Part shown: piece by piece, positions 1 to 64,000 of the stretch
Position numbering within the stretch: position 1 is the stretch's first letter
Layout: each line of letters starts with the position of its first letter
Assembly (NCBI GenBank): GCA_012845835.1
Contig: JABAKD010000017.1
Span: forward strand, 2,851,001-2,915,000
Length of the DNA: 64,000 bases
Source of the DNA: Undaria pinnatifida
Lineage: Eukaryota > Sar > Phaeophyceae > Laminariales > Alariaceae
Direction: 5' to 3'
Position numbers and translations under genes: made by a program
Notes under the pieces: model-generated
The model's database searches: none
What the model saw: only the letters and a program-made list of their open reading frames with translations
Told to the model about the DNA's origin: nothing

Positions 1-3000
1 TTGCCTGGTACCCCACTGTGCCTGGTACAGGGGTACCCAATTTAAGAGCCTCTAGGTGTGACCACTCCTATCTTCGAACCACTCGTATCCCTGTTTAAGG
101 GATATTTGATGTGGCAGTATCTCCGGATAAAGATAAACAAAATATCTTAAAAATATTATTTTTCTGATTGAGGAGCTGAAACAGTCGGGAGAAAACTAGT
201 TACGAGTCCTTTTACTTCAACTTGAAAGTTCGTTGGTGCGGATTTCAACGCCCCAGAGCGGCATACAACATGCATACATCGCCATTGTTTACTTCGAGGT
301 GACCTGAATTGCGTCGCTGTATTGTTGTTGAAGTCATACTAAAACCGCTCGTTCTACCCACGCCATACCCGATATAAGTGCGGATGTACGGGGCAAAAGC
401 GAAATCGCTCTTATCTGTACATTTTTCCTTCAAGCCGAATTTACCTATTTTACGTCCGCTTGCTCTTGTTGTCGACGCCCTTAACTCGGGTACCCCAATG
501 CATATAATATCGGTATCAGCTACCTGATAGCTGATAAGCCACCTGGGATTGGCGCGTTATCTTCGTGCATTTTGTATGTGTAGTGCTCACGTCTCACACA
601 ACAATAATGTAGACGTTGTTTTTATAGGCGGAACTTCCGTCCAGTTTTTCCCATTTGGGAAATCGCTGTTTGTCATATGATACGAGTCTAGAGTTCATAC
701 TACGCTGCAAAGAGTGGGAAGAGCTATGTACAAATGCTTGAATTCATGCCGCCGTACAGCACGCAAGATAGCACACCTGCCGGGACGAACTTTCGAATTT
801 CCTAACCGACTCTTTTCAAAACAAAGGTAGCACACACAACGAAGCTACGAGCAGACTTGAACAGATCTCGTCAAAATCTTTCCGTAGGAGAATTTCTCCG
901 CGTTTTCACTTTTCCTGCTGTCGAGAAAACTGGAAGCTCGTCCGAGGGGGCAGATGTGATATTTTGCGTGTCTCCACCCGGTACCTGATATGCGATACAT
1001 GTGCATATGTAACAGCAGTTACGATACACAGATCACAGAAGCCATCAGGACAAATAAACGGCATCTACGTTATATTGTCGGAGGGCAAAATAATGATAGC
1101 AATAAACGTGCTTACCTGTCTTGAGGATGTATAAGCTCCACGGTTAATCTGCTTCTTCCGACGCACGCTACAGCAAGGGTGCGCCTAGATTTTCTGAGAC
1201 TCGTCACTTGAGGAGCTCCACACCCCGCGGTAAGGCATTTGACGAAAAACCGTAAATGATGCTCCGGCGATAGTGGACAATTTTTCAGGTTAGGAGCCCC
1301 GCTATAGTAAGAACTAGTTTGGGCGAAAAGTGCTGCTCCCGTCGTAGCACTCGTCAGCCCGCATCCCGCGTGGTTAGCGAGAGGTGCCCATCGACGCCGG
1401 TACGGCACGTCTTAGCACGGCAGACGGCAAGCACTCTACGGTGTATATCCAAGCTGGTGGCCTCCAACAAGCGGGGCGCATGCCGCCAAAAATAGCGGCT
1501 CTGGACACATCTCATCGGGATATTTTCTTAAAAGACGCATCGCTCGGCGCTTGCACCCGCCCCGTTGTCGAGAAAACCAGTTTTGGAATTCAACCGAACG
1601 GGGGTGCTGTCTTGCGTGTTGGCGTTGCCACGCCCTGCCATCAGCCAACATCACAGCCCGCGGGCTAACGCAGAGACTTTGTGCTACGTAAAACTGCTGC
1701 GTGTTTGCTGTGACGGCGTTTATCATCAGAGTTTCCGTGTACCGACGATGGCCTATGTTGGACAAAATGGTTGAAATTGAGTCGAGTTTAAAGCCTAACC
1801 CTAACCTCGACCACCTGGGAAGCTTCTCGGGACGAGGCGGGAAGGAAGACATAGTGTGCACTATCGACTATTATTATAAAGCTGGGCCAACCAGTTGTAT
1901 ACGCTCATGCTTCAAACATTATTAACAGCGGGATTCCGTGCAATTATGCGTCGCGGAAGCTTGGCCGATCAGTGTCGGACGGCAGTCACGGGATAACTGG
2001 TTGGCGCTGGAATCCCCCCGCTCCAACACTTTTTCTCTCTCTTTGCTGAGAGTGGCAGCTATAGTACGTAGGGCAGTTTAGTATCAGTGCAGCAATATTA
2101 GCACTTTGGGCATGGTGTACTGCTTGTGGGGCACTTGAGCGTACTAAACTAAACGGGTATTTACTGTGATATACACCGAGGTATGCACTGATGTATACGG
2201 GCGAGGTATTGGTTGTACTGGCAGTACTCTTGATATTGTGGTAATCTGTGTTAAGATCACCTTCACACTACCTGTACAGTGCGGGACGGAAGGAGCATTG
2301 CGAAAGTCAGCCTGAGATTTACGAGAATATAAAAAAGTTGATAAGACCTCCGCAAATACAATAAAGGAATAAACGTGGTTTACTGGTAACTATAATCAGT
2401 GTCTGGGGTCTTGGTCATAGTAAAAAAACACAAACGAGGACAGTAGGTCAACCTTGGTGCAGACGTCACGTGTCGGTCAGCAAACCCATCCCGACCGTGC
2501 GCGAGTCCGGGGTTCTTGCTGAGAACGTGGGCAGACATAAGGTAGTCACTTGGTTGGGCAACCAAGCACGGCGTTGGTGTTTATTCTTTCCCGCCCGCCT
2601 CCTTCTTGTTCTGGAAAAGTGTCGGGCCTTGCGACCGACTCGCGTGGCAAGAAATGAACAGCTGCCGATTCGGGAAATACTGCACGTACGCGCATCATAC
2701 CAGCAAGAATTACCGTTCTAGCAGCGTTCAAGGCGGGGGGCGGAAAAGAGGAGAGGCCCCAAAAGCGGCGATACTGGTGGCGGTGGTACGCCGTCTGGTG
2801 GACGAGCAAATCATAGCCGCCCTAGCTTAGCGTCGGCGTGAGTGGGGCGGGGGGGGGAAAAACCGCCATGAAAGACGCCTCGACGTCGCGGCGTTTCCGG
2901 GGATTGGACCCGGGGGGCGGTAAGCGTCGATCCTTGACGGAACCGAAGGCAGATATGCTTGCGACAGTTTCCATGACTAATGCTTGAACTAGTTCCCTTG

Positions 3001-4009
3001 GCAAGTTAGCCACCCAACAAATGGTGCCATCGACTTGAGACTTCCGGGAGGTGCTACGGTCGACTGGTTGATCCGGTTGACGGACCCGGCGACCGGATCG
3101 CCTGAAGGAATGCTCAGGTTGATGGGAGCCCCCTCTTGGTAGCCTACTAACCAAGGAAGCTATTTCAAGCATTCGACTATGGTTGCCGGAACCCGGCAAT
3201 GGGTGGAGCAGGCGTTAGCGTGGGTGGCGACCGACTACTTACAATTATTGTCCACCCACGAGGGCCGTTCCGCGTGCATAGAGGCTGTTGAAAATTGGTT
3301 GCCTACTCCTCGCGCACAGGCGGATCGAGTGGCGGCCTGTGCTGGAGACGTTAAACACCTCCGTCGTATTGACCTGTTGGTAACCTAGCGTATCAATTAG
3401 CCGACTAAGTGTGGGTCGGCCGTGCAATTGTCTTCCGGCTGGAAGCGGTCGACCGGATCCTCGGTTTCCGTGTGTCACCCTTGGGAGTTGCGGTTTCCTG
3501 CTCAAATATCAAAATTATCGATGGCCTTACCTTTTCGACGTCTGTGCCAAGCGTTAACGACAGCACGGAAGTTTTGTCGGCTCTTGCTTGAAACGTGGAC
3601 CAACTGTTGCGAGGTATAATCTTGCCAGGCACTTATAGGGAGATCTTGGGGCGAGAAGTGAGGATGGTCTAGGGGTCGGTTGCCAGGTGGGTGGTGCTCG
3701 AGAGAGGTTAATGGTTGCCAAGCGTGTCTTGCATTTGCATCGCCCGTCGGTAACGCTCACCCGCATTCTGTTACGCAAGATGGACGCGCAGCGTTTCCTT
3801 TGGCGAATGCCTGCATACTGTTTTATAAGTTCCCGTTGGTTTTCTTCTACTTTTGGGAATGGTTAGAAATTATCGACATTGAAGCTCATGCCACACATTA
3901 TTGTTGAATGCCAACAAAAATAGTAATAAAGGCATCATTGCCCCCTGTTTGGTGGATGATCTTGGGGTCGCCAGGTCTTACGCAGTTAGCGGGGTAGATA
4001 GCACTCATC
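1..4009. other. Intergenic, no recognisable gene
   Basis: I see no supported gene here. The open frames are short, overlap one another on both strands and show no recognisable domain or splice-consistent continuation. The longest (1436-1861, minus) resembles nothing I know. Degenerate telomere-like sequence (CCTAACCCTAACC) occurs near 1793. The sequence is probably old repeat-derived DNA, but I cannot name a family. Confidence 0.5.
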
Positions 4010-5225
4010 ATCTTGGTTATAAGCCTAAACATACCCGGGGATAAACAAGCCATTCACATGTACATGTTCCTCTGCACATTACTGTGTTGGAACTCACGGC
4101 TGTATCCCGGGAACAAGTCAACAGCACCCTGTTCGATGCACAGCATAGTAAAATCGCCAGCATATATCGAAGGAAAAACCAGGTCAGGCACCTCCTAACA
4201 ACACACGAGTCAAATAAATGAAATCCAATGAAAACCAGACAGCTTAAGATACACTACCACAGCCCCCCCTCTGGAAAAACTCTTTTCAGAACGTCGATAT
4301 ATCATCACCATTGTCAGGTTAAACGGCAAGTAGTCAAGCGCACACTTTCGGAACCACAAACACAAGGGCTGATATGTAACACGGCAATATTTTAAGCCAA
4401 CAGCCAAAGCACAACAATGTATATCCCAAATGCATATTGAATTTCCCATAATAGTAAGTTTTTCAGGGACTACCGGTATCACGTTTACTTCAATCTCCGG
4501 AGTTTTCATCTGTCACGTCAAATATAGTGTCAATCAGACGCGATGCAGGTCGTCTTCTCCAGTTGGCTGTTACCCCCGAACATTAATTTTGACCCCTTTA
4601 ACTCCGTCTAACTCGTCCGTTTCGATTCGACGCAATCCTCTTCCCCCTTTCCAGCCAAAACATCAGACTCATCCCATGCTCATGAAGTGTAGTCTTATTC
4701 TGCATGTGCGGTTGGAATTGCAACATGCTACTTTTCTTGACGAAATAGTTGAGCACGGAGGCATTTCAGTTTCCCACCAAGCTCTCCATGAGCATGGGGA
4801 GAATCTCATGTTGCTTTGGGTGGAACGAAGGAGTAGGTTCACGTTGAATCGAAACGGATGAATATACACGAAGTGAAAGGGACCAATCCTTGAATGGGGG
4901 ATGCTTTTTGACAACAGAGAACATGTGATTTGGAGAAGACGCTTGGAATCACGTCCGAGATAGAAGTTTTTTTCGCGGACAATCCGATTATTGACGTAAA
5001 CGTGGTAGCATTTGAAAATGCACGTGCACCACGACTTGGGCACAGCCGAAGGGCGCTTCCAGCTTGGATGGCGAAATAGCCCAGGATTCTAGTAAAACGT
5101 TCGATCACCCTTAATTTCACGTCCACACGTCCTTTCATCATTCGTTCGCCATGACGTTCGGCCGTGTGGGTACCGGCCTCGTGCTGGTCAGCTCGCTGGC
5201 AAAGGGGGGATCCCCCGGCATCCAG
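4010..5225. repeat. Foldback-like element, copy 1
   Basis: This is the first of three diverged copies of one element in the same orientation (others at 5270-5760 plus 11483-12140, and 12320-13870). The copies share anchors such as CCCATG...ATGAAGT, TTGAGCACG and CACGTCAAATA. Within the copy, sequence at about 4480-4580 reappears reverse-complemented at about 4900-5010: both arms carry CACGTTTAC, a GTCTTCTCCA block and a TGTTAC/TCTCTGTTGTC block. Approximate arms are therefore 100-180 bp around a loop of some 300 bp. No intact protein is visible. Outer limits are estimated from similarity to copy 3. Confidence 0.6.
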
Positions 5226-5269
5226 TCTAGCCTATAACACAAACTAAAGTCCAAACAACTGTATCCTAA

Positions 5270-5760
5270 ACGCTTCGTATGCCTAATCTCCGCAAATAGT
5301 GTTTTTTTCATACCGTACCACCGCGTTCACTTCGCCGCTAAGGTCGTCCATCTGTCACGTCAAACACTTCTCACTCAGACGTGATACTAATAGCCTCCTC
5401 CAATTATCTTGTTTTCTGTGACCCTAAGCATTCCCTATATCCATACCTACCCCATGTCTACAAAGTGAAGCTGGATTAGTCTTCGTGCGGTCAAAATTAC
5501 AACATGCCAAATTCCCGACGGAATCGTTGAGCACGGATGTGTTTTGAGTTTCGTGCCAAGCTCTGTCATGAACATCTGGCAATTCTGACGTTGTACAGTC
5601 TGGAATAAAGGAGTAGTTTTGCGTGGAATAGAAAGGGACGAGCGCAGATGGTTCGAACGGGATCGATATCTGATTAGGGACATTTTAGGGTAACAGAAAA
5701 TGCGCCAGCTGGAGATGATTTGTATCACGTTTGAATGGAAAGTACTTGACGTAAACAGAT
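5270..5760. repeat. Foldback-like element, copy 2, part left of the LTR retrotransposon
   Basis: Left part of the second copy. The left arm (about 5320-5440) and the start of the right arm (about 5680-5755) are inverted repeats of each other, sharing an ACGTGATAC/GTATCACG block and a TTCTGT-ACCCTAA block. The right arm is interrupted at 5765 by the copia-type element and resumes at 11483, where ATTGACGTACG corresponds to ATTGACGTAAACG of copy 1. Confidence 0.6.
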
Positions 5761-5765
5761 GGTTG
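5761..5765. repeat. Target-site duplication, left
   Basis: GGTTG directly before the 5' LTR is repeated as GGTTG directly after the 3' LTR (11478-11482). A 5-bp duplication is typical of LTR retrotransposon integration. Confidence 0.9.
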
Positions 5766-6432
5766 TGTTCGTGGTAGCGGCAGTGTATCGGCTGCTGTGA
5801 TAGGAGAATCTGATTGGACAGTTTGAATATGAGAACTGCTGTCACTCATTGTTGTTGAGCAGGATGTTCCGAGAATACTCTTTGTAGTGTGTCGGGTTAA
5901 TACAACGGACGAAGGTGTCTCTGTCGGTATGTTGGTAAGTAGTACGTTGGAGTACGTCAGACACTTGGCCAATAGGATCGTGCGGATTGTTTGGTTGTTG
6001 TAGTGTCGGCGTGTGACGTGGTATTCCGAGTGTGCATTCCACCGAGAAGACGTTGGGAGATCGGCGCAACGCGCCTACCATGCTCGCCCCCTTCGTGTTC
6101 ATTGGACACATTGACGAGTAGGAACATTCCTGTAGTGTTGCTAACCCGATATAGCTTGTCTCAACGAACAGCCTAGCAATAAGTTACAGTTACATACGTT
6201 GTGTCACGGAGGTAAGTTACAGGGATCGTCTCGTGGTATCACCCACGAGTAGTCCCACGGGTATGTACGAGTAGGCACTATGCGAGGAGGTTTAGGTATT
6301 CGACTACGAGCGGTTGTTACTGGGTTGTGGAGAGTTGGCCCACATGACCCACTCCACTTTTCAGCATGTCTCTCCAGACGGAAGTCTCAATAATATAATA
6401 CCTTTTCCCCAGAAGCTACCGATTTACCAACA
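5766..6432 (+). repeat. 5' LTR
   Basis: 667 bp, TG...CA ends, same length as the 3' LTR at 10811-11477. By eye I count about six differences, mostly transitions, for example at the GTAAGTAG/GTATGTAG, CAGACACTT/CAGACGCTT and GCAATAAG/GCAATGAG sites. An AT-rich TATA-like stretch (AATAATATAATACC) lies near its 3' end. A perfect 10-bp palindrome, CGCTTAAGCG, follows the LTR at 6433-6442, where a primer-binding site would lie; I do not recognise the tRNA. Confidence 0.95.
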
Positions 6433-7700
6433 CGCTTAAGCGAGTCTTCAGTCGACTGCTGTTTCGTCCCCCTGGACTGTGTCGACGGGCTGTCGGATGG
6501 ATGTCGGAGGCGGCTTGATCACCCGACCTCTCTTCGTCATGGATGACGGGGATAACGCGACCCCTGCGGCCCACCATCAGGGTGAACTGCAGGTTGTTGG
6601 TGAGAGAATGTGTTTCATGAGTTCCCTAGAGACGCAGTATCTGTATTGCTCACTCCAGCTTTCACACCAACAGGGTTTGTTCGCGTTGGTTGTTGTTGAA
6701 ACACAAAAGAAGAAGGAGAGAAAGGAATGGAGTCCCCTGGTTGTGTATGTAGGTGTTGCACCAGGGGCTGGTGTGTACCACTCGGGTGCCACCAGCAGGA
6801 CCGTTGGAAGAACGGGCGGCGATGCCCAAGTCTTTAGCGTGTCCGGCATGAGGGTTTGGAGTGGGGTGTTGTAGACCCAGACTTGAACCCCGTTGTATTT
6901 TATGAGGATTGTTCCTCGCAGGTTCGGAGCGTTGCACTTAGAGACGCGGGACCACAGGCTGGCGCGCACCAATCGGGTGCCGCCGGCAGGGCCGTCGGAG
7001 GAACGGGCGGCGATGCCCAAGGCCTTGGCGTGTCCAGCACGATGGTTGGGAGTAGTAGTCTTGTAGACTTAGGCTTGAACCCCGTGTAGCATTGTATGCT
7101 GATCGTTCGTTGTTACTGCAGTAAACTTCGATTCGGTCCACGGGACTGTAGGTAGGGCTTTAGATAGCCAGTCCTCAGTTCCTCACACCTCTTCTCAGTT
7201 GAGTAGTAGGAGGTGGGAAAACGTCGCCAGTGGAAATACATGGATTCCTGGGGCTGACATATATAATTCGGCGAGAGGTTGGGTGGGGGTCCTTTTCAAA
7301 GTTCCCAAAGCTCCTGAATTCAACGGTACTGTACGGCACTGAAGTATCGTATCCCTTGTGGTGACAGATTTTGAATTTTCTGATGAGTGCCCGACACAAA
7401 ATCTGTGTGAGACGCTTGTTTCTGAGGCTGATATTCCGATGACTGACATTGTTTCCAACTGACCCCCTGGTAAGAGAAATGATCCAGTGTGGGTAAGGTG
7501 CATCAGCAGAGAGTGTAGTGTTTTTCTCTCAAACCAGTTTGAACAACTCTAATAGTCGAACATGCATGGTATCATTTTTAGGTGCCATCCTGTGCGACTT
7601 GTAGCATGAATGGTGTGGTAGCATTTTCGCTGCAACCTGAAGTTGGTGTTTGTGTTGTTGGTGTTTGTGACTGCTGACAACGAATAATCCGTAGTAGAGT
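6433..7700 (+). pseudogene. Presumed gag/leader region with 191-bp imperfect duplication
   Basis: This lies between the 5' LTR and the first recognisable pol segment, where gag belongs. I see no CCHC zinc knuckle. Two imperfect direct copies, about 6764-6893 and 6955-7086 (spacing 191 bp), share blocks such as AACGGGCGGCGATGCCCAA and CTTGAACCCCGT. The gag assignment is by position only. Confidence 0.45.
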
Positions 7701-7708
7701 GAAAGAAA

Positions 7709-8555
7709 GTGTTGTATTCCCCCAACTTAGGATACAACAATCATCTCCGATTTAGATGTGTGCCAGGTCATGGAATGTGTGTTGATGGTCCTGATGTGGT
7801 GATGACTGCGTTTGAAGGACAAAGTGATATTTCCAAACGTTCATGGCATGCTGAACGCGTATCGTCTAGGAGAAGACTCTATTTGTTCGGTGTTGACTGA
7901 TTTAATACTGCAAGCAGGAAACCACGATGGATGTGAACGAGTTAACAACATTTATGCTCATTCGCTTGATGCTAAACGTAGATTGATAAGATAAAAGTTG
8001 GGCAGAGAGATTTGTTTTTGTTGACCTGAGAGGGAGGAAGGACATTGTGTCCGTAGGGGGTACAGCGCTACCCCATGTTTGTGGAGAATGATTTCACAAG
8101 GCATGCATGGATGTATTTTTTGAAAAATAAATCAGACGCAGGGAGTGCTGTTCGGAGTTTTCTTGCAGTGTGCGTGCTGATGGTGTCCCGTCATAGGTTG
8201 AGATTGTTAGATCTGACGATGGAGGGAAGTTTTTCGGAAGGGATTTGCATCTGTGTGCCACGAGCTTTTGATCAAACAAGAGTTCACACCGGCTTATAGT
8301 CCGCAATATAGTGGTGTTGCATAGCGTGGGTTGGGGTTGATATAGGAGGCCGCGGTGGCGGCTCGTATCCAGGCTAAAGTTCTTTTTGAATATGTGCGAT
8401 TACATAAGACTGATATACTCTGGGCTGAGGCAATGCACTGGGCTTGCGAAGCCATGAATCACACTGCGTGCTCCGCTAACCCTGAGACTAAATCACCGTA
8501 TGAAATGTGGTATGGAGAACCTCGTCCTGACGGACCGTATCCGTTTTGTTTTTGA
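7709..8555 (+). pseudogene. Copia integrase remnant (pre-integrase and core)
   Basis: Broken plus-strand frames. 7812-7994 resembles the pre-integrase region (short motif NIYAHSLDAKRRL). 8075-8299 carries TRHAWMYFLKNKSDA, matching the copia integrase TRyaWvYFLKnKSeA block, followed by a degenerate RSDNGGEF-type region. 8355-8555 carries the helix that usually precedes the MNHTxxxxxxxKSPYEMWYG block, and that block itself is present. Frameshifts separate the pieces. Confidence 0.8.
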
Positions 8556-9406
8556 AGCCAACGCCCTGCAGGTGACAGCGACCGTCCAAACTGCTGTTGC
8601 CATGGGAGGTGTTGCCGTCACAGCTCCCTCCACTGCAATCTTGTCTGCCGATAGGGTCGCAGAGGAGGGAGGGGAGGATAGTGACGGATAGTAGCGACGA
8701 TGTAGAAAACGAGGTATGGCCGCCTGTTGGAAGAGCAGTTGCCCACACACTTTTGAAACGTGCTGTCGTACTTTCTGGTGCGGGAGTTAATGATGTTGTC
8801 TCGGTTGATGCGGGCAGTGTAGTAGGTCATTCCTCTTGTGTTCCATCTTCCATTGTGAATCGCTTTCGCCCGTGAATATTTTCTCTGATTGAGTCGCCCC
8901 CTTTTGTGTGTCTTCTGCAGCGCCTGAGACTGATGGGCAGGAGTAGGGAGGGCAAAAGATAGAGGAGGAGGTGGTAGAGACGGGGGATCCGGGAGGGAAT
9001 TATGAGGAAGAGTCGATTGGGCCGGGAGGGCATAATGGTGACGAGTTGATTGGGTCGGGAAGACAGATGGAGGCAGAGGCGTCCCCTTTTGCCGATCGTA
9101 TTCCGCGGTTTGTCGCTGAGCTTGCTGACTGCAGTACTGTTACTCGCGAGAATGGTGGAGTGTGAGATGATAGAACTCGCGTGCGAAACCTGTGCAGTCA
9201 AGGAGTAGATCGCGTCTGCACTCGTATTCAATTTTGGATCCATCTTCGCATAATAAGACATAGTGTATGCCCTTGTAGCAGTAGGTAGAAATGGAATTGC
9301 CATAGTTACTGATTCAAGATGTTGGGTCAGAGCCTGGTAGCTATCATGTAGCTCAGCGCTGTACGCCAAGATTTGGAAAGGAGCCAGGTCTGCAGAGGTT
9401 GAAGGC

Positions 9407-10060
9407 TTGATGAGAGCAAGAACGTTCACGCTGGCAGTAAAAGTCCCGATAGGCTGTAATGTGATTGATGCTGAAAGGGTTTTTGAATGGAAAGCAGACG
9501 AAAAAGGAAAGATAGTGAAAGCCAAGGCTAGGCTTGTAGTGAAGAACTACAAGCGGAAGTACGGTGTGGACTGTCTTGAGACTTTCTTGCCTACCGCAAA
9601 TGCTCTATCTCATAGATTGGTAGTGGCGTTGGCGAGCAAGTACAATTTGGAATTATTTCACTCGGATTGAGCAAGCATTTGCTCGGTCGGAATTGGATCA
9701 CGAAGTGTTGATGGAGTTGCCTCCTGGCTGTGGTTTGGTGTCAGGAAAAGTTGTTCGTTTGAACACAAGAGTTTGTACGGACGAAGGCAAGCATCTAGAC
9801 TGGTGTTTCGAGCAGTGTATTTCAGACCCCTGTGTCCTGCGTTTCGTGAAGGGAGACGGTAGTGGGGATGGATGTGATTCATGTGGATGACATTCTGTAT
9901 GCAGGAACGATTATTCTGGCTGAAGTGTTTATGGCAGCAGCAGCAGACGAATCTGTTTCTACGAAGAATTTGGGTGAGGTCAAGTTCTTTATTGGTTGCG
10001 AATAATTTAGGTGACCGCGGGGCTGGCACGATTGAGATTTCTCGGGCGAGATACTACGTG
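9407..10060 (+). pseudogene. Copia reverse transcriptase remnant
   Basis: Three frame-shifted pieces. 9481-9670 holds KAKARLVVKNYKRKYGVDC and ETFLPTA, the copia KARLVAKGYxQxxGVDYxETFxPVA block. 9690-9890 holds the PPG block and DPCVLRFV. About 9874-9909 holds HVDDILYAG, the polymerase active-site block (usually YVDDxLxxG). The two aspartates are retained, but the frame is broken at least twice, near 9668 and 9870. Confidence 0.88.
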
Positions 10061-10547
10061 AAGAGTTTTTCTCTAGACGTTAATTGTTTGTCGCATCAGC
10101 CCTATCCCTCCTTCCCTTGCCAGCGATACAGGTCCTTGTTGGAGGATGGCGAGGCAGAAAATGTGCCGGTTGAAGAGGTGGTGGCCGAGAGGTGGTGTGG
10201 AGCCAGCATGGATCGCCAGCGAGACGAGAACTGATACCTTGAACGCTGTGCGAACTGTGGCAGGCACCCAACGAGCCAACGAAGAGCCACTAGAAAGCAA
10301 CCCGGAAGATCCTGCATAATCGTCAGGAAATGGGGCATTCAATTTTGTTTTGAAGTTTGTTCGGTTGACATAGTTTGAACAGACAGTTTGGTAGACATAG
10401 CAGGTACGCTGGTATTGTTTGTAGTTCGTAGGTACCGACGTTGCGAGATTAGGCTACTGACCGTAGATCAGTTTCAGGATCGATGGTTGTTTTTTTAGCT
10501 GAGATATTTGTTGTTTTGATTTGGATTTCTAGGACGTAGAAATGCGT

Positions 10548-10740
10548 TTCGCAGTCGACTTCTGAGGCAGAGTACCTTGCGATGGTGGATGGTATGAAGG
10601 AGGCTCTCTGTTCGTGAACGGAGTGCTCCTGTTTCTGAGATCACGTGTGAAGCCTCGTAAGATAGAGGTCCTTTAGGACAGCTCAGGTGCGATTGCGCTC
10701 GCAGAAATGACTTTGCGCTGGGCTCTAGGAAGTAGAAGTC
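10548..10740 (+). pseudogene. Copia RNase H remnant
   Basis: The strand reads TSEAEYLAMVDGMKEAL, then after a frame change FVNGVLLFL and, further on, SSGAIALAE. This is the end of the copia RNase H domain (SSTEAEYxAL...KEAxxxxxLL...D...AIxLA). It is the last coding trace before the 3' LTR. Confidence 0.8.
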
Positions 10741-10802
10741 TGAATTGTTTTTGATTTTGTTTTTCTTGATAAGTACTTGGTCTGGTTGATACAACAGCCC
10801 CT

Positions 10803-10810
10803 AGGGAGGG
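10803..10810 (+). other. Candidate polypurine tract
   Basis: AGGGAGGG lies immediately 5' of the 3' LTR, where the plus-strand primer for LTR-element reverse transcription is expected. Confidence 0.6.
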
Positions 10811-11477
10811 TGTTCGTGGTAGCGGCAGTGTATCGGCTGCTGTGATAGGAGAATCTGATTGGACAGTTTGAATATGAGAACTGCTGTCACTCATTGTTGT
10901 TGAGCAGGATGTTCCGAGAATACTCTTTGTAGTGTGTCGGGTTAATACAACGGACGAAGGTGTCTCTGTCGGTATGTTGGTATGTAGTACGTTGGAGTAC
11001 GTCAGACGCTTGGCCAATAGGATCGTGCGGATTGTTTGGTTGTTGTAGTGTCGGCGTGTGACGTGGTATTCCGAGTGTGCATTCCACCGAGAAGACGTTG
11101 GGAGATCGGCGCAACGCGCCTACCATGCTCGCCCCCTTCGTGTTCATTGGACACATTGACGAGTAGGAACATTCCTGTAGTGTTGCTAACCCGATATAGC
11201 TTGTCTCAACGAACAGCCTAGCAATGAGTTACAGTTACATACGTTGTGTCACGGAGGTAAGTTACAGGGATCGTCTCGTGGTATCACCCACGAGTAGTCC
11301 CACGGGTATGTAAGAGTAGGCACTATGCGAGGAGGTTTAGGTATTCGACTACGAGCGGTTGTTACTGGGCTGTGGAGAGTTGGCCCACACGACCCACTCC
11401 ACTTTTCAGCATGTCTCTCCAGACGGAAGTCTCAATAATATAATACCTTTTCCCCAGAAGCTACCGATTTACCAACA
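10811..11477 (+). repeat. 3' LTR
   Basis: 667-bp partner of the 5' LTR, about 99% identical by eye, with the same TGTTCG...CCAACA ends. Confidence 0.95.
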
Positions 11478-11482
11478 GGTTG
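11478..11482. repeat. Target-site duplication, right
   Basis: GGTTG, matching 5761-5765. Confidence 0.9.
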
Positions 11483-12140
11483 ACCCGAACATTGACGTAC
11501 GTCTGATAGTGTTAAAAAATGTACACGTACCACGATATGGTCACAGTCGAGAGGCGCTTAGTTTGGAAGGCAAAGTACCCCTGGATTCGGCTGTTTTGTT
11601 TTCGGCCGCCCGAGCACATTATCACATCAATATGTGATTTCATGACGCGTTCGTATTCCCGTGAACGCCGGCGCGGCTATCAGCCACGAGGAGATCAGCT
11701 CGCTATCAGAAGGGGGCTCCCCTTTTCATGACGCGTTCGTATTCCCGTGAACGCCGGCGCAGCTATCAGCCACGAGGAGATCAGCTCGCTATCAGAAGGG
11801 GGACCCCCCGTTTCCTTGCCCCCGGGGCACCGAGTTCCGTCGAGGGACGGGAGGGGAGTGACAACGCCGTTTTTTTCTCAACTGTATCAGGTATGTAGAA
11901 GATGCCGTCTTGATAGAGCCACAGTGTTCCCCTTTTGTCGAACGGTGCTTGCGGGCGTACCAGAGCGCACCAGAGCATGTGGTTCGACCATGGTCGCCTC
12001 CTCGTTGCGCGTCAAGTAGGCGAGCAGGCCCAGGAAAACGTTCCCTCGTGGCACACACGGGTCGAGGTGCTGGGTGGGTGCTTGATATAATCGTTATGAC
12101 AATTTGTGGGTCTCTGTGTGGTCGATGCTCTGAGGCGTGA
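11483..12140. repeat. Foldback-like element, copy 2, part right of the LTR retrotransposon
   Basis: Continues copy 2 after the insertion. 11490-11600 aligns with 4985-5100 of copy 1 and 13310-13420 of copy 3, with shared ATTGACGTA and a GAGGCGC/GGGCGC block. 11810-12140 aligns with 13560-13860 of copy 3, with shared CACCGAGTT, TAGAGCC and CGTGG blocks. No intact protein is seen. Confidence 0.55.
11641..11806. repeat. 86-bp tandem duplication
   Basis: CATGACGCGTTCGTATTCCC starts at 11641 and again at 11727. The two copies are nearly identical, for example differing at GGCGCGGCT/GGCGCAGCT. Copy 1 (near 5150) and copy 3 (near 13470) of the foldback element have only one version, so this duplication is specific to copy 2. 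Confidence 0.85.
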
Positions 12141-12319
12141 CAGGTCGTATGCATTTAGGCTAGGTGAAACGCACTCATGATCATGGCTCGAATGATTCTT
12201 GTTGGAATATACTTCGGCTTCCTCCTGCTCGTGCGCGACCGTCCGGCCGCCATAGCTATCCCCGAAGTATCAGAGTAGCGATGAGCCCAGCTGGGACGTT
12301 CATTGTCGGCCGTGGTGTC

Positions 12320-13870
12320 AGATACACCCAGAACTTAAATATCCCCGGGAAAAATCTTCCACATATACGTGTCCTTCCGGACATTTACTTTGCGATGCCT
12401 CACAGCTGCGCTCCGAGTATAAGCAACAGCCTTCCTGCTCAATATACAACACAGTGAGGTCTTTCACATCTACAGAAGGAATAAACCACATGGGAAACCT
12501 AAAAATAAAACATTGAACGAATACATCAAAGCTAAGCAGCATCAAACCGTGTAATAAACGACAACAACCTCCGTGGTGGAAACCTTTTCTGCGAACGTCG
12601 GTATATCGGAGATAAAACGGCATTTCTTCAAGCGCACGATTTTATAACCAAAAACAAAGAAACTGCCAATGTAAAACGCCAGTGGTTTTACGGATAACAT
12701 TTACCAATATCAATACTAATTTCCGAATAGCAAACCGCATCTATCTCCCAAAAAAGTGTTTTTCTTCAAATCCTGTACTGCCACGTTTACATCAAATGTA
12801 TGGATTATTCATCTGTCACGTCAAATACTTCACGCTTGGACGTAATGCTAATCGTCTCCTCCGATTGGCATGTTCTCTGTTACCCTACAACACCCTCCTG
12901 GTCAAAATATCAGCACCTTGCACTATCTCTGTGTTCATCCGTTGTGAATCAACGCAACCCTACCCTTTCATCCAGGCCAAAACAACATAAGAACCATCCC
13001 ATGTCTATGAAGTTGAAGCAAAAAATCCTCCGTGCGGTCGCATTGCAACACCCGTGTTTTAGGATGAACGCGTTGAGCACGTAGGCGTTCGAGTTTCACA
13101 CCAAAACCTGTCATGAATATGAGACGATTCTTAACACGGTCTTGACTGGAATGAAGAAGTAGGTCTGCGCTGAATCGAAGTGGAGGAAAATACATAAAGT
13201 GAAAGGAGTCAATATCATATTATGTTTTAGGGGGACAGAGAGAACGTCCTAATTGGAGGAGACGAATAGCATCACGTTCAAGTGAAAATTGTTGCGCTTG
13301 GCAGACGGATACTCCGACCATTGACCTAAACGTGGTATACTTGAACATACACGCGTTCCATGATTAGGTCATATTCTTGAGGCGCCTCAAGTTTAGATGG
13401 CGGGATAGCGGAGGATTTTTGTGTTTGATTTGGCCCGCCTGTAAACCTTCTCACGTTGATGCGTCGTTTCACAACGCAGTCGTCATTCCGTTTGGCCTCG
13501 CGGTCATCAGCCACGTGCAGGGCAGCTCGCCGGCAGAAGGAGAGTCCCTCGTCTCCTTACGGGCGTGGTACCGAGTTCTTCCGAGGGACGGGGGGGGGGG
13601 CGTCAACGCCTATATTTCCTCAGGTGTATGCTGACGATGCGGTCTCGGTAGAGCCGCGGTGGCCCCCTTTAGGCGGATGGTGTGTGACGACGTGGAAGAG
13701 CATGGAATCCGATTGTGGTCTCTCTTTCAGTGCACGATAAACAGGCTAGTCTCCCTGGTAGGTCCCGGAAAATGGTTCCGCGTGGAACACGCTGTTTGAG
13801 GTGTTGGGGATGGGCGCTTGTTGCAGTCGCTATGACGATTTTCTTGCGGCAGGCCAAGTTGACGCCGAAT
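12320..13870. repeat. Foldback-like element, copy 3
   Basis: The longest uninterrupted copy. The left arm (about 12790-12975) and right arm (about 13145-13345) are diverged inverted repeats, sharing TCGTCTCCTCC/GGAGGAGACGA, TTCTCTGT-ACCC/GGG-ACAGAGAGAA and the CACGTTTA/TAAACGTGG block. The central 170 bp matches the centres of copies 1 and 2. Downstream, 13470-13860 matches 11740-12130. Confidence 0.6.
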
Positions 13871-16430
13871 CGCTCCGGAATCCGAGTTGCTTTCGTTGAC
13901 GGGAGACTTGTTGCACGTCGTGCGGTGGTGAGGCCGGGCAAGGTTTCCGTAAGACATATGCCTAATGGGCTGTGCATACCCCCCCTACAGGTTTTGGCAC
14001 GAGGCATTCCAGGTCCCGGCAGGGGGGGGGGAGGGGGAGTTGTCGTCGTCGAGTCGCGTACGCGATCGACTCCGTCGCGAGTTTCACGAGTACATTTCGT
14101 TTTGGTGTTTGCTAGTAGACCCGGCGGTGTCGGTCACGGCCCACATGGTCATTCAAAGTTGGTTCACGGTCATGTGTCGGCGGGAATTCCCCCCCGCTTC
14201 GCCTACCGGTCTCTTAAGATATGCCTTTTACGGGGATAATCCCATCCCCTCGCTGGGTCCGGCGGGGAAGGTGTTGTGTCTGTGTTTCATGTCTGAATTG
14301 TTTTCTGATGGCACGGTGGGACGAGATGTTCGCCATCGATTTGGAGGTGGTGCACTCCGTGCATTGCATGTCGTGGGACGACGCTGCGTTTCACACCGCC
14401 ACACAGTTCGTTGGGTGCGATGGCGAAATGCCGGCAAGGTATGTATGTAGAGTTGCGTTGTTCTCATGTTATGGCAGGGGTAGCACATTGAAGCCAACAA
14501 GTTATGACGAACAAAGCGCCTTTCCTGAGGCAATACTGATACTCACTGCATCATCAGAACCCAAACTACACTTTGCATAATGTATCAATTCGGCACATCA
14601 CCTAAGTCATGGGATTGTTCATCGGGGTGCACTTTCATTTTTTCTCAAAGTTGTTTTTTGGTGACGAATAGAGCTCTCCAAGAGACAAGCCTTGGAAGTA
14701 CATGGATGCACTCCTATCGTAGCATGTACCTTGGCAAGCGCATACAGGCGACCAGGAACAGAGTCACTCAGTGCAAACAGCGTACGCGTGCGGACACGGA
14801 ACGGGGTTCGCGGTTCGAGATCGACCGTTAGGGTCGATCGGCTTTGGACCAGAGCTACGGTAGGGCGGGGTACCCCCATTCACTACCATGTTGGAGCTAC
14901 TCGCATGAGTGACTCCGTGCGGACACGGAACGGGGTTCGCGGTTCGAGATCGACCGTTACGGTCGATCGGCTTTGGACCAAAGCTACGGTAGGGCGGGGT
15001 ACCCCCATTCGCTACCATGTTGGAGCTACTCGCATGAGTGACTCCGTACCTCACGGACAAAAATACTTTAGGTAAAATTCTGGGCGCAGCGTAGCTTACC
15101 ATTCCATTGCGGATTGATATCGCAAAATAGAAAATAACAGCACGAAAGCTCAAGACCGCAAGAGGACTGGGGGGTTATTCGCGCGAGTGACTCCAAACCA
15201 CTGGGAAAAAAAGCCTCCAAAAGTGACCCCCTTACCATACCCTGCGTGTGTGTATGCTACTGCCCATATGTTCGAGTTGACGTCATGCTTCTTTTTTCTT
15301 CCCGACCCACCCCCCTTTTCCTCGTCGGTCGTTATGGCAACTCCGTAAGAGTGGCGAGATGCGGTCATGCTCAGCTAGCATTTAAGGAGGAAGTTGCGAA
15401 TTCAGGTCATAACCTCGATGAGTCCGCCATGCTCTCGATGCGAATTGGAGGTGTGTCAATGCCTGTGGCCGGAGGAGACATGTCGGAACGAGTGAAGCAG
15501 AGAGGGGAGGTGGAATCCGACGCGTACAAAGCATACCCATACGCGAAATGATATCGAAGACGCAAGTGCAAGGCGAGGCAAGGGGGTGACGTAAGCCAGT
15601 TGTGGCAAGCGAGGGGAAGGGGAGACAACAAAGGGAAGTAAATATATCTGATATGGCGTTGGAAATTGCAGCTCGTGTACGGCAACAATAAAAGCCTCAA
15701 ATCACCTCGGAGTTGGAGGAATCGCATGAGACTGCAGTACCTATCGGAGGCTTGGTCGTCCGAGACAACTGTTCTAGGCGGTACAGCACCATATTGGGAA
15801 CCCGGCTGGTGTCACAGTAGGGGGAGAGAGGCCGCAAGAGCATGGGCGATATGCACACGCGGTTGCAGGAGGCTGCGGTCGATGCATCTAGCCGACGGGA
15901 GAAATCTCTCTCTCCACGACTCGGAAAAACAACAATGACAACGCACAACAAAATCTGGAAGTCATTAGCGTAGAACGCACCCATTCCCAAATCAGAAATT
16001 CAGCCTAGTCCAGTCTCCCTGTTTCTTATTGCAACAACTGTCGCGTGCCTCACTTCATGCTCCTTTCGACAGCAGCACCCCCTATAGCGATAAATCGAGC
16101 GTCAGACACATGAGCGCTAAACATATTTTTTCCCACTGCTGAACTACTCGTACTAAACGCGAACTACTCGTACTACACGCTCCGGTCCCCCAGATCCGAT
16201 ATCCCGCATGCATGCTTCCCTGCTGCGGCCCCTTTCAACATATCCACCACAAAAAAATGCAGAGCACGCGTGCGCCATATCCCCCCCTCCTCATGCGAGA
16301 ACAAGAAAGGAAATACATGGCAGAAAAAAAAACAATACACAACAACCAAAATTTCAAAACAAACGTTCAAAAGAGGTATATATCGTACAGCGCCTATATT
16401 ACCACCCAACCGTCATCAGAGCTGACGCAA
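13871..16430. other. Intergenic, no recognisable gene
   Basis: Contains an unassigned 161-codon plus frame (13965-14450) without recognisable motifs, and the 129-bp tandem repeat listed separately. Nothing else is supported. Confidence 0.45.
14787..15044. repeat. 129-bp tandem repeat, two copies, with internal palindrome
   Basis: Two nearly identical copies (14787-14915 and 14916-15044), with the start of a third at 15045 and a short echo (GAGTGACTCC) at about 15185. Each carries an inverted repeat. In copy 2, GATCGACCGT-T-ACGGTCGATC is perfect with a 1-nt spacer; copy 1 has one mismatch. Confidence 0.9.
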
Positions 16431-16439
16431 TGTTGCACC

Positions 16440-16790
16440 TTGAATTTTGAATTTTGAATCGTCTACCCTCAACACTATTGAATGTCCACTCTTTCATTTC
16501 CCAGCTTCAAGCCTATATCTTGAAGTGTCAATGGTCAACTTCAATCTTTAATTTTCACTTTTCAACCTCAAAGCTTCGATGTTCGTTTTTCGTAACCATT
16601 AATCAATCTCCGACTTCAACATTCAATATTCAAGTGCCAACGCCCAACATTATGCCCCATTATTCAATTTCAATTTCAGTTTTCACCGTTCAAGAATGAA
16701 GTATTAACTTCAACGTTCAATTTTCAATATCTATTTTTTCAAATTTGAAATTTGAACCTTCAAGCCTCAATTTCCAAAATTTCAATCTGC
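16440..16790. repeat. Low-complexity TTCAA/TTGAA-rich tract
   Basis: Short degenerate units such as TTCAATTTTCA, TTCAACATTCAA and TTTGAATTTTGAA recur throughout. It reads as a decayed short tandem repeat. Confidence 0.7.
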
Positions 16791-16879
16791 ACATAAAACG
16801 AGCGGGTAAAATCGTAAAATCATGTGAGGCTGTCGGGGCCATACGACTTTTAGTTGCTGCCGTACGTCCACACTCTACA

Positions 16880-17540
16880 ACGAGCCGAAAGCCAACATAA
16901 TCTCGAAGAAAAAACCGGTCAAGCATCGATAACACCTCAATCATGTCTCGGCGAAGAAGTCGCTCATGTCTCGACGAAGAGCTCACTCAAGTCTGCAAGA
17001 AACATATCGATCAGCTATCAATTCAAATTCAAATCAAGCGTCCACAAAAACTAAACCAAGTTTCGGTGAAAAAAGGGCCTACCAAGTGAACTGTATCAAA
17101 GCCTCGTTGACAAATCCACTCCAATCTCGATGACCAGCCCAACAAAATCTCGATGACAATTCTAATCCAAGATGATGGGGGCTCGTTCATGATTCCGTGA
17201 AAGGTTCAACCAATTATGGAGAGAAATCTGAAGAAAATAAAAACAGTTCTCTTAACCCTTTTGCTAGAGCACTATTTTTTACACCAATGCCCAGTGCTTC
17301 CTTCCCAAAAGTGGGTATTCAGTTGTAAAGAGCGCAATCAAGTTTCGGTGAAAAATCCAGCCATGTGTTGCCGAAACGTCGCTTTTCATCAATTCTCCAT
17401 CAAGAGCCCAATAAACGTTTGTCGATTAAGTCTATCAACTCTAGTCCAAAAATAACAAATTTATAGCAGATCAAGATGAAGACGGCCCAATCAAGCTTTG
17501 GTGAACAGCTCCATCTATTCTCGACTAAAATTCGACATTT
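16880..17540. repeat. Degenerate minisatellite 3' of the acyltransferase gene
   Basis: Units resembling AATCTCGATGACCAGCCCAA or AAGTTTCGGTGAAAA recur irregularly (for example near 17045, 17130, 17340, 17495 and 17550), with spacing from about 25 to 80 bp. The array runs up to the stop codon of the minus-strand gene, so it lies in its 3' flank or UTR. Confidence 0.6.
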
Positions 17541-17544
17541 TGCA

Positions 17545-17644
17545 CTAAGTCTCGATGAACAGTTCTTTGTCTTTGTAGTCCGGGAGACGCCCTTTGTACG
17601 TGTCGAACAGCCGTTTTACTTCTTTCACGTATATGGCGTGGTAC
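17545..17644 (-). CDS. DGAT2: Acyltransferase exon 7 (residues 287-319, stop)
   Basis: Acceptor TTCAG|GTAC restores the AAG lysine codon split by intron 6. Encodes YHAIYVKEVKRLFDTYKGRL then PDYKDKELFIET and stop, the C-terminus typical of the family. Confidence 0.94.
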
Positions 17645-20600
17645 CTGAACCGTAACGACCACATGAAGGAGGCGAACGGAGGAGGCGGAGGGGGGGGGGG
17701 GGGGGGGGGGCAAGCTTGAGCAAAAAGGAAAGAAAAAACAAGAAGATACGAATGAAACAAGATATTAGGCAATAAATAAAATGAAAAATAAAGAGTGCAC
17801 AAGAACCAAATACCAGATGGCGAGGAAAAGATAGAAAAAAAATGGAAAAAATGAGCCACTTGGCATGTTGCGCATTCTGTACTCGTACTAGTACGAAACT
17901 GTTGATTACTACCCGATTGAATATAAACGCGACCGATACAGTTTACTGTACCTCGTATATGCTGGTACGCAACAATCATACCTGTACACCGTACAAGGTT
18001 CCCCTCCGGGAAGTGCTGAGGGGAGTGGCGCAAGGACACATTATTATCACTACCGGACGCAATGACCATTTATTATTATTGCACATACAAAAAAACTTGC
18101 CCGGAAAAGTAATGAATTCGCATTTTACCCGCAGTAATACTTCATGGGTGTACTCAATAACAGTACTTTTAGCACTTTTTGGGTACTCGATATAACCGTG
18201 CCCACGACCGATCTATTGTTGAGAAAATACACACACCACCACTTCTTGACAACACACAAAATTTGTACACCGTATGATACGTATGATTTCGAGAAGAGCG
18301 TCACACGTCGAACTGCAGCTTAGGGACCGCCAGGAAGCGAGAAGGGGCACGTGTGGCGTGGGATGCGGCTTACTGTAGAATATTATGTAAAGAGCACTTC
18401 TTGATAACGAGGGAGCAAGAGGACAATACGTGACAGGCTATGACAAAAGCAACTCGCCGCCGTAAAGAGAGGATACGGCACGCGCACACGGTCCTGCCTG
18501 TAGCGTTTTGCTCTTCGCATGCTGCCTGCTGTCTGTCATTTGTGATCTTCGCAAAAGAAACAGAAAACAATGCCTCTGTGGACGTAAATGTATACGTAAG
18601 GATGGGTTGGTATCTAAATTAATACTATTACGAAGGTCCCTTATGTTTTCGAATCGATGGACACGCGCACCCAGAGCGGCAGCACAGCAGAAACGTTTGG
18701 TATGGCGGGGTAACAAACTATTCATATGACAGGCTCAGACACAAGCAACTCGACGAAGCATAGCGAGGACACGCCACGCGCACATAAATGGCGTCACCTA
18801 CCGTTGCTGTTGTGCGGCAGGGTTGTAGCGTTGCACTCTCCGCATATTGTCTGTTGTCTGTAATCTGCGATCTTACATAGTGTTGCCTACCACTGCTGCT
18901 GTGCGGCAGAGTTGTAACGTTGTGCTCGCTTGGTATGGTACGATATCATATACGAAGCACACCAACATGGACATAAATATAAGAAACGTTTGAGTACTAA
19001 TATGATATTCAAACGATCCTTACACTTTACGCCGGCATGTCACTTGACACAGAAGCAGCAGTAGCAGCAGCAGCGTTAGTGGCGTATAGGCGGGTAGAGC
19101 ATCGCAGGCTCCGATCAAAGCAATTAGCTACTACAACAGCAGCCACACGCGCATAAAGTTGAAGGCTGCTGCTGCTAGATTGCTGGGCGGCAGGATCGTA
19201 GCGTGGTGCTCTGTGCAACAATAGGGAAATGTACGTGTACCATCTACGTGCAGAAAAACCCGGTTTGCATCCAAATCTTACGTGCGTACAACGGGGGTAG
19301 GGGATGCGGAAACACCATCCCCGGGGATGTTGCGAAAACCCGGGGATTTGCCCCAAGTATGCCCAAGGCCAAACGAGGTTAAACGGTTTGCCACGCGCGA
19401 CACACTGCACGGATCGCGCCCGAAACTCCGGCAACGTGACGCCAACGGTCGAATTGTGCCCACCCCATCCTACGTTTCGGACAAAGGTGCCAGCACGAAG
19501 AGATGTGCCCGAAGAAAAGAAAAAAACGACAATTATACGTATACATATGCGTTTTGGTGTACCGCATGCCAACGGGACGCAAGAAAATTAAAAGCGAAAA
19601 CTCACTTGTCCACGTCCTCGTCTGAGGGAAACTCCTTCTTTGGGACACCAATCGGCTTACCCGTAACGCAGATCACCTGAAGGGAAACAAACAAAACCAC
19701 AAAAAACAACACAGCAACCCACGATTAGCGACAGACACAAATCACGATAGACACTGTTAACGCCGATACGTATGGTGAGATGAGAGGCGGAGGGGGTGTA
19801 TGGAGCGCCCAACAGCAGGCCAGGGTGTTCGACGGACAGACGGACGCACGGTTGAGGCGTTTTTGAGGGGGGGGGGGGGGCTTCGAAGTTACAAGGTACT
19901 TTGCGAGAAACGACTACAATAGCATGAGGTATGGTTCGCGTCAGGCACGATACGCGAGAGGCCCTATTGCCGCGGGTCAGGAACAGCGCGAGGAAACAAG
20001 AACGACAGACAAGGTTCGCACACTTCCCACACTACCCAGAAAGTTGCTCTCCCCCGGTGGCTATCTCCACCGCACCAGATACCCTACAACCTATCGCTCC
20101 CACGGGATGGTAAGGTAAGGTTGCTCTCCCCCGGTGGCTATCTCCACCGCACCTGATACCCTACAACCTATCGCTCCCACGGGATGGTCAGGAGGCAATG
20201 GGGAGTGGAGGGGGGGGTACTTTTCACGCGTAACCGTAGTCGTAGTCGTATGAGGGAGGGGGGGGAGGGGGGGGGGGGGGGTATGGACCGCCCGACGACA
20301 GTCCAGGCAGATCGACGGACACACAGCCGACGCCTTTTAGAGGCGGGTGGGGTGCGGAGCGAAAATCCTCGCAGGGCATCGGCATCGGCAGACCCCATCG
20401 CCCCCAGAGCCCTGAGGCGAGACGGTAAGAAAGCGGGGGGGGTGGGGGTGTACTCACTAGCATGCATGGACGGAGTCGTAAAACCATAGACCACCGCATC
20501 CCTACAACGCCGGGCCGGAGTACGTCGGGTTGTCACCGACCAGGCACACATGGGCACACATGGCTTGCACCAATGGTGAAACACCGTGAGTTGTTCTGCA

Positions 20601-23600
20601 GTCAAACGAAGCGAAGCTGCAACCTGCTATATATAACGACCGCTTGTGAAGCGGGGTTCAGCACCTCGTGCGCGTACTTGTGGGTTGCAGCATCTAGTGA
20701 CTTGCTATAGCTTTCTGGTGTGACCACTTCCAGAGACAGCGATAAGCATACTACCAGGTATGAAACTATCTCGTGGCTGCCTGGCCATAAACACAGCACC
20801 TGGTATGGTCACTTCCAGAGGCAGCGATGGGCATACTACGAAAATTCCCTAGTGGCCGCCTGACCATATACACACAACTTGGTGCGTGATACGAATACCC
20901 CCCTTGCACGGAGTTAAGGTTTATGACCCCGTACAAGACACCCTTGACAGACTTGCATTGGGTTGTTCTGCTTGTTGCAGCTGCAGCCGATTGCGTGGAA
21001 AAGGCAAAGGCGGCTGCGCTCGCCGTGCGTTTTCAGGAGACGGGTTACATGGTGGGCCCCGGAATTGGCAGCCCAACTTCGGAGGCCACGCTGTAACCTG
21101 TCCGTGCGAACGCGCTGCGAGCAATCGTCTGTTCATATTCCTCGATTATCAACTGGAATTACCACACGCAGACATGCTCAATACGGGTTATACAGGGGTG
21201 TGCTTAGTAAGGTGACTATTAATACGTATACAAGGGTGTGCTTAGTAAGGTGACTATTAATAATACTTTTACGGGTGTAATACTGGGTGATAAAGCTACG
21301 CAACTGTGGTCAAATATTAAAGTTACACAACTACCCGGATATAGCAGGTCGATCCCAGGGTACGTAGTACCTGGTATTATCGTGGGCACGGTATAAGGGC
21401 TCGGAAATAAATACAGGGGTACGTAATGACAAAATATTTACTACAATGGGATAATGTATCTTTTCAGGGGTTGGTAATTAATTGATTAATCAATAATATC
21501 ACAAGTTCTATCTTCAATTAAATTATTTAGCGTGTTAAATGACTGAATATAGAACACTACAAAATTGATGGTTTTGTCTGGGGGGAAGAAGGGGGTTGGT
21601 TTATAATTTTTCCTTTTTGGGGATTCGTGGAGACTGTATGATCTAACTCGGCCACCACCCGTGGTTACCGAAACAAAAAAATAAAACATGTACCGTGATT
21701 GTCTAGCTCACACAGTGAGTGGCGTGTTTTAAGCGTCGATGCCAACCGACGCCAACCCCAAGTGGAGGGTGTACTCATTTCATGCATAGCCGTAGTCATG
21801 ACCATAGACCCTCGCATCCCTACAATTCCGAGACAATCCTCCTGGGGGGTACTGGAACACGTAGTAGCAGCCCGGGAGGATGAACTGATTGACGGATACA
21901 CGGCAGTCGAGGCGTTTTTGAGGGGGGGAGGGGGGGGGGTATGCCTTGCAGGGCATCGGCAACGGCAGACCCCATTGCCGTCGCAGCATGGCACAGAGGC
22001 AATGGGGGAAGACGTGGGAGGTGAAACTACTGTACGTAGTATGGAGCACCCAATATAACCCAGACACATTGACGAACAGATAGGTACACGGTGGAGTCAT
22101 TTTTTACGGCGAGCGGGGTTACCTTGCAGGGCATCGGCACCGGCAGACCCCATCGCCCCCATAGGATAGTGATGCTCACGCCGAGCTTGCGGCTGATGTT
22201 CGTCAGCATCGGGTGTCGGATGATCTGTGCGCGCGGCAGCGACAAAAATGAAAACAAATAGCACGAATGTAACCGATGGCTGATGATTATGTTTCCTAAA
22301 TGTACAATCGTGTATTGCTTTCAACGAAACGTACAATCGTGTGTTACATACAAATTGTGAAGGGGTTAGGAGATGGAGGAGGCGGGGGGGGGAGCGGGGA
22401 GTTTGGCACCCCCCCCACCGCTCCCCTCCTAAACTCCCACACGCCATATATTCCATCTCCCAAACCGTGGAATTGTCGAAAGAGTAGCAGGGCACCCAAA
22501 ATTCCGCACGCCATCCACCTCACCTCCAAAACCGTGGTGTTGCCGAAATAGTAGCAGGGAATCACCTCGCTCCCCGTGCGCATTGCCAGCTTGATGAACC
22601 CCTTCCTCTTCCCCACGTACAACCTCTCCTCAGCAGGTGTGGACATAAACAGCTCCTACCGTATACCAGGTACCGTGATGAAACGTGGTTTGTCAGGCGT
22701 TAGTCAACAAGCAGGTGGGGCGGGGGAGGGGTGACACAGGAACGATTGCGGAGGGGGGAGGGGGGGGGGCTAAGGAGAGGGGGGAAGGGGGGTGATTCAG
22801 TTGGACTGAACCACCCATAATATCTGTATCCGGGGGGTGATTCAGTTGAATTAAACCACCCGTAATATCTGTATCCGTCCATCCGGGACAAAAACCTTTC
22901 CTCCGCAGACATAAACAGCACCTACCTGGTATATCCGTGTTAATAGTGCTCATTGACACGCCACACACTCACCTGAATCATAGACATGTCTCCCCACAAA
23001 TAACTATTGACACGCCACACACTCACCTAAATCATAGACATGTCCCCCCACAAATTAAATAATTTGTGGGGGGACATGTCTATGATTTAGGTGAGTGTGT
23101 GGCGTGTCAATGAGCACTATTAACACTGCTGTACGCACACAAACAACAAACACATACCCACCCAATTATGGGTACACCCTCATCTATACACAAAACCGCG
23201 GCGAAACGGCAATCAATCACCGAATCTCACTATCAGACAGCCCACGAATGAATTGGTACACAAATGCACCGATTGCAACGAGCACACACCTCGCACTGAA
23301 CAGCCATTGTAGTCAGACAAAAAGCGGCCTCGAGTTTCGCGCTCAACCTTGGCTCATTAAAAACTCCCCCGTTTTGTGTACTTGACCCCAACCCTTTCAC
23401 TACTGTATGCATCAAATGACACAAAACATACGTGGAAGTTCTAAATGTGTTAAGGACAAAGACGTCCGTTGACGGCGTAGTTTTGGCCCGTCAAGGTCTC
23501 TTTAGACTTTCAATACTACCATATGAGTAGTGCGGGGAGGTCCTTGACGGCCGTCCGTCAAGGGGCGAAAATGCCGTCGACCGACACTTTAGGTGAAGAG

Positions 23601-26600
23601 CGTGGAAAAAGCCACCGAAACAATCGGGGCTTCCACCGCAATCCCGCCGAGGTACAGGACGATGCTCGACGTGACACACAAACCACATAATATCTTCCAG
23701 CACGTACTCTGCAATGAAGAGGCTTACACGCCAAACACTAAAAACGGCCCCCATTAAAAAACTGTAATATTGTCTACGTTTTATCCCATGCCGACGTACC
23801 AGGTATCTGGCCCATAGCAGGTATCTGGTGCGCCAACACCTTTAGGATTACAGCCCCAATTCGGGAACCAATCACTTGAAATTAGAGTCAGATGTAGGTT
23901 TCTTCACACTGCAGTACTAAAAGGGGTTAAAAACCCTGTCACTAATGCAGAAATCAAAGCACACAAAAATCCACGTGTTTTGTTGGTTAAAATGCGTGTG
24001 ATGCGATTCCACTGGGGCTACGGAGAAGAAGGCCACGGAAATCATTGGGGCCTCACCGCAATCCCACCAACGTACAAGACGATGCTTGAGTGGACAAACA
24101 AACTACATCATTGCTCAAAACACGCACGGCGCAATGAAGAGATCGAAAACAAAAACAAAAAGATCTTTATTGCCCCCCCTTTTTCTCTACTGTATCCCAC
24201 AGCGAAGGCTACTGAAATCATTGCAGATCTCACCGCAATCCCACCGACGTACAAGACGAGGCTTGACGTTTTTAGGGTCTTGATCAGGCTGTGGCTCGAC
24301 GCCCCCACAAGGCCAAACATGCCGAAGACGTGTTTCAAGATGGGAATCCGTTGGATTACGCTCGCAGCGCATGTAGGAGGAGTTAGCCGCGGGGCCTGTG
24401 GTTGATCGCAGGATTTTTGGTATGGGTGGGTGGCACGGTTGTTGGTATTGGCAAAGTGGGTGGTCGTTGATGATGAGTGCTGGGTGTTGGGAGGGGGGGG
24501 GGGTGTTGGGTGTTGGCGTTGTTTCTGTTGGCGCCCGTGTTGGTGGTGTTGTTTGCTATTACGCAGTGTTGCGGTCGCGTACTGTTTGGCTACTGCTGTA
24601 GGTCAAGGGCTAAAGTAAAGGTGTTGGAAAGGGGGGGGTGTTGGCTATACAGTGTTGCGGTCGCGTACTGTTTGGCTACTGCTGTAGGTCAAAGGCTAAA
24701 TAAAGGTGTTGGGAAGGGGGGGGGGGTGTTGGTCGTGTTGTTTGCTATTATACAGTGTTGCTGTCGCGTACTGTTTGGCTACTGCTGTAGGTCAAAGGCT
24801 AAAGCTGAGACTAGACCTTCCACCTACTCACGGGCACACAGCACGCGGCTTGATTCGTCGTGTCATGGAAAAACGAAATAAAATGAAAAAACACGCACAA
24901 ACAAACCGAAACGCGGAAAAACAAAACCACAAAATCACGCACAACGAAAAACACAATATGTTAATGGACACATTTTCGTGTACTTGCGCGTTGACACTGG
25001 ATTCGTTCCCGGGGAGCACGTAGGTGCTTGCTATCGTATCGGAATCTGATGGTGTCGTATTGAGGGCGTTCGGCTAAAAACCTCCCACAAAAAAGTTAGT
25101 AATCGCGTACGTTGGCGGCTGTTGCTACGCTTCTTGCACAAAAAGAAGCGCGTCGCTCCCTTCTTTGTTTCTCTGGCTCGGTGCACGCCACAAACAAAGG
25201 AGAACTAGAAAGAAACAAAATAATGAACCAATGAGCCAACGAACCATTAGACTAACCATATACTAAAATTCTGAACCATAGCCAAACAAAATACAAACAA
25301 AAAAACACAAAAACGATCATGAACCGAACCCGTCAAATAGAGCAGTTGAATCCTCGTCCCCCAATCAAACAAGTGGCTGGTTCATGCAAAAGTAAATTGA
25401 CACATATCCACCTAATACCTGTAGGAATCCCGACAGACCAACAATTTCGTAGAAAATACTGTAGAGCTATCGGATTAGGCCTTTCGCGAGGAACAGTGAA
25501 AACGCGCGATCGATGTTTTAACACCTCGTAACGCTGAGTATCGTGCACCCGAACGGATAGTGGCAGGTAATAGTGACAGATCCGGGTATGTACCCGCCGG
25601 GTACCGGGGAGTAAACGAGCGGGGTACAGCCCTACAGCAGTGTGCCCGCGTGTTCTCTCTATGTAAAAAAAAGCAGAAGTTCATCCTACGGGGAGTGTGT
25701 TATCTTGTGGAATATACCGTACATGATCGAAGGTCTTTTCAGTTGCTCGTTTGCAACGGAAGCACCTCCATCATTTAGAAGATGCAACAAGGGCGTGTGT
25801 AGTAGCGCATACTCTGGCGACACCCGAGGGGTGTGCCATGACACATAGTCGGGTATGACCACATCAACTAGATACTGTACCCGGGAGTCCAAGAGTGTAT
25901 ACCGACAAAACACGCCCTTGAAGACGCACTGCAAGGCAAAATCTACCGCCCGGGAAATAACCCACGCGCAAGGAGAGGGGGGAACGGTGAGGGCTCCGCC
26001 GAGGATAGCGGCACACCAAATGCCGGGATGATCGACCCAAAACTATGTGGAGGAGAAAAAGAAAGAGAATATTCAGCGATTGGTTTCTGGTTTTGACATG
26101 CATATATTGCTATGTGTTTTGGGGCATACATATCATGTATAGAGCGGGCAAACCTCCGTTCATCATCATTCCTGTACTACTGTAGGACAAAAAAAAAGGT
26201 ACATGTATAAAAAACCCGAAGAGGCACAAACGCGCGAGCTGTTTAATATTTCCTCCTTCCTGACCCAATGGTTGATTTGGGGGTGGATTTCGCTGTTACT
26301 TTGTTAATAATTATATTTTATAGCGTATCGAAAGAGTTTCGATGCTCGTAGTGTACATCAAAATATCCGAAAGGCTTTTCATGGTGTGTGGAACCGAACC
26401 GCGTTCTTCAATTTTCCAAATTACACGGTGCCATGCGGCGCAGTTGTTAGTTTTTCGAAATGCTACGGTGCGGCTCGGTGGGGGGTTTATTCTTCAAGAA
26501 TCATACGGTGTGGTCCAGTGCAGTTTGAAGTTGCAGTGCAGTGCGGCTCGGTTAAAACCGGTCAACACCGCACCACACTGTACTTGCACCGTAGTAAACT

Positions 26601-29251
26601 ACCTGACTTCCTAGACCCCCGTTTTTTTTCACGAATTTTATTCTTGTAAGAGTCGAACGGCGCTCTTCGGTGAGGGTGTGTTCTTCAGAATCTTGCGGTG
26701 CGGTTTGGTGCGGACTGTAAATTGTCATGTTCCTATATACGTTGCGGTTCGGTGCAGTTTTATCAAAGGAGCACCGGTACGGTGCGGTGTACGGTTCCGT
26801 AAACACTCACCGAACCGAACGATATCGTAAGAAAAAACGCACCGTGAAAACCCTAAAACCATGCAGCTTTCGATCCGTGATATCGATCGCGTTTGGCTCT
26901 ACTTCCCTTGGCATCCTCGTATTACGTACGCTGAGATACTGGATCAAACAAAGCGTCGTATGTATTGATTTATCGAAGTCGTGCACTACAGATTTCATTT
27001 TTCGTTCTTCGGCGCCGGAGCATATCGACCTCTAGCCGTGTATTTCCAACAGAACGCGGCATTAAACCTGTTTTAAGAATGCTTATAAAATGGCGACAAA
27101 AAAAGGCGAGATCCATCATATCAAGCGACATGCAACAACGGTGAGAATCTGATTCGTAGCACGGGCCGGTTTGTCCCTCAAGCATGAGCGTAGGGGATGG
27201 ATAAGAACGGTCTCAACAGCTGACGATTGCGTAGAACGTTAGAAATATTTGGACGATGAGTGAGCTGGCGAACGTCATCATAACAACTTCAACCACAATA
27301 GTGATGGCGACAATAAATACAGCAATAACACCAATACCAAGTCTAACATCAACACCAACAACGAGATCGACGTTGACACTACCACAACAAAAATATAACA
27401 GTCACCACCACCACTACCAATTAACACCACCATCACCAAAAACAACATCAACACCCACAACACCAACAACAACGTCAGCAACGGCAAAACCGACACCGAT
27501 ATCAACACCAACACCAACACAACCACCACCACCGTCAACACTGCCGCCAACATATCTTCAAAACCTCACGTAATCAAAAACAGAACTAACCAGATGGATG
27601 CCCGCACAGATGCCGGCGATCGACATGACCCCATGTGGCTGTATGGCGTAGATTATCTTCTTGTCCTTCTCGATCTCCATCAGCTCTGCTTCCGAGGTTT
27701 CCATTACCTGCGTGGCGTTATCACGGTTTTGTAACGCCAAAATCGAGGAAATGTTAGTCAAAGGCGGACTTGCTGGACTGAGACACAACCGTAAATCGGT
27801 GGGGATGCAGACAAGAGATGGGGAGATTTATTGCAATGCCACACAAGCATTGGGTTGAAGAATTCAAGCTGGACCACGTGGATGTAGAGACAGACAAGTA
27901 GGACAAACGTCAAATATCAGCAACGTTAGAGCCCACACTACTACCATGGTAGTATTGTAGAGCTAAGCCTAGAAAGAGGGGAAGGCAGAGGCAGAGAGAG
28001 CGCGGTAGAGCTCCGTTTTTTCCCACGAACCGCTCAGAGCTAAGCATGTTACACGCCAAACTAAAAACGACAAAAAACAATCGCATGAAAGACCGCTTGC
28101 TCTTTGTTGCCCGCCCAACTCCACCTCATCCCCCGGCATTGTAAGGATGCGAGGGTTTATGGTCACACGACTACGGCCATGCATGAATATCGAGTACACC
28201 CTCCCCTCCCCCAACTCCACCTCCCGTTTCCCCGCGAGTTTCCGTCGACAGCATTTCCCCCCTCCCTCCGCCTCACTCCTCAAACTCTCCACATGTGCCG
28301 ACCAATCCACCGTCCCCTCGCCCAACAACGTTTAAATAGACTAAACCAATTCCCGCTTTGACCACCTGCTCAAAACTTTGTATCGCTTGGGCATGCACTT
28401 GAAGAACCTCTCACCCCTACCGACTCAAAATACTAAAAGCTCATTCCCGCCTTGCCATTTATTCAAGACCGTTGAGCTGGGGTACGCACTTGAACTACCC
28501 ACCATAACTCCGCCACCCCTTGGCGCTTTTACAACTGGAAACCCGTTTTGGGGACAATTTTACTTGTAGTTAGCATAGGGAGGGGTTTGGGGGATCTGAA
28601 GAGGTTCACGCCTCCAAACACCGCCCCCGCCATAACGCATCGAAACACTAAGAACCACTCCTCCCCCCTTCCCCTCCTCCCCCCCAAAGGCCTCAAAATA
28701 CTACAAACCCCTTCCTGCTCCGCTAGCTCACCTGCTAAAAATGTGGATTTTGAGCACGCACTTGAGAACTACCCCCATCGCCCCTCCCCCACTCCCCCCC
28801 CCCTAAACGCCACAGAAAAAAACGTGCCCGCCCCTTCACCTTCTCAAAATCTTGTACGAGTTTGAGGACACACTTGAAGAACGCCTCACCCCCGCCATCC
28901 ACCCCTCCTGTTCACATGCCACAACAAAAACGCCTCCGAACAAAAACCAGCTAAAAAGCACAACATCCTTCTCACCTGCTCAAAATCATGGACCTTGAGC
29001 GCGCACTTGAAGAACCACGTCGAAAGCAACTTGGGGAAGCGCTTGGAGGGCAGCAGCACCGACACAGCATAGGGCAGAAAGAGCACGGCCGCGGCCGCTT
29101 TGGAGACGAAGAAAAAGAGAAGTGCCACGGCGGGGAGCCAGAGAAGCGCGTAGAAGTAGCAGGCGCTGAAGAGGGAGACCGCGACGGTGCCGACGAAGCG
29201 CTCGAGGGGGGTCCCCGTGGTGGTCGGGGTGTAGGAAACTATTTTTCCCAT
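17545..29251 (-). CDS. DGAT2: DGAT2-family acyltransferase (diacylglycerol/monoacylglycerol O-acyltransferase type), 7 exons
   Basis: Exons in order: 29251-28976, 27707-27591, 24395-24234, 22655-22524, 22224-22123, 19676-19606 and 17644-17545. Together they give 960 nt and 319 residues, and all six introns are GT-AG. The family moves a fatty acyl group from acyl-CoA to diacylglycerol (or monoacylglycerol) at the endoplasmic reticulum, the last step of triacylglycerol synthesis. Visible features are a hydrophobic hairpin (about 21-67), QPHG at 115-118 in place of the usual HPHG, GGIAE at 182-186, KRKGF at 201-205, PCYYFGN at 218-224, WGRWGLPVP at 251-259, TGKPI at 268-272 and a C-terminal YHAIY...LFDTYK segment. 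Five introns are phase 0 and the last is phase 2. An upstream in-frame ATG at 29416 would add 55 low-complexity residues; I prefer 29251. Exact acceptor choice (DAG or MAG) cannot be read from sequence. Confidence 0.93.
17690..17710. repeat. 21-base G run (C run on the gene's sense strand)
   Basis: Uninterrupted G from 17690 to 17710. On the sense strand of the acyltransferase gene it is a C-tract 46-66 nt upstream of the exon 7 acceptor, so it may serve as polypyrimidine tract. Confidence 0.85.
18425..19215. repeat. Diverged repeated segments in intron 6
   Basis: Segments near 18425-18560, 18725-18930 and 19035-19215 share GACAGGCT.AGAC..AAGCAACTCG, CGCGCACA, and GCTGCTGTGCGGCAGGGTTG followed by TAGCGTTG. 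They are separated by about 300 bp. No protein is supported. Confidence 0.6.
19606..19676 (-). CDS. DGAT2: Acyltransferase exon 6 (residues 264-286)
   Basis: Acceptor TTCAG|GTG, donor GACAA|GTGAGT (phase 2). Encodes VICVTGKPIGVPKKEFPSDE then DVD, the conserved VxGxPIxVPKxExPTxEEV segment. Confidence 0.92.
20043..20188. repeat. 77-bp tandem duplication in intron 5
   Basis: GTTGCTCTCCCCCGGTGGCT... ending CGCTCCCACGGGATGGT occurs at 20043 and 20120, with one visible base difference (CACCAGATA/CACCTGATA). Confidence 0.92.
20280..20412 (-). repeat. Diverged copy of the exon 5 3' boundary with intron flank (copy b)
   Basis: Reads LWGRWGLPMPMPCE on the minus strand, very close to LWGRWGLPVPMPCK, followed by GAG|GATTTT, so the donor is lost. 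It sits 1.7 kb beyond exon 5. Confidence 0.82.
21198..21262. repeat. 37-bp tandem duplication in intron 5
   Basis: GTGTGCTTAGTAAGGTGACT followed by ATTAATA occurs twice in direct succession. Confidence 0.88.
21842..21984 (-). repeat. Diverged copy of the exon 5 3' boundary with intron flank (copy a)
   Basis: Reads QWGLPLPMPCK on the minus strand, followed by AAG|GCATAC, so the donor GT has become GC. Its intron-side flank (GACGGATACACGG...GAGGCGTTTTTGAGGGG) recurs around 19810-19880, 20290-20345 and 22060-22105, so the duplicated unit spans exon edge and intron. Confidence 0.82.
22123..22224 (-). CDS. DGAT2: Acyltransferase exon 5 (residues 230-263)
   Basis: Acceptor CACAG|ATC, donor AAG|GTAACC. 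Encodes ...NISRKLGVSITILWGRWG and LPVPMPCK, the conserved SRKLxVSxxxxWGRxGLPxP block. Intron 4 before it is only 299 bp. Confidence 0.92.
22431..22497 (-). repeat. Tandem copy of the exon 4 3' boundary
   Basis: A 67-bp direct duplicate adjoining the true boundary (22498-22564), lying just inside intron 4. It reads PCYSFDNSTVWE, against PCYYFGNTTVLE. The donor has decayed from GAG|GTGAGG to GAG|ATGGAA. Confidence 0.88.
22524..22655 (-). CDS. DGAT2: Acyltransferase exon 4 (residues 186-229)
   Basis: Acceptor GGTAG|GAG, donor GAG|GTGAGG. Starts with the glutamate of GGIAE and encodes ELFMSTPAEERLYVGKRKGF and AMRTGSEVIPCYYFGN, matching the conserved KRxGFxKLAxxxGxxLVPxYxFG block. Confidence 0.94.
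22790..22877. repeat. 44-bp tandem duplication
   Basis: GGTGATTCAGTTG...CCACCC.TAATATCTGTATCCG occurs twice in a row, between the decoy exon 4 edge and exon 4 itself. Confidence 0.85.
22896..22931 (-). repeat. Diverged copy of the exon 4 5' boundary
   Basis: The minus strand reads TACCAGGTAG then GTGCTGTTTATGTCTGCGGA, resembling the true acceptor region (GGTAG|GAGCTGTTTATG at 22655). Continuing, it would read LFMSAEERF, against LFMSTPAEERL in the exon. Confidence 0.75.
22939..23126. repeat. Perfect 106-bp palindrome plus an extra direct copy of the arm (intron 3)
   Basis: 23006-23057 and 23060-23111 are perfect reverse complements around a 2-nt centre (AA). A third, near-identical copy of the arm lies directly to the left (about 22939-23001). 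The outer flank GTGTTAATAGTGCTCA on the left matches the right flank in inverted orientation. The arms contain AGGTGAGTGTG, a donor-like string on both strands. Confidence 0.93.
23608..23722 (-). repeat. Diverged copy of the exon 3 3' boundary (copy c)
   Basis: Reads SSIVLYLGGIA on the minus strand, with donor GCG|GTGGAA. It is 420 bp beyond copy b and shares about 115 bp with it. Confidence 0.85.
24029..24141 (-). repeat. Diverged copy of the exon 3 3' boundary (copy b)
   Basis: On the minus strand it reads SSIVLYVGGIA followed by an intact donor GCG|GTGAGG. It lies about 177 bp beyond the true donor. Similarity to the true boundary covers roughly 24205-24269, and similarity to copy c covers the whole 113 bp. 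Confidence 0.85.
24234..24395 (-). CDS. DGAT2: Acyltransferase exon 3 (residues 132-185)
   Basis: Acceptor CCACAG|GCC, donor GCG|GTGAGA. Encodes TPPTCAASVIQRIPILKHVF...ASSHSLIKTL...VLYVGGIA, the family's conserved block ending in the glycine-rich motif. The glutamate that completes GGxxE is the first codon of exon 4. Confidence 0.93.
24520..24806. repeat. Three tandem copies of an 85-101-bp unit in intron 2
   Basis: CAGTGTTGCGGTCGCGTACT starts at 24566 and 24651, and again with one change at 24752. Each copy is followed by TGGCTACTGCTGTAGGTCAA and a G-run. The array lies about 130 bp upstream of the exon 3 acceptor in gene orientation. Confidence 0.9.
26386..26830. repeat. Degenerate CGGTGCGGT repeat region in intron 2
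   Basis: Variants of CGGTGCGGTTCGGTGC and TTCTTCAGAATC recur at irregular spacing, partly in inverted orientation (GCACCGTACC-like). It is either an old tandem array or a decayed element. Confidence 0.6.
27270..27560. repeat. Degenerate ACC/AAC trinucleotide tract in intron 2
   Basis: Repeated ACAACACCAACACC-like units. It is open in several frames on both strands because of its composition, and it starts about 30 bp past the exon 2 donor. Confidence 0.8.
27591..27707 (-). CDS. DGAT2: Acyltransferase exon 2 (residues 93-131)
   Basis: Acceptor ACGCAG|GTA, donor CTG|GTTAGT. Carries the acyltransferase active-site block as YAIQPHGVMSIAGIC. The usual first histidine of HPHG is glutamine; plant DGAT2 proteins have EPHS here, so the first position tolerates change. 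Confidence 0.92.
28361..28886 (-). repeat. Four diverged copies of the exon 1 3' boundary in intron 1
   Basis: Copies at about 28835-28886, 28727-28771, 28454-28500 and 28361-28408 resemble the true boundary (28971-29016). Read on the minus strand they begin like TTCTTCAAGTG and end at AGCAG|GT or AGAAG|GT. The copy at 28835 would read FFKCVLKLVQDFEK, against FFKCALKVHDFEQ in the exon, with donor AAG|GTGAAG. The copy at 28727 keeps GCAG|GTGAGC but has lost one base. The copy at 28361 has GCAG|GTGGTC. Confidence 0.8.
28976..29251 (-). CDS. DGAT2: Acyltransferase exon 1 (residues 1-92)
   Basis: Starts MGKIVSYTP and ends KVHDFEQ; the donor is CAG|GTGAGA. It holds both predicted membrane segments (two hydrophobic stretches separated by about SK at 50-51), which anchor this family in the ER membrane as a hairpin. 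The 3' edge has four diverged copies in the following intron. Confidence 0.9.
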
Positions 29252-32200
29252 GGTGCTGGTGGCAGTGGCGGTGATGGTGGTGTCGGTGATGGCGTTGGCG
29301 GTGTTGGTGGGGGTGGCGTTGGGTGGTATATTTACACCGCTTGTTGACGTAGGCCGAAAGAAAATCCCGTTATCACTAGGTCTCCAAAACTTGCTGGGCT
29401 GTACCGCCTGTAGCACAAGGCCAGGCTCCTATTAATAGACAGCAGTCACAACCACTACGAGATGACAATAATGCTTCCTTCCTTCCCCCCACACCCACTT
29501 CACCTCCACCCTGAACAAGCACTAACCACCCCAACCACGATCTCCGGCCCCCCGGCAGGCCGGCGTGGAGTTCCTGGCGCGCGAGAGGGCGAGGGCGGCG
29601 GGGATGACGGGGGAGGAGAGGGACTGATGATGACCAGAATATTTTGCCTGTTTTCACAAAAGAGTTTATAACATTTGATCGATTATAACTGCTGCGCCGT
29701 AACCCAATCACACACGCTCCGGGGACACACTGAATACATAGCTCGGAAACTCTTGCAGCTGCGACCCTCGAAAAGCGGGAAACTGAAAACGCTCGAGGGC
29801 GTTTAGTCGAGATTAGTCTCACTCATTCCGACAAGAGCCGGTCCAATTTCCTCGCTTTCTGGAGCACAAAACAACTTCAAAGAGAAAAAAGTACGATTCA
29901 ACGCCCCTAGACCGACAGTCTCCCGTACGAATCGTCCTTACGCTATAATCGGTCCGTTCGTCGATCGAGCCGTTGACGATTCTAATAATGGGCTATTTGA
30001 TCGATCCACGGGTCGGTCGGTCGGTCTGTTGCACCATTCGATCGATCAGCGGGTTGATCAATCTGTCGGCTGGTGGAGAGGAATATGTCGCTTCGAAAAC
30101 CGAATGCGGTGTAAACCGCTGCATTGTTCAGACGTGGGAGAATAATGGTTGTTGTTCCATGTTCTTGTAGGAACCCATCATTGGTGGCCACGAATGTCAC
30201 TGTTTCGAGGGTCAAGCAGCGAGGAGGTCGGCCCACGTCGGAGTGCAAGGGACGGAATTTGCTACACACTATTAATACCAGGCAATCTCGTCTGTTTGGA
30301 GCGGCAGTTTGGGAAAATAACCCATACTCGCGTTTCCGAGAAAGACCACCCAGAAATAGAAATGGACGATTAAATTGTGTTACTATGCGTGAAAGGATAT
30401 ACCAGGTACGAAGTATACATTACGAGAACATACTCTTCCCGAAGAACATGGTCAGATGCTGAAAAACATGAGGTCGAACGGAGCACTCTCGCGGGAAAAG
30501 GGAAGGAGCTGGCCGTGCGTGAAAGCACGGGGCTTGACTACGGCAAGAAGTGGGCCAACATCAATCCCAAGCGAGTTTTCCCGAACGCATGGAGTGGGCT
30601 TGTCAAAGCGATAGCCTTTTTTGGGGCCATGTACAGCCATAAAACAAATGAGAAGCGGGATATATTGCCATAGCGTGAGCGCGCATAATAGGGTAAGCCC
30701 CCGCTATGATAACGCGCGTGTCGTGCAACTTCTTGCATTTGAGTCCCACGTAACCAGCATCACCCCTTAATCTTTGATTATTTTGCAGCCTGCGGCCCAA
30801 GCCGGTTCGTGTGGGTGATCCTGTGATCGTCAGTTACATTCGTCATTTTTTCCCTCTGACATCCCGAAAGAGTTAAGGGGCGGAGGCGTTTTCACTGTGG
30901 TTTTGTCAGCGCCTATGCGTCTACGGCACGCGGGGGGGGGGGGGGTCGAAGAGGACTACTTGGATCTTCAACAAGTCGTCGATATGTTGTGACGGGCTCA
31001 TCTGCTTTTTACGCTACAGGACCTCCGTGTTGTCTTTTCTATTGGTTTATAAACCCCGCTGCCAGTTTTTCAACAAAAAGAAATACAAGCTAAACTAGGA
31101 TTTCTTGCTGTGCAACACATACAACCCGCTCTTCCTTTTGTCGGGGCTTAAGAAGGGGTAAATGATGATTGCAGCATCGGCCATTCGAAACAATGCGGGT
31201 CGCGGAGCTATCCTATTGGATGATAAGTTTTGTCCGAACTGCAATAATGCAAGAGGTTGCACCGCATGGTTCTACTCGTATTGCTGTGCACTCACGGAGA
31301 TGGTGGTTTTTATCGCACATATCACTTCGTTGGTTTTGGTCGCTACAAGGTACCTGGTATATGATATCCGGGGCCCACAAGGATCAATATGAGGTTCAAT
31401 TCCGCTACTTTAATACTGGCGTGACCGAAAACGAAAACATGGCATGCTCGGCCCAATTCAAGAAAATTGTGAGGATCAAAAAGTCATTTATTTCGAAATT
31501 TCACATAAAAATCTTCAAGGCCGCAAAGTGAATGGTTGTCCTCGTTGGACGTTCCAAATATTTCGGTCGTTTTTCGTGGAGTTACTGGGGAAGGTTAGGA
31601 GCCAACAAAACGGCCGAACCTTCATTTACTGGCTCTATTGACAGTTACTGAGTGTTGTACGTTGCCCTCACACAACTTTCAGTAAAAAAACACCTCTGGT
31701 GTTGGACCGAGGATTTTGTCGAAAGTTTTTTTTGCAAGCCGCAGGTGATACGCCGATCGGCCAAGCTACTGGGTGGGTGCATACTGCCTCATGGAGGATG
31801 TAGGTCGGTGACACTCCCCCTGAGCACTACGGTAGTTCCAGAGTCAATCAACAGGAGGACTGCACACAGACGGTCATCCTTTAGTCGTGATCATTCTGCG
31901 CACAGAGAGTTCACAACAATGAAATAAACCGTTTTTTCACCGAACGACATGCAGCAAAACTATATTATTGCAGTATGCGTATCGAATCTTCACATTCTAC
32001 TTTTGAGACATACAAGTTCCGTCGTCGGAGTACGAGAAAGAGAAAACCGAAGGCATCGCAGTCGAATCGAGGGAAGCCGAATTTCACGTCAAAAGCAAAC
32101 ACATTAGGTACATATGATACACATAACATGCGTTACGTGCTTGGTTAAACATGCACTTAGCACTAGCCCTGTAAAGGCTTGCTCTGGGAACTTGCAGTGG

Positions 32201-34458
32201 CAAGCTGTGAAGCGCTTCAAAACGTGCCCCAACTTTCCTTACAGCAGTATATGTACTTCTCGTCATAAAAAAACAGCTCTTGAGTCCTTACAAAACAAAA
32301 GACTATGTGGCATTTTTTCCCGTCCAACCGTAATATTTGGGTTTATCAAGATTTTAAAGCGCACATCTGCTAGCAGTGGACCAGCATTATAAAGAGGCAC
32401 GCGTGCATTGGTGTGAATGATCCGTGTCGCGTGTTTTCACTGCGTTTGCAACCGCCGCGTATCCCCTTGCCGCTCTATTCCTATCCTCGTCAAGCCATTC
32501 CCGTAAGGTCACACGTCCAGTCCTCGACCCATCGAACACTAGCCCGCCGTCAACGGTTGAAGATGCAGATGTATGCATTTTACGCATAACAAGTACATAC
32601 ATACCAATATGTTTCATACCATAGCCTACATTTGCATTTGAACTCAAGTGCCGATAACTTGTGTTGCTAGACTTTTTTTTCTTGTATGCGGGTTTTTACA
32701 CTGAGTCCGCGATACGTGGGCACTACTGCCGAAAATCACAAAATCACGGTTGTTTTGCATATCGACCTTGCATTTGTCCACGAAGGGAAGGCCAAACGAA
32801 TATTTTGCCTCACGTTCGAACCTTGCGGGGGTGCCTGTCATCCCGTTCTCGAAAACTGGTTTTGGGCAGGATTGGCATGTTCCTTCCGGACACAAAACGC
32901 AAAAAAAAAAAAACTACCCAACTCTCCATTTTTGAGCTGGTTCTGAGCGTCGCGTAAAACCAAATCTTGTACACCCGCGAAGCCTCAAAACACTTGAAAA
33001 TACCGTAGCTTGTCAATAAGAAGCGGAAAAAGGATTGATCTTGACCCAGACCCCAAATTCTCCGTCGGGCTCGAGGTCGGCAGGGGCGTGCGCGCGGCTC
33101 CGCAGCGTGTTCTAGAGGCGTTTTTCCAAAAATATTCTGGCCGCCGACAGGTCGACGTTGACCTATCAGATCAACGTTCTGCAGGAAAGGTTATAGGCGG
33201 CTGACCAGCTTTTCGGTCGAGTCTGATATGGGATCTACCTATGTAGATGTGGAGGCGACATCTGTTTATCAGGACTCCATTTTGGTAAACAAGAGTCCCG
33301 AGTAAGGAATGAACTCCTTCGAAAACCAGCAAATGTAAACGACTGTTTTTATTGCAACTTTGTTTTCGTATTTTATAAATACATCTTCAAAAGTGTTAGG
33401 TTGGAGGTTAAGGTTACAGTTAAGGTTAGCCAGGGTTGTGATGCACGACAAAACTGGTTACAAAAAATGACTCTTTTCTATGTACTTGCTTTTAGATATG
33501 GAAGTTATTTCTGAAACAGAACTCCGGAGTGCCGTATACCGGTTCCCGACACCACTAGGAGGTATCTATTGTGTCTCCTTGCACCATTCGGTAGGTAACG
33601 AAGACACCAGGGCAAGGCAACAACAATACCAAACACGTGCGAGTGATTAAGACGCAGCCAGCATTACATCAACCAGTAGTCGGTCGAGTCTACTGTCATG
33701 GCCGGTATCAATTGAGTACATCCTTTCTCGTAAAGTAATGCTGCAAATGACAAACCGACAACAACCCCGTACACCCGCAACAATAGCTGTGCCTGGAACT
33801 ACCGGGATAGCATGCCTCTGCAACAGGCAGTATGCACCTTCTGCGTGATACATATCATGGCATGTACAGAGAGGATAGAAGCCGGCTCCAACACCATGCA
33901 CAGGAAGCGCTTCGTGAGGCATTACATAAACGGGATGTTTTCCAGGGGGAGAGTTCGTTATACTTGGTAATATACAGGGTTTCGAGTTTTCACATACGTA
34001 CTTATACTGCTGACTGCTGCTTCTGCTGCTAGAGCCTTTGAAGGAACTCGGTCTACTGCAACCCGCTGCCATTTGTCGGCAAATCTCATGGTAGCCGCTC
34101 AATCGTAGCGCCGATCGCCGCCAATCATCATCAACCGTCCTCACGAAGCCCTTACCAGGTACAAAACTCGTGTTTGATTGGCGTACTTTGGCCGCATTTC
34201 TCTTGCATATGAAGCTTGTGATTGGTCCGTCCTTACAATTTTTCCCCCCAAGTACAAGAGCTATGCCTAATAACCATGGCACGCACATGTCATAGCGAGG
34301 AGTTGAAAACACAAAAATATATGGCATGTATCGAGGGGGCAAGGGGATACACGTGTGCTCATGGTAGAAGGTCGTCAAGCGTTATAAAAAAATTTAAAAA
34401 ACATGCGAGTTGAGGTGGAAAGTATACTTGACCAAACGAAATAAAAGGGCGTACGTCT
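29252..34458. other. Intergenic, no recognisable gene
   Basis: Short overlapping frames only. 28538-28608, just inside the acyltransferase gene, has relatives at 59956-60030 and, inverted, at 58240-58315. 33066-33150 has a relative at 61012-61095. The region upstream of the acyltransferase start presumably holds its promoter, but I see no clear TATA element. Confidence 0.45.
33066..33150. repeat. Dispersed repeat, related to 61012-61095
   Basis: Both share GGGCTCGAGGTCGGCA.GGGCG, CGCGGCTCCGC.GC and GTTTTTCCA...AATA followed by TGGCCG.C. Confidence 0.7.
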
Positions 34459-35003
34459 GTGATGCACGTTATCTCGCACCGTGAAGAGTGTGTCCATTCG
34501 TCACCAGTGGAGAGCGGAGCCCCCTTGCACGAAAACAGGGATCTCCGCATGGACATCGTTATCGAGGCAGGAGGACTCCGAGATGCTGCGGCATCGGAGT
34601 ACCGCAACAAAACGATAATACTCGACATCACGTATGCGGATCCACACGCGATGATCCACATGCGGACAGGCAGCGCTGACCGAAACGGATCAGCTGCTTC
34701 CGCTTCTCAGGCGTGCTAGCGCAATGGCTATGCTCGTCCGGGACAGGTGTCCTTCAACGAGCGCAGCTACAAACTTGCCACCCTCGCGGTGGAAAGCGTT
34801 GAGCGCCTCGAGAAGGAAGGCAGCGGCCTTATCGATCAGATAGCGGCCAGCATCGTCAGAGGGACGAACGGACCATTCCTAGCGCGGAAAGGCATTTGCA
34901 AGAAACGCGTCGTCCAGATCATGTCTTGTGTCCACCCAAGTCGCGATTTCGCGCCCAGTGCACAGGTATAAGCTGGCCCTTAGGGATCGCCAGGCCGGGA
35001 GGG
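34459..35003 (+). pseudogene. Probable non-LTR retrotransposon reverse-transcriptase C-terminal remnant
   Basis: Frames 34459-34719 and 34720-34971, then a further shift, read in order DIVIEAGGLRDAA, SEYRNKTIILDITYADPHA, SADRNGSAASAS, YARPGQVSFNERSYKLATLA then VES, and AISRPVHRYKLALRDRQA. From memory this series of motifs resembles the tail of reverse transcriptase-containing proteins common in stramenopile and oomycete repeats. There is a stop at 34719 and a frameshift near 34930. No catalytic domain is present upstream. The family is uncertain. Confidence 0.5.
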
Positions 35004-38000
35004 GAAGGGAGGAACAAGCCGGGGGACTACGGACAACGACCTGGGGATGGAATCCGGATGAGAATACGGTAGACTTCTGCTGTATACCGGTAGCTAAAAT
35101 GAAAATACTTTGGGGAAGGGAAATTGGGAAATTGTTGGTAGAGGATCACAGAAGAGATACTCCTGCTTCACGGAAGGTGTTTCGATTTATCGGAACGGCA
35201 TCTTTTCGTTTCCGTCTTTTTCTCGGCTATGATATATTGACGGTGGGCAAAAATAATAATACTCATAATAATATAACACCAGGTAAAAGCGCTGATGCGC
35301 GCGGAGAGATAGAGACCACGCACTGCTTCCTTAGAGTCATTTTGCGGTCGGTAAGGTAGAGACAGGGCCTATTATTCAAGCACACAATGCCAGCATCACA
35401 GCACACAGCATCACAGCATTGCGACTCACAACGACACCAGAAACGCGGCGAGATTGATTCGAACAGGAACAAAAGCTGAAGCGAAACAGCAAACAAACAA
35501 TAAACATCCAACAGATACGCGTCAAAGATATCAAGGGAGACGTGTCAAGCAAGGGAAAGCGCGCGCTGTCAAGGGTATAGGACCGAGCGTTCCACACTTC
35601 GAAAACCTTAAAGTGTGCGCAAATTAAGGCAAATTTGCACTCTACATATCAAGGGGCGATAGTGCTAGAATCATCTCCTGGCATACTTGATATTGGTGGC
35701 GTCACTCACTCCCTCATCGCTTTTCCGACCCATCGTACACCGTCTCGAACCAGCACACCCTAGGAAACAGACTGCAAACCGGCCTCAAAAAGGGGACCCA
35801 GCAAGTGTTAGTCTAATTGTAAAAAATAGAGTGGAGCAAGGGTCCAGCAATCGTCTTGGGAATTGAGCCGCAGATTCTATACTGCTGTACGAGCCGATCT
35901 TTTCACGCGAGAGGGAGAGCCAAAGAGCAAACACTCAGAAACAATACCATGCTTCGAAGTATCTCTGGTACCGTACTTCGTACCTTCGCAAGGATCTAAC
36001 ACGCAGCACCCAACAACTCCCTGATTCATTCTTGGTGATGGTGATGGATGCAGTTGAGTCACGTGGGCCGGCCAGCGTGTGCGAGATTGTAGTTTGTTGC
36101 GGCTGGTTCCGATTGCACACGAAGAAAAAGGAAATCAGAAATTGGATGAAGTCACCCGCTTTGGGGACCCGGGCAGAAAACATGACCAGAACCATCGACA
36201 TGCATGTTTGTGCGCAGTGCGGCTTTGCCAGTTGCCAACTGCTGCTGTAGTGCGAGTGTGCAGCAGCATGATGAGTAGATGAGAAGTATCACGGGCGCCC
36301 ACCTGTCGTATAACTCCTTGGGACTGCGAGGAGCGCTCCTAACTCACTACCATGGGTACAGCAGTAAACCCAGCAAGAACAGAAATACCTGGTGACCTTT
36401 TTGGTGCCAACTCCACAGGAGTCAGGGCTTCATTTGCGCCGAAACGAAGTATCGTGACTGCGCAGTGCGAGTTCGAAAAGGGGCTTGGATTACTACTGTT
36501 CGTACCCGCTCATTTCATGCCAAGCAGGAGTGCATGAGGTCTTCTGCTTCTGCTACTGCTAATAATAACTCGTACGCAATGCAGTTGGCCGGGTTTCGAG
36601 GCTTCTCCACGTACTTTGGCTTTGAATCTCAAATTCCCCGCAAGCATGGCAGGCGATCCTGCGATCTACGATCCTACCTTCGGATACTGCTGCAGCAGTG
36701 TGATTGTTGAATAGCTGGAATCCGATACTTAACACTCTATCACTTCTACTCGCTGCTCGTACGCTATGTTGGAAAGGCGGCTCGTTGAACATGTGTAGAG
36801 AAAGCCGGCGAGAAGCGGACTGAACTGTTGGCTGTCTGCTGCCTGCGCCTGTTACGCACAGCTGAACACGTACTTTGGCGTTGAATCTCCAATTCCCCGC
36901 AAGCATGCAAGCATGGCAGGCGATCCTACGATCTACGACCCTACCTTCGGATACTGCAGCAGTGTGATTGTTGAATAGCTGGAATCCGATGCTAAAACTC
37001 CATCACTTCTACTCGCTGCTCGTACGCTGTGTTGGAAAGGCGGCTCGTTGAACATGTGTAGAGAAAGCCGGCGAGAAGCGGACTGAACTGTTGGCTGTCT
37101 GCTGCCTGCGCCTGTTACGCACAGCTGAACACGTGGCTGCTCAAGCGCCTATACATCTACTTGGTACCCTGACGCAATCCATTGATTGATGTTTCTGCTC
37201 GGAGTTCACCATGCTGCTCACCATGCTGCAGCCAGAAGCACAACAAGCAACAGCAGCAGCAAAAGCAGTACGACACCCACGGCTCTGCCGCAGCAAAAAT
37301 GTGGGCGGGGATCGCGCCGACCATGATAGACATAATCGATACTAGTTCTCACCAATGAGTTGGCGTGATGCACTTGACAGCGGTAGGAGGAGGCACCAGG
37401 GTTCAGGTAGCAGAACTTCTTCTTTCTTGACAACTGCGATTCGTAGCTCGTACACGCACCCGGAGGTTATGAAAAGTCCTTCACCCTGGGCTTGGGTGCT
37501 TGGGTTCTGACAGGGAGGTATCCCAATGGGTTTCTAGATATGTTGGTGTTACGAAGACGGGGCCTCGCCTGGAGTCTGTGCTGGTGATCTAAGAAACCAT
37601 CACAGAGGCCCAGCAGGGAATTGCTCTAAATGAGGAGCCACCTTCCGTAATAGCGCAGTGGATAGGACAAGGAGTTGAGATGTATCGCAAAGAAGGTGAC
37701 TGCCCCCGCAATGAGCGCATTCTTGGTGAAGGAGTTCCATTCAAATGGCGTGTCTTAAATGTCCCCTTCATTTTTTGAGGAGATCAGATCCGTTCACTGC
37801 ACACACGCCAACCCGAGTGCCAAAACAAAAAAATGGTGTTGTGCGTTCTCTGAAAGCAAACCTTGAGCCTCCACACCGCACACTAAACCCACAGCGAATA
37901 CGCGCGTCCCCGGGCCCCCAACCCTTCCTCTCGAGCGGGGCTCTCCTTGCGAGACGACGACAGCTGCGGGAAGGTGAGTCTGTTTGCTCGCGTCGTTGCC

Positions 38001-39690
38001 TAGTGGCACATCCCCGAAAACGAAGGTAGGTTTGGGCAGAAGCAGATGCAAGCAAGCACTCTGCTGCTGCTGCAAGCGACCGCACGCAGTAGACAGGAAT
38101 AAATTGAGCGACGCGTGCTCAACGCGGAGTACCCCTCGCTCGAGCGACCACCTTGTGGCCCATCGACCTCAGAATAGTGGCCCCTTTGCCGACGGCAGGC
38201 CGTGAGAAGCGGGCCTTAGGCCTGGGAGGGCATCGAGGTGGGGGGGATCGAACAGCAACCAAAATCGAAAAGCGAGATCGAAGCAGTGAACCTCAAGCGG
38301 TAGCAAGAGTGGCCACGACCTTGACAACGAGCGCTGCCCTCTGGCTGATGCACACACGTGCCGGGGACCCCTACGGTGGCCCTCGGGTCCAAGCGCAAGC
38401 CCGGGCGGGTGTCGCAGGCGGTTCTCGCGCCCCGGTCCGAGGGAGCCGGGGTGCGGTCGACAGACGTTGCGCCGTCTGTTCGCACATGCCGGCGAAAGCG
38501 CAAAATCAAATCGCCAAATCGTTTTCGTGTCGTGGTGCGCGTTGCGTGTCCAAAATCTACAACATTGTGCTCAATAACCCAGAAAATCTCGGTCCCCTCG
38601 GCTCGTCGGCTGCTCAATTTTGCACGGCTCATGATGCCCCTGAGTCCTGAGGTCGTTCTCATAATCTCTTGAGCGCGCAGTCGCTGTCATTCGCAGCGAG
38701 CAGCGAGCCCAGAACAAGCGGTTGGTATCGCAAACGCGATCTCGAAACGAAAAACCAGAAAAAAAAAACAGAAAAAAAAGACTCCGACTTGGCCTGCGGC
38801 CCACAACGAATCTCGGCATCCCCCTTCAATCGGACACCCCTAGGCCCCTACGCCTTTTTTGTGAACTCCCTTTTTTTTCTTGTCCTTCTACTGTCTGACG
38901 CACAGCAGCACCGCACACCAGATCATACACCGTACCGCGCACGGCACCGTACAGCACTACTGTACCGCACCACTAACCCTACGCATCTCGTCCCCTTTTC
39001 TGTTTTCTCACTTGCTTCTTTGCTCGTCTTTGCTCGTTTGTTGATCCGTTTGTTCCTTTGGATTTGATATGTTTACGTTGTTTGGCGTGTTTTTGTTTTG
39101 TTTTGTTTTGTTTTGGGTCTCTTACTAATAATAACTGCTGTGTTTTGATGTTTTGTTGGTTTTGTTTTGTTCTGCTTTGGCCATTCTTGCCTCGTTTGCT
39201 TGTCTATCTTGGGTTGACGTTCTTGTGTTGCCTTGTCTTGCACTGCTGCCGCACTGGCGAAATATTGCCTGCGGTGGTGGTGATTGATCATTATCGTACT
39301 TGCTCCCGCCCCGCTTACGTACGTACGGACGTCTATGTTGCGAAATGTTTCTAAAAAAAAAGGCGGATCTGCTGTTGCGCTTTGTGTGCTCTTCTGTGCG
39401 CCTGCACGGGCACCGCTCGATTGAATCGGGCGAGGGAGTCGAGGTAGAGAGAAAAATATACGAAGAGACCAGAAGGACTAGAGGAACATCAAAACTTACC
39501 GTAAAGCTAGACGTCTGGACCTGATCTGTCTGCCTAGCCCCGCTTTGATTGGCTGGCTACTTTTGTCTGTTGGAGCTTAATTTCTGGAAAAGCGACTGAA
39601 AGCGACGCATCCGTTCACGGGCTGCGCGGTGGGTAGGGAACGCTTCGCCGGTGGGTTAATTCTGTTTTCTGACTGAATTCGACTTCCTAA
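35004..39690. other. Intergenic, upstream of the CCT-domain gene
   Basis: Contains a 260-bp tandem duplication (listed) and a GC-rich stretch (37.9-38.7 kb) open in several frames on both strands, so the open frames say little. A TTTTG pentamer run occurs at about 39090-39116. I cannot support a gene. Confidence 0.45.
36608..37129. repeat. 260-bp tandem duplication, two copies
   Basis: Copies 36608-36866 and 36867-37129 are nearly identical over their whole length. Small indels separate them, for example a doubled GCAAGCAT in copy 2 and a missing TGC near the CAGCAG. The end of a third start (GAACACGTGG) follows at 37127. Confidence 0.93.
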
Positions 39691-39699
39691 ATAAGAACC

Positions 39700-39872
39700 A
39701 CAACAACGACAGCAGCGGCAACGAGAATAGCAGCGGCAGCAGCGCGGCAGCAGCAGAAACAGCAGCAGGAGCAGGAGAAGCAACATCAACATCAACAGCA
39801 CAGCAACAGCAGCAGCAACAGACAGCAGTAGCAGCAACAGCAGTAGCAGCGGCTGCAACAGCAGCAATATTG
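39700..39872 (+). repeat. CAG/CAA-rich tract in the probable 5' leader of the CCT gene
   Basis: Runs of AGCAGCAGC, AACAGCAGC and GCAGCGGC units. It lies 110-285 bp upstream of the chosen start codon. In the start-codon frame there is a stop at 39940, so the tract is not part of the modelled protein unless an intron intervenes. Confidence 0.6.
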
Positions 39873-39984
39873 AGCATCTAACGGCGATCGCTGTTTGTAC
39901 ATCGACGACAACGTTCCATACCGAGAGGGCGAGGGCTTGTAGAGCTGGAGACCGTTCAACAATTCCGCGTTAGCGGTGGCGGAC

Positions 39985-40049
39985 ATGGTGGAGGTACTGG
40001 AGACGCGGCGTGCGGTGGCGGAGTGGAACCCCGACATGGAGTTGGAAGG
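39985..40049 (+). CDS. CCT gene exon 1 (residues 1-21)
   Basis: ATG at 39985, MVEVLETRRAVAEWNPDMEL, donor GAAGG|GTGAGT (phase 2). The frame is open back to 39943, so translation could also start in an unseen upstream exon; a second ATG is at codon 18. Confidence 0.65.
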
Positions 40050-43000
40050 GTGAGTGCGTTGCAACCAAGATTTCGATTGGAAGATTGAGATTATTGTATG
40101 TGTTTTGACGATAAGATTTTGTACCGGCATTTCGACAGGCGTGCATTTTTTTATTTTCTTTCACACGCGAGACTAACCCGTTTGGGACCCATGTACGGCG
40201 ACCAATAAAACCGATTAGTGCAATGTCAAGCGACTGGGAAGAGCGCACGCAGTACAGGTTTTGCCGTACTGTGCGCGCGCGTGGTGCGGCTCTCCTTGCA
40301 ATGCAATGCAAGCATGCCTCCTCTCCCGCCAGCTCGGGTTGCTTCTTGTGGCCGAGGCTGTATCGTCACTTTTTTTGTCGCTTCTCTCTGCACCCATTTA
40401 AGGGGTCTATAATGAAGAGATTGGGTACCACTGGCAAGTGGCGAGTGAGGCGCAAAACGTACTGGGCACGAAAAAGCACATCGCAAGCCTCAAACCAACC
40501 AATCTCTAGCTTTGCGACTGAGAAAAACGTTTCAGATCTCTGTCGGGTACGTACGAGTTACGTGCCCGTGAAACTGCTGTGTGTCTTACTCTCTGTCACG
40601 ATTATTTGCTCGTGAACGTCAACTACAAAAGTATAATCTCCGCCAATAAGAAACGCCTACCTCCTGCAGGGGTGAAACCCCCTCGTGACAATAGCCTTGA
40701 GCGGAGGGTATCATATTCCAGGTACCTGGTACCAGGTGGGATTAGTGTAGCGTTCGCCGCTGAGCAGGATTTCGTAAGCCAACGAGTTGTTAACGTCACG
40801 AAAAAAAATTAGCCGCGATTTCTTGCTGGCTGCTTCTTGCTTCACGTATGGCATCATCATAACTTGCATTGGTAAGAGTAGATGGCCTGAGAGAAACAAC
40901 AATGCGGCAGCGATTTGCGTGAGAGGGTTCACTGATGTTGGCGTAACATGAAAGTCGCCGGGTGTTGGAGATTGCCCTTGAGATAAGAAAACTGCGCGTG
41001 GCTCGATTGTTTGCTGTGTGAGGCGATGAAGGGCCTATCGTGTGCCGGGTATCCCGGGGGGCGTGTAGTCATGGTATCATGCATGGCCGTAGCCCGTAGC
41101 ACCTGGCACCCCGACATTCCGGGGCGGAACACGCCGGGTTTCAACCAACCAGGCCGGGGGAGGGGGGTAATAACTCTGTAGCAGCGGCGGCGGCAACAGT
41201 CATAGACCATCCGGGCCTCGCGTTGTTGCGTCGTGCGTCCACCGACTGCTGTATTTTGGAGTTGGCGTTATTTTGATGATTGTATTGTGGTCGTGGTGGT
41301 TGTGGCAGTGGTGCTGTTGTTTTGGTGTTTTCGTTATTTGGTTGTTAGCAGCCGCTTGAGCGGTGATGGTGGCGTCGTTGAGGGAAAAGTTACGAGTATG
41401 GTGACAGTACTGATGATGGTGACGTCGTTGACCAGATAATGTTGGTGATGCTTTGGTTTATACCGACGGTGGTTAGGAGGGTGGTGGTAATGACGTTGGC
41501 AATGGTGATGGTGGTGATGACCGAAGAGCGCCGGGTGTGATGACTGTGCGGGTAACACTTGGAGTTGGTAACTTACACTGAAAATGCGAATATGCTGATG
41601 TTGACGTTGAGGAGAACGGTCATGGTTTTGGTGCTACTGGTGCTGCCGGCGTTGATGGTGACGATGGCCCACGACGACGATCGTGACGGTGGCAATGACG
41701 ATGATGATGATACTGCTGGTTATATTTGTTGAGTTAGGTTAGCGGTTTTGTTTCGTGACTTCATTATCTATTTTCCATGTTTGAATGCACCCCATGCGCT
41801 TCTTTGGGCACCGACGACAAAGGTGTTACTCTCGGCGCTATCAATAATGACTTTTCACTGATTATCATGGATACGATCGTAATGTTTATTGATACTTTTT
41901 AGTGGTCATTTGTTGGACGTTTTTGGTTCATGGATTTGTTTTCATGGTTTGTTTGATGATGGCAGGTGCGACGCGGAGAAGGCGGCGGCCCTCCTGCTGG
42001 CGGTGGCCCCGGGACGCCACTCGTTCGATGCCACTCAGCGACACGAGGTAAGGAACTGACCGCGCGAGGCATTCTTGTGCTGTTTCCGCCATACGGAGAG
42101 CACTACGTGGAAGAGGAATGCTGCTGGCAGGCATTAATATGCCGTACAGGGTACCACGACCACAATCGTTTGTTGCTGCTGTTGACGGCGTTGGTTTTGT
42201 ATCCGCCGGCGGACGGCTAAACATGGAGCTCACGCTCACCACGCTTTCGCGAATGCGTCGTGTGTTGACGTGGTGCTGTTGCTGTCGCCTAGATCGTCGT
42301 CATGATTGGTACCCCAAGCACCTGGACGATGATCTGTTGATGCTCCTCGGAGTATAAATACGTGTTGTACTCTTTGCTAACGTGTTCCACATGAGCTTAT
42401 AGCGTAAAGTGTTAATCGCCTGGTTCATCCAGACAACGTGCAACTTTTCAACAACGGAAATTTTTCTTCAAAGATCCTTCCCCCCCCCCCCCCCCCCCAA
42501 ACCCCCGCTTCCGCCTGATTGGCTCCTGCAAACAAAAACTGGACGGTATCAGGCGTTCGTATCGAACGGTGGAACAAGCGTCGGCTCCCCGATCGCCAAC
42601 ACCAACGCTGCCGCCGACAAAGAGAGCGGTGGCGATGGTGATGGTGGTAACGATGGTCGTATCGATGTTCAAGGCGAGGGCGGCTGTATGAGCCCACCGC
42701 GGCCCGCGTACGGCTGCTCGCCACGAACGCCGCAGTCGCAACCGTCGCCGCTGATGCAGTCGCAGCTGCAGCAGCAGCAGCAGCAGCCCGTGCCGATGTC
42801 GTCGTTGCGAGATTCTCCCGGACAAGCAGGAGACATTTTTGCGCAGGCAGAAGGGTCGGTGAACGCGCGAAATGATGATGACGCCGCTTCGGCGATGGTC
42901 GAAGTCGGAACCCGAGGGGGAGGAGGAGGAGGGGGGGGGTTGGAGAATTCGAACGTACAACGCGAGGTAAGAAACGAGCAAGGGTCAAGGGTTTCACTCC

Positions 43001-46000
43001 GCTTATAGGGGTTTCGCGTGCGTCTTTGTTGAGGGGAACGGGAGGGAGGCGGGTAGGGAGCGAAGTGAAATTATGATTGGGGGGCGGTCACTGCTACCAC
43101 TACTAGCACTGTAGTTTTTGTTCTGATGGGGCACTGCCGTGTACCATTGCTGACTACTCTGTGAAGAGTCAAGAAAGAGGGAAAGAGAAGGTGGGCTAGG
43201 GGTGGTGGCCGGGGGGTGTCTGTTGTGTCTTGCTGCGAACGCGAAAACCGAGGCTAGTACGAGGTACGAGACAAGAGCTTCACGTCGATCGCAACGACTC
43301 CCCTCAACCGAACGTGCTAGGGGGCTGTTGAGCGTGTCAAGGCCTCCTTCGGCCATACCTGGTACTATACTGGTCTTACGTAGTGTAGGGGAACGGTTAA
43401 TCAGGAGGTCAAACCGTGGTATACTATTTCTTGCGTAATTTGGTTCCCGTGGCCCGTACAGCTACTGCAGGAGTTCGACCGCAGCAGCTGTTACGGGGGA
43501 ACATAGCAATCCGGACCAAATATGGTTGGTAAAGTAAGGGATTTGTTTTTTTCGGACACAAACTCGTCTAACGCCCCCCCCCTCTCCGTGCATGTCGTGT
43601 GCCCTTCCGCAATTTCCTGTCCTATGGTGTCCTATCCTGTCCTACCCTGCCCTGTCCTGTTTCTTGCTTCAGGGTGGGGACGGTGTTGACCGAGGAAACT
43701 CATCGATACATACCTCCGTATCTCGCCAAATCGCGAACACATCGTTGCCATCGTCGCCGTCGTCATCGTTGTCGTCGTCTCCGCGACGTGCTGGCCTGAA
43801 CGGCTCAATGCCTAGCATGCTGGAATCGCTTGTGCACCTCGCTACGCAGGTGCGGTATTGGTGTTGAGGAGAAAGAGGGAAGGGGGGCACGGTTGTGGAG
43901 GTGGAGGTGTTGGAGGGAAGAGGCGAGCGGGGGGGCTTGTTATAATGGTGGTAGTGGTTATGATGGGGATCGACGTGGTTGTTGTTGCGCTCGTGGTAGG
44001 GTTATTGGTGTTGGTGCGGGTGGTTTGGATGTTATTGTTTTTGGTGTTTCGTGTTTCAGGTTGTTATTTCTAGTGGTTGTGTCGGTGACATTATCGGTTT
44101 GTTATGTTCAATCCGGCTCCTCCAAGTAACAAAAAAGGTCAATGGTTTCGTTTTAAAGAAATCCCCCTTCCCCCCCTCCCCCCCCTTCTCCCCCCTCCTC
44201 ACGATGTCAGGAACTCCGCACAATCGACGGCGAAATCGAAGCGCGAGAGCGCGCGTGCGCACGCCCCCACCCCCCGCCCCCTCCTCTCCCTTCTTCGAGT
44301 CATTCTTCCCCTTCTCCTTCTCTGGGCGCCGGTGCGGGCGATGGGGTTGGGGCCGGAGAGTCGCCGCTGTCGCGGCTGTCGTTGTCACGTCGCTCATTGT
44401 CGACTGGGTCGGGGTCCGGGTCCCTGGATGTGGTTGCTGCTGCTGCCGCTGCCGCCGCCGCTGCTACTACCGCCGCGGCGTCTCCGTCTTCTGCTAACCG
44501 CCACCACCACAACCAACACCAACAACACCAACTCCAACACCAACACCAACACCAACACCAGCCCCAACACCAACACCAGCCCCAACACCAACACCAGCCC
44601 CAACACCAACACCAACCGCAACAGCAACAGCAGCAGCACCACCACCACCTCCGGGAACGAGGGGCGGCGAGAGCTCGGTGGCATGGACGAGGGGGGGAGG
44701 AGGACGGGTGCGATGATGAGGACGTTAAGGAGGCGTTTGCGAGGGGAAGGAGCAGGCGTAACCGCCCCCGGTCGTCGTCCATGCCGGAGGGGATGGAGCT
44801 CCAGGCTCGGGTGAGTGTTGCGTTTATTTTGTAGTCGGGAGGGAGGGGGTTGAAATACCAGGATGGGGAGGCTTTTTGTTTGCGTCGTTTTGTTTATGGG
44901 GAAGGTGTGCGGACGACGCCAATGTAAGCAGTGCCCCATACGGGTTCTCTCTTGTGTGGTGGTGGTGTCGAGGGCACACCGAGGCGGGTCGGTACCCAGA
45001 TCAGCACAGAAGGGAGCCTGGGGGACCTCTGTTGACGTTGAATTTGTGTGTAATGAGGCGGTACTATCTAGGGGAAGGGGACCTGGCCTGGTCCACAAGG
45101 GGTGTTCTTGTCGCTGGGGATGGAACGCTAGCCTCGTGTGAATGTTTTATTTGAGCTGAGGGGATCTTCCTCCATTCGACTTGACGTCTGTGCGCTCCCC
45201 TTGTTTGCATGGTAGCGTGAGAGGCACGCCAGATGTTGGCGAGTATTGGAACATGGGTTGGTCGACGAGAACAAGACAACTCACGATGTAGTGCCCGTGT
45301 ATGCAAGAGGGCGCCTGCTTTTTCCGTGGTCGTTTTTGTTAAGCGGCCTGTGAGCAATGCAGGTCTTGGGGGGGGGTGGCTCCAAGCCTGCTAGGGATGT
45401 CCTGGCGACTTCTCCCGGTCGGGCGAGGTGCGTATTGGGGTGTAGAGTCGAGGTCAAGCAACCAGGTTGAATGCTTATCAGAGGAGAGGCTCTTCCTCTT
45501 GCTTTCGGGGCTGGTTGGGAGTTCCGCAGTGATTACTTGGCAGGGGATAACCCTTCTGCCAACATGAACGGTTAGTGTTGGAATACATTGGGATACATGT
45601 GACGAAGGGAGGACAACATGTTACGAATGCCCACTTCCTCGGAGAATTGATACCATCTAAGCGGGGGGATAGTTTTCCCGTTAAACGGCTGAGTCGAGAA
45701 CCTGGAACCCACATTTTTGTTTGAAGTCAACCCACTTCCAACTCCTAAATCTGTCCTTGTTCTAACTCCAAGTGTTTGTCCCCAAGTCGGGAGGGCGGCG
45801 CTAAAAGGGTTAAAGATACATTACAGCTGCGAGATGGATATTTTTTGTTGTCAAAAATAATGTTTCCAAGCTGTGTGTGGTACTCCGATCGCGCGTGTTA
45901 CGGGATGTTCCCGCCCCCCAAAAGGATGTGGGTCGGCGACTCCATTTTGGAAAGTATGGTTCGGTAAAAAGGTGTACCTTTTATTGGCTGAGGCTCCTCT

Positions 46001-49000
46001 CTCGAGGAGCCCTGTATATCTCACCCCGATTTTTTTGCTGAGTGAAGCTGAAATTATCATCCCACACGGTAGGGTTCGCACTTATTGGGCCGAACGCTTC
46101 TGATAATGTTACGGTTGAGATACTTAAACGAAAAGTTACCGGTTAGTCCGCTACTTTTGCGCGTATGTTTCGTTTCGTTCATGGACTAATAGTATTAGTA
46201 CCTCACAGCATTGTTGGTCTGGTTGCGCGAACGGTGCCTTCGACTCGGTGTTTCGTGTGATGGTGAGATATTGAAGAGCTCGTCATGTTGGGAGCTCAGA
46301 AAATTCTTGGAATCTGCTGCACCCCTGGTGTCATGGGATGACTCGAAAGTGCGATCCGATGACCAAACCCGTGGCTTAGGTATACTTTTTTTTTTGCAGA
46401 ACAAGACTAAAATTCCGACGAGTTTGGGTTAGTGGAGCACTCGCACTAAAAGAAATATTTGCCATAGAAGCAAGCGCTATATACTCGTATCTTTTTCGTA
46501 GCGCACGTCAATCAGTTGTTTTGTGTAAGTTTCCGGGTTGGCGGGGAGATGTCTGTTTGGCCGAGAAGGGAGTCGACAGTCTACGGTCGTAGAGCTCCAG
46601 TCTGTGCCTTTTGGTGTTGTTTCTGTATTGTTTTAACTGGGTGGAGGAGTCTACTACGCCGTAGGAATTGGGACTTGATACCATTTACTCAATTGCGTGT
46701 ATTTTTTGCCCGAGTTTTATGCTTGTATCGTTTTACGGAAGACTTCGCGAATTTGCGATTGTGCGATGCCATAGGACGTGTTGTAAGCCCCCCCCCCTCT
46801 CCTCTCACCTCCCCTCCCGTGCTGTCCTCTCTTTCCACTTCCCCCCCCGACCCCCGCCATCGGCGCCCACCCGGTCTCCCCTCCGTTATTTTTGTGAACT
46901 CTTGGATTCGCATTGTTGTTGCAGGCCTTGTCTCCCAGCTATTCCTCAAGGCAAGGAGGCAGCCGAATCGAGGCCATAAAGGAAGAACTTGACGTGAGGA
47001 TTTGATACAGAGTAGGGGGGGGCAGTAAAGCGGTGGCGTGCCAGAGCAAGCAATATGACTGCCTTATTGGGGCAAGCCGCCTTATTCATTCCGGGTTATG
47101 ATTGCTACTCCTCAGTCGCGCCAAGCGATTTTTGGCCGCCTTATATCGGGATACCGCCTTATTGGAGGACCCCCACTGTGAGGAGGGAACGATCGCTGCT
47201 ATATGTGTGCGCAGCTACTGTGTGCCTTACTGCTTTTTGGTCTTTTTTTATATATTGGTACCTAAAGATGCTATTATAGAAGGACACGCCAGCTAGCTCT
47301 GGGTTGCGAATGCAAATTGAGCTAAATCGGCACACAACGTGTATGAAAATACGTGGAAGTGTGGTGAGCTTGAGCTTTGTTTTTCCCCATCGGCCGGAGG
47401 ATTATATATCGTAGAAAAAAATAAAGATACAATACCAGTAGTGTACTTTGATTTATACCGGTAGGAGACTGGTCATTCCAAATACAGTACGAAGTGGCCC
47501 CTTTACGGCACCGGTTAGAGGGAAATATCGGCACTGTAGTAGCAACCGGCACTACTTCGCACACTGTCACTACTAGTTTTCCCCATATGTGTAGAGCAAT
47601 TTCACAGGCACTGTAGTGGACAACCGGCACTATAGAGAGACCACTACTGTGTGCGGTTTATACGTGCGAGACTGGTCATTTTGGGCGTGTCGAGCCCCTT
47701 TTTTGGCTTTAATGTACTACCTGGTATTTTTTCGGGAGGGGCGGTCGGTCAAGAAGTCAACCCGTGGTCTCATATCATACGGAAGTATCTTTGTTGTTGC
47801 CTGTTGGTTTTTGTCGCGGAGGAATTTGTTGGAATTTGTTTGAAAGTGTCGACTTTGCGTTACATTTTCCCGAAGTTGTTACGGTCACCGGCGTGTGTTT
47901 TCGGGTGTGACGGGATTTTGAGCAGTTCTCGTATCATGACCGGCATTTTTTTTTTTTTTCAAGTTCCTGGTCGTGACTACCCTATCGCCAGTTATAAATA
48001 TCCACCTACTTGGATTGTGCGTAGTGTCAGTGCGCGAAATGATTATCGACCGAAATCGCCCTCGTACGTAGATCTTTCCTGTTGACCCCAGCAGAATCCA
48101 AGGGAGGCGCCGACCTGTATCTTATAGGGGCATGAGTGCGTATGACAAAACTCGCGGCCGAAGTATCACGCAGCTTGCAAAGTTCGGCATCGGTCACTCA
48201 ACTGGTCGTACTCACATCAGACGCATTTGAAATGTGTTTTGATCAACTGTGAGTTCTTCGGATTGAGTGGTCAACACTCATGGTTTGTCAAGTACTCACC
48301 AGCGCGAGATCCTAGCGAGAGCTGCAGGTAGCATCGTTTACAGTGGGTATCCCGATTTAAGAGCGCCCCGCGATAAGCCGAAACAAGCGCTCTTAGCTAC
48401 ACGTTGCTCTTATCTGTAGTGGGAAATATATAGCTTTTAGTATATAGACACATGCCGATTTGACTGCTCTTGAGTTCCCGAGTGCTCTTTTATCCTGGGG
48501 GCTCTTAAATCGGGGTGCGCCATGTAAAAGCTACCCCTTCGGGGTGTGGTTTGCTTGAAATGCCGGGCGTGTCGCAGGTTGCAGAGGGGGACAAAACTCT
48601 TGTAAAAACTGAAGGAAAAACAATTAGCCACTCGGCAAGAAGCCGGGCAAGTAACACCGACCAGCCAGACGAGTTCATAGCTGAGTCCATACAAGCAAAC
48701 ACATAGATTATGAATACCCCCCCCCCCTCGCCCCACACGCCTATTATGCTTTGCAGGGACATGAAGGTAGCCACGGCACGCGCTCGCGCACTTGGCGAGC
48801 CCACCCCGGCTCCGCCCCGAGCCGCAGTAGGGACGGCGGTGGAGGCGGTGGAGGGGAGGGGATGGGGGGGGGGGCGATGAGGGACCGCGTGTACCGCGAA
48901 GACTTGTTCGGGAGCGTGGAGGATGCGGAGGCGCTTATCGGACTCGCTCGGCAGAGGGTTGGGTGGGGGGCGGAGGATATTGATGGGGCGGGGATTAGAG

Positions 49001-52000
49001 TGGGGGGGGGAGACGGGGAGGAGGCTGAGGAGGGGGAGGGGGGCATTTGCGTCTCGCTCCCGCACATGCTGTCAAAGTGAGTGGTGCGGGGGGGTTGCGG
49101 GGGTAAGGTAGTTGTGGCGGGTTGAGTTGGATTTTTTGTGATGGCGCTGTTGTGGTGGGTTCCACACGTAAAGTTTTTTCGGAAAAGGTTTCGCGTGTTC
49201 GTCATCTCGCCAACTTAAGATGGATACGTTTTTGTTGTGTGTGTGCGTCTTTTTTGTTTTGTTTGTGTGTTTCTTTTCTGCTGGCCACCACTGTCGTGTC
49301 TTCGTTGTTGATTAGTTGTGTCCTTTTTGAATGTGCATGACGGGGTTCCCCCCCGGTGGTCCAAGAGTAGGCCGCGTGACGTTTGAGGTCGAGATCGTAG
49401 GTTCGAATCTCACAAGAGAATATTTCTTGCCAAATCGACAGGCCGAAAGCGCGAGAGCGTGATTGGCGAATTCGATGCAAGTCGACGAGCATGTAAAGCT
49501 GAAAAGTGAGAACGCTGAACCATATTATGCGCTATAAAAATGAGGGCAAGTCCCAGGGAGGAGAAGGGAAGGCACTCGCGACCGCGCTTGTCGAAAAGCT
49601 CGCTGAGGATAAAACCTCTCACGACTTGAGCTGCAGAGTAAAAGTGATGACTAAAAGAAAATGAAAAATGATCTTCATACCACACGACGACCACCACCCT
49701 CGCCCCCACCCCACCCCACCTTACCCCGACCCTTCCTTCCAACCTCAACTCCACCCCCATCGTCAACCCCTATCACGTCACAAGTGGCATAACTTGACGT
49801 GACCCGTGATTTTTCTGGACGTGACTTATGGCAAATATTACGTGGAAGTGACCCGTATCGTGTCTTGACGTACCCGTTTCGTGTCTGGACGTGAGAACCG
49901 CAACACGACTTGACGTGACCCACGACATGCCTTGACTCGTTCCGTGACATGACTTGACGTCAACCGTACCATGACTTGACCTCACCCGTAATGGCAATGC
50001 AGGTATGCGGACATGTATAACAAGAACGGACGCATTGGCATCTACACGAGGCAGGAGCGCGAAGCTATCATCGCGCGTTTCAAGCGAAAGCGAGGTCGCA
50101 GAGTCTGGAAGAAAAAAATCAGGTACAAGCACGAATTAAATAATCGCAGGAGTTTGGCTGCTCTGGCCACTTTTCACGGTTCGCGTCGGGCCAGGGTGAC
50201 CCGGCCGGTCCCACGAGCATTAAAACCTTCCTGACCCGACCCGACCCGACCCGACCCGTGAGATGTCGCACACCTCCTGTCCCGCTCTACCCGCGAAATT
50301 TTGAAGACTGCCTGACTCGACCTGCGGGTCGGGTGGGGCGTCGTGAAAAACCCGGAAAATAACGAAGAAGAGCCATGCTCCCGGGGGGGGGGGCGCATGC
50401 GGTTGGTCCCAACTGTATCTGACGTACGAGGTTCCGTAACTGAGGACACGGAAAGAAAGAAAAAAATGCCGTGCCACGGTGGGAGGAGGTGTTGTTTTTG
50501 CCCGCAGTTATGTCTGACTGAAGGGGCTGACTCAGCGGAAGAACTGCCCAACAATGTTGCTGGAAAGCCATGCCATTGTTGGGACTCCTTTGTGTTTTAC
50601 AGTATTGCTCAGCGAGTTGTTAATTTTCCTAAACGTAAGTCCCCTTTGTTGAGCTGGGTAAGGCAGGAGATCCTGTAAACCGGCTCCCCGCCGTCCCCCG
50701 TCCCCTCACCTACCCGCCCCCCACCTTCTACCAAATCCCCCCCCCCCCTCCCCCTCTTTATCCTGATAGATGGTGGCCGCAGACGAAGAAACGTGCCGGG
50801 GATAGGATAAGCAAACAGTTTCTATGTATTATATGGAAGAACCGTAAAGAGCGCCCAAATGTTGGAGGTGTCTCTATTAGGAGTGCGAACGGTGCTCCGT
50901 CTCGAAAGGAATGCGTGGTCAATGGCCAAATGACTAAAGCTAGCAAAAAATGAGTACCCCCCCCCCCCCCCTCCGTAAAACAGCCGCAAGAATGACCCCG
51001 CCCCTCCCTAATCCCCCCCCCCCCACCTACCTTGTCATGTATAACTGCCGCAAGAACCTGGCTGACCAGCGCATGAGGGTTAAGGGTGTTACCTCCCCCC
51101 TCCCCCCTCTCCCACCGCCTCCGTAATCCTACGTCCCCCACCCTCCACGTTTTCAGGTATTACTGGCGTAAGAACCTAACAAGCGCATGAGGGTTAAGGG
51201 TCTTATCCCCCCCCCCCCTATTCCCGCCTCCGTAATCCTACCTCCCCCCCCCATCAGGTATAACTGCCGCAAGAACCTCGCTGACAAGCGCATGAGGGTT
51301 AAGGGACGCTTCGTGAAGATGTCGCCGGAGCAGCGGGCCGCGCTCAAGCTCAAGCAGAAAGCGTTGCGGAGCGCGCGAGCTGCCGCCGGTGCCGCTGGAA
51401 GCCGGGGAGGAGCCAGCGGGCAAACCGATAGCAGGTGGGAAGTGCAAGTGTTGGAGTGTGGAGGTGTGCCATCGATGGTGGAGGTAGTGGGTAGTGATGG
51501 GGGTGGTCGGGGGGGGGGGGCGGAGGCGTGTGGCGGGGGGTCGAGGTGGTGCTGGTAGCAGGTTCGGGAGGGTGGCGGGGAGTGGGGTGGGGCAGGAGGA
51601 GATGGTGGTGGTGGAGGTGGTGCGGTGGATGGTTGGCAGTGGTGGCGGTTGGGGGAGAGGGGGGGGTGGTCGTTCCGAATGGGGTGGTGGGAGTAGGCGT
51701 GGTGGTGGTGGTGGTGGAGGAGGCGGTGATGGGGGGGGTGTTGCGGGATTGACTACGATGGCTGTGACGGGGATGGTCGAAGCTGTTACTCGTTGTCGTG
51801 AAAGACCAAAAGCAGGTTCGAGGAGCTCGTTGGTTATAAGGTGCTGCCCACTGGCCTGCATAGTCACTCGCTCTTCGCTGTTAGCTGGCGTCGCCCGCCG
51901 CTGAAAGCATTTTTCGTGGATTTTTTTCTTGGTCTTATCTCGACACGCTTTTTTTCTTTTTCTTTTTTTGTCCTTTCCGTCCCCCCACCCCCCCTTCCAT

Positions 52001-52297
52001 CCCCTTCACAGCATGGATATGGACCTCCTCGGTAGCGAAGAAATCAGCAGCGAGACGGGCAGCGGCGCGACTGCTGCGGAAGGCTTCGAAGACGACATGG
52101 AAGCGGTCGTACCCGGCGAAGACGAGGGGGAGGAGGAGGAAGAGGAGGAGGTAGAAGAGGAGGAGGAGGAGGAGGAAGAGGAGGAGGACGAGGACGGACG
52201 GGGCTCAGGAAGGGGAGGAGGAGGAAGCGGAGGAAGAGGAGGGGGAGCCCCCGAGGAGCCACTAAAGCGGATCCGCCGTCACAGTATCGCGTACTGA
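39985..52297 (+). CDS. CCT-domain protein, probable transcriptional regulator, 10 exons
   Basis: Exons: 39985-40049, 41966-42047, 42553-42966, 43673-43849, 44211-44810, 46925-46993, 48757-49076, 50003-50122, 51258-51434 and 52012-52297. Together they give 2310 nt and 769 residues. All nine introns are GT-AG and the phases match at each junction. Residues 592-636 form a CCT motif: REAIIARFKRKR, then KKKIRYNCRKNLA and KGRFVK, across the exon 8/9 junction. In plant CONSTANS/TOC1-type proteins this motif binds DNA with NF-Y partners and enters the nucleus. No B-box or receiver domain is seen. Other regions are polyQ (about 122-127), a His/Gln-rich stretch (about 343-393), Gly-rich linkers, a glutamate run (about 711-736), an RG-rich stretch and a basic tail. 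Exon 3's acceptor and the start codon are the least certain points. The target and process controlled are unknown. Confidence 0.9.
41233..41720. repeat. Degenerate GTT/GAT/GGT-rich tract in intron 1
   Basis: Recurrent units such as GGTGATGGTGG, GTTGATGGTGACG and GATGATGATGAT. The composition keeps frames open on the opposite strand. Confidence 0.6.
41966..42047 (+). CDS. CCT gene exon 2 (residues 22-49)
   Basis: Acceptor GGCAG|GTGC completes the glycine split in exon 1. Reads CDAEKAAALLLAVAPGRHSF, donor GAG|GTAAGG (phase 0). Confidence 0.75.
42553..42966 (+). CDS. CCT gene exon 3 (residues 50-187)
   Basis: The acceptor taken is TATCAG|GCG, the first AG after a C-tract at 42480-42498. The donor is GAG|GTAAGA (phase 0). 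Low-complexity protein with a polyQ run followed by PVPMSSLRDS and a glycine run. The frame is also open back to 42409. Confidence 0.72.
43673..43849 (+). CDS. CCT gene exon 4 (residues 188-246)
   Basis: Acceptor GCTTCAG|GGT, donor CAG|GTGCGG, phase 0 at both ends. Serine-rich, ending SMPSMLESLVHLATQ, an amphipathic helix-like end. Confidence 0.8.
44211..44810 (+). CDS. CCT gene exon 5 (residues 247-446)
   Basis: Acceptor GTCAG|GAA, donor CGG|GTGAGT, phase 0. Begins ELRTIDGEIEARERACAR, then proline/serine-rich, an alanine run, and a His/Gln-rich stretch encoded by a degenerate CAC-CAA tract (44500-44650), which is the likely reason for length variation. Of the frames open through this tract, only this one joins in phase on both sides. 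Confidence 0.82.
46925..46993 (+). CDS. CCT gene exon 6 (residues 447-469)
   Basis: A 69-nt exon. Acceptor TTGCAG|GCC, donor GAC|GTGAGG, phase 0. Reads ALSPSYSSRQGGSRIEAIKE then ELD. Confidence 0.72.
48757..49076 (+). CDS. CCT gene exon 7 (residues 470-575)
   Basis: Acceptor TTGCAG|GGA, donor TCAAA|GTGAGT (phase 2). Glycine-rich first half, then RDRVYREDLFGSVEDAEALI, an acidic stretch, and SLPHMLSK, which joins directly to the CCT exon. Confidence 0.82.
49347..49675 (+). mobile_element. Possible tRNA-derived SINE in intron 7
   Basis: CGGTGGTCCAAGAGTAGG and, about 30 nt on, TAGGTTCGAATCTCAC resemble the A and B boxes of a tRNA gene. The acceptor and T stems do not pair properly, so it is not a working tRNA. 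About 250 bp of unrelated body follow, ending in an A-rich stretch (ACTAAAAGAAAATGAAAAAT). No clear target-site duplication was found. Confidence 0.4.
49785..49990. repeat. Degenerate CTTGACGTGACCCGT tandem array in intron 7
   Basis: About ten variants of an 18-24-bp unit (CTTGACGTGACCC, CTGGACGTGACTT, CATGACTTGACGTCAACCGT). One contains a perfect TGACGTCA at 49955-49962. The array ends about 12 bp before the exon 8 acceptor. Confidence 0.8.
50003..50122 (+). CDS. CCT gene exon 8 (residues 576-615, first half of the CCT motif)
   Basis: Acceptor ATGCAG|GTAT, donor ATCAG|GTACAA (phase 2). Encodes YADMYNKNGRIGIYTRQERE, then AIIARFKRKRGRRVWKKKI. Confidence 0.93.
50232..50260. repeat. GACCC pentamer run
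   Basis: Five GACCC units in a row, shortly after the exon 8 donor. Confidence 0.85.
50765..50953 (+). repeat. Copy B of a small repeated ORF (WWPQ family) in intron 8
   Basis: A 63-codon frame reading RWWPQTKKRAGDRISKQFL, IRSANGAPSRK and ending in TGA followed by GTACCCCC. It is the intronic relative of 60347-60781. Frame and stop are preserved despite many base changes. Function unknown. Confidence 0.75.
50977..51230 (+). repeat. Diverged copies of the exon 9 5' boundary in intron 8
   Basis: Copies of AACTGCCGCAAGAACCT followed by AAGCGCATGAGGGTTAAGGG occur at about 51046-51092 and 51158-51205, before the true one at 51258. A vestige, AACAGCCGCAAGAATGACC, lies at about 50981. The 51046 copy has lost the acceptor (CATG for CAGG). 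The 51158 copy keeps TTTTCAG|GTATT but lacks five bases, which would shift the frame. Confidence 0.9.
51258..51434 (+). CDS. CCT gene exon 9 (residues 616-674, second half of the CCT motif)
   Basis: Acceptor ATCAG|GTAT completes the arginine split in exon 8. Reads YNCRKNLADKRMRVKGRFVK, then MSPEQRAALKLKQKALRSAR. Donor AGCAG|GTGGGA (phase 2). The basic helix-like segment after the CCT motif may extend DNA binding. Confidence 0.93.
52012..52297 (+). CDS. CCT gene exon 10 (residues 675-769, stop)
   Basis: Acceptor TTCACAG|CATGG completes a serine. Encodes MDMDLLGSEEISSETGSG, a glutamate-rich run, an RG/GG-rich stretch and the tail PLKRIRRHSIAY. The GAG/GAA run is a likely site of length variation. 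Confidence 0.88.
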
Positions 52298-53278
52298 CTG
52301 TACCCATTTTTGTGGGTGGTGGTGGCAAGGGATGAGTGGTGGGAGAGGGGGTGGTGGTGGTGGTGGCGGTTGTCCATCATTTTTTTTTTGGTCGCGACCC
52401 CGGTTTAGGATTTTTTGTGGAATCTGTAGTCAAAGCGAAGCTCGTATGGGTTTTTAGGGAGGGAAAGTGGGTGGGTTGGTTGGATATCCGCGTGTGCTCA
52501 CGCACGCTTCCTCTTTTTTTGTTCGTCTTTTGCGGGCGATAGTCTTCTTTTTCCCCCTCTCCCTGTTCTTCTCTCCTTCGTATGTTCCTTCACGTGCTTC
52601 CTTTTCTTGTATTTCTTCGAGTTCTTAATATACATTTTTTATTTCTTCGTTTTGAGTTCTGGGCTCCGCTTTCTTCATGTTCTTGCTCTTGTTTCATTGT
52701 TTTTCTTCCCCCTCGTTGAATTTGTTCGGTGGTTTTTCCTTGTCTATCGGATCTACTTTTGATCCTTTTACTACTGATACTAGAACACACCACGCTACTC
52801 CCACCTAGTTTGTACCCATTTTTTTTGGTGCAGCTGTCAAGGGGGTTGTTATTCGTAAAGGATTTCTGCGGGAAGAAGGGGGAGAAGAAAATATGGGGGA
52901 GGGGGATAGGAGATGGGGGATAGGCAGGAGGGGGCAGACAGCTGTTGCCATTTCTAGTTGGGTCCTTTTCCACGACCGTTGTCGCCACGCCTGAAACGGC
53001 TGACGATTGACGATGGAAATCATAGTTGGAAAGAATTGCTTGGTCGTCCTTGACGCCCTCTTAGAGTTTCTGGCGAGCAAGTATGCTAGTGGGAGACCGC
53101 GTTTGTTTTGACGCCCTGGACTGACCGCCCTCCTACACTAAAACTAGTATGATAAGGCCAAAAGAGGCCTTGACGCGTCCCGAAAATGACCGGTCTCCTA
53201 CTATGTTTCCTTCAAGCGAGGCGGTAGAACTGAGGGGAGGAGGGTATAGGGAGGGGGGGGGGGGTGGAGGCGGTAGCA

Positions 53279-53306
53279 GGGAGGGAGGGAGGGAGGGAGG
53301 GAAGGG
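53279..53306 (+). repeat. GGGA tandem run, G-quadruplex-capable
   Basis: GGGAGGGAGGGAGGGAGGG continues to GAAGGG, so at least four G3 blocks lie within 20 nt. A 12-base G run lies just upstream. Confidence 0.85.
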
Positions 53307-53451
53307 CAGTGGACGAAACATTTGTCAGTGTAGTTTCGTGTTAAACAGTGAGAGGAGAGGCTTTTTTTTCTTTGTACCCATCCTGATGATGCTGGCTGGC
53401 GTGTTCCCGGCACGTAGGAGTTTTAACACCCACGGTTTTCTGTGGTGGCAT

Positions 53452-53528
53452 TGTCCTATTAATAGCTATGGTGCCGTTATCCTATTAATAGCTTACTCGT
53501 ATGGAGTCATTATCCAATTAATAGCTGC
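53452..53528. repeat. Three diverged 26-32-bp units
   Basis: TCCTATTAATAGCT, TCCTATTAATAGCT and TCCAATTAATAGCT are each separated by about 15 bp of related sequence. Confidence 0.8.
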
Positions 53529-55978
53529 TGCGGGTCAATGCGGAAAATAGACGTGGAAAATAATATGGCAAGAAAATATGCAAAACGATTAGAAAAAACG
53601 GGTAGCGCGGGGGAGGAGGAGGAGGGGCTGTAGCGGTCATCAGAGATGGTGGCGGCGGCGTCGCAGACCTACCTTTTTATTTCTTGTTCGTTTCTTCTGT
53701 GTGCATGTTTGGACGCTTGTTTGCGTTGCGTTGCGTCGCGTCCGTTTTCTTTTTTTTTTCTTCGGGAGGCAGGTTGTGTTTTGTGTTTTCGTCCAACCAT
53801 TGCGGCGGCTGGTCTTTTTTTTCGTTTTTTTTTTTCTAGATCTTGCCATTAAGGCTGGCCTGTTTCGACCCTTTCTTGAGTACCCGTGGAGATTCGTTTT
53901 TCTTTGGTGTGTCGTGTTTTCGCCCGAATTATCGTCATATTTGCCGGGTTTTTTTTCCAGTCTTTTTTTTTTCAGTCAATAGGCAGAAATAGTACCCCCC
54001 CCCCCTTGGCTAGAAATGATCGCGCCAGCAAAGGACATGCCATGGGCGCTTTCATTAGGACTAAAAAGGCAAGACAAGCACTGGCTGGGCATATGCTGGG
54101 GACCCCGCTAGGCGCGTTCATTTGCCAAAAAAGACAAGCAAATCGTTGGCTGGGCAATAAATATGCTGGGTTTCGGGCTGAGTTAAGAGGCGTTTTGTGA
54201 TGAGGGGGGGGTGCGGATGTTCTGTTCATTGTTTGCAAAGGGTGTTATCATGGGAGGGTGCGGGGGAGCGCGGGGATGCGAGTGTTTTCCGTTTTCTTGC
54301 TGAGGCGTTTTGTGGGGGGGAACGGGGATGGATGGGGGAGGGGATGCGGGTGCTCCCCACTTGCGCAGGCGTTCTTTCAGAGTCCACAGGGGAGCGGGGA
54401 TGAGGGATGAGTAGAGACAGCGGGGGGAGGGGGGGGGCGTCTGTGTGGCACGGTTACTTTCGGCCCTACTGCGCCCCCGAGTCATTCTACTGTAGCCCCC
54501 CTAACTTTTCTTTACCGAAATCGCCGGTTTCAAAACGAGCTCACGGTCGTATCTCTACAAATACGGTGTCCCTCGACACCCTCCCCGACGTCGCGATCGT
54601 TGGACCGACCTTTGCACACGAGAATTTGTATGGGTACTTTTTTCCAGTAGCATCCTTCCTTGTGTCGAGCAGCCATAATGATGAAACGTTCGTTAAAGAA
54701 AATGGCTGGTTTCGGGGGGGCTATCGTAGAATCAGTCCCCCTGTCTGTGGAAAGGAAATCAAAAGAGTTGGTTTTAGTTATAAGGCGTCTTTTTGAAGAG
54801 CCGAGCAAAAATAGATTTGCCTCCCCTTTTTGTGCGGATATTCCCCCTGTTTCTCTCGCTTGCGCACGTCGCTAGCGCACGGGGGGAATAACAAGAAGGT
54901 AATAGCAAACAACTAGATGCCGCGGTGGACGTTTGGCGGCGCGTCTCAGTCAAGTCAAAATCAGTATCTCGAGTCTTGAGTCTCAAGTGTCGGCCTTTTC
55001 GGCGGATTTTTTTGTGATTTGTTTTACAGCGAATATCGGTCATTTTTTTTTCGGTTGACTTTGATTGGGTCCGGTGCGCTCCTATCATTGTGCATATGAT
55101 ATTACCACCAGAAAGCGAGGGGCAGGGGGTAGTGCTTGTAGAGAGAGTTTTGGCGAGAGAGGCCGGAAGGGAAAGTGTCATGTTGTTTTTTGCTAGTTGA
55201 AGCGAAGTTTGAAACCGTCTGATGGTCGGGGAGTGGGAGAGGCTTTTGGGGGGAGGGAGTTTGGGGCGTTGGGAGGAAAGCACAATAATGGTCAGGGTTA
55301 GGGAGAAATGCCTTGTGTTTTTGTGTTAAGGCGGTAAATACAGGGGGAGGGGGGGTTGGTTTGGAATATCTTTGTACGTATATGTGCTCAGTGGTGGAGG
55401 CGGGAGAGCGCGGGGGGGAGGGAGAGGGTAGGTAATGGTTTGGTCAGCACATACATACGTACATCGCGGCGAATGCTTACATGTGATACATGCATATATT
55501 TATACATACTTAAAGATGCATACGATTGTCCAGCGACATGTATACCAACCCCAGGTACTTGCAGTACATTCATATTTGCATACGCACTCGGCAAGCAGCG
55601 TGTCGGGGGGCTTCCTAGGTTGGGTGGAGCGAGGGATTGGCGAGCTGTAGCTGGCTTGAGGGCGGGGGGAGATAAGGCGTGGGCCATAGGGGGATGTATC
55701 GTATGATGGGTCGTGACAGCTTCACGGAAGGGAAGTGGTTCGTAGAACTGCTGCGGACGTGGCTACTTTTCTGGCGCAGTTGCCTTGTTTGCGTGGTATA
55801 GTGCCCAGTGATATGGCCGATTGCGGTGGATGACACATGTCGGGATGGGAGGGGAAATTGAGCGAGTCGGCCGCCATTAGGCGCCGCCGGATGCGAACCG
55901 TTTTCTGGGAATTCCATCCACGCGGAAAGCTTCTTTTTTTTGTCCCCCCCCCCTCCCTCCCATGGAAGAGCGATTTGA

Positions 55979-56085
55979 ATGTCTTGTACCTGGCAATGTC
56001 TTGTACGTGGCAATGTCTTGTACGTGGCAATGTCTTGTACGTGGCAATGTCTTGTACGTGGCAACGTCTTGTACGTGGCAGTCTC
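55979..56085. repeat. 18-bp minisatellite, about six copies
   Basis: AATGTCTTGTACGTGGCA repeated head to tail, with few changes (TACCTGGCA in the first, AACGTCTTG in the fifth). The 18-bp period keeps frames open. There are no unique spacers. Confidence 0.95.
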
Positions 56086-56611
56086 ATTCAGCCAACAGAG
56101 CAAAGCTTTTGTTGGTGGGGGGCTGAATGAGGGGTTCATATTTTTCTGGCGCTTGTTGGTTTGCTGGTGCCTCGAAATTTTCTGATGGTTCAGAATTTCT
56201 GGCGATTCGGAATTTTCTGGGCATTGTCCGGCTTATTTTGGCAGGCATCACGGAGGTTGGGCTGCGGAAGCGCAATTCACTTGTGAGTGCTACTTTTTTT
56301 TTTTTCTCCACGTAGAGGAGAAATGACTGGCAGATCAGAGTCAGATTATAGGTGGATGCGTACGTACATGAAAGAGGCTTCGTTTGCGTGTCCCGGGTAG
56401 AGTGTAGCTGGCAAATCAGATTCGGATTCAAATGATGCTTACAACTTGAAGGGGATCGTCCTCGCCCGTGCCGTAGATAGGAAGGGGTGATGGGGGCGGG
56501 GAGGGTATAGCTGGTCACTGTTTCTGTCCATCTACGCTCGTGCGTGCGTGGGAGCTGGTGTACGGGAGCGGCTGTGTGCACTCTTGTTGCTCACGCCAAA
56601 AACACAGCGAA

Positions 56612-56654
56612 CCGGTGGGCGGGTGGGCGGGTGGGTGGGTGGGTGGGTAGGTAG
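56612..56654. repeat. GGGT/GGGC tandem tract
   Basis: GGTGGGCGGGTGGGCGGGTG continuing as GGTGGGTGGG. A similar tract occurs at about 57785-57830. Both are G-quadruplex-capable. Confidence 0.85.
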
Positions 56655-58575
56655 TCTCAGGAGAAGGTTGGGTGGTTTTGTTTTGTTTTGCTTTCTTTGA
56701 AGGTCGTTCCGCCCGTCTGACCTTGGTTTCTTTTTTTGTCGCGGGCTGATTCTTAGTACGTACCAGGGGTGGGTAGTATTTTCAAGGGTGCGAGGATATA
56801 TACTCTTGAGATACCCGGGTATCCAAACGGATTGTTTTAGTTGCACTCGGGTATATACCCGGGTCGGTATTCGGGCACCCCCAGAGTACTTGCCCTCCTT
56901 GAAGCACCCTCGGTAGTCTTCTCCCTGTTGGTCTTGTTGTCGTTGTCGTTAATGTAGTTGTGTTTTGGTTGTCGGTTTTATGTTCGTGCTCCCCGTTTTG
57001 TTTTTTTGGGGGGCGGGAAGCAAGGAAGCTGCATTGGTATGTACACTGTTCCGTGTTTTTTCCCAAGGTTGGCGACTAGCAGTGCCCGCGCGGTGTATAG
57101 GAAGCAGAAGTTTCGAAGTGAGCACTGCTGTGCAGCAGAAGTGGTGTTGGCCGTGGTGGTGGCGGTGGTGATGAGGTTAGTGTTGGCGGTGCCTAGTTGA
57201 TGGCATTCGGTGTGCTGTTGGTGATCCGTTGGCTGGATGGTAGTCGGTGTGTTTCCCTCCCCTTTGGTCACCGTGATGATGAGACTTGCCTATGGTCAAA
57301 CACGCTTAGGAAACCCGGGGATTGAACTAGGATGTCCCCGGATGGCCACTGACCCGATGGATATCAAGCTTAGCAGCAAGCACTAGCAGCAGCAGCTGGC
57401 GGGTAGCTGGGGGTGTGGGTCAGAGGCAGGTATTAGACATGACGTATACGCAGACGAGGATGCCACGGGGGGAGACGGGGGACCCTTCGCGGCATGGTTT
57501 CATTTCGCCCTCCTGCAGTGACATGTAGCTCTTTATAGGATGCAGTTAATCTGCGCCCAGTAAGACATTTCGGCAGCCTTGTCATATCTATGCGCGGAAT
57601 GTCTTTCTCTAGCATACACGTAATTATTCGGCAGCCATGTTATATCTACGCGCCTTTGGGGGGGGGGGTTAGGGGGAAGGAAAAACGCCTTCGAGTACAA
57701 TATTCCGTGAAGTACGAACAAAGCGCTGGGGGCCGACAGGGATGGCGTGAGAAGTGCGCTGTGTTGATTCGATCGCGTTGTGGTTGGATTGGGTGGTGGG
57801 TGGGTAGGTGAGGTGGGTGGGTGGGAGGGTAATAGGCGCTGGAAAAGTCGAGAATCGTAAATAACTGTACCTACTGCTGTTGTGGATGAAGGGAGAGTTG
57901 GAGATGGAGGATAAAGAGGCGATTCGTTTCCCATGTATGTACGTATGTGCGCGGTGATTGGTCAAACCGATTTTTTCCGAGGCGTTTACGTACTTAATTA
58001 TTATACTGCTTTTTTTCTACCTAACCCCTGGTTCGCCTGGTTTGTTTTTTATCGAGCATGTTTATTTTGTGCCATTCCTTTTTTTCTGTCCATCCGTCCG
58101 TCCTGCGACCACAGAGGGTTTATTGACGTTGATGGTGATATCTTGTTTTTCATCACTGTTATACCTAGCAGCTCAACTGATAAAAGCTTTCACCCTCGGC
58201 GGCCTTCGAAAACAATGAAGCCGTGGTTATCACAGGTATCGTCTCTTGAACCCTTTAGAGCCCCCAAACCCCTCCCTATACTAACTTCAAGTAATCTAGT
58301 CCCCAAAATGTTTTCAGTTCTAAAGGCGTTAACCCTCCGGCTTGTATGATGGAAAGGAGCGGCAAGTGGTACATTGCTTCACCATCACGGCCGATACCAT
58401 CATGGTAGGTACCAGGTATATTTACCATCGCATCGAAGTATTCATCATGTGGATGCCGTTAAATTCCTGGTCGACATCTTTAAGACAATCATTCTAATAA
58501 TGTCAGCCGTGAGTTTGACGAATTTAGGGTCGATACTATTATTAATAGTCTTTGCAAGCTGCATTGTTGGCGCTT

Positions 58576-58720
58576 GTGTGGATACCAGTCCCTATTCCCT
58601 CGAGGGTCAACAAAGAGGAAACACCTCAGAGTCTGCCTCGAGGAGCCCTGGGGACGATCTTGAAGGATTATAGTGATAAGGAGGCGGTACAATCTAGGGA
58701 ATAGGGACTGGTATCCACAC
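58576..58720. repeat. Inverted repeat with perfect 25-bp arms
   Basis: Arms 58576-58600 and 58696-58720 are perfect reverse complements (first starts GTGTGGATACCAGTCCC). They are separated by 95 bp. TATTAATAG-type sequence flanks both sides. It could be a miniature transposable element end-pair or the stem of a hairpin transcript. Confidence 0.88.
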
Positions 58721-60346
58721 TTATATTAATAGTATACTATGTCTTTGTTACGCTTCCATGATTCTGGAATGATTGATTGAATGCGGGCCCTTTGCTCTCG
58801 TACAGCCAACATCATTACTACTCCATTATTTTCAGCCCCCTACACTCTGCGCGCGTATCAAACCCCAAAATCGTCCGCCAATTGCAGGCTGTCATCTCAG
58901 CTTAATTTAACCCACGGTGGGCGGGAGGGATATTTTCCCAAACGTTCTGCTAAGTACTCCTTTCAGCCGTAATCTTACAGCAGCAGCAATTTTTGCCAGT
59001 TGGATACCAACCAACTTTATGTCCTCTGCCGTATGCTTGGAATCCTGTAGTCTAGTACCCGTCGTGTCCTTGCTACTCTTCTTACTGCAAGTCCAATTTC
59101 ACACGTACTTGCTCTATGGTACACGTAGGTGTCCCCGAACCAACAGGCCTTCCACATATCAAGATTGCATATCGTTCCACAAACTCCAAATTTCCTACGT
59201 TCAATCTTCCTTTTTGTCACCAGGTACACTTCGCCAATAATTTGGAATAGTGATTGCTGATTGAATGTTGGACATACATTTGCTTTACACCCAAACTTCT
59301 CTTCTCTACTGTATCCTACACTCACAACACATGCCAATCCCCATAATCCTCCACCAATGGCAGGCTCTCACCTCTCAACTCAACCCCCATCTTAACGGCC
59401 TGTCCTTGTAAAAGCAAACTACATCAATGATCCCACCTTTACCCACATTCGACGCGTGCTGCGGTAGAGGTAGCACTTTTCCTCTGAAATGGTTGCTGAA
59501 TGAATGACGGAGCTCCTCACCCAAAATCGTCGGAAACCGTCCATTTTTTTTTGCATGATTCTCACTGTATACCTCTAGGCCATGGGATTTCCTCATTATC
59601 CCGTAGCAGTTGTGCTTCTCTCCAAATCGGTGTTTTGCCTTAGAGAGGTCTTAAGCTCCCAAATTGAGGGGTAGTATTAGAAAAAAAAGGTGGTGCACCT
59701 CTATCGTAGCACGCGCCATTCCCGTCTTACTTTCGTTTGTTTTTCGTACTCTTCCTTCTCCCTGCAGTGTTCCGTGACCTGGCCGAATGAATAACTGCAG
59801 CCCCTTCGCATCCTTTGCCAACACCCGTGAAACTTCCTGCTCGTCTCTTCTCTGTTAGCCCTCGACGCGTGCTACGATGGCGGTTTTAAGGTATACCTCT
59901 TTTTGGCGAAAAATATCATCTGTATGACGGGGGCTCCTTAACGCGCTCATAATTGGAAACCCGTTTTTGGGGACAAAATTGCTTGGGTTTAGTATAGGGA
60001 AGGTTTTTGGGGCTCTAAAACTAAAAAATGGTCAACCCAAAATCGTCGGAAGGCGTTTCTCGTTTCGCAGTACTATTTTTCTGGTATACTTCGTAGACCA
60101 TGGATTTTTTCATATGGGAGGGGTTGCACATTGCCTGAGAGGGGTATAGAGCTCCTCAAGCGAGGGGTAGTGTTGAGAAAAAAATTGGTGAGCTCCCCAA
60201 GCGAGGAGTAGTATTAAGAATATTAAGAAAAGCAATGGTGCATATCTACCGTAGCATTTGCCCCTTACGTACATCATAATTTCACCATCACTCTTCCATC
60301 CTCCCTTCTCGTTGGATCGACCACACACAGGCCTGTAAACGTTGCG

Positions 60347-60781
60347 GTGTTGTTTAGTTGCCCGCCCCTCTCAATCCTGCCAGAAGTCGGATTGAGGAGG
60401 ACATGGCTGCACGTATGTGACCGTCCGTGTGGCACAGCAATAGAGAGTAAGGCTGACGCAGTAGGAGAATGTGAAGTATGCAAGGAAGAACGGGATGTGT
60501 TGAAGGAGATGATGAAATTAGACGAATGTGACGTGGAAACGTTTGGTAGACCAGGGAGTAGCGAGAAAACGATCGCTATCCTAGGAGATACATGGTGGCC
60601 ACAGACGGCGAAACAGGACGGGAATAGGATAAGCAAACATTTTTTATGTAATATATGGAAAAAGCGTACTGAGCACCCAAATGTTGGAGTTGTCTCTATT
60701 AGGAGTAGGAACGGTGCTCCGTCTCGAAAGGGATGCGCGAGGTCAATGGTTAAAGGACTAAGAAAGGCAAGCAACAAATGA
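60347..60781 (+). CDS. Hypothetical protein, copy A of the WWPQ repeat family
   Basis: An intact 144-codon frame that I do not recognise. Visible features are a CEVC pair in CGTAIESKADAVGECEVC, an acidic/charged middle, then GDTWWPQTAKQDGNRISK, IWKKRTEHPNVGVVSIRS and a lysine-rich end. The last 60 codons recur at 50765-50953 with the same frame and stop, and at 62049-62188 with an early stop. All three stops are followed by GTAC-type sequence and a C run. This is either a mobile-element ORF or a small gene family. Whether it is translated is unknown. Confidence 0.45.
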   Translation: MLFSCPPLSILPEVGLRRTWLHVCDRPCGTAIESKADAVGECEVCKEERDVLKEMMKLDECDVETFGRPGSSEKTIAILGDTWWPQTAKQDGNRISKHFLCNIWKKRTEHPNVGVVSIRSRNGAPSRKGCARSMVKGLRKASNK

Positions 60782-60975
60782 GTACCCCCCCCCCAATCCT
60801 GCCAGAATACAACGCTTACTCTCCCGGCACCAAAGCCTTGTCTCCCAACCAATTCCTCCAGTACCCTTGCCGCCGGTGCACCAGTCAAAAACTTCCTAAC
60901 GATTTGTTTGGTCGCATACGCCGCTAATGGCTCTCTCGGTCCGAGTTGTTGATGAATCAGCATCAACTGTAACAT

Positions 60976-61008
60976 CTAGCCCTAGCCCCAACCCTAACCC
61001 TGACCCTT
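60976..61008 (-). repeat. Short interstitial telomere-like sequence
   Basis: CTAGCCCTAGCCCCAACCCT followed by AACCCTGACCCTT: four to five degenerate CCCTAA units, adjoining the dispersed repeat at 61012. Confidence 0.6.
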
Positions 61009-61011
61009 GAG

Positions 61012-61095
61012 GGGGCTCGAGGTCGGCAAGGGCGATACCGCGGCTCCGCCGCATGTTTCCTAGACGTTTTTTTCCACGAATAGTTGGCCGGCCTC
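61012..61095. repeat. Dispersed repeat, related to 33066-33150
   Basis: See the partner entry. Similarity starts at GGGCTCGAGGTCGGCA and fades after TTGGCCGGCC. Confidence 0.7.
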
Positions 61096-62048
61096 AACCA
61101 GTCAGACCAAGGGTGTTCATTACGTTTTTTTCACTCCCAAAATGCGAATACGTGCTGTCTATTTATCGCGCCGTTGCTTCCAACCGACTCCTCGGTCACA
61201 GTTTCCAAACAATCTTTACATATTCTAACTTTCTCCCTGGTGTTTTAAATCTTATCGTTCACGTATAAATCTCGAAATCAAGCTCTTCTTGACTCATCAG
61301 CCAACCAGCCAGCTTCCTTTGAGAACAAACTCGAGACCGGACTATGTTCGGCATTCCCTAACATCTCTATATGGTCATAAATTGCTGATAAAGTTGCTGT
61401 TAACAGCCTCCCCACCCGCTCCCTTTGGCCACGAAGCAGTTATTACATAGTATCCCCATTTCTGTCTCTTGAAGTGCCCACACCAAAAACCACAAAAATG
61501 CATTCGATAATTCCATCTGTATGCAAGAAAGTACGCACAAAAGTACGAACAAGGTGCGGAATTCCACCCCACAAGTGGTCCTTAGTTTGATGCAGCTTAC
61601 ACTTCATGCGACTAGCCGAACACTTCACGGCGTTTCCCGCTCGGTGAACGCGATGTCTGCCTGGTTGGTGAAAACCCGACGTGCTCTGTCCCAGCATGCT
61701 AGGGATGCAAGGGTCTGTGGTCGTAAGACTACGGCTATGCATGAAATGACTGCAACCCCCCCCCTGGACATATTTCTACTCTCACCATTTTACATGACAT
61801 ACAACATACCTCACAGTAAAATTCCCGACATCCCCGTCCCCCAAGGGTGCTATAATAGTCGCGCCAAGAGGGGTTCATACTGCGACCTCTCTTTGGCCAG
61901 ACACCCTCCTCGCTCTCGTGCCTTTTGCATTGTTCGTTGCTTCAACTAGCGCTGCAGCGTTTCTCTGGTACGTGTCGCGGTATCGGAACGACATCTACGC
62001 TGTATCGTCTCCCTTCAACATGGAAACTTAAATCCATGCTCAAGAACC

Positions 62049-62188
62049 ATTGTTTTTAATGTAATATATGGCAGAAGCGTTCTGAGCCCTCAAATGTTGG
62101 AGGTGTCTCTATTCGGAGTGGGGACGGTACTCCGTCTTACAAGGCATGCGTTGTTAACGGTCACGTGCCCAAGGTAAGCAACAAATGA
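62049..62188 (+). pseudogene. Copy C of the WWPQ repeat family, interrupted
   Basis: Aligns with the last 45 codons of copy A (IWQKRSEPSNVGGVSIRS...VSNK and stop), but a TAA lies at the start of the matching segment (62058-62060). Confidence 0.7.
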
Positions 62189-63024
62189 GTACGCCCCCCC
62201 CCCTCCCCCTCAAGGATCTAAGACAGCGGGGAGGGGGGGGGGGGGGGGGGTAAGGGGAGGCTCATTGAAACCGAGTGATAAAAAAGTGAAAAAAAAAGGA
62301 AAAAATGTGATTTTGCTTAATCCTTCCTGTGATCAAAGCGCTCCGGTTTGTAGCGCTTCGGTTTGTTTTTCGTTCTGACCATTTTTTTGGTGCGTGTGGT
62401 ATTGTTTTCCTCTTTTCGCTGCGTGCCGTGGATCACACACACAGGTGATGAGCGGGAGCTTTTGAATCGTGGCACCAGGCATTTGATCAGCTTGGATCAC
62501 GCAGCAAACCGTTGTAGCGTTACATAATACACCTTAAGAACCTTGTTTGGAGACCGGTAGGAACTGGCGCAGACATGAAAGGATTGCCCGCGTCGAGAGA
62601 GCGTGTTTTTGTTGACGCCGTCGATGGTTGGTACAATACAGACCAAGGCGAGGAAAGCGGTCTGACTCTTCGTGATGATCTCATCTATACCGTAAGGGAA
62701 TTATTGTACACGCATCGACCGAATTCAAAACTGCGAATGGGACTTGATGGTACGCTCAACGACGACAGTTACACACACCACACATATAATACATGGATGT
62801 GTTATTGGGCTTGAAGGCCATAGCGCATTTCCAGGAGCTGAGGGTAGGGCCAATGCGATGCTATCGTGTGGGTGGCGTGCGTGGTGTATGGGTGTGGGGG
62901 CGGTGGGGGTGGCAAAGTGGAGGAAAACTTTGCGAGGGTAGGTTCGGAGCATAATGATCCTGAAAATGATCGGACGAAAACGTGCTTCAAACACCGTATA
63001 CGAAGAGATTTTCTAGACGCTGGT

Positions 63025-63840
63025 AAATGTCTAATGGGTTATGAGCCTCGGTTTGCGTAAGAACTGTTAGCTGCAGAACTGTGGCTCTCAACGTCTGTCT
63101 CCAGCAGTACGACTACGCCCCGAGGGCGACCCCGAGCTGCTGCGTCAGCTGTGAGGTGAGCTGCGTGACCACGCCGCTACAGCAGTAGGATCGACCGGCG
63201 TCGTCATCATATCATTTGGGAGCTAAAGCTGCTGATGAACGGCAACAATTGCTTTATTCGTACGGGGCTATGATACCACATTCAATGCTACCTGGAGTGT
63301 TTTCTCTTTCGCCAGCCGGGGGAGCTTAGAACTCATGCAACCAGTCGGCTGATCGTGACGGAAAGTGCAAATGCGTCTCCTTCGTAATATGCCTGACTTA
63401 ACTCAGCTCATGTTACGCCGCGTGCGAATGTATCGTCAATACATTATGAGCCTCGGTTTACGTAAGCACTATTGTAGATCTGCGGGGAATGAGGTCCGTC
63501 TTGAGTAAGACTTTACGTCACAAGCACGACCCCAAGCTGCTCGACAGGGCTGCCAGGATCGATTGTCGTCACTCATTTCGAGCTACTTAAACACGACAAG
63601 AACCTTGCTCCTTCTGTGGAGCTGCCACAGCCATTGAAATCTTAACATTAGACCGCCGACAATCAACACAACGGGCTATTGAGTACCTTCTCTTTCACCA
63701 GCTCTGCGAAGCTTGAAGCTCATTCAACCAGTCGGTTAACCCTGACTGAACGCGCTTATCTCTCTTTGGTAGACTGCACGACGTGGCCCAGATTATATTA
63801 CACTACATGCAAGTATATCGGCAATCAATCTGTACTACAA
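63025..63840. repeat. Diverged tandem duplication of about 410 bp
   Basis: 63035-63440 and 63445-63840 share, in order, TATGAGCCTCGGTTT.CGTAAG, a CACGACCCCAAGCTGCT-like block, GGATCGA..G.CGTC, TTCTCTTTC.CCAGC, CAACCAGTCGG and AGTATATCG/ATGTATCG. Overall similarity is moderate. Confidence 0.8.
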
Positions 63841-64000
63841 GCTCTACCGAGAGAAACTAATGCAGCAACTTGTCTTCCGAGATGTCCCAGAATAAGCCGG
63901 ACGAGAAAAAAATGTGTGAGTAACTGCAGCACACCTGTGTAACATGTGCACAGCGTCGTATGTGTGTGTGGACCGGTCTGTGGTCGATGGGCGTGGATGA

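Follow-up and report, generated by a model that had tools for sequence, protein, structure and literature searches.

In a 64,000-nt stretch of Undaria pinnatifida contig JABAKD010000017.1 (the window, to whose positions all coordinates below refer), a sequence-only reading had noticed that six exon-intron boundaries of two genes recur as duplicates inside the adjoining intron. Two origins had been proposed for them: general local tandem duplication, or the retention of decoy splice sites that tune splicing. Here we ask which of these the copies point to, and whether boundaries are special compared with other segments of the introns in which the copies lie.

Boundary copies in DGAT2 and the CCT-motif gene

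We aligned seven boundaries, i.e. the six named ones and the donor of DGAT2 exon 2, with 45 nt on each side, to their own introns on the direct strand, using 200 dinucleotide shuffles per boundary. At least one diverged same-strand copy, reached by 0 of 200 shuffles, was found for six of the seven. The claimed duplicates of the six named boundaries are thus present, each with a copy above all 200 shuffles. The clear copies show identities of 73 to 93% over 43 to 100 aligned columns.

The DGAT2 gene, and with it all copies of its boundaries, lies on the minus strand of the window. Exon 1 (28976..29251, donor after 28976, placed by reading frame and splice consensus) has three clear donor copies that keep the GT and are reached by 0 of 200 shuffles (z = 7.5 to 9.9), located at 28727..28772 (40/48 identical, z = 9.9), 28836..28882 (37/47, z = 7.8) and 28363..28408 (37/46, z = 7.5). 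A possible fourth, at 28435..28499, has lost the GT (42/65, z = 3.1) and, with 2 of 200 shuffles reaching its score, is not clearly above chance. The donor of exon 2 (27591..27707) has no copy in its own intron in the same alignment. Exon 3 (24234..24394, donor after 24234) has an uncertain start, which was placed by hand and differs between the two gene models used; two copies of its donor keep the GT, at 24028..24089 (55/63 identical, z = 23.6) and 23608..23672 (49/65, z = 15.2). Exon 4 (22524..22655; PF03982 match at 22518-22679) is copied at both ends: the acceptor copy at 22893..22933 retains the AG (36/47 identical, z = 7.3), and the donor copy at 22428..22478, also seen as a self-match at offset 67, has lost the GT (37/51, z = 10.9). 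For exon 5 (22123..22224, from the gene model) both donor copies have lost the GT. The one at 21897..21979 (63/83 identical, z = 16.7) carries a GC, read at a site where the aligner opens a gap; the other lies at 20367..20409 (40/43, z = 16.7), and a third alignment is entirely intron-side (z = 2.9, 3 of 200 shuffles). No boundary copy was found for exons 6 (19606..19676) and 7 (17545..17644).

The second gene bears a CCT motif, as seen from a profile match to PF06203 at 51253-51321 in its exon 9 (51258..51434, plus strand; its end at 51434 is placed at a possible donor judged by eye). Two plus-strand copies of the exon 9 acceptor were found. The first, at 50997..51083 (71/87 identical, z = 17.9), has lost the AG and contains a weak PF06203 match at 51034-51087 (E = 0.003, under the cut-off); the second, at 51102..51197 (79/100, z = 17.2), keeps the AG. 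A weak third alignment (z = 3.7) is reached by 1 of 200 shuffles. The statement that some duplicates keep a splice signal and others have lost it is hence borne out, the former being the exon 1 and exon 3 copies, the exon 4 acceptor copy and the second CCT copy, the latter the exon 4 donor copy, both exon 5 copies and the first CCT copy.

Each duplicate had also been described as spanning part of the exon, the splice site and some intron. In the alignments the duplicated stretches do hold both exon and intron sequence, and a wider set of 28 copies, at 15 boundaries, has 8 nt or more on either side; the description has to be narrowed for the second exon 5 copy and some exon 1 copies, whose intron part is just 1 to 5 bases long. 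When all 12 DGAT2 boundaries were subjected to a 60-mer test, five were positive (donors 4/6, acceptors 1/6), against 47 of 164 interior tiles at z > 4.

Boundaries compared with intron interiors

To place these copies in context we used conserved genes chosen by protein family, blind to the copy pattern. Nine regions were first aligned, and three poor models were kept out of the counts: C34, C19 (low score) and C27, the last left out by hand though its score lies above the later cut of 300. Exons shorter than 60 bases or below 28% identity were left out by rule, and the FtsH genes enter no count. The minimum intron length was 200 bases for the six-gene, direct/inverted and signal-retention counts and 300 bases for the offset profile and the one-sided test. 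A G-rich repeat exon of C32 was dropped after its alignment had been viewed, so that introns 11 and 12 of this gene are absent from the signal-retention, ten-gene and one-sided counts (changing the ten-gene donor count from 7/83 to 6/82) and present in the direct/inverted count and the offset profile.

Diverged boundary copies in adjoining introns recur in these genes. Under a rule that the copy must span the site, six donors and three acceptors are copied in the 82 introns of ten genes; among interior tiles the count is 269 of 1559. Local tandem duplication is indeed common in these introns, as had been supposed. If one random interior tile is drawn per intron, about 10.25 are copied on average, and the observed count is reached with P = 0.98 for donors and 0.9996 for acceptors. 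Acceptor copies are fewer than the interior tiles would predict (P = 0.0018; for donors, P = 0.058). Part of this shortfall arises because a boundary can be copied to one side only; what exceeds this geometry in acceptors leaves room for selection. In a one-sided matched test on 11 genes, 24 of 258 donor and 13 of 258 acceptor segments are copied, compared with 279 of 2199 interior segments downstream and 284 of 2177 upstream. Neither the ten-gene count nor the 11-gene test reveals an excess of boundaries over interior segments, and the notion that boundaries are special relative to random intron segments finds no support in these samples. The presence of the pattern in two genes speaks against a single accident, as had been argued, yet it does so because the process is general and not because boundaries are special.

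The hits are unevenly distributed. C32 and C33 between them account for all six donor hits of the ten-gene count, while donors are copied in 0 of 11 cases in C22b and 0 of 9 in C36, genes whose interior rates are 22% and 15%. In DGAT2 alone, 6 of 15 one-sided 40-mers at the donors are copied, versus 29 of 230 in the interior; its donors thus look rich in copies, though this is the gene in which the pattern was first noticed. An earlier six-gene count at z > 4, made without the spanning rule, gave 11/58 for donors, 4/58 for acceptors and 171/783 for interior tiles, with exon middles at 5/58 against the downstream and 1/58 against the upstream intron. In the offset profile, donor-side 40-mers match in 8, 8 and 9 of 80 cases from 40 bases exonic up to the site, which is as high as in the nearby intron, with a dip at +20 (4/80); centred 80 bases inside the exon, 1 of 66 matches. 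A bias of donors over acceptors, which appears as a trend in several counts (9/80 versus 2/80 at offset 0), was dropped, being not significant per intron (13/86 versus 8/86, Fisher p = 0.35).

The copies are mostly direct and lie near their source. At z > 4, interior tiles are copied in direct orientation in 343 of 1564 cases and in inverted orientation in 92 of 1564; for donors the corresponding counts are 10 and 1 of 83, for acceptors 5 and 0 of 83. Compared with the introns of other genes, donor-side 40-mers give 0 or 1 match at each offset. Chance or low complexity is ruled out as the source by the shuffles and, for the donor-side 40-mers, by these other-gene controls; assembly error is unlikely because the copies are 68 to 93% identical. 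Tandem duplications also occur inside DGAT2 introns away from boundaries, at 24564..24723 (86-base unit) and 20043..20192 (77-base unit). Among the arrays found, with a lower limit of 30 bases set for the unit, units reach about 260 bases. Thirteen arrays have at least 95% matches, twelve of about two copies and one of three. In the twelve near-identical two-copy arrays the length differs from that of two units by -31 to +5 bases, the program trimming array ends; with at most 5 bases in excess, long tracts of homology at the junction are excluded, whereas a few homologous bases may be present.

Divergence of the copies and their probable origin

Across the 28 copies, the difference from the real boundary is 24.3% on the intron side and 13.9%, 12.5% and 23.4% at first, second and third codon positions, respectively. 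Subtracting the summed differences at first and second codon positions from the intron difference leaves -0.022 (bootstrap 95% interval -0.117 to 0.054). Judged from the sequences, this is the pattern expected from a constrained exon beside a drifting copy, and the copies look unconstrained.

It is improbable that the copies are decoys, i.e. pseudo-donors or pseudo-acceptors kept near the real site by selection and tuning splicing or intron retention. A GT or AG is present in 18 of 28 copies, and some copies look as strong as the real site (GTGAGA in a C33 copy, GTGACA in the real donor); however, 12 of 19 donor copies keep the GT where the flanks predict 12.5 (strictly 11 of 19, one being scored as kept through an alignment gap only), and 6 of 9 acceptor copies keep the AG where 5.6 are expected. 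Of 54 sites in the core dinucleotides, 9 are changed (16.7%), which is close to the value for first and second codon positions (13%). No conservation of the splice signal beyond that of the flanks was found in the 28 copies, and boundary copies are not enriched in the 10-gene and 11-gene counts. The second of the proposed origins is thus not supported, while in so small a sample selection on a few copies is possible. A process targeted to boundaries, in which R-loops or splicing-linked damage at donors would raise duplication there, would fit the DGAT2 donors (4/6 positive) and the raw surplus of donors over acceptors in the one-sided test and at offset 0. We consider it very unlikely, since donors do not exceed the one-sided interior rate and the asymmetry is not established per intron. 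That the copies are degenerate whole-exon duplications, decayed alternative exons, is extremely unlikely. The weak CCT-motif match in the first CCT copy would agree with it, as would two PF02786 matches in C32 that overlap in their profile positions and lie about 0.8 kb from each other; the latter point is doubtful, the two being consecutive exons in the gene model used here. Against it, exonic 40-mers fall from 8/80 at 40 bases inside the exon to 1/66 at 80 bases inside, and the alignments, made with flanks of just 45 to 60 bases, take in one boundary and not both.

Very probably, then, the copies are what is left of old tandem duplications, small and local, which are frequent in the sampled introns; the first of the proposed origins is supported by the interior rates, the direct orientation and the neutral-like divergence. 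Small tandem duplications would arise often in introns, and where the unit straddled an exon edge the duplicate would carry the exon end, the splice site and the intron start. With the outer site, presumably the one used by splicing, still serving, the mRNA would be unchanged, and the inner copy inside the intron would drift neutrally and lose its signal by chance. At the DNA level, repair of staggered breaks is the putative mechanism.

Relation to known duplications and meaning

Small tandem duplications have been ascribed to staggered-break repair, according to the passages of PMC8355091 drawn on here, which cite Vaughn and Bennetzen 2014. The duplications here share with these that they are small and direct, and they may also have little junction homology; the pathway is suggested here by the shape of the arrays. 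In a potato RdRp gene, a tandem genomic duplication that crosses an intron-exon boundary gave rise to a new intron, which is visible in RNA reads (PMC4974935). Common to both cases is the direct local duplication of a segment with an intron end and an exon start; a further tandem duplication, of 83 bases, lies within an intron of the potato gene. Unlike there, the copies here are diverged, lie within an existing intron and are known from DNA alone. Where introns are gained through AGGT tandem duplication (Rogers 1989; Hellsten et al. 2011, as cited in PMC4974935), spare splice sites are likewise supplied by tandem duplication, whereas no new intron is seen here. Boundary-crossing tandem duplication is hence already described in that source, and what may be new is its commonness here.

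The observation stands, yet it is a rather ordinary one: the spare sites decay like the rest of the intron, and what seems to be a mark of regulated splicing can arise simply as a by-product of intron growth. Of the interior 60-base tiles in the genes sampled, 17 to 22% recur as direct copies within their intron; claims of duplicated splice sites in such genomes therefore need an interior-segment control. More speculatively, it could be, though we hold it rather doubtful, that introns here lengthen largely by small near-blunt tandem duplication, steadily making spare splice sites beside the real ones, that donor-side spares are tolerated better than acceptor-side ones, and that in the course of evolution this pool feeds exon-border shifts and alternative splicing. 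If the rate holds genome-wide, this genome would be well suited to observing how tandem duplication remodels introns and provides raw material for new splice sites.

Duplicated boundaries in the DGAT2 and CCT genes

The window, placed on contig C23 of an assembly totalling 511 Mb, contains a DGAT2 gene on the minus strand (29251 to 17545; seven exons read, the start of exon 3 being uncertain), whose exon 4, likewise on the minus strand, carries a PF03982 match, and a second gene with a CCT motif (PF06203). All six boundaries for which the sequence-only reading had claimed duplicates in the adjoining intron are indeed duplicated there, each with at least one copy reached by 0 of 200 shuffles. 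The clear copies show 73 to 93% identity across 43 to 100 aligned columns; three belong to the DGAT2 exon 1 donor, two each to the exon 3 and exon 5 donors, one each to the exon 4 donor and exon 4 acceptor, and two to the CCT exon 9 acceptor. A fourth copy for exon 1, a third alignment for exon 5 and a third copy for CCT do not stand out clearly from chance as judged by the shuffles. Moreover, the DGAT2 exon 2 donor has no copy in its own intron, and a 60-mer test gave a negative result for 7 of 12 DGAT2 boundaries.

Other repeats occur in the same window. Two direct repeats of 668 bases (5765-6432 and 10810-11477; 99.1% identical, 5 kb apart) may represent the terminal repeats of a young LTR element. 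A short dispersed repeat is found in DGAT2 introns and elsewhere (20435-20514, 21761-21830, 28132-28212, 41056-41154, 61538-61764), and a minisatellite at 55978-56080 consists of about six nearly identical 17-base units.

Boundaries and intron interiors in conserved genes

Conserved genes were located by Pfam family, 270.5 kb of sequence was taken, and gene models were built with a purpose-written dynamic program that made spliced alignments against E. coli proteins. The resulting exon ends show a splice consensus near CAG|GTGAG and CAG|G; this lends the models only partial support, since the program itself favours sites of this kind. One gene on contig C32 has two PF02786 matches with overlapping model positions (C32:2657170-2657277 and 2658043-2658246); exons were modelled at or close to each of them, which makes it doubtful that one is an intronic copy.

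Plain alignments reveal boundary copies in the sampled genes as well, which are thus not confined to DGAT2 and CCT. The local duplication rate varies by gene, from 5% (C22) to 29% (C33) of interior tiles among ten genes. In these ten genes with 82 introns, site-spanning copies were found for 6/82 donors, 3/82 acceptors and 269/1559 interior 60-base tiles; drawing interior tiles at random, one from each intron, yields about 10.25 on average. Since a boundary can be copied to one side only, a one-sided comparison is fairer. Here, 40-mers from 11 genes with 86 introns matched in 24/258 cases at donors and 13/258 at acceptors, compared to 279/2199 downstream and 284/2177 upstream for the interior. 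Along the gene, the donor-side profile runs from 1/53 at 100 bases inside the exon over 8, 8 and 9 of 80 at -40, -20 and 0 to 4/80 at +20 and 12 to 13/80 at +220 to +300, while the acceptor-side profile falls from 16/80 at -160 to 2/80 at the site, with 4/80 at +20 and 5/80 at +40; therefore neither site stands higher than the intron. By either comparison, the check proposed in the sequence-only reading yields no boundary excess, and in this sample boundaries are no more copied than the intron interior. On the contrary side, DGAT2 donors look rich (6/15 versus 29/230 interior), DGAT2 being the gene first noticed, and all 6 donor matches in the 82-intron count fall in two genes out of ten. Acceptors lie below the interior expectation (P 0.0018), with geometry as part of the cause; per intron, donors (13/86) and acceptors (8/86) do not differ significantly (Fisher p 0.35).

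Local duplication and the fate of the copies

Compared with their own intron (z>4), interior tiles gave 343/1564 direct and 92/1564 inverted matches, and donor-side 40-mers gave 0 or 1 match per offset in introns of other genes; the duplication is thus local and mostly direct. Tandem arrays with units of at least 30 bases and fewer than 3.3 copies amount to 70 entries in 334.5 kb, part of which overlap. Matches reach 95% or more in 13 of them, 12 with about two copies and one with three. Measured against two full units, the 12 two-copy arrays differ in length by -31 to +5 bases; thus, their junctions have no long shared tract, a few bases of homology being possible. This shape would fit staggered-break repair, described in mammalian cells (PMC8355091), which we would infer here. 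In DGAT2 intron 3, a 54-base tandem duplication (within 22952-23110) adjoins an apparent inverted self-copy, read by eye, a potential long hairpin.

A tandem duplication over an exon edge would place two splice-site copies in a row; if the outer site stayed in use, as we infer, the protein would be unchanged and the inner copy would become intron. Acceptor duplicates would be less tolerated should splicing favour the first AG downstream of the branch point. The counts lean this way, the acceptor deficit being partly geometric, but the per-intron difference from donors is not significant.

Divergence was assessed for 28 copies of 15 boundaries, DGAT2 included (its exon sides, at 10.1%, stand outside the codon classes). 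Copies differ from the real boundary by 24.3% on the intron side and by 23.4%, 13.9% and 12.5% at third, first and second codon positions, respectively. One drifting copy and one constrained exon would predict this pattern, intron and third positions reflecting two drifting branches and first and second positions mainly one; subtracting the summed values of positions 1 and 2 from the intron value gives -0.022 (95% -0.117 to 0.054, bootstrap over boundaries). Retention by selection as splicing decoys, the other explanation offered by the sequence-only reading, would predict fewer losses of the splice dinucleotide than are seen: it is kept in 12/19 donor copies (one counting only via an alignment gap) versus 12.5 expected from the flanks, and in 6/9 acceptor copies versus 5.6. 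Decoy retention thus finds no backing in these 28 copies, a small number with which selection on single copies would be compatible. General local tandem duplication, the reading's first alternative, is favoured, as the copies are local, mostly direct and also present in other genes.

Significance of the boundary copies

In the potato RdRp gene, a new intron is attributed to a tandem duplication spanning an intron-exon boundary (PMC4974935), whereas the copies in the window lie inside existing introns. Titles and abstract openings, which cover the literature partially, gave no other account of boundary-crossing duplication in brown algae or as a way for introns to grow. In conclusion, the boundary copies are real, recur in other genes sampled from this genome and most likely reflect frequent small tandem duplication, of which they would be a neutral by-product. 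One intronic CCT exon copy retains a CCT motif match at 51034-51087, below cut-off (E 0.003), and this residual match is a trap for gene prediction.
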